Source: a virus. From it: DNA of 20,694 bases. Shown here piece by piece: positions 1 through 20,694 of the stretch. Positions within the stretch are counted from its first letter, which is position 1, and each line of letters starts with the position of its first letter. The stretch covers positions 1-20,694 of IMG/VR virus record IMGVR_UViG_3300025118_005085; one strand, 5' to 3'. The position numbers and the translations under genes are program-made. The notes beneath the pieces are model-generated. The model saw nothing but the letters and a program-made list of their open reading frames with translations, did not search any database and was not told the origin of the DNA.

Positions 1-2
1 AT

Positions 3-482
3 TTTTCGAATTGGAGTAATCGGTTAGATTTGGTTAAGGCGGTATTCGCGAAGAATATTAATAGTCTTAAAAACATGTACACAGATTTTGCTAAACTTGA
101 CAGTACAGCAATTTCTAAAGAACAGCTGTACAACTTCTTGGGTGAGTTATATCCGATGAAGGATGATGAAGATGAGCGCACAGTTAATCGTCACAATGAT
201 ATCGCAGCTTTGTTTTCACGTGGTGCAGGTAATCTTGGTAAATCACGCTGGGATGCATTTAATGCAGTAACTGAGTATGTTGATCACCATCAGCATGCAA
301 CTCGGATGGCTAATGCCATTGAGAACAGGAATCATGAATATATCCAGAACCGGATTGGTAGTTTAAGCACACCAGGTGGTCAGATGGATAGGTTCAAGCG
401 GAAGGCATTAAATCTGCTAACCGGTACTCCAAAGTTTAGCAAGCCAGTTGTTAAACCAGCTGAAATTACAATAACAGCTTAA
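3..482 (+). CDS. DUF932-family protein, C-terminal part (5' end outside window)
   Basis: The frame is open to the window's left edge, so the true start lies upstream; the TTG at 30 is only an internal codon. The visible part carries the hallmark of the C-terminus of DUF932 (phage/plasmid-related) proteins: a GAGNLGKSRWDAFNAVTEYVDH stretch (split here as GAGNLGKSRWD then AFNAVTEYVDHH), in which the WDxxNAVTEYVDH core is family-typical. The family occurs in phages and plasmids and has no firmly established biochemical role. Base composition is higher in G+C (about 43-45% in the rows I counted) than the structural block to its right. A GC-rich hairpin follows the stop at 503-520. Family assignment is fairly sure; function is unknown. 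Confidence 0.75.
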   Translation, partial: FSNWSNRLDLVKAVFAKNINSLKNMYTDFAKLDSTAISKEQLYNFLGELYPMKDDEDERTVNRHNDIAALFSRGAGNLGKSRWDAFNAVTEYVDHHQHATRMANAIENRNHEYIQNRIGSLSTPGGQMDRFKRKALNLLTGTPKFSKPVVKPAEITITA

Positions 483-502
483 TTTTAGAACACAACTAGG
501 GG

Positions 503-520
503 TCCCCGGAAAACCGGGGA
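503..520 (+). terminator. GC-rich hairpin after the DUF932-family gene
   Basis: A perfect 7-bp inverted repeat (TCCCCGG and CCGGGGA) closes an AAAA loop, 20 bases after the stop codon. A weaker outer helix of GGG with CCC can extend it. It is conspicuous in AT-rich DNA and well placed to end the upstream transcript. No T-run follows (the next bases are TTCCCTATCA), so a classic intrinsic terminator is not assured. It could instead protect an mRNA 3' end or be part of a structured RNA. Confidence 0.4.
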
Positions 521-568
521 TTCCCTATCACCAAATCCTATATAGTTTCATGTTTTTAATGGGGCATA

Positions 569-586
569 CCCGTTCGGAAACGCGGG
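569..586 (+). other. Second intergenic hairpin, possible RNA structure
   Basis: CGTT and AACG pair around a CGGA loop, and flanking CC and GG can extend the stem past a bulged base. It lies between the first hairpin and the promoter-like element at 618. The GGGG at 561-564 could compete for the CCC arm, giving an alternative fold. No known riboswitch or tRNA is recognisable. The 147-base gap at 483-629 otherwise holds only the first hairpin and the promoter-like element. Confidence 0.3.
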
Positions 587-617
587 ATAATAGTGATTTG
601 TATTATGTTAGGCTCGA

Positions 618-624
618 CTAAATA
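618..624 (+). promoter_or_regulatory. CTAAATA late-promoter-like element
   Basis: CTAAATA is followed by exactly five bases (ATTAT) and then the ATG at 630. It resembles the T4 late promoter TATAAATA. The same 15-base string, CTAAATAATTATATG, occurs on the other strand before the fibre-like gene whose start is at 5637. No Shine-Dalgarno lies between the element and the ATG. By analogy with T4 spacing the transcript would begin at or very near the start codon. Confidence 0.55.
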
Positions 625-629
625 ATTAT

Positions 630-1121
630 ATGATTACGATCGATTTAAAGGCCAAACCTAGGGTCAAACGTTGGTTGAAGGAGAATAAAATTAATTTTAA
701 GACGTTGCAGAATACGGCGAATATATTTTTTAATCAAATTCAAAAGCGTAGTAAATCTAATAAGCATTACAATATAGAAATTAAGACATGTGATCACCAT
801 AGTAGTGGATATTATTTTGGGTTTGATGAGCTTCATGTGACACATCATTTAGATCAGAACGGGTGGAGTAGTGATAAGAAGTTCGACACATTTGCTGCTC
901 ATTTTCTTCATGAATTTAGACACTGGATACAGGATAACATGCTTCATGTATCCGAGCGTCGGTTAAATTATACTGATGAAGACAGTGAAAAGGAGAATGA
1001 TAAATATTATTATAACAAATGGGAGGTCGACGCCCGGAAATTTGAACGAAAATATAAGAGAGACTTTATCGATCTATATTATCTTATAGATTCTCTTTCC
1101 AGTAAAAAACTTTTTTATTAA
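630..1121 (+). CDS. HExxH zinc-metallopeptidase-like phage protein
   Basis: This 163-residue protein contains HEFRH at residues 94-98, matching the zincin HExxH zinc site. E132 in WEVDAR, 34 residues after the second histidine, is a plausible third zinc ligand, as in gluzincin-type peptidases. The helix around HFLHEFRHWIQD fits an active-site helix. There is no signal peptide or membrane segment, so it would act in the cytoplasm. The ATG was chosen because the promoter-like CTAAATA ends five bases before it. The next gene follows after four bases, suggesting a two-gene unit. Substrate is unknown; it could process a phage protein or act on the host, but the fold might also be inactive. The motif is clear; peptidase activity is inferred. 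Confidence 0.6.
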   Translation: MITIDLKAKPRVKRWLKENKINFKTLQNTANIFFNQIQKRSKSNKHYNIEIKTCDHHSSGYYFGFDELHVTHHLDQNGWSSDKKFDTFAAHFLHEFRHWIQDNMLHVSERRLNYTDEDSEKENDKYYYNKWEVDARKFERKYKRDFIDLYYLIDSLSSKKLFY

Positions 1122-1125
1122 TATC

Positions 1126-1341
1126 ATGCAAAACATATCAGAATTCGAACGTACAAAACCAACACAAGCATATGCTGCCCTTGATAGCGCAATTGCTAAG
1201 TACCGTCAAATAGTTAATGAGCATACTTATCAAGGTAAGCAATTGATCATGGAGAGTAGTGACGCGCAACGCGCTTCACTAGCGCAGCAAATTGTAAGTG
1301 ACCTTGAGAATATTAAGAGGGTGTTCTTAACTGGAAGTTAA
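1126..1341 (+). CDS. Small hypothetical protein, 71 residues
   Basis: Not recognised. It is a short, polar, probably all-helical protein with no cysteine and no membrane segment, rich in Ala, Gln, Ser and Glu. It starts four bases after the metallopeptidase-like gene with no visible Shine-Dalgarno, so it is probably expressed from the same transcript. Its TAA overlaps the TAA of the convergent 1124-residue tail gene, the two stops sharing the palindrome TTAA at 1338-1341. Confidence 0.55.
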   Translation: MQNISEFERTKPTQAYAALDSAIAKYRQIVNEHTYQGKQLIMESSDAQRASLAQQIVSDLENIKRVFLTGS

Positions 1342-4300
1342 GTTATAACGACGTTTTTGATTTCGTCGTAGTAAGGAGTTATTTTTTCTATCTCTTTTTC
1401 TATTCTTTCTTTAATCTTGTCAGTAAGTAGCGGATCTTTAATTCCCATGTTTTTAATTTCAACTTGATACTTATTGCTTAATTTTTCAGGATAATTAAAC
1501 TTCATTAATTTATCTATAGTATCAATGTACGTCCGCTGCCCCATGGGATAAGACCAAATAACACTTTTATCTTTTAAATGATAATTATAATGAGCCAACA
1601 TATCAAAATAGCTCATTGTTTTATTATATAATTTAAATGCTTTTATTTTTGCATTATTAACAAAATATTTTTTAGGTTGTAATAATCTATTTGCTAATGT
1701 TAAATAATATGGAGTACTAACAGTACCAATATAACAACCTGTACCTAATACACTATCTAATGCATATTTACCTGCATTAAAGTACGCTTGTTGAAATACT
1801 TTTCCATTTACATATAGCTCCATATACCCCTTACGTAAAGATACATTAATAAAGAAATGATTATAACCAGGATGTAATTGAGTTACATCGAAACTTATTT
1901 CAGTCTTTTTTCGAGCGAAGGATCCTGTAGATGAAAATTTAGGCTTAGTTTTTAATAGTACTTTTATTTTATTCTTACTAGCACCAATCTTCTTTAAATA
2001 AGAATAAGATGTTAATGTTTTAGTTAAACGTAAATCTGCTACATCAACCCCTGGTAAATTTTTACTATAAATTACCTGGAGGTCAAAATTTATCTTACTT
2101 AATCTAACACCGTCTGTATATTCTTGTAATAAAAGTATATATTTTTTATACACACCACCTTCAAAATCATATATTAAATCTATATATGTTTGTTCAAAGT
2201 TTAAGTTTTGTAAATTGCAAAATTGTCTTGCTCGAATAAATTTACGGTTATTATCTAAAATAGAAATAATATTATTATCTCCTAATACAACTAATTGATT
2301 TTCGTCATCAATTACAATACCATTTACTCTAGATTTTTTATCTAATCCAGCTTGAATTCTTTCATCCTGATCAGTTCTTAATCCTTTTTGAATATAGTTT
2401 CTATTTATTCCTGGGTTGGATGGGTTAAATTGTTTTAAGATAAAAGGTACATCATTACTATCGAATGCAATCTCATTTCCAAATCCATTTATATTATCAG
2501 CACTTAATATAGTAATATTATTATTTCTATCAAATATTTTTCCTTTTACTCCTAATGTTGTAGCAGAAGGGCTAGAAGTGGTGGTGCTAGAAAAGTTAGT
2601 ATCAGTATTATACGTAAAATATTTCTTAGCAGTAACTGGATTAAATAATATATGTATTTTACATTCACCGACTTCAAAGTCCTCTATTACACAATCCTCA
2701 GGTGCTGTATCTTTTAAGTTTTCAATTTTTCCTACTAAATTATTATTGTTATTAAAAACATAGATTACATTATTATCACCTAATACAAAAACGTCTGAGA
2801 AATTATCTCTTCGACCAACTCCTTTAATACCGATTTCATCTAATCCATCTTTTAATATTACTTCATCATATATTTCAAAATCATTATTTAAAAATAATAA
2901 CTTACTCGCCACCCCGGATTTAGAATTAGTTACAGGTAATATAATATTTGGTGTTACTAGATCAGTATTAAATACACCAAAGCCATCATCAAAATAATTA
3001 CCTATAATTTGATGGCAAAATGGTAAGGTATAATCATTTGTATCTAACCAAAAATTAACACTAAAATCACCAGAGAAATTTGCATTAAATCTCCCTAAAT
3101 TATCTCCATTAAGTATTAATTCATCATCAGTTTTAGACTTATTTGGTAGTACAGGTACACCTTTATAATTCAAATATTCTATATCAGAAGCTTCATTATA
3201 CGGCTCATATGCTTCAAATAATTTTTCATAGTCTTTTTCACCTATATGATAAAAAATATAATCATTATTAGGTTCAAATGTTAAGCTAGATGAGACGTCA
3301 AATGTTTCTGTTGTTTGTGCACCAGCTGCAGTTACTACTTCATAATATGATGTACCAGATAAAGCAGAACTAAAATCAGATACTAATGGATTATAATATC
3401 TATCTACCCATTTTCTATCTCCGGTATTATCACCAGATAACCAACTACATAAATAAATTGGATTTATACCATCACTAAAAGTATTATTTTTTATTACTTC
3501 ACGTCGTTTAAATACCTTGTCTGTCATTAAGGGATTATCACCCGGTACAGCTCCTAAGTTATCAATTTTTGAATCTGCAATATTAAGAATAGTGTATGGT
3601 GATAATGAATTAGGGGTAGTAAAATATGTTAACTTACTTGGTTTAAATTCTATATCATATGTACCAATATTATATGATAATCCTACTTTATCATATCCTC
3701 CTATTTGATGTGTACCTGAATGAATTTTTTCATACATTCTATTTAAATAGGAAGGCTCAGAATTAAAATGGTTATTCTCAGCATAATATTCACTTAACGT
3801 TGCTTGATTTTTTAATGGAATAATATCAGCATGAGATACAATTTTATTATCTAGTTTCTTCTGAAAAAAGTTATAGTTATTATTATAAACAAAATAGTTA
3901 TTACTAATATGGTCTACAGTTGTCGATGTGTTTAAATTTACTGAGTCAGTATTATATGTCGAGCTGTACTTACTATAACTATTTGGTATATATTTAAAAT
4001 CTTTAGTTAATATTTTTCTATTAATATCAAAGAAACTATTACTTAAATCTGCTACAGTATTTTGCCATGTACCAGGAGCGGACATTGTCAACGTATTAGA
4101 ATTGTTTATTAATATATTAGCAGAGGGCCCGGCGGTTACCGTTCCTGCTGGTTGGTGGATTGCAATTACATCATTATCTAAATAAAATCTAAAATATGAT
4201 GGACCTTCTGAAGTCCATCGAGCGGTGATATTTTGATTATTAGGGGCACTTAAATAATATGTTATACTATTATATTCTTGACTAATACTAATTGTATGCT

Positions 4301-4712
4301 CAATAGGAGATGACGATAGACTACTAACAGTAAATGTAAAGAAAAATTGACTACTTAATTGACTAAATTCTGTTGAATCTACAAATGTAGATGATATCGA
4401 ATCAAGATCAGAAAAATCAGTTTTAAGATACTTATCTCCGTGTTGTATAGTAGTAGAAAAAGACTGAATTGATGTATCAGTATGTGGTATATTAAGTTCG
4501 GATATAGTAGATAGTGGGTATAAATTAGTTAATGTATATTGTGTATTAAAATTAGTTTTTTTATCTTTGGGATCTTTATTAAAATAATATTGGTTAACTG
4601 TTAATCCGAAGTCAAAATTTTCTCTATATTTAGTAAATAATATTTTCGAGTCATGTATGTGACTGTATTCTATTGGTGCAATAGATTTACTCTCTATAGG
4701 AATAATCCTCAT
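1338..4712 (-). CDS. Large tail-associated protein with LamG-like domain and propeller-like insertion
   Basis: This 1124-residue protein is the last gene of the tail block and probably a virion protein that contacts the host. Residues about 546-582 (SVNFWLDTND, then HQIIGNYFDDGFGVF) resemble the first strands of a LamG/concanavalin-like sandwich. Residues about 935-1040 (MELYVNGK, then IKAFKLYNKTMS) resemble its last strands. Between them lie about 350 residues with repeated units such as VLGDNNVIYVFNNN (643-656) and VLGDNNIISILDNN (809-822), suggesting beta-propeller blades. The first 500 residues are unassigned, rich in Ser, Thr, Asn and Tyr. The C-terminal 40 residues are charged and probably helical. 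Its ATG is four bases after the stop of the fibre-like gene, with no strong Shine-Dalgarno. LamG is likely; the propeller is an inference from repeats. Confidence 0.65.
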   Translation of the reverse strand: MRIIPIESKSIAPIEYSHIHDSKILFTKYRENFDFGLTVNQYYFNKDPKDKKTNFNTQYTLTNLYPLSTISELNIPHTDTSIQSFSTTIQHGDKYLKTDFSDLDSISSTFVDSTEFSQLSSQFFFTFTVSSLSSSPIEHTISISQEYNSITYYLSAPNNQNITARWTSEGPSYFRFYLDNDVIAIHQPAGTVTAGPSANILINNSNTLTMSAPGTWQNTVADLSNSFFDINRKILTKDFKYIPNSYSKYSSTYNTDSVNLNTSTTVDHISNNYFVYNNNYNFFQKKLDNKIVSHADIIPLKNQATLSEYYAENNHFNSEPSYLNRMYEKIHSGTHQIGGYDKVGLSYNIGTYDIEFKPSKLTYFTTPNSLSPYTILNIADSKIDNLGAVPGDNPLMTDKVFKRREVIKNNTFSDGINPIYLCSWLSGDNTGDRKWVDRYYNPLVSDFSSALSGTSYYEVVTAAGAQTTETFDVSSSLTFEPNNDYIFYHIGEKDYEKLFEAYEPYNEASDIEYLNYKGVPVLPNKSKTDDELILNGDNLGRFNANFSGDFSVNFWLDTNDYTLPFCHQIIGNYFDDGFGVFNTDLVTPNIILPVTNSKSGVASKLLFLNNDFEIYDEVILKDGLDEIGIKGVGRRDNFSDVFVLGDNNVIYVFNNNNNLVGKIENLKDTAPEDCVIEDFEVGECKIHILFNPVTAKKYFTYNTDTNFSSTTTSSPSATTLGVKGKIFDRNNNITILSADNINGFGNEIAFDSNDVPFILKQFNPSNPGINRNYIQKGLRTDQDERIQAGLDKKSRVNGIVIDDENQLVVLGDNNIISILDNNRKFIRARQFCNLQNLNFEQTYIDLIYDFEGGVYKKYILLLQEYTDGVRLSKINFDLQVIYSKNLPGVDVADLRLTKTLTSYSYLKKIGASKNKIKVLLKTKPKFSSTGSFARKKTEISFDVTQLHPGYNHFFINVSLRKGYMELYVNGKVFQQAYFNAGKYALDSVLGTGCYIGTVSTPYYLTLANRLLQPKKYFVNNAKIKAFKLYNKTMSYFDMLAHYNYHLKDKSVIWSYPMGQRTYIDTIDKLMKFNYPEKLSNKYQVEIKNMGIKDPLLTDKIKERIEKEIEKITPYYDEIKNVVIT
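1348..1369. terminator. Weak inverted repeat at a convergent gene end
   Basis: ACGACG and CGTCGT form a 6-bp stem around a 10-base loop, seven bases beyond the plus-strand stop and inside the last codons of the minus-strand gene. Its position where two genes meet tail to tail suits a bidirectional terminator. Neither strand has a proper T-run after it, and it may be chance. Confidence 0.25.
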
Positions 4713-4716
4713 CTCG

Positions 4717-5637
4717 TTAGCTTGTTATTTTTGTTCCTCTTAAGTATGAGTTCTTGTATATGGCTGTCTTGTTACCGCTCGGGGCTGATCGGACTTTAAA
4801 GAATATTGTATCTCCTGGGCTTATTAAATCCATATAATCGAAATCAATGACTTGATTCTTACTATCACTAACGGAACTGAAGTCTCGTGTGGTCTTCTCG
4901 TTATTATCAACGTCTAGTATATTCATTCGTATAGTTATTTTACTGGACTTTGGAAACCGGAAGTGACCTTGGAACAGTATTGTACTAGCAACATATGCGG
5001 CTGTGTTTGGATATGTAATCTCAAATCCTCTAGTCCCGTTCAATTGAAAATTTGTTAAGTCTGAATTGATTGTCGTCCAGTCTGCACCTGACGGTAATAC
5101 TGAATGATCAAATCCAATGTAACTCTGGTTACCTGAAGCCTTCGGGAGGCGATCAAGATTTTTAACGTTAAAATTAACTGATTTAAGAATTGTTGTTGCA
5201 GAGCCAATAGATGTTCCATCTAGATGTACTTCGTTTGCCGCGATAGCATCGGCATTAGCGGTCACTTGAGTGCCGAGATCACCAATGTCGTCCACCCTGG
5301 CACTCAATGCGGTAATATCATCATAGTTCTTCTTCGCCATGTCAATTACATGCTTTAAGTCCCCGTAAGTAAGAGTTTTTCCTTCTGTTGTTCCTGCTTT
5401 TGGAATAGTGTATTCATCCACACTTTGAGTTAAAATATTACTACCATCTATTTCAGAAGCAACACTAGTATCGTTTAATCTATCTTCAAAAGTTATATTG
5501 TCTGTACTAATAACAAAATCTTTAAAGGATAGCAGTTTTGTACCATTATTTGTTTCAATGAGTAGCTTATCAGTATTCAATATCTCCGTACCAGCATCTA
5601 GATCTGATATATTAATGATTTCGTCTTCTATTGCCAT
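4717..5637 (-). CDS. Short tail-fibre-like protein
   Basis: This 306-residue protein begins with ISDLDAGTEI and DKLLIETNNGTKLLSFKDF, the style of N-terminus seen in phage fibre adaptors. Residues about 95-138 are a heptad-like helical stretch consistent with a trimeric coiled coil. Residues about 170-306 are strand-rich (GFEITYP, GHFRFPKSSKITIRM, GDTIFFKVRS) and could be a C1q/TNF-like jelly-roll tip. G+C is about 30% over the first 80 codons and about 40% over the rest, so the tip may have been acquired separately. A CTAAATA element ends five bases before the ATG and there is no Shine-Dalgarno. A fibre role is probable; receptor and exact fold are inferred. Confidence 0.55.
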   Translation of the reverse strand: MAIEDEIINISDLDAGTEILNTDKLLIETNNGTKLLSFKDFVISTDNITFEDRLNDTSVASEIDGSNILTQSVDEYTIPKAGTTEGKTLTYGDLKHVIDMAKKNYDDITALSARVDDIGDLGTQVTANADAIAANEVHLDGTSIGSATTILKSVNFNVKNLDRLPKASGNQSYIGFDHSVLPSGADWTTINSDLTNFQLNGTRGFEITYPNTAAYVASTILFQGHFRFPKSSKITIRMNILDVDNNEKTTRDFSSVSDSKNQVIDFDYMDLISPGDTIFFKVRSAPSGNKTAIYKNSYLRGTKITS

Positions 5638-5642
5638 ATAAT

Positions 5643-5649
5643 TATTTAG
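5643..5649 (-). promoter_or_regulatory. CTAAATA late-promoter-like element
   Basis: Read on the minus strand this is CTAAATA, then ATTAT, then the ATG at 5637. Sequence and spacing are identical to the element at 618-624 on the other strand. It lies in the 17-base gap after the 380-residue gene and would let the last two tail genes be transcribed on their own. Confidence 0.55.
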
Positions 5650-5654
5650 TTATT

Positions 5655-6797
5655 TTAGTAATTTACAAACGCTGTTATTGTATTTGTTCTTGTAGTTATT
5701 GAATCACAAGCATTCACATCAAACAAATCTACATAGAAATAACCAGAAGATAGAGGTGTTGATTGTGAAGCACCAATACCGACGGTTCCTCCAGCTTGAA
5801 AATAGTATTGTATAGTATAATCAGCTAAATTTGTTCTTGTTCCTTTAATATCTACTAAAGGAATATTGATTGTTTGTTTCTGCAAGCTTACGTCTTTTAT
5901 CAAGTCATTACAGTTCCAATTCACAAAGCCACTTAAATGGACAAATCCTGTATTAGCAGTTAGTGGAACATATAATAAACTACCAGCTTCAACTGTATTA
6001 GGATAATTAATTTCCTTTAATATAGCCTCATTTGGATCTGCTGCTCTCGTTCTATATCTTAAAGTAACTTTACTATTATTTTTAATTTCACCAGTAGCTG
6101 TATATATATCGTCAAGTGATATTTGTATAGAGTCTCCAGTATTTGAATCTTTTGCATCAACTTGTACATACTCTGTTGTGAATCCTATATTAAAGAGATT
6201 TGTACCGGTGTATCTAGGTACAGGTAAAGCCGGATCATGACCTTCTCCGCCTGGTAAATTTAAATTTATTAAACTCAATCCTAACACTTCAGGATTTTTA
6301 TTAATAAAGGTTAATAATATTTTTTCATTATCTTCTTCATTATTAAAATAATCTGTTTTAATTAGATTTATATTTTCATATATATCTATTGAAGGCTTAG
6401 TTATTGTGAATTTTGCTTCAATAATATCTACCTCGAGATCATCTCTATATAGAGAAAAATAAACGTTTCTTTCTATTTCATCAGTAAATTCTGTTTGTAG
6501 TACTTGATTAAACGTTTCTGTAGATAATGTTGGTATAATTGTAGTAGATAGTGGTCTATTAATTATTAAATTTGGAGCGGAAAGTCCATCACGACCTCTA
6601 ATACCTTCATCATAATCTACTACTATTTTATTTATTTTTTGAGAGGTACTAGCATCATATGCGGATAAACCAGAAAGAGCAAATGTTACATCTGTGGTGC
6701 CTGTTAATGCCTGAGTTTGATAGAACGTAGTCCCTGTACCAGAATTATGTTGCAATAATCCATCACTCAAACTAACTGTATACGTAAGTGTATTCAT
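5655..6797 (-). CDS. Hypothetical tail-block protein, 380 residues
   Basis: No family is recognised. The protein looks almost entirely beta-stranded, with runs such as VTLRYRTRA and YTIQYYFQAGG and a glycine/proline-bearing loop LPGGEGHDPALPVPR near its middle. Two cysteines occur close to the C-terminus. It has no signal or membrane segment. Its ATG lies four bases after the lectin-like gene, so it is probably co-transcribed and virion-associated. It could be a tail or fibre connector; that rests on position only. Confidence 0.55.
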   Translation of the reverse strand: MNTLTYTVSLSDGLLQHNSGTGTTFYQTQALTGTTDVTFALSGLSAYDASTSQKINKIVVDYDEGIRGRDGLSAPNLIINRPLSTTIIPTLSTETFNQVLQTEFTDEIERNVYFSLYRDDLEVDIIEAKFTITKPSIDIYENINLIKTDYFNNEEDNEKILLTFINKNPEVLGLSLINLNLPGGEGHDPALPVPRYTGTNLFNIGFTTEYVQVDAKDSNTGDSIQISLDDIYTATGEIKNNSKVTLRYRTRAADPNEAILKEINYPNTVEAGSLLYVPLTANTGFVHLSGFVNWNCNDLIKDVSLQKQTINIPLVDIKGTRTNLADYTIQYYFQAGGTVGIGASQSTPLSSGYFYVDLFDVNACDSITTRTNTITAFVNY

Positions 6798-6801
6798 TTA
6801 A

Positions 6802-9765
6802 CTAAAACCCAGCCCCCAGTTGCTGCGTGTCATCTTCAATTATCCATCTGTTTAGATCTGGCCAACTTATGTCAGTTATTCCAGCGGCCGCTCTTAAATT
6901 ATCTCCCGACGTTCCTGGCAATCCTCTAATTGTTTCTCGCGCGATGGTTTCGGCGAGCGGATCAATCATGATGTTACCAGGAACCTCTGTAATAAACGAT
7001 CCTGATTCTGCTCCAGGCGACCCGCCAACTACTCCTCCTACTGTTTCTCCTGCTACATCTTGTGTTTTTGTTTTGACTTCATCAAGTAAGCATCTCTTTG
7101 TTTTTGCGTCTGGCGCGCCATAGCTATCTGATTTAATTGACTTAAATGCACCGAAACTAATTTCATCGTTATCTGGCCATAAATGACCACTTGAATAAGG
7201 TGTCATTTGACCATTAGTTGATGTGCGTAATTGCCAGTGACGAATTCCAGGATTATCAGCCATCATATCTACACTAGCATCATTAAACGCACGAGTTATT
7301 TTTAGTGTATTAGGAAAGATAGAAGTAGCATATGTACCTGGTAAAAGTTCATCTAACTCGGTAAATCCTAATTCAAGTGTTCCTCTCCACCAACTTAAAG
7401 CATGTACCCAAACGGTATGTTTACCTATTCTTAGCATCCACCAGTTAGTAGTATAATTATCTTTGGTTGATGTTATAGATGATATTCCGTCAGATCCTCG
7501 TCCTCCTTGTAGAGGATCAATTTCAGGATTACCAACAGGAGAGTTAAAAGTATAAATTCTATCATTACCGAAGGTGCCATCTTGCATTGACGTCGTACAT
7601 GCCATTTCCCATCCATATCTCAATGATTCGACTTTCGGTTCTTCTATATCAACAATTTCTGGTTTCGGTAGGACACCACCACACGTAATAAATTTATTAA
7701 GAACATCGTGATTTCCTAGCTCTGCGTCTGATATAGCTTTGTCTATTTCTTCAGGAGTTAAGTTTTGATATTGTACGCATATATCCTCTTCAATTACTTC
7801 TGGTTCAGATGGTGCGCAAATTGTAATTTCATCTCTTATATTTTTTTCATATTCTATATCTGCTAATCTTCGTTTTGCTGGTATTGCTATATCAATATCT
7901 AATTTATCATCAGTAGTTACTCCTTCAGAACTAGCTTTCATTCTCACTAGTCTTTCTCTAAAGTTTTGCGATGCAAGTGCCATATAATTAGCCATATCAG
8001 GTGCATTAATTTCATCAACAATTGGCTCTGTTGTGTCACAAGGCTCGTCTATTTTAATACCCGTTACTTCGAATTTCTGAATTTCAAAAAAACTACAATA
8101 ATTACTAGTTGTAAAAGTTAATCCTACATTAAGTGGAGCTAATTTACCTTGTTTACCCCAGCCGCCTTCTCCGAGGCTGCCTTCTGTAAAATCAACACCA
8201 TCATGTTCACCAATATTTGCCCATGGTTGATATGCTGCTCCAGTAGTAGAATTTATTACTGTAGGTAGTTTGAGCTCTGCAATCATATTATAGGTATCAA
8301 CACTAGAGAGTTTATTATAAATTGTAATTTTTCTTCCCCTGTCACCTAAGTCTATTCTATAATCAACAAAAGGAACATCTGAACCATCAGCTAGTGTAGT
8401 AGTTGTATGCATAGGTACCGCGCTCGCTGCTTGCATAGTATTCATAGGTATACAAGTTAATACTTGAGTATTGTGATATACACTACCTCGTATACCTACA
8501 GAACATGGAGTTTGTGTAAACGTACCGTCACCATAACCGGTGAAGTGACCGACGCCGCCATTTTCAGCATACCAACCCGGTTTTTGTTCGTCTTTCATAC
8601 AAAAGTTACCTCTTATATCAAAACCAACACCTAGAAAACTATTTGCAAGTCGACCTCTAGTCTCATCATTCCATTTAGTAACTGAACCGTCATCATTAAC
8701 AGTTTCACCACGGCCTTGTATAAATATTCCTTCCGATGCTTGAGATGTTCCAGCTACCTCGGTATCAATAAATTCCGAAGGTGCATAACCTAATGTACTA
8801 CCTATACCATTAGGAACAACTGTACCGGAATCAGGACATACATTTTCATGAAAATAAACACAAAATCCTTCTCCTGGGCCGTCAGGTAAATATTGTTGAA
8901 GCCACCTAGAAGCTGTCACCACCGGTGTTCCCGTACTTAGATCTGTTCCTACAACTGTAGAGCTGCCATACGCTGTCATTGATGGTACATTGAACGACCG
9001 TGCTCTAAAATCTACTCTAATATTATGTTCAGGATCAAATGCTGTATATTTAGGATTATAGGTTATATAACCACCATGGTGCATAAGTGGGAATGCAGCA
9101 TTACCAGTTAATGGTTCAATTGATTTATCTAGTTGATCTGATAATAAATTAAATCCTATACTGCTCATGCTTTCTACATGAGTCGGTTTTATAAGATATT
9201 CTGGTGATCTTTCTGTATCTCCATAAAAGGATTCTTTATTATTTCTTACTGCATTACTACCTAGAGTTAAGTCAGAGTTTAAATAACCATCAATAAATGT
9301 ATATGGATTAATAGTAAATTTATCTGTGGGTATGTAAATGTCAGCGTTTAATAAGAAAAAATCAGTATTTATATCTTGGAAAATAAAATTAGATATTGCA
9401 AACCCTTCTGCGGCAGTATCGTATTTACCTATAAACGTTACTGAATATCTATTGTTAGTCTTATTATAATTAATAAGTGGTTTTGTTATTGATGAATAAT
9501 TTGTACCCTCAGAGCACGTTGGCGTAAGAGCCCATATATCAGAATTTACATCTGTTGCTATTGTGTCAATATTTTTTGGATATATGGTAGATTTATAATT
9601 TGTGTCTTTATCTATTTTATATATAATAGGTAATGCGCCATATACTGTTTCTATTGAACTACCGTTTTGACATCTATCCGCAGTAATAGAACTAACAGTA
9701 CAAACAAACATTTGAGTTGTTTCTTCATTGTAAAAAATATCTGATTGTTTTGTATCAAATGGCAT
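6802..9765 (-). CDS. Tail protein with L-type-lectin-like domain
   Basis: This 987-residue protein has a central region (about residues 245-572) with features of an L-type lectin/concanavalin sandwich. These are GPGEGFCVYFHE (296-307), STLGYAP (323-329), FLGVGFDIRGNF (377-388) and a closing VGLTFTTSNYCSFFEIQKF (547-565). In the family the GxGxxF and xVxFD strands frame the sugar site. The N-terminal 240 residues are unassigned. A linker at about 580-710 has several cysteines and acidic stretches, followed by a Trp-rich segment (WWMLRIGKHTVWVHALSWWRG) here named only by its start at about 778. The last 110 residues are Gly/Pro-rich and encoded by GC-rich DNA. A glycan-binding virion role is likely; the ligand is unknown. 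A GTAAATA element precedes the ATG. Confidence 0.6.
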   Translation of the reverse strand: MPFDTKQSDIFYNEETTQMFVCTVSSITADRCQNGSSIETVYGALPIIYKIDKDTNYKSTIYPKNIDTIATDVNSDIWALTPTCSEGTNYSSITKPLINYNKTNNRYSVTFIGKYDTAAEGFAISNFIFQDINTDFFLLNADIYIPTDKFTINPYTFIDGYLNSDLTLGSNAVRNNKESFYGDTERSPEYLIKPTHVESMSSIGFNLLSDQLDKSIEPLTGNAAFPLMHHGGYITYNPKYTAFDPEHNIRVDFRARSFNVPSMTAYGSSTVVGTDLSTGTPVVTASRWLQQYLPDGPGEGFCVYFHENVCPDSGTVVPNGIGSTLGYAPSEFIDTEVAGTSQASEGIFIQGRGETVNDDGSVTKWNDETRGRLANSFLGVGFDIRGNFCMKDEQKPGWYAENGGVGHFTGYGDGTFTQTPCSVGIRGSVYHNTQVLTCIPMNTMQAASAVPMHTTTTLADGSDVPFVDYRIDLGDRGRKITIYNKLSSVDTYNMIAELKLPTVINSTTGAAYQPWANIGEHDGVDFTEGSLGEGGWGKQGKLAPLNVGLTFTTSNYCSFFEIQKFEVTGIKIDEPCDTTEPIVDEINAPDMANYMALASQNFRERLVRMKASSEGVTTDDKLDIDIAIPAKRRLADIEYEKNIRDEITICAPSEPEVIEEDICVQYQNLTPEEIDKAISDAELGNHDVLNKFITCGGVLPKPEIVDIEEPKVESLRYGWEMACTTSMQDGTFGNDRIYTFNSPVGNPEIDPLQGGRGSDGISSITSTKDNYTTNWWMLRIGKHTVWVHALSWWRGTLELGFTELDELLPGTYATSIFPNTLKITRAFNDASVDMMADNPGIRHWQLRTSTNGQMTPYSSGHLWPDNDEISFGAFKSIKSDSYGAPDAKTKRCLLDEVKTKTQDVAGETVGGVVGGSPGAESGSFITEVPGNIMIDPLAETIARETIRGLPGTSGDNLRAAAGITDISWPDLNRWIIEDDTQQLGAGF

Positions 9766-9772
9766 ATAAAAA

Positions 9773-9779
9773 TATTTAC
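9773..9779 (-). promoter_or_regulatory. GTAAATA late-promoter-like element
   Basis: On the minus strand this reads GTAAATA, then seven bases, then the ATG at 9765. Its first G is the last base of the TAG stop of the upstream 776-residue gene. No Shine-Dalgarno is visible. It could give separate late expression of the lectin-like gene. Confidence 0.45.
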
Positions 9780-12109
9780 TAAGTTATTATAGCTTTCGAA
9801 CTGGCTCCTACCTTAAACACTCCATCTTCAAATTCATATAATTCAGTTACTGTTTCCGCAGATGTTTGTATACATATAGTATTTTCAACTACATCAAAAT
9901 TTAAAATATTACTGCTTGTTAAAATATTAGTTTTAGTCGTAGATCCATGTTTGTTGAAAATATTACTAAATGCTGTCGATAGTGGTTCAACCACTTGAGT
10001 ATATACATTTCTAACATAAATTTCACCAGCGTCAATATATTGTTGATCAAATAAATGGGTAGCGCTGGTGGTAGGGTTATTTGTTGTAGATAATTCATAT
10101 GTAGTTGTTGAACTGGTATAAATAGAGGCTGTACTAATTGAATAATATGGTACCGTTGTATCAGTAAAATAGGTTGCTATTAAATCAGTAGAGTTTCCAG
10201 GATGATTATTAAAATCACCACAATCTATAGCTGATACCGCAGATACTGAGCCACATGATAATGCGTCAGTAAGAACAGTTGTACATGAATAATCAGTTAA
10301 TGGCGCTGCAAAGCCTTCTGCACTACCACTGGAGCAAATAGTTGTATCGCTTACAACAACAGTATCAAATACACTCGTATGTCCATCTACACCTATATCA
10401 GAGGTAGCAGTTGCCATGTTATCTATACTAGTATACAGTGTACCGGATGCCTCATAGGAAGCAGCACTAATTGCAGATAGTAAAGTATTAAAAAATAAAC
10501 CATCATAATATTCTGCTACTGTTGTACAGGTAGCTGTGGCGATGTCCTCGGCTGTAATGTACGACGTACCTGCATATCGTTTAGGATAAACAGATTTAAT
10601 AAAATAAAATTCATTACCATAAATATCACTCTTTAGCTTTATTCCGGTTTTATTTGTAATTAATAAATCTTCGAGCCTTGAAGATTCAGGATAAATGTTC
10701 AATACACTTATTGGATATGTGTCTGTATTTTTCCATGTTATTTGATCTGATGTATTATCCCAAAAACTGATTGAATCTTCTTTTTTATTAATACCTGTAT
10801 GTGAATAATCTATACTATTCTCTTTGCTCTGATATCCATAATTACGTAATAATTTATTATTATAAAAACTAACCGAATCAGATAGTTCAGTATTTTTATA
10901 TGGAGCATTTTTTGATTTAAATAGTAGGGGTGTTGTTTGCTTGAACTTTACGTTTCGTAAAATTTCACCAGTTCTACTATTTCTGATATGACCTACATTT
11001 TTAACTCCTGGCTCATACTTGGATGGATCTGGAATAATATATTCTCTTCCTTTAAATGCTGATAGGTTAATTGTAAATGAGAGGTTAGCTGAATGAAAAT
11101 TGGTAACCCCTGTATTATTAAATGATAATTGTCTTGAATAAATTTGCTTGTTTTTTAGTTCAGTAAGATTTAAAGATAAATTAGGATTATATCTTTGAGA
11201 TAAATTATTTGTTGTATTTACATGTTCAAATAATTTATCTACAGTTGCATGATTTTTATTTCCGACCGCGTAATATAAATCATTAGCAAGATATTTCTTT
11301 ATTAACTCCCCCTCATAAAAAAATTTTAAATTATGAAATCTCTTATCTTCTCCTCTAAAATATCTATCAGGTAATCTCTCAAAATTAACAAAGTTTTCAT
11401 TAATACCTAAAACGCTATCAGGAGAAGATACACTATTAGTTTTTAGTTTTAATTTTTTACCATCCTTATTTATAGATAACACTTGTAGTATATTTGGTAT
11501 TTCTTTTAATACCCTCCGCTCCATATCTAAAATTAAATCTTTATCTGTATTATGTATTTTTTGAACAAAATGATCAGAAGCATATGAATTTAAATTTATT
11601 TGTATATTATTAGATATTTTTTGTGCATTAATATCTGTTAATTCTGTATTAGTATTTTCTTTAATAAATTCATTATTGCTAAGTAAGCGTATAATAAAGT
11701 TTTTAAGGTATTTTTGTATACCTAATTTAGATGATTTTAATTTATTTTTAGTTGTTGAAAACTTTACTTCTTCTCTTAAATCACTAACACCTTTTAATTG
11801 AGCTCTTATTAATTGTACAAAATAAACTACTGCTAGTTCTAATTCATAAATATCATCAACGTCAATTTTTGATAAAAATCTCGAAACATCACTATGTAAA
11901 CTACTTAAATTTATATTTTTTAAAAATTGAGTATAAATACCTTTTACATAATCTGTGTTAGTAGTAGTATTAACTACTTTCTGATCTTTCCAGTCTATGA
12001 GATATTTGTTATATAATAATGATAGTTCTGAAGCTTCGCGAATATCTGCATAGTAGGTTTTCCATTGCAAAAACGATAATGGGTTAGTTGTATTTAAATC
12101 GACCGTCAT
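9779..12109 (-). CDS. Unassigned tail/baseplate protein with two contrasting halves
   Basis: This 776-residue protein lies third after gp6 in the baseplate block. The first 200 residues, starting NPLSFLQWKTYYADIREAS, are helical and lysine-rich, suiting attachment to the baseplate. Residues 200-510 are mixed and rich in Asn and Lys. Residues 511-719 contain no lysine at all and are rich in Thr, Ser, Ala and Asp with cysteines at 528, 592, 609, 619 and 630, which suggests a separately evolved beta domain. Position makes it a candidate counterpart of T4 gp7 or gp8, but I cannot match motifs. The start is supported by AAAGGA eight bases upstream and by an ATGA overlap with the preceding gene, suggesting coupled translation. 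Confidence 0.55.
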   Translation of the reverse strand: MTVDLNTTNPLSFLQWKTYYADIREASELSLLYNKYLIDWKDQKVVNTTTNTDYVKGIYTQFLKNINLSSLHSDVSRFLSKIDVDDIYELELAVVYFVQLIRAQLKGVSDLREEVKFSTTKNKLKSSKLGIQKYLKNFIIRLLSNNEFIKENTNTELTDINAQKISNNIQINLNSYASDHFVQKIHNTDKDLILDMERRVLKEIPNILQVLSINKDGKKLKLKTNSVSSPDSVLGINENFVNFERLPDRYFRGEDKRFHNLKFFYEGELIKKYLANDLYYAVGNKNHATVDKLFEHVNTTNNLSQRYNPNLSLNLTELKNKQIYSRQLSFNNTGVTNFHSANLSFTINLSAFKGREYIIPDPSKYEPGVKNVGHIRNSRTGEILRNVKFKQTTPLLFKSKNAPYKNTELSDSVSFYNNKLLRNYGYQSKENSIDYSHTGINKKEDSISFWDNTSDQITWKNTDTYPISVLNIYPESSRLEDLLITNKTGIKLKSDIYGNEFYFIKSVYPKRYAGTSYITAEDIATATCTTVAEYYDGLFFNTLLSAISAASYEASGTLYTSIDNMATATSDIGVDGHTSVFDTVVVSDTTICSSGSAEGFAAPLTDYSCTTVLTDALSCGSVSAVSAIDCGDFNNHPGNSTDLIATYFTDTTVPYYSISTASIYTSSTTTYELSTTNNPTTSATHLFDQQYIDAGEIYVRNVYTQVVEPLSTAFSNIFNKHGSTTKTNILTSSNILNFDVVENTICIQTSAETVTELYEFEDGVFKVGASSKAIIT

Positions 12110-14958
12110 AAGCTAAGTCCTTTCCTAATTTGATAATCTAGATTATTAAAAATTATACCACCGTCATTTTCCCAGCTGGCACTAAGAGAGGATGTTGATC
12201 TTGAGATTGTTGTATAAGGATTATTATAATCTATGATACTGTTTTCAATATTTTCAGCTGATAAGGTTGTATCATATGCTGTATATGGATAAAATTCATA
12301 CAATAAATCTAAACCACTAGCACCAGTTACTGTTGTATCTAATTCCCAGCCCCAGTTACTATATACATTATACGTGGAAAGTGGGTATGTAGCCGATACA
12401 CCAGCTGTTGAACCATCTACACTTTTTGCAGGTACTTGTTGAGGGTTAATTAAAATATATTCATTATTAAATTTTTGTAATGCTACAAATTTTGTATCTG
12501 CTGTTACTTCATAAGTTAATGAAGTGATAGGAGATGTAAGATCTATATTTCTACTAGCAGCAGAGCTTGTATAATATTGTGTGTCGAAATTATCATTAAC
12601 TCTATGGTAGTCACCTAATAGTTTAGAAATTTTAATACTAAATAAGTTATATAATCTTTTTAATTCAGGTGGCGGATTAGGTGATACAAAATCAATATCT
12701 TCATTAAAAAAGTCATAGAATGATTGTATATTTTCTATTTTACAAAAATCAATATCAGTATTATTTGAAACAAAATTAGCTGTTTTTTCAAATATAGTTT
12801 TACCGAATACAGTAGGACTCGAACTTGCTTGACCTACAAATGATGTAAAAACACCATCAAATAAATTATCATATTCATGTAAAAAGGATTGAAATCTATA
12901 GCTTTTTAATACTTGAGAGTAATCTATATCTTCGTTTATTTTATATATTTCAACATCATTAGTAGAAGGGCTTATTGTAAAGGTATATGAACCTGTTATA
13001 ATGTTGTCACCTTTAACTCCAAGAGACACAGGACCATATGGTCCTGTAGGATCATAATCTATAGTGTCGTTAAACGCAGAGAGTGAAGTCAGAGCGGAAA
13101 AGTTGTTTTGCCGTCCAGTTACATTTAATGTCCATGTACCGGCGCTAACTGGATCAATGTTAAGATATAAAAAGCTGCTTAATTCTGTTTTTTCCGTTGT
13201 TGGATTATATGGTAAACTGGTAGTACTTAAACTACTTATATTGCTCGTCGATGTTGTATCTCCACTAACCCATTCAACAAAAAATTGATTACAATCAATT
13301 GTAACATCACTTACTATACCGTCGAAATTTTCAGTGGCTTGTATGTACAATCTTTGAGGTTGAGTATTATCTGCATCAACGAGTACAATGTGAGTCTTAT
13401 TTTCTGTTAACCCATCGTCACTGTATGGTGGTGTTGGATCAGTAGTACCTAAAAATAATCTTACCCATCCTGCGGTACGATTAGATATAGTTAAAGAAAC
13501 TTCATATTCTTTTCCTAAAACCGTATTTACATCTTGATATAAATTGTTAACACCTGCAGTATGTGCAAAGTGAACAGCTCCAATACCAGCTGATAAATGC
13601 CACCCTGTAAGTGGGGTTCCATCTGCAGACGTCGTGGCAGTCCATGCGCTTAATGTGCTGGTGTGATCATAATCAAAATCTCCATTAGAGAGAGATATAA
13701 AATTACTAGTAGGCTCATGGAAAAATTGTGAAAAATATTTACCTATGTTTAATTCTTCATCTGCTAAACCGATAAATAGTTGGAATTTATCACCTTGTCT
13801 TTTATATTGTATAGCAGACATTTCTTTCATTCCGGTAGATGTAAAAGATAATCTTGTCGGAGATGACGGTGTTACTCTTATTGGAATACCAGCAATAGCA
13901 TTAACGTTATCAGTGCTTACTCCTGCAAAGTTTGTCTCTAAGTGATTTCTTTCGCTTAAGTTTATATCTGTAACTAAATTATCTATATAAAAGTTTTTTA
14001 ATTTATGTGTACTTGTATCTAATCTAATTAATAAATTTACACGATCACTTCCAATATAATTAAGTATATCATCATAATAATAAAACTTTTCTCCGGTGTC
14101 ACTAGCAGTGTGTATTGTAGCCCTATAGGTTGCTAAATCTAAACCATAAGAATTATTGAGTGCTCGCTTCGTACTTGAATAAAGTAAGAATTTATCCGCT
14201 TCAGCTTGATCTTCAGATGTTATAGGAGAAACTTGACTATTAGTATCTATGAAAAAATATTGTGGATTTAATTGATATTGTACTCCGTCAATACTATTTA
14301 TAAGGTTTATATTTTTATCATAAAATGCATTATATGGTATTAAGTGAGCATATTTATTATTAATGTCATATGGTTTTGCCTTACTACCACTAGCTGTAAA
14401 ATATACGGTATGAGGTTCATCTGGGTCAGGAACATCTTGCCAGCTTGCTGTAAGACCAACACCTAAAGATCTATCTCCTTGTATCGGTTTTTTACCAGCG
14501 GTGATAGATATTGGATCATTTGTATCTACATCTTTTACGCTTATGCCTATTCTAGTATTTGCATAATTATATACACTTAATTGTTCTGTTAATGTATTAA
14601 GATGAGAATTACCATCTTTATCATAAAAGAAAACCGTTACAGTATATATACCCGGTACATTATATGTGTGTGTTGCCGTAAATGCATTATCACCACTTAA
14701 TGTATATCCGTCTCCAAAATCCCATACAGATGTTGCGATTGATAGATCTATCAAAGAGCTTTGTATCGACAGTCCTGTGTCACCAATAGTGCTGAGTAGA
14801 GGGTTAAAAGTAAACTTTGATATACGAGTAAACCCACTATGTGAACTTGCTAGAGAATGTCCAGCTACTGGAGAGGGAGAGTCCGCAGATGTGTTAACAG
14901 TAATTGATATAGGTACTGGTAGAGTAATAGGACAATTTGACTCATTTGTATCGCTCAT
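12106..14958 (-). CDS. PKD-domain tail protein with CBM-like module
   Basis: This 950-residue protein follows gp6 directly. Residues about 70-130 are a PKD domain: WDFGDG at 79-84, HTY at 97-99 and PGIYTVTV at 102-109, then DKDG. Residues about 424-556 resemble a carbohydrate-binding module of the CBM4/9 type: NGDF, a tryptophan pair around GWHLSAG, YQDV, GKEYEVSLTI and a closing GIVSDVTID. The C-terminal 270 residues are unassigned and may anchor to the baseplate. PKD domains often act as spacers in surface and virion proteins, and CBM folds bind sugars, so an adhesin or spike-connector role is likely. The start overlaps the gp6 stop as TAATG. PKD is firm; CBM is moderate. Confidence 0.65.
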   Translation of the reverse strand: MSDTNESNCPITLPVPISITVNTSADSPSPVAGHSLASSHSGFTRISKFTFNPLLSTIGDTGLSIQSSLIDLSIATSVWDFGDGYTLSGDNAFTATHTYNVPGIYTVTVFFYDKDGNSHLNTLTEQLSVYNYANTRIGISVKDVDTNDPISITAGKKPIQGDRSLGVGLTASWQDVPDPDEPHTVYFTASGSKAKPYDINNKYAHLIPYNAFYDKNINLINSIDGVQYQLNPQYFFIDTNSQVSPITSEDQAEADKFLLYSSTKRALNNSYGLDLATYRATIHTASDTGEKFYYYDDILNYIGSDRVNLLIRLDTSTHKLKNFYIDNLVTDINLSERNHLETNFAGVSTDNVNAIAGIPIRVTPSSPTRLSFTSTGMKEMSAIQYKRQGDKFQLFIGLADEELNIGKYFSQFFHEPTSNFISLSNGDFDYDHTSTLSAWTATTSADGTPLTGWHLSAGIGAVHFAHTAGVNNLYQDVNTVLGKEYEVSLTISNRTAGWVRLFLGTTDPTPPYSDDGLTENKTHIVLVDADNTQPQRLYIQATENFDGIVSDVTIDCNQFFVEWVSGDTTSTSNISSLSTTSLPYNPTTEKTELSSFLYLNIDPVSAGTWTLNVTGRQNNFSALTSLSAFNDTIDYDPTGPYGPVSLGVKGDNIITGSYTFTISPSTNDVEIYKINEDIDYSQVLKSYRFQSFLHEYDNLFDGVFTSFVGQASSSPTVFGKTIFEKTANFVSNNTDIDFCKIENIQSFYDFFNEDIDFVSPNPPPELKRLYNLFSIKISKLLGDYHRVNDNFDTQYYTSSAASRNIDLTSPITSLTYEVTADTKFVALQKFNNEYILINPQQVPAKSVDGSTAGVSATYPLSTYNVYSNWGWELDTTVTGASGLDLLYEFYPYTAYDTTLSAENIENSIIDYNNPYTTISRSTSSLSASWENDGGIIFNNLDYQIRKGLSL

Positions 14959-16793
14959 TAATATTCAACTATACTTTTGGTTGTTACAGTACTTGTTATT
15001 TTGATTTTATTTTTAAACGATTGCTCGTTTTCTATATATGGTATTTGAAATGGTTTTAATTTTAATCTTGTATCAATAAATTTTATATCTCTACCATTAT
15101 AAATAGGATTAAATACAGCGACAGACAATCCAGGAACTCCTTGATTTATGTCTGTTCTCCATGTTTTAAATTCTAATATACCATCTATTTTTTCAATTTC
15201 ATTATTTAAAGAACGAACATCTATAGTATCACCTAATTTTAGTCCTTTTATATAAGTCGTAATTATATTAAACACTTTAGATTTTAATTCTTCTTCATTT
15301 ATTAATGTTCTTGCACTTCTAACTAAATGTAATTCTGTATAATCCTTATAGGATACCTTAGCTGATTCACTAGTAAATTTAAGACATAGATCAAAATTTA
15401 GGTATATTGGATCTATAAATGTTATTTCACTATTAAGTAGCTTATAATCTGTAAGTTCATTTTGTATTTTTTCTTTTAATGACGGTGATAGATAATTTGA
15501 CCGTGTTACAACAGATTTATTTTTTCTTAAATTAGGTACTATGGTTAAATATATATTATTTGCATCAGAACTATCAGCATAATAATACTGATTAAATAGC
15601 GCATTTGTTTCTAAAGAGTAATCTGTTAATCCTAATTCATCATTTAAGTATTTTAAATATCTATTTGTATAATCGCTATTATTATATACTGTTACATCAT
15701 AAATTAAATTTTTATAATTACGTTGAATAAACGATTTATAATCACCCTTTGTAGTTAGTTTATATTCTGAACTAAAGAATCGAGGTGAATTTTGTTTAAT
15801 CTCATCTGTAGTTTCTTCTACGCCGAAATCAGTACTATCCTCATCGTTACTTATTGTTATATTAACCGACTCTGCCACAGTTATATAATTAAGAGAAGTA
15901 TCTTTTATATCTGTAAATATTGTATCAAATTGTGTAGTATTATATACATTTGTGGAGCTACCAGAGAAAGCATTTTTTGTTATTTTACCAGCTGGGCCGT
16001 TTGATTTTAAATAATAGATAGCAATTGTATCATTTAAATTTAATTTCTTACCATTAACATTATTACCAAATTTTAATTCATAATTTTTATTTTCATTATA
16101 TCGAACTTCAAAATGTCTGTTATTAGGTTCAGATAAAAATAAACTAGGCGCTCGATTCCATTCATACCATTTATTGTCCTCACTAACTTCTTTTACGAAA
16201 ACAAAAATATTAAAGTGATCTATTATAACGTTTGACCCAGGTAATAGATTTATTGTTTCAAACTGCTCACCTAATGGTTTAATTAACGGATATTCCACTA
16301 TTGTACCTTCATATAATAGTGGAGAATCAGTAGTAGAAGAAATAGATTCAGTATCAGAGGTTATTTTTTCAAAGGTTAAGTCTTTTACGAATGTATACGT
16401 TTTACCTTGACTAGAGGAGAATGTAAATCTCGGAATTGTATAATACCCGGCTGAAAGATCGGACGTACCTTTAATTTCTATTGGTAATACGCATGATTGC
16501 TTACCAACTGGTTTATAATCTATAAGTTTAACTATACGATTTATATTTTCATATAGACTAGCGTCATTAAAATTACTTTCTGAACTAGTTTGATTTAAGT
16601 AAAATAATAGAGTATGATAAGAGTATGCAATAATGTCAATCAGTGCAGAAACGTTACTCCCTTCAAAGTTTTGATCAGTAAAATTTATTGTGTCGTCATT
16701 ATTGAGACGTTCAATAATTAGGTCGCGCAGGCTTTGAGCATCAAACCCTGTGTATGCATTTGTCGGTAATTTGAAATCTGTAAAATTAGCCAT
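14958..16793 (-). CDS. 6: Baseplate wedge subunit, T4 gp6-like
   Basis: This 611-residue protein resembles T4 gp6 (about 660 residues), which dimerises to form the inner ring of the baseplate and controls its change of shape on infection. The N-terminal 100 residues carry the conserved pattern: LRDLIIERL, FEGSNVSALIDIIAYSYH, then NDASLYENINRIVKLIDYKPVG. Later parts (GYYTIPRF, NYELKFGNNVNGKKL, TIAIYY, then GPAGK) match the Baseplate_J/gp6 core. The last 150 residues contain alternating strands as in the family. It starts two bases after gp25, the same gene order as in T4 (25 then 6). An AAAGGA at 16808-16813 lies 14 bases upstream, rather far for a ribosome binding site. Identification is confident. 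Confidence 0.85.
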   Translation of the reverse strand: MANFTDFKLPTNAYTGFDAQSLRDLIIERLNNDDTINFTDQNFEGSNVSALIDIIAYSYHTLLFYLNQTSSESNFNDASLYENINRIVKLIDYKPVGKQSCVLPIEIKGTSDLSAGYYTIPRFTFSSSQGKTYTFVKDLTFEKITSDTESISSTTDSPLLYEGTIVEYPLIKPLGEQFETINLLPGSNVIIDHFNIFVFVKEVSEDNKWYEWNRAPSLFLSEPNNRHFEVRYNENKNYELKFGNNVNGKKLNLNDTIAIYYLKSNGPAGKITKNAFSGSSTNVYNTTQFDTIFTDIKDTSLNYITVAESVNITISNDEDSTDFGVEETTDEIKQNSPRFFSSEYKLTTKGDYKSFIQRNYKNLIYDVTVYNNSDYTNRYLKYLNDELGLTDYSLETNALFNQYYYADSSDANNIYLTIVPNLRKNKSVVTRSNYLSPSLKEKIQNELTDYKLLNSEITFIDPIYLNFDLCLKFTSESAKVSYKDYTELHLVRSARTLINEEELKSKVFNIITTYIKGLKLGDTIDVRSLNNEIEKIDGILEFKTWRTDINQGVPGLSVAVFNPIYNGRDIKFIDTRLKLKPFQIPYIENEQSFKNKIKITSTVTTKSIVEY

Positions 16794-16795
16794 GA

Positions 16796-17275
16796 TTAGT
16801 ATTGAAATCCTTTCGTTGTAAGCGTACCATTAACACTCTCTACTTGATTATTTAATGAAGGTATTGTAATAGATATATCTACTACATATTCATTCCAATC
16901 TGGTCTAGCTAAAACGTCAACACTATTTACCTTTATACGTGGTTCATACAATGGTAGCTCTTCAAGAATAGTAGTACCGATTATGTCTCCGTTTTCTTTA
17001 CTAATATTATCAAATAAGTATTGTTCAAGATCTAAACCGAAATTAGGATTAAGAATTTTCTGACCTTTCTTTGTATTAAAAACATTATGTATAGAGTTAT
17101 AAATTGCTTTAGTATCGTAATCTAATTTAAAATCTTGAGGATTTTTTGATGTTCCGGTTGGTTTAGTAGATAGTCGACTATTAAATTGTACGTCTAAGTG
17201 AATATCTGCATAAGAAAAATTACGATAATTATCTGTATTTTTTCTTTTTTTAAATATATCAAGTTTAATAGCCAT
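16796..17275 (-). CDS. 25: Baseplate wedge subunit, gp25-like (GPW/gp25 family)
   Basis: This 159-residue protein, against 132 in T4 gp25, is a structural part of the baseplate wedge that interacts with gp6 and the sheath-initiating region. Family signatures are clear: AIYNSIHNVFNTKKGQKILNP (57-77, split here by its parts AIYNSIHNVF and GQKILNPNFG), LEQYLFDNI at 83-91, and LPLYEPRIKV with the hallmark EPR at 111-113. About 40 extra N-terminal residues are basic and polar. It heads the minus-strand tail block, with a TTAAATA element seven bases before the ATG and no Shine-Dalgarno. The old name gp25 lysozyme is misleading: I see no lysozyme catalytic motif. Confidence 0.9.
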   Translation of the reverse strand: MAIKLDIFKKRKNTDNYRNFSYADIHLDVQFNSRLSTKPTGTSKNPQDFKLDYDTKAIYNSIHNVFNTKKGQKILNPNFGLDLEQYLFDNISKENGDIIGTTILEELPLYEPRIKVNSVDVLARPDWNEYVVDISITIPSLNNQVESVNGTLTTKGFQY

Positions 17276-17282
17276 CTATAAT

Positions 17283-17289
17283 TATTTAA
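17283..17289 (-). promoter_or_regulatory. TTAAATA late-promoter-like element for the tail block
   Basis: On the minus strand this reads TTAAATA, then seven bases, then the gp25 ATG at 17275. A further TATAAAT at 17289-17296 overlaps it and could be an alternative. It lies in a 46-base divergent gap that also holds the plus-strand element at 17308-17315. Confidence 0.45.
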
Positions 17290-17307
17290 TTTATAAGTGC
17301 TTAATAC

Positions 17308-17315
17308 CATAAATA
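17308..17315 (+). promoter_or_regulatory. CATAAATA late-promoter-like element
   Basis: CATAAATA differs from the T4 late consensus TATAAATA at the first base only. Six bases separate it from the ATG at 17322. It is the best match to the T4 consensus in the window and lies back to back with the gp25 element. Confidence 0.6.
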
Positions 17316-17321
17316 ATTTAA

Positions 17322-17816
17322 ATGAGTACGTTCGATACATTATTTGAAGCCCAGATCGGTCGGTTTGTAAAATCAGGTCCTATTGCGGGTGATTATGTTA
17401 AGTTTTCTGGTAATTTTAAATCATCTGATTGGTATAAGGCTCTTGATGAAGCCCGACAGAATTATGTAAATGAAATATTAACTTTATCCGAACAAGGTAA
17501 ACCTCTTATGCTGTCTACAATTAAAAAGGCAATATATGAGACTGGAGCTACAGATTCGCAAGCACAAATAGCTGATATAGTCGTAGAGTATGCTCCTGGT
17601 TTTTATCATCAATCTTTAACACTTCCTTTAGAACTTCTTGAATTTTCTGAGACGTGGGATGAGCATAGAGCTACTGGAAAAGATCCAACTAACGATCAAG
17701 AAGATCATACTACATTAAAACCGAAAGAGGTTGAAAGTAAGACTATTGATGTTGGACAGCAAACTCACGTACCTGATGGTGACTATAAGTTAGGTACGGC
17801 GAATTACATGCCTTAA
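17322..17816 (+). CDS. Hypothetical protein, 164 residues, between gp25 and gp44 genes
   Basis: Not recognised. The N-terminal half, from FDTLFEAQIGRF through DWYKALDEARQNYVNEILTL, looks helical. A middle segment with ADIVVEYAPGFYHQ follows, and the last 50 residues are polar and probably disordered (Thr, Lys, Asp, Glu). It has no cysteine, signal or membrane segment. It is a lone plus-strand gene flanked by minus-strand genes, with its own T4-late-like promoter and stop codons that overlap gp44's as TTAA. The late promoter suggests a virion or assembly protein, but that is inference only. Confidence 0.55.
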   Translation: MSTFDTLFEAQIGRFVKSGPIAGDYVKFSGNFKSSDWYKALDEARQNYVNEILTLSEQGKPLMLSTIKKAIYETGATDSQAQIADIVVEYAPGFYHQSLTLPLELLEFSETWDEHRATGKDPTNDQEDHTTLKPKEVESKTIDVGQQTHVPDGDYKLGTANYMP

Positions 17817-18721
17817 GGGTGTAATTCGAGTATGCAAGAATAGAAGTTGATCTCTTGATCAATACATTGACTATTCTGATAAAAGTATTTAGAGATTGTA
17901 ATTAGACAGTCTCTTTTTCTTTCTTCAGGTATAGAGCTTATATACATAAAATCAAATAAGCGTTTAAACAGCTCGTCATAATCATTGTTAAATAAAGCTT
18001 CATTTTCAATAATTTGCTTACGAATCACAAAATACTTTTTTTGTTTTAATAATTCTATTAGCCCATCAAAAAAATCTTTTGTAATATTAGTAGTAGTGTT
18101 TTCTCCATCAGACAAATAATATTTTTGTAAAGTATTAATACCTTTTCTAAAATCCGGATAACAACTATTAACAATATTTGTAAAATTTTCTTTGTTAATT
18201 TTTATCTCTTCAGCTTTAACAATAGATATTAATTTAGTTAAGTATTCATTTTTATCATAATTAATATCAAATATTTGACATCTACTTTGTAGAGCTGGAA
18301 TAATCTTATGTTTATAATTTGCTGTAAGTATGAATCTTGTTAAGTCATGATATTCTTCTATCGAGTTGCGTAGCGCTTTTTGCGCATCAATAGATAATCC
18401 ATCGCACTCGTCAAGTACTATAACCTTAATTTGCCCAAAGAGACTCTTTGTCTGCGCGAAGTTTAAAACTTTTGTACGGATTGTATCTATACCGTTTTCA
18501 TCTGATGCATTGATATAGAGATATTGACACTTAAGAATATCTTTAACAATAATTTTAGCTAGAGAAGTTTTTCCAATACCAGGCTTACCTACAAATAAAA
18601 CATTAGGTATATTTTTATCTTGTTGTACTTTATTAAAATAGTTTTTAGTGCTTTTGTCTAAAACTATTTCATCTAAAGTACTTGGTCGATACTTTTCGCA
18701 CCAAATATCAGAAATTGTCAT
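17813..18721 (-). CDS. 44: Sliding-clamp loader ATPase, T4 gp44-like
   Basis: This 302-residue AAA+ protein (T4 gp44 has 319) loads the polymerase clamp onto DNA. It opens with the RFC-type WCEKYRPSTLDEIV. The Walker A loop is GKPGIGKTS (45-53), Walker B is VIVLDECD (100-107), sensor 1 is TAN (133-135) and the arginine-finger SRC motif is at 146-148, so all ATPase elements are intact. The C-terminal 150 residues are helical, as in the collar domain. Its ATG overlaps the stop of the 63-residue gene (ATGA), indicating coupling. No gp62-like partner gene follows: a plus-strand gene meets it tail to tail. Identification is confident. Confidence 0.9.
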   Translation of the reverse strand: MTISDIWCEKYRPSTLDEIVLDKSTKNYFNKVQQDKNIPNVLFVGKPGIGKTSLAKIIVKDILKCQYLYINASDENGIDTIRTKVLNFAQTKSLFGQIKVIVLDECDGLSIDAQKALRNSIEEYHDLTRFILTANYKHKIIPALQSRCQIFDINYDKNEYLTKLISIVKAEEIKINKENFTNIVNSCYPDFRKGINTLQKYYLSDGENTTTNITKDFFDGLIELLKQKKYFVIRKQIIENEALFNNDYDELFKRLFDFMYISSIPEERKRDCLITISKYFYQNSQCIDQEINFYSCILELHP

Positions 18722-18909
18722 TGTATGGAATGTATTATCTGATGGACTTCTGCATTTTTAATCCAATCATTATTAACACTCTCATCCATTTGTAATTGCT
18801 TAAATGCCTTTTCTTCTGCTTGAAGGACATTTTGAGCTCTGACTGTATACTCTCGGTATTGAAAGGGTATAGATTTACCGGGAGATTTAAATTCTACTTC
18901 GTAAGTCAT
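18718..18909 (-). CDS. Small hypothetical protein coupled to clamp loader, 63 residues
   Basis: Not recognised. It begins with a likely beta-strand pair (YEVEFKS and YREYTVRAQN), then a helix (AEEKAFKQLQMDES) and ends with VHQIIHS, giving a compact small fold. It lies five bases after the dUTPase stop and overlaps the clamp-loader start as ATGA, so the three genes are probably one operon. The frame is kept open between two certain genes with coupled spacing, which supports it being real. A role near nucleotide or DNA metabolism is suggested by position only. Confidence 0.6.
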   Translation of the reverse strand: MTYEVEFKSPGKSIPFQYREYTVRAQNVLQAEEKAFKQLQMDESVNNDWIKNAEVHQIIHSIQ

Positions 18910-18914
18910 AATAA

Positions 18915-19400
18915 TTATCCAGTGGATCCAAATCCATCTTCACCTCGCTCAGTGTCGTCGATTTTATCTGTTTCGGAAATTGTTGCTGTAATATGAGGAT
19001 ATAATACTAATTGAGCAATTCTGCTACCTTTGTTTAAAGTTATGTTTACGTCGCTAAAATTATATAATTTAACACCTAGATCACCTCTATAACCATTATC
19101 GATAATACCTAAATGTGGTTGAATGTTATGTTTAAATCCTAAGCCACTTCTAGGTTCTACTCGAAACCAATACCCGGGTGTAATATATGCTAATGTTAGG
19201 CCTACAGGTACAACTATAGATCCTCGTCCTGGTACTCGAACTTCCTCTACACTATACACATCATATCCAGAATCACTGTCATGAGCTCTATGTGGTAGTT
19301 TGGCGTCAGGATGAGTTTTTACTACTTTGAGTTCAATCTCATTATAAGATATATTTGTACTAGTAAGTGCCTCGTACTGCAATGGCTGAAAATCGTCCAT
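18915..19400 (-). CDS. dut: dUTP diphosphatase (trimeric dUTPase)
   Basis: It hydrolyses dUTP to dUMP and pyrophosphate, keeping uracil out of phage DNA and supplying dUMP for dTMP synthesis. All five conserved motifs of the homotrimeric family are present in 161 residues: motif 1 DSGYDVYS (43-50), motif 2 PRSGLGFKH (83-91), motif 3 GIIDNGYRGDLGV (98-110) with the catalytic Asp 101 and Tyr 104, motif 4 GSRIAQLV (125-132), and motif 5 RGEDGFGSTG (152-161). The N-terminal 22 residues are an extra polar extension before the core. It is first in the dUTPase, 63-residue protein, clamp-loader series. Unlike several late genes it lacks a TAAATA element, as suits an early replication gene. Identification is firm. 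Confidence 0.95.
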   Translation of the reverse strand: MDDFQPLQYEALTSTNISYNEIELKVVKTHPDAKLPHRAHDSDSGYDVYSVEEVRVPGRGSIVVPVGLTLAYITPGYWFRVEPRSGLGFKHNIQPHLGIIDNGYRGDLGVKLYNFSDVNITLNKGSRIAQLVLYPHITATISETDKIDDTERGEDGFGSTG

Positions 19401-19406
19401 ACAATG

Positions 19407-19434
19407 AATATAGTATATAATTTAGATTTTTCAA
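19407..19434 (-). promoter_or_regulatory. Possible sigma70-type early promoter for dUTPase
   Basis: On the minus strand TTGAAA (19434-19429) and TATATT (19412-19407) are separated by 16 bases, a reasonable -35/-10 pair. Transcription would start very near the ATG at 19400. AT-rich DNA yields such pairs by chance, so this is tentative. It overlaps the divergent GTAAATA element's neighbourhood. Confidence 0.25.
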
Positions 19435-19441
19435 GTAAATA
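19435..19441 (+). promoter_or_regulatory. GTAAATA late-promoter-like element
   Basis: GTAAATA is followed by five bases (CTTTT) and the ATG at 19447, the same spacing as at 618 and 5643. It lies in a 46-base divergent gap between the dUTPase gene and the plus-strand 159-residue gene. Confidence 0.45.
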
Positions 19442-19446
19442 CTTTT

Positions 19447-19926
19447 ATGGATGACATTGATCCAGCAGATTTAATATCGCAATTAAAAACTGTACCAAAA
19501 GCTAGTAGAGAGTTAGCACAACAGTCAGAGAGATTTAATATTTCTAAAGATGAAGTTGAAGATTTTATTATACAAAAATCATCTAAATTAATTCAAGATT
19601 CTTTAGAGTTAATAGATAATATGAAAGAGGTGGTTCATCATATGCCTGAAGCAGAAAATGTCTCTTCTCTTGCCGAACTTATTAAAGCTTCAACTGGTGC
19701 TATTGAAACATTAAATAAATTAGTTGTTCAGGATAAAAGATCTAATACTACTATAAAGGCGAAACAGTTAGATATAGATTCTAAAAAAGAACTTCAAAAC
19801 GCTGATCAACAGCATGCATTAATGTTGAGTAGAGATGAAGTTCTTGATCGTTTATTGAAAGATTCAAAGATAATTAATGTAGAATTGGATGTAAAGGAAC
19901 CTGATAGGATAGAAAAAACTACCTAA
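19447..19926 (+). CDS. Candidate terminase small subunit, gp16-like
   Basis: This 159-residue protein is almost all helical and similar in length to T4 gp16 (164 residues), the small terminase that recognises DNA and regulates packaging. A central helix pair (SSKLIQDSLELIDNMKEVV, then LAELIKASTGAIETLNKLVV) could form the oligomerising hairpin of a small terminase. A Gln/Lys-rich stretch follows and then LSRDEVLDRLLK. I base the assignment on overall pattern and length, with no diagnostic motif. A late-promoter-like element is consistent with packaging. Against it, no large terminase gene follows: the next gene runs the opposite way and overlaps its end by eight bases. It could be another helical virion protein. 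Confidence 0.4.
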   Translation: MDDIDPADLISQLKTVPKASRELAQQSERFNISKDEVEDFIIQKSSKLIQDSLELIDNMKEVVHHMPEAENVSSLAELIKASTGAIETLNKLVVQDKRSNTTIKAKQLDIDSKKELQNADQQHALMLSRDEVLDRLLKDSKIINVELDVKEPDRIEKTT

Positions 19927-20692
19927 GAATATCTATATTAAATGGTCTTTGAAGAGTTTGTATTTTGTTTAATAAGATATCTACTTCTTCTTTAGAGTTT
20001 TCTATTACTACTTCATGAACCCCGGGTACTATTTTTTGAATATTATTTAATTTATTCATCGTAAGCCACGATAAAACGGTATAGGTTCCACCTAATACAT
20101 TAGCAATATTTTCATTAATTTCAGGCTGATTTTTCTTTAATCTTTCATAATGGTAATGATCGGTAACTAAATTTTCTTTATGAGCATCTCCAGCAACTTC
20201 TCCTGTTTTAATTATTTGTTGCATGTTTCGTTTAAATAAAGATTCAACTCGATTGCTTAATTGAACAATATTTGTTCGGGTTTCCATTTCTAATTTATCA
20301 TCAATGATACTATTATAAGGTAGAGGAGTCGTATCCTGCATAAATTCATCTGCATAGTGTGTGTATCTACTTTGAGGGTATTGCCATTGATAAAATAAAA
20401 AACCTACACTTTCAGATATTTCTTGTAAAATAGTATCTTCTATAGACAGTCTTTCTGATAATATTTCTTTTACTTTTAAGTGACATTTACGGTACTTATC
20501 TAACCACCATGCAATAAATTCACCATTTTTATCTTCATTTGCTATATCAAAGCTATTTGAAATTTTATTTATTTTTTCGTTTACATTCGTAGAATCATCT
20601 TCAGTCAGAGGAATTTTGTTCCCTTTTACAGTTAATGCAACTAAGCCTAATTCTTTGTCCTGAAATACAATTGGGTTTTCACCGTCATCCAT
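19919..20692 (-). CDS. Hypothetical protein, 257 residues (5' end near window edge)
   Basis: Not recognised. The ATG lies two bases from the window end, so the gene may begin further upstream. The protein is charged and largely helical, with an aromatic-rich segment GFLFYQWQYPQSRYTHYADEF (given here as GFLFYQW and PQSRYTHYADEF) at about 97-117. A His-containing VTDHYHYERL lies near residue 178 and a C-terminal half follows with LGGTYTVLSWLTMNKL. There are no clear nucleotide-binding or metal motifs. It converges on the candidate gp16-like gene with an eight-base overlap. Confidence 0.5.
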   Translation of the reverse strand: MDDGENPIVFQDKELGLVALTVKGNKIPLTEDDSTNVNEKINKISNSFDIANEDKNGEFIAWWLDKYRKCHLKVKEILSERLSIEDTILQEISESVGFLFYQWQYPQSRYTHYADEFMQDTTPLPYNSIIDDKLEMETRTNIVQLSNRVESLFKRNMQQIIKTGEVAGDAHKENLVTDHYHYERLKKNQPEINENIANVLGGTYTVLSWLTMNKLNNIQKIVPGVHEVVIENSKEEVDILLNKIQTLQRPFNIDILR

Positions 20693-20694
20693 TC

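Follow-up and report, generated by a model that had tools for sequence, protein, structure and literature searches.

Start-abutting promoter boxes and predicted leaderless messages in an uncultured clade of T4-like phages

Placement of the promoter box directly against the start codon is, to judge from the sequences, a property of a whole uncultured clade of T4-like phages, and its ordinary mode. We analyzed a viral DNA stretch of 20,694 nucleotides (IMG/VR record IMGVR_UViG_3300025118_005085; 'the window') with its relatives, and we consider it very likely that the TAAATA hexamers lying just before start codons are gp55-type late promoters giving leaderless messages that lack a Shine-Dalgarno sequence (SD), with the genes of each operon translationally coupled, that this holds clade-wide, and that early promoters are arranged alike. 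For this reading we draw on where the boxes lie and how significant, conserved and concentrated at operon heads that placement is, on the missing SD, on the homologue of gp55 and on the differences from T4 and cyanophages. Most messages of the clade should then begin at the first codon, with no leader for ribosome docking, unlike those of phage T4.

Homologues of the T4 core genes gp25, gp6 and gp44 are found in the window. An earlier note had located six TAAATA cores just before ATGs, and all were recovered, at spacings (bases between box and ATG) of 5, 5, 7, 7, 6 and 5. None has an SD (0/6), as had been claimed, and two do share a 15-base string on opposite strands, CTAAATAATTATATG, at 618-632 (+) and 5635-5649 (-). 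The putative promoters and their genes are:

619..624, plus strand: putative late-promoter box TAAATA, spacing 5 to the ATG at 630; also in relative G001
630..1121, plus strand: gene under this box, 163 aa, HEFRH (HExxH-type) motif, no PHROG or Pfam family
5643..5648, minus strand: putative late-promoter box TAAATA, spacing 5 to the ATG at 5637; kept in 6/6 distinct orthologous starts
4717..5637, minus strand: gene under this box, 306 aa, no family
9773..9778, minus strand: putative late-promoter box TAAATA, spacing 7 to the ATG at 9765; abuts the stop codon of the upstream gene
6802..9765, minus strand: gene under this box, 987 aa, no family
17283..17288, minus strand: putative late-promoter box TAAATA, spacing 7 to the gp25 ATG at 17275; 45/45 orthologous starts at spacing 5-7
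16796..17275, minus strand: gp25 baseplate wedge gene (PHROG 261/43, Pfam GPW_gp25), heading the operon gp25-gp6-following genes
17310..17315, plus strand: putative late-promoter box TAAATA, spacing 6 to the ATG at 17322; 47/48 orthologous starts
17322..17816, plus strand: gene under this box, 164 aa, no family
19436..19441, plus strand: putative late-promoter box TAAATA, spacing 5 to the ATG at 19447; 29/29 orthologous starts
19447..19926, plus strand: gene under this box, 159 aa

The box at 17310-17315 and the gp25 promoter are divergent and share a 46-base gap. Orthologues of the 9773-9778 site carry the box at spacing 5-7 in 11 of 14 starts, and at 9-10 in the remaining 3.

TAAATA is a common word in DNA of 31% GC, with 61 copies in the 20.7 kb window, and the arrangement could be ascribed to chance. 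Overall the hexamer is not over-represented (70 copies expected); what stands out is its position. Six of 15 window starts have it at spacing 5-7, whereas 4,000 dinucleotide shuffles of these upstream sequences never gave more than 3, and in the same placement test fourteen other hexamers of four A and two T were found before only 0 or 1 start each. Shuffles of the window and of each relative, these hexamer controls and the conservation among orthologues refute chance, whose probability we regard as negligible. The possibility raised at the outset, that the motif would be no commoner before starts than elsewhere, was thus put to the test, and the motif is enriched at starts not only in the window but also in each of the close relatives. 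The enrichment claimed for genes with noncoding upstream sequence is also borne out, but the proportion given, about half, was too low: from the ORF coordinates, noncoding sequence of 12 bases or more lies upstream of seven window starts, and six of them are preceded by a late box. The seventh, that of dUTPase, has a start-abutting sigma70-type promoter in place of the late box.

The relatives encode gp23, gp20, gp21, gp18, gp17, gp43, gp46/47, UvsX/W/Y and gp55. In eight of them TAAATA lies at spacing 5-7 before 166 of 1,144 genes, where about 12 would be expected; these pooled counts are not independent, because the relatives share ancestry, but each genome is significant singly, with 13 to 33 such starts against a shuffle mean of 0.9 to 2.5. 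When hexamers were scanned by position without bias, TAAATA at 5-7 ranked first among all of them. Conservation is site-specific: orthologues of five window sites keep the box in 138 of 142 starts, and those of other window genes have it in none of 155. Two operon-internal genes of the window illustrate the latter class:

14958..16793, minus strand: gp6 baseplate wedge gene (PHROG 219), without box; 0/32 orthologous starts with a box at 5-7
17813..18721, minus strand: gp44-like clamp loader subunit gene (PHROG 168), without box; 0/50 orthologous starts with TAAATA at 5-7

Boxes concentrate at operon heads, being found before 128 of 561 genes with an upstream gap of at least 12 bases and before 38 of 583 others (Fisher p 2.5e-15). 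The rule that the box adjoins the start is not absolute, because the box lies 12-19 bases upstream for gp18 and, in part of the genomes, for gp23 and gp21. A short leader is retained by a small number of strong late genes (gp18 and, again in part of the genomes, gp23), some with an SD-like AAAGG.

A hexamer next to the ATG might instead be a signal for translation, such as an A/U-rich, non-SD ribosome site, with the true promoters farther upstream. The segment adjoining the ATG is indeed A/T-rich, and the near absence of SD across the clade calls for some other initiation signal: an SD precedes 5 of 166 late heads and 1 of 90 early heads, the same as in a control window, and genes downstream in operons, which overlap, also mostly lack one. 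Operon-internal genes need initiation as well, however, yet they go without the box, as the counts above show. Moreover, the other class of operon heads carries TATAAT with a -35 element 18 bases up, which has no meaning for translation, and T4-like phages are known to have TAAATA as the core of their gp55 box, which lies far from the ATG in T4 and cyanophages. We therefore judge a translation signal very unlikely and retain the promoter interpretation.

Misplaced start codons would also create the pattern, if the true starts lay 10-25 bases further in and the messages had ordinary leaders. Gene calls in our analysis are the longest ATG ORFs, so start codons were picked by ORF rules only, and at the 9773-9778 site 11 of 14 orthologues do have an in-frame ATG within 20 codons. 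None occurs within that distance in 45/45 gp25 orthologues or in 29/29 orthologues of the 19436-19441 site, and codons 2-8 of the gp25 orthologues are already coding-like, codon positions 1, 2 and 3 varying at 0.19, 0.03 and 0.36. The independently deposited start codons of the cultured ocean phage HTVC008M give the same spacing. Wrong starts are, in our view, highly improbable.

The early promoters supply a second reference point for the start of transcription. Clade genes lacking a late box often have TTGA-N18-TANNNT-N6-ATG upstream; 33 of 81 in this early class have exactly the 18/6 geometry, and the early-class promoter before uvsY is conserved in six genomes. The window example is that of dUTPase:

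19431..19434, minus strand: -35-like TTGA of the putative dUTPase early promoter, assigned from sequence to the clade-wide TTGA-N18-TANNNT-N6-ATG class
19407..19412, minus strand: -10-like TATATT of the same promoter, spacing 6 to the ATG at 19400; the orthologue in G001 is classed as early
18915..19400, minus strand: dUTPase gene (PHROG 135, Pfam dUTPase), predicted to be a leaderless early gene

The modal spacing is 5 for TAAATA and 6 for TATAAT, which sets the first T at -11 and -12, respectively, counted from the ATG. The -10 box of sigma70 occupies positions -12 to -7, and the T4 late box -13 to -6 (PMC2988020). Because the two modes match these known offsets, both classes point to transcription from the A of ATG, which predicts leaderless operon heads for early and late genes alike. 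For late boxes, spacing 5 would place +1 on the A itself, and spacings 6 and 7 would give leaders of about 1-2 nt. The base at -1 is a pyrimidine at 75 of 78 late starts with spacing 5 and 54 of 64 early starts with spacing 6, compared with 150 of 267 other intergenic starts; at spacing-7 sites the sixth base after the box, ahead of the ATG, is a purine in 22 of 25 cases.

These could be real late promoters from which the clade polymerase starts upstream or downstream of where that of T4 would, leaving leaders of a few bases or removing first codons. Divergence of the gp55, the failure to detect gp33 (see below) and the lack of a clean -1/+1 pyrimidine-purine (YR) signature at spacing-6 sites would fit such a shift. 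Against it, the 5/6 offset between late and early boxes and the pyrimidine at -1 both indicate that the A of ATG is +1, and the start codon would be lost if the shift were downstream; we hold it to be very unlikely. The preferred scheme is thus that the six window boxes would act as gp55-type (T4-like) late promoters, with transcription from the A of the start codon or 1-2 bases before it, so that late messages would be leaderless and without SD. Host ribosomes would initiate on the AUG at the 5' end, later operon genes would be reached by translational coupling via overlapping ATGA/TAATG junctions, and the sigma70-type early promoters of the clade would be placed in the same way. The leaderless late mRNAs proposed in the earlier note hence stand as a prediction, supported by box placement, orthologue-conserved spacing, the gp55 homologue and the leadered T4 and cyanophage controls; the proposal was incomplete, since early sigma70-type promoters abut starts as well.

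The late sigma factor whose presence the earlier note wished to see checked is present in most larger relatives: a gp55 homologue (phrog_234, E 1e-27 to 1e-29) was found in 9 of 11 large relatives, the window being a fragment without gp55. The gp45 sliding clamp gave no more than a remote match, in G008 (E 1e-5), and a clade-conserved protein of 243-265 aa aligns weakly with gp45 (hhalign probability 66%, E 5e-5). The clade search returned no credible homologue of the gp33 co-activator, and the C-terminal clamp motif of gp55 was not recognisable, the clade protein ending in ...DYDRELYT as opposed to the hydrophobic-acidic tail of T4-like gp55. For these two reasons, the late machinery may differ from that of T4.

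T4 late promoters (TATAAATA; PMC2988020) resemble the putative ones of the clade in their TAAATA core (part of the 8-bp box), A/T-rich downstream segment, accompanying gp55 or gp55 homologue, occurrence on both strands and association with structural operons such as that of gp25. The full box, including TA at -13/-12, is not kept at most clade sites, where the first two bases are mostly changed, to A and then A or C: at spacing 5, position -13 has A in 45 and T in 11 of 65 sites, and -12 has A in 33 and C in 15 of the 65. This is near the a/gC variant reported for Aeh1; variants of the gp55-box family have A(-13) or a/gC (PMC2988020). Cyanophage late promoters (NATAAATA; PMC2984593, PMC3037559) have the same core. 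Their position differs. Boxes of T4 and cyanophages form a broad peak about 20-28 bases before the ATG, a normal leadered spacing, and 20 of 26 far-box genes of T4 have an SD in the leader, whereas the clade has its boxes at 5-7 without SD. None of the genomes of T4, Syn9, S-PM2, S-SKS1 and phiM12 has TAAATA at 5-7, and the five cases in the cyanophage P-SSM2 barely exceed shuffles.

The closest relatives in culture include T4-like marine cyanophages, with less than 40% identity in gp23, gp44 and TerL, and phage records gave no match above 40% for any of these three. Late boxes at exactly spacing 5 do occur in three independent cultured phages, the pelagimyophage HTVC008M (ten), Mosig (five) and the methylophage Melnitz (three), mostly without SD; those of HTVC008M head the gp25, DNA end protector, head completion, tape measure and CsgF genes. 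In these three phages together, an SD precedes 2 of 19 genes with a box at 5-6, compared with 31 of 45 with a farther box (p 2e-5). They differ from the clade in being mixed: their other late genes are leadered with SD, and their early sigma70 promoters do not abut starts. In HTVC008M (KC465899), +1 is predicted to coincide with the A of ATG at 7562, 11972, 18943, 24712 and 31132 (+) and at 18916 (-), and to fall no more than 1-2 nt away at 6280 (+) and 16007 (-), whereas gp23 and gp18 should have leaders. Leaders of Lactococcus cremoris host genes, mapped experimentally, are bimodal, either near-absent or long, with none of 4-14 nt (PMC10986495); late boxes of HTVC008M and Mosig look bimodal in a similar way. 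Leaderless 'TA-led' bacterial genes (PMC3160421) have no SD and a -10 box some 12 bases upstream of the start codon, features that the clade sites share, but were described for host sigma70 promoters, whereas in the clade the rule holds for the late-sigma box of a phage and for its early promoters alike.

The layout suggests that the host uses leaderless initiation, which is a help in searching for it. A survey for TTGA-N17-19-TATAAT-N6-ATG in 190 genomes of one class gave no clear candidate, and two scans of a GTDB-species collection that used gp6 and gp23 alignments turned up no member of the clade, the gp23 matches (29-31% identity) being other T4-like contigs. Transfer RNA genes are nearly absent from the clade genomes (two, both in G006). 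Bacteroidota promoters are of the TAnnTTTG type; a Bacteroidota-type cause of the SD lack is not favoured, because the early promoters are TTGA/TATAAT. The ribosomal protein bS21 is encoded by HTVC008M, Mosig, Melnitz, G006, G008 and G011 but not by T4, P-SSM2, Syn9, S-PM2 or S-SKS1; since it was not found in G001-G005, G007, G009 and G010, phage bS21 is ruled out as a general cause of leaderlessness. A broader reading, which we offer tentatively and at slightly less than even confidence, is that the early and late programme of the whole clade, built on leaderless operon heads and coupled downstream genes with almost no SD, is an adaptation to a host that for the most part initiates at 5'-terminal AUGs, with assistance in some members from phage bS21 and from gp33-less late transcription; pelagimyophages, with leaderless and leadered late promoters together, would be intermediate.

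Leaders and SD are taken for granted in T4 late transcription, a textbook system. If early and late messages of uncultured T4-like phages do start on AUG, promoter searches that expect a leader would miss their promoters, and the start-abutting layout may be partly behind the reported failure of late-promoter prediction in pelagimyophages (PMC7029224). Because HTVC008M, which is in culture, has the same layout in part of its genome, the claim can be tested in the laboratory. The layout would also allow transcription starts to be predicted exactly, to the single base, from nothing but the sequence, and would improve start-codon calls.

The 20,694-base viral window has 31% GC and carries several T4-type genes (gp25 and gp6 of the baseplate wedge, gp44 of the clamp loader, and a dUTPase), besides long genes that match no family; judged by their position after gp25-gp6, some of these are probably structural. 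Its left edge (3-482, +) holds the end of a DUF932 gene (phrog_1221), and the 163-aa protein of 630-1121 (+), with no family match, contains HFLHEFRHW, an HExxH metallopeptidase-like motif. The earlier note had described six TAAATA boxes, resembling the gp55-type late core, close to ATG codons, and all six lie where it placed them. Spacing denotes the bases between box and ATG.

Predicted promoter elements in the window
619-624 (+): late box, site A, spacing 5
5643-5648 (-): late box, site B, spacing 5
9773-9778 (-): late box, site C, spacing 7
17283-17288 (-): late box, site D, of gp25, spacing 7
17310-17315 (+): late box, site E, spacing 6
19436-19441 (+): late box, site F, spacing 5
19431-19434 (-): TTGA of the early dUTPase promoter, predicted from sequence
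19407-19412 (-): TATATT of the same predicted promoter

TAAATA is not enriched over the window as a whole (61 seen, 70 expected); its placement before starts does exceed chance, as had been claimed, since 6 of 15 window starts carry it, and 4,000 dinucleotide shuffles of those upstream sequences never gave more than 3. All other hexamers with this base composition score 1 at most at these starts. By ORF coordinates, exactly seven starts have at least 12 noncoding bases in front, and six of them have the late box; the seventh, that of dUTPase at 19400 (-), is preceded by TTGA-N18-TATATT-N6-ATG, which by its motifs is a sigma70-type promoter likewise abutting the ATG. The 46-base gap at 19401-19446 thus holds divergent head-to-head promoters, early for dUTPase (-) and late for site F (+), both abutting their respective ATGs.

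Scans with gp6 and gp44 identified more than 100 related loci among viral contigs, several in contigs of 75-200 kb; most are 69-100% identical in gp6 and 72-100% in gp44, and a few are more distant. The boxes are conserved at orthologous starts, as follows.

Distinct orthologous starts with TAAATA at spacing 5-7
Site B: 6 of 6
Site C: 11 of 14 (the remainder have the box at 9-10)
gp25: 45 of 45
Site E: 47 of 48
Site F: 29 of 29
Window genes other than late operon heads: 0 of 155

No orthologue of site A is among them; one large relative, G001, has the same box and spacing. After the ATG, codons vary chiefly at third positions, and gp25 and site F orthologues have no in-frame ATG within 20 codons downstream, so translation very probably does begin at the called ATGs. 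The start at site C is less certain, because 11 of 14 orthologues carry a second in-frame ATG.

The comparison covered eight large relatives (G001-G004, G006, G008-G010), a more distant pair (G005, G011) and a number of reference phages. ATG-started ORFs were called by a simple longest-ORF rule, blind to promoters, and TAAATA was then tabulated by distance to the start. In each of the eight relatives the counts peak sharply at 5-7, with 13 to 33 genes in every genome against shuffle means of 0.9-2.5. When all hexamers were scanned by position without preselection, TAAATA at 5-7 ranked first (166 seen, against an expectation of 12 derived from these upstream regions). As the relatives share ancestry, and many sites are identical between G009 and G010, significance rests on the per-genome tests and not on pooled counts. 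Applied to T4, Syn9, S-PM2, S-SKS1 and phiM12, the procedure finds no box at 5-7. T4 and the cyanophages show a broad maximum around 20-28, the arrangement of leadered genes, so the method reproduces what is known for known phages. The start-abutting late box is a property of the whole clade.

Intergenic starts without a late box have TATAAT at 6-8 and TTGATT at 27-29 as top signals, and 33 of 81 such promoters read TTGA-N18-TANNNT-N6-ATG. Early heads in G001 include uvsY (first gene of uvsY-uvsW-gp55-gp47-gp46), dUTPase, a Dda-like helicase and QueD; spacing 6 is kept at the uvsY promoter in six genomes. Late-box heads in G001 include gp25 and gp15, and non-structural genes (thymidylate kinase, DHH phosphoesterase, radical SAM) are found among late-box heads too.

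The sigma70 -10 box spans -12 to -7, and RNA polymerase prefers a pyrimidine at -1 and a purine at +1. The T4 late box spans -13 to -6 (PMC2988020). A +1 on the A of the ATG therefore predicts spacings of 5 and 6, and these equal the modes seen (late 5, early 6). A pyrimidine occupies -1 in 75 of 78 late starts at spacing 5 and 54 of 64 early starts at spacing 6, compared with 150 of 267 other intergenic starts. Because of these modes and this pyrimidine excess, the +1 of early and late heads with these spacings is predicted to fall on the A of the ATG. Late starts at spacing 6 have no clean pyrimidine/purine step; among those at spacing 7, for which +1 is predicted ahead of the ATG, 21 of 25 still have a pyrimidine as the fifth base after the box and 22 of 25 a purine as the sixth.

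Shine-Dalgarno (SD)-like sequences precede 5 of 166 late and 1 of 90 early heads, the same as control windows; for downstream genes the count is 53 of 528, against 36 of 528 in the control window. Most downstream genes overlap the gene before them or adjoin it (commonest junction offsets -4, 143 cases, and -1, 66), so they are likely reached by translational coupling. A few strong late genes deviate from the start-abutting rule. In several genomes the gp18 box stands 16 bases before the start, with AAAGG after it; in G002, gp23 has TATAAATA at a distance of 19 bases, and AAAGGA comes after it. This short leader, often with AAAGG(A), is kept by the tail sheath gene gp18 and, in some genomes, gp23 (L129:3520-6180 (-), L140:10532-12106 (+) and orthologues), and possibly marks a strength class relative to the predicted leaderless majority of late heads.

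Cultured phages provide an independent case, with boxes at exactly spacing 5: ten in the pelagimyophage HTVC008M, five in Mosig and three in the methylophage Melnitz. Pooling these three, an SD is present in 2 of 19 genes with a box at 5-6, against 31 of 45 with a box 15-32 bases up (p 2e-5); two kinds of late gene thus coexist within one genome. The deposited HTVC008M annotation has the same starts, with products including baseplate wedge, DNA end protector, head completion, tape measure and CsgF. Unlike those of the clade, the early promoters of these three phages do not abut starts. Late-promoter prediction in pelagimyophages was unsuccessful in a 2020 study (PMC7029224), and we found no report of leaderless late messages in T4-like phages in the open-access collection searched, which mostly leaves out subscription journals. 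P-SSM2 (AY939844) has four late boxes at exactly spacing 5, a weak signal, and others 20-25 bases up; the former may represent a cyanophage case of this layout.

Several phages with start-abutting late promoters encode ribosomal protein bS21, which is not in T4, P-SSM2, Syn9, S-PM2 or S-SKS1, and is missing from most clade records too.

Phage-encoded bS21
G006:C1:80975-81127 (L171), large relative
G008:C1:60388-60537, large relative
G011:C1:9618-9755, more distant relative
91237-91392, HTVC008M
Also present in Mosig and Melnitz

A gp55-like late sigma factor, which the earlier note had proposed looking for, has a homologue in 9 of 11 large relatives. The clade gp55 is short (loci L193-L200), and no recognisable clamp-binding motif was found in its tail. 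The DNA polymerase of the core clade keeps a clamp-binding-like DLFDFF tail, and the sliding clamp has probably diverged very strongly; one candidate for such a gp45 is a conserved 243-265 aa protein without clear family (L130:214-945 (-), with orthologues in G003, G004, G006 and G008-G011). gp33 was not detected in the clade genomes, a weak absence call, as for any small, fast-evolving protein. Given a gp55 tail without the motif, no detected gp33 and a probably divergent clamp, late transcription in this clade may be wired differently from that of T4.
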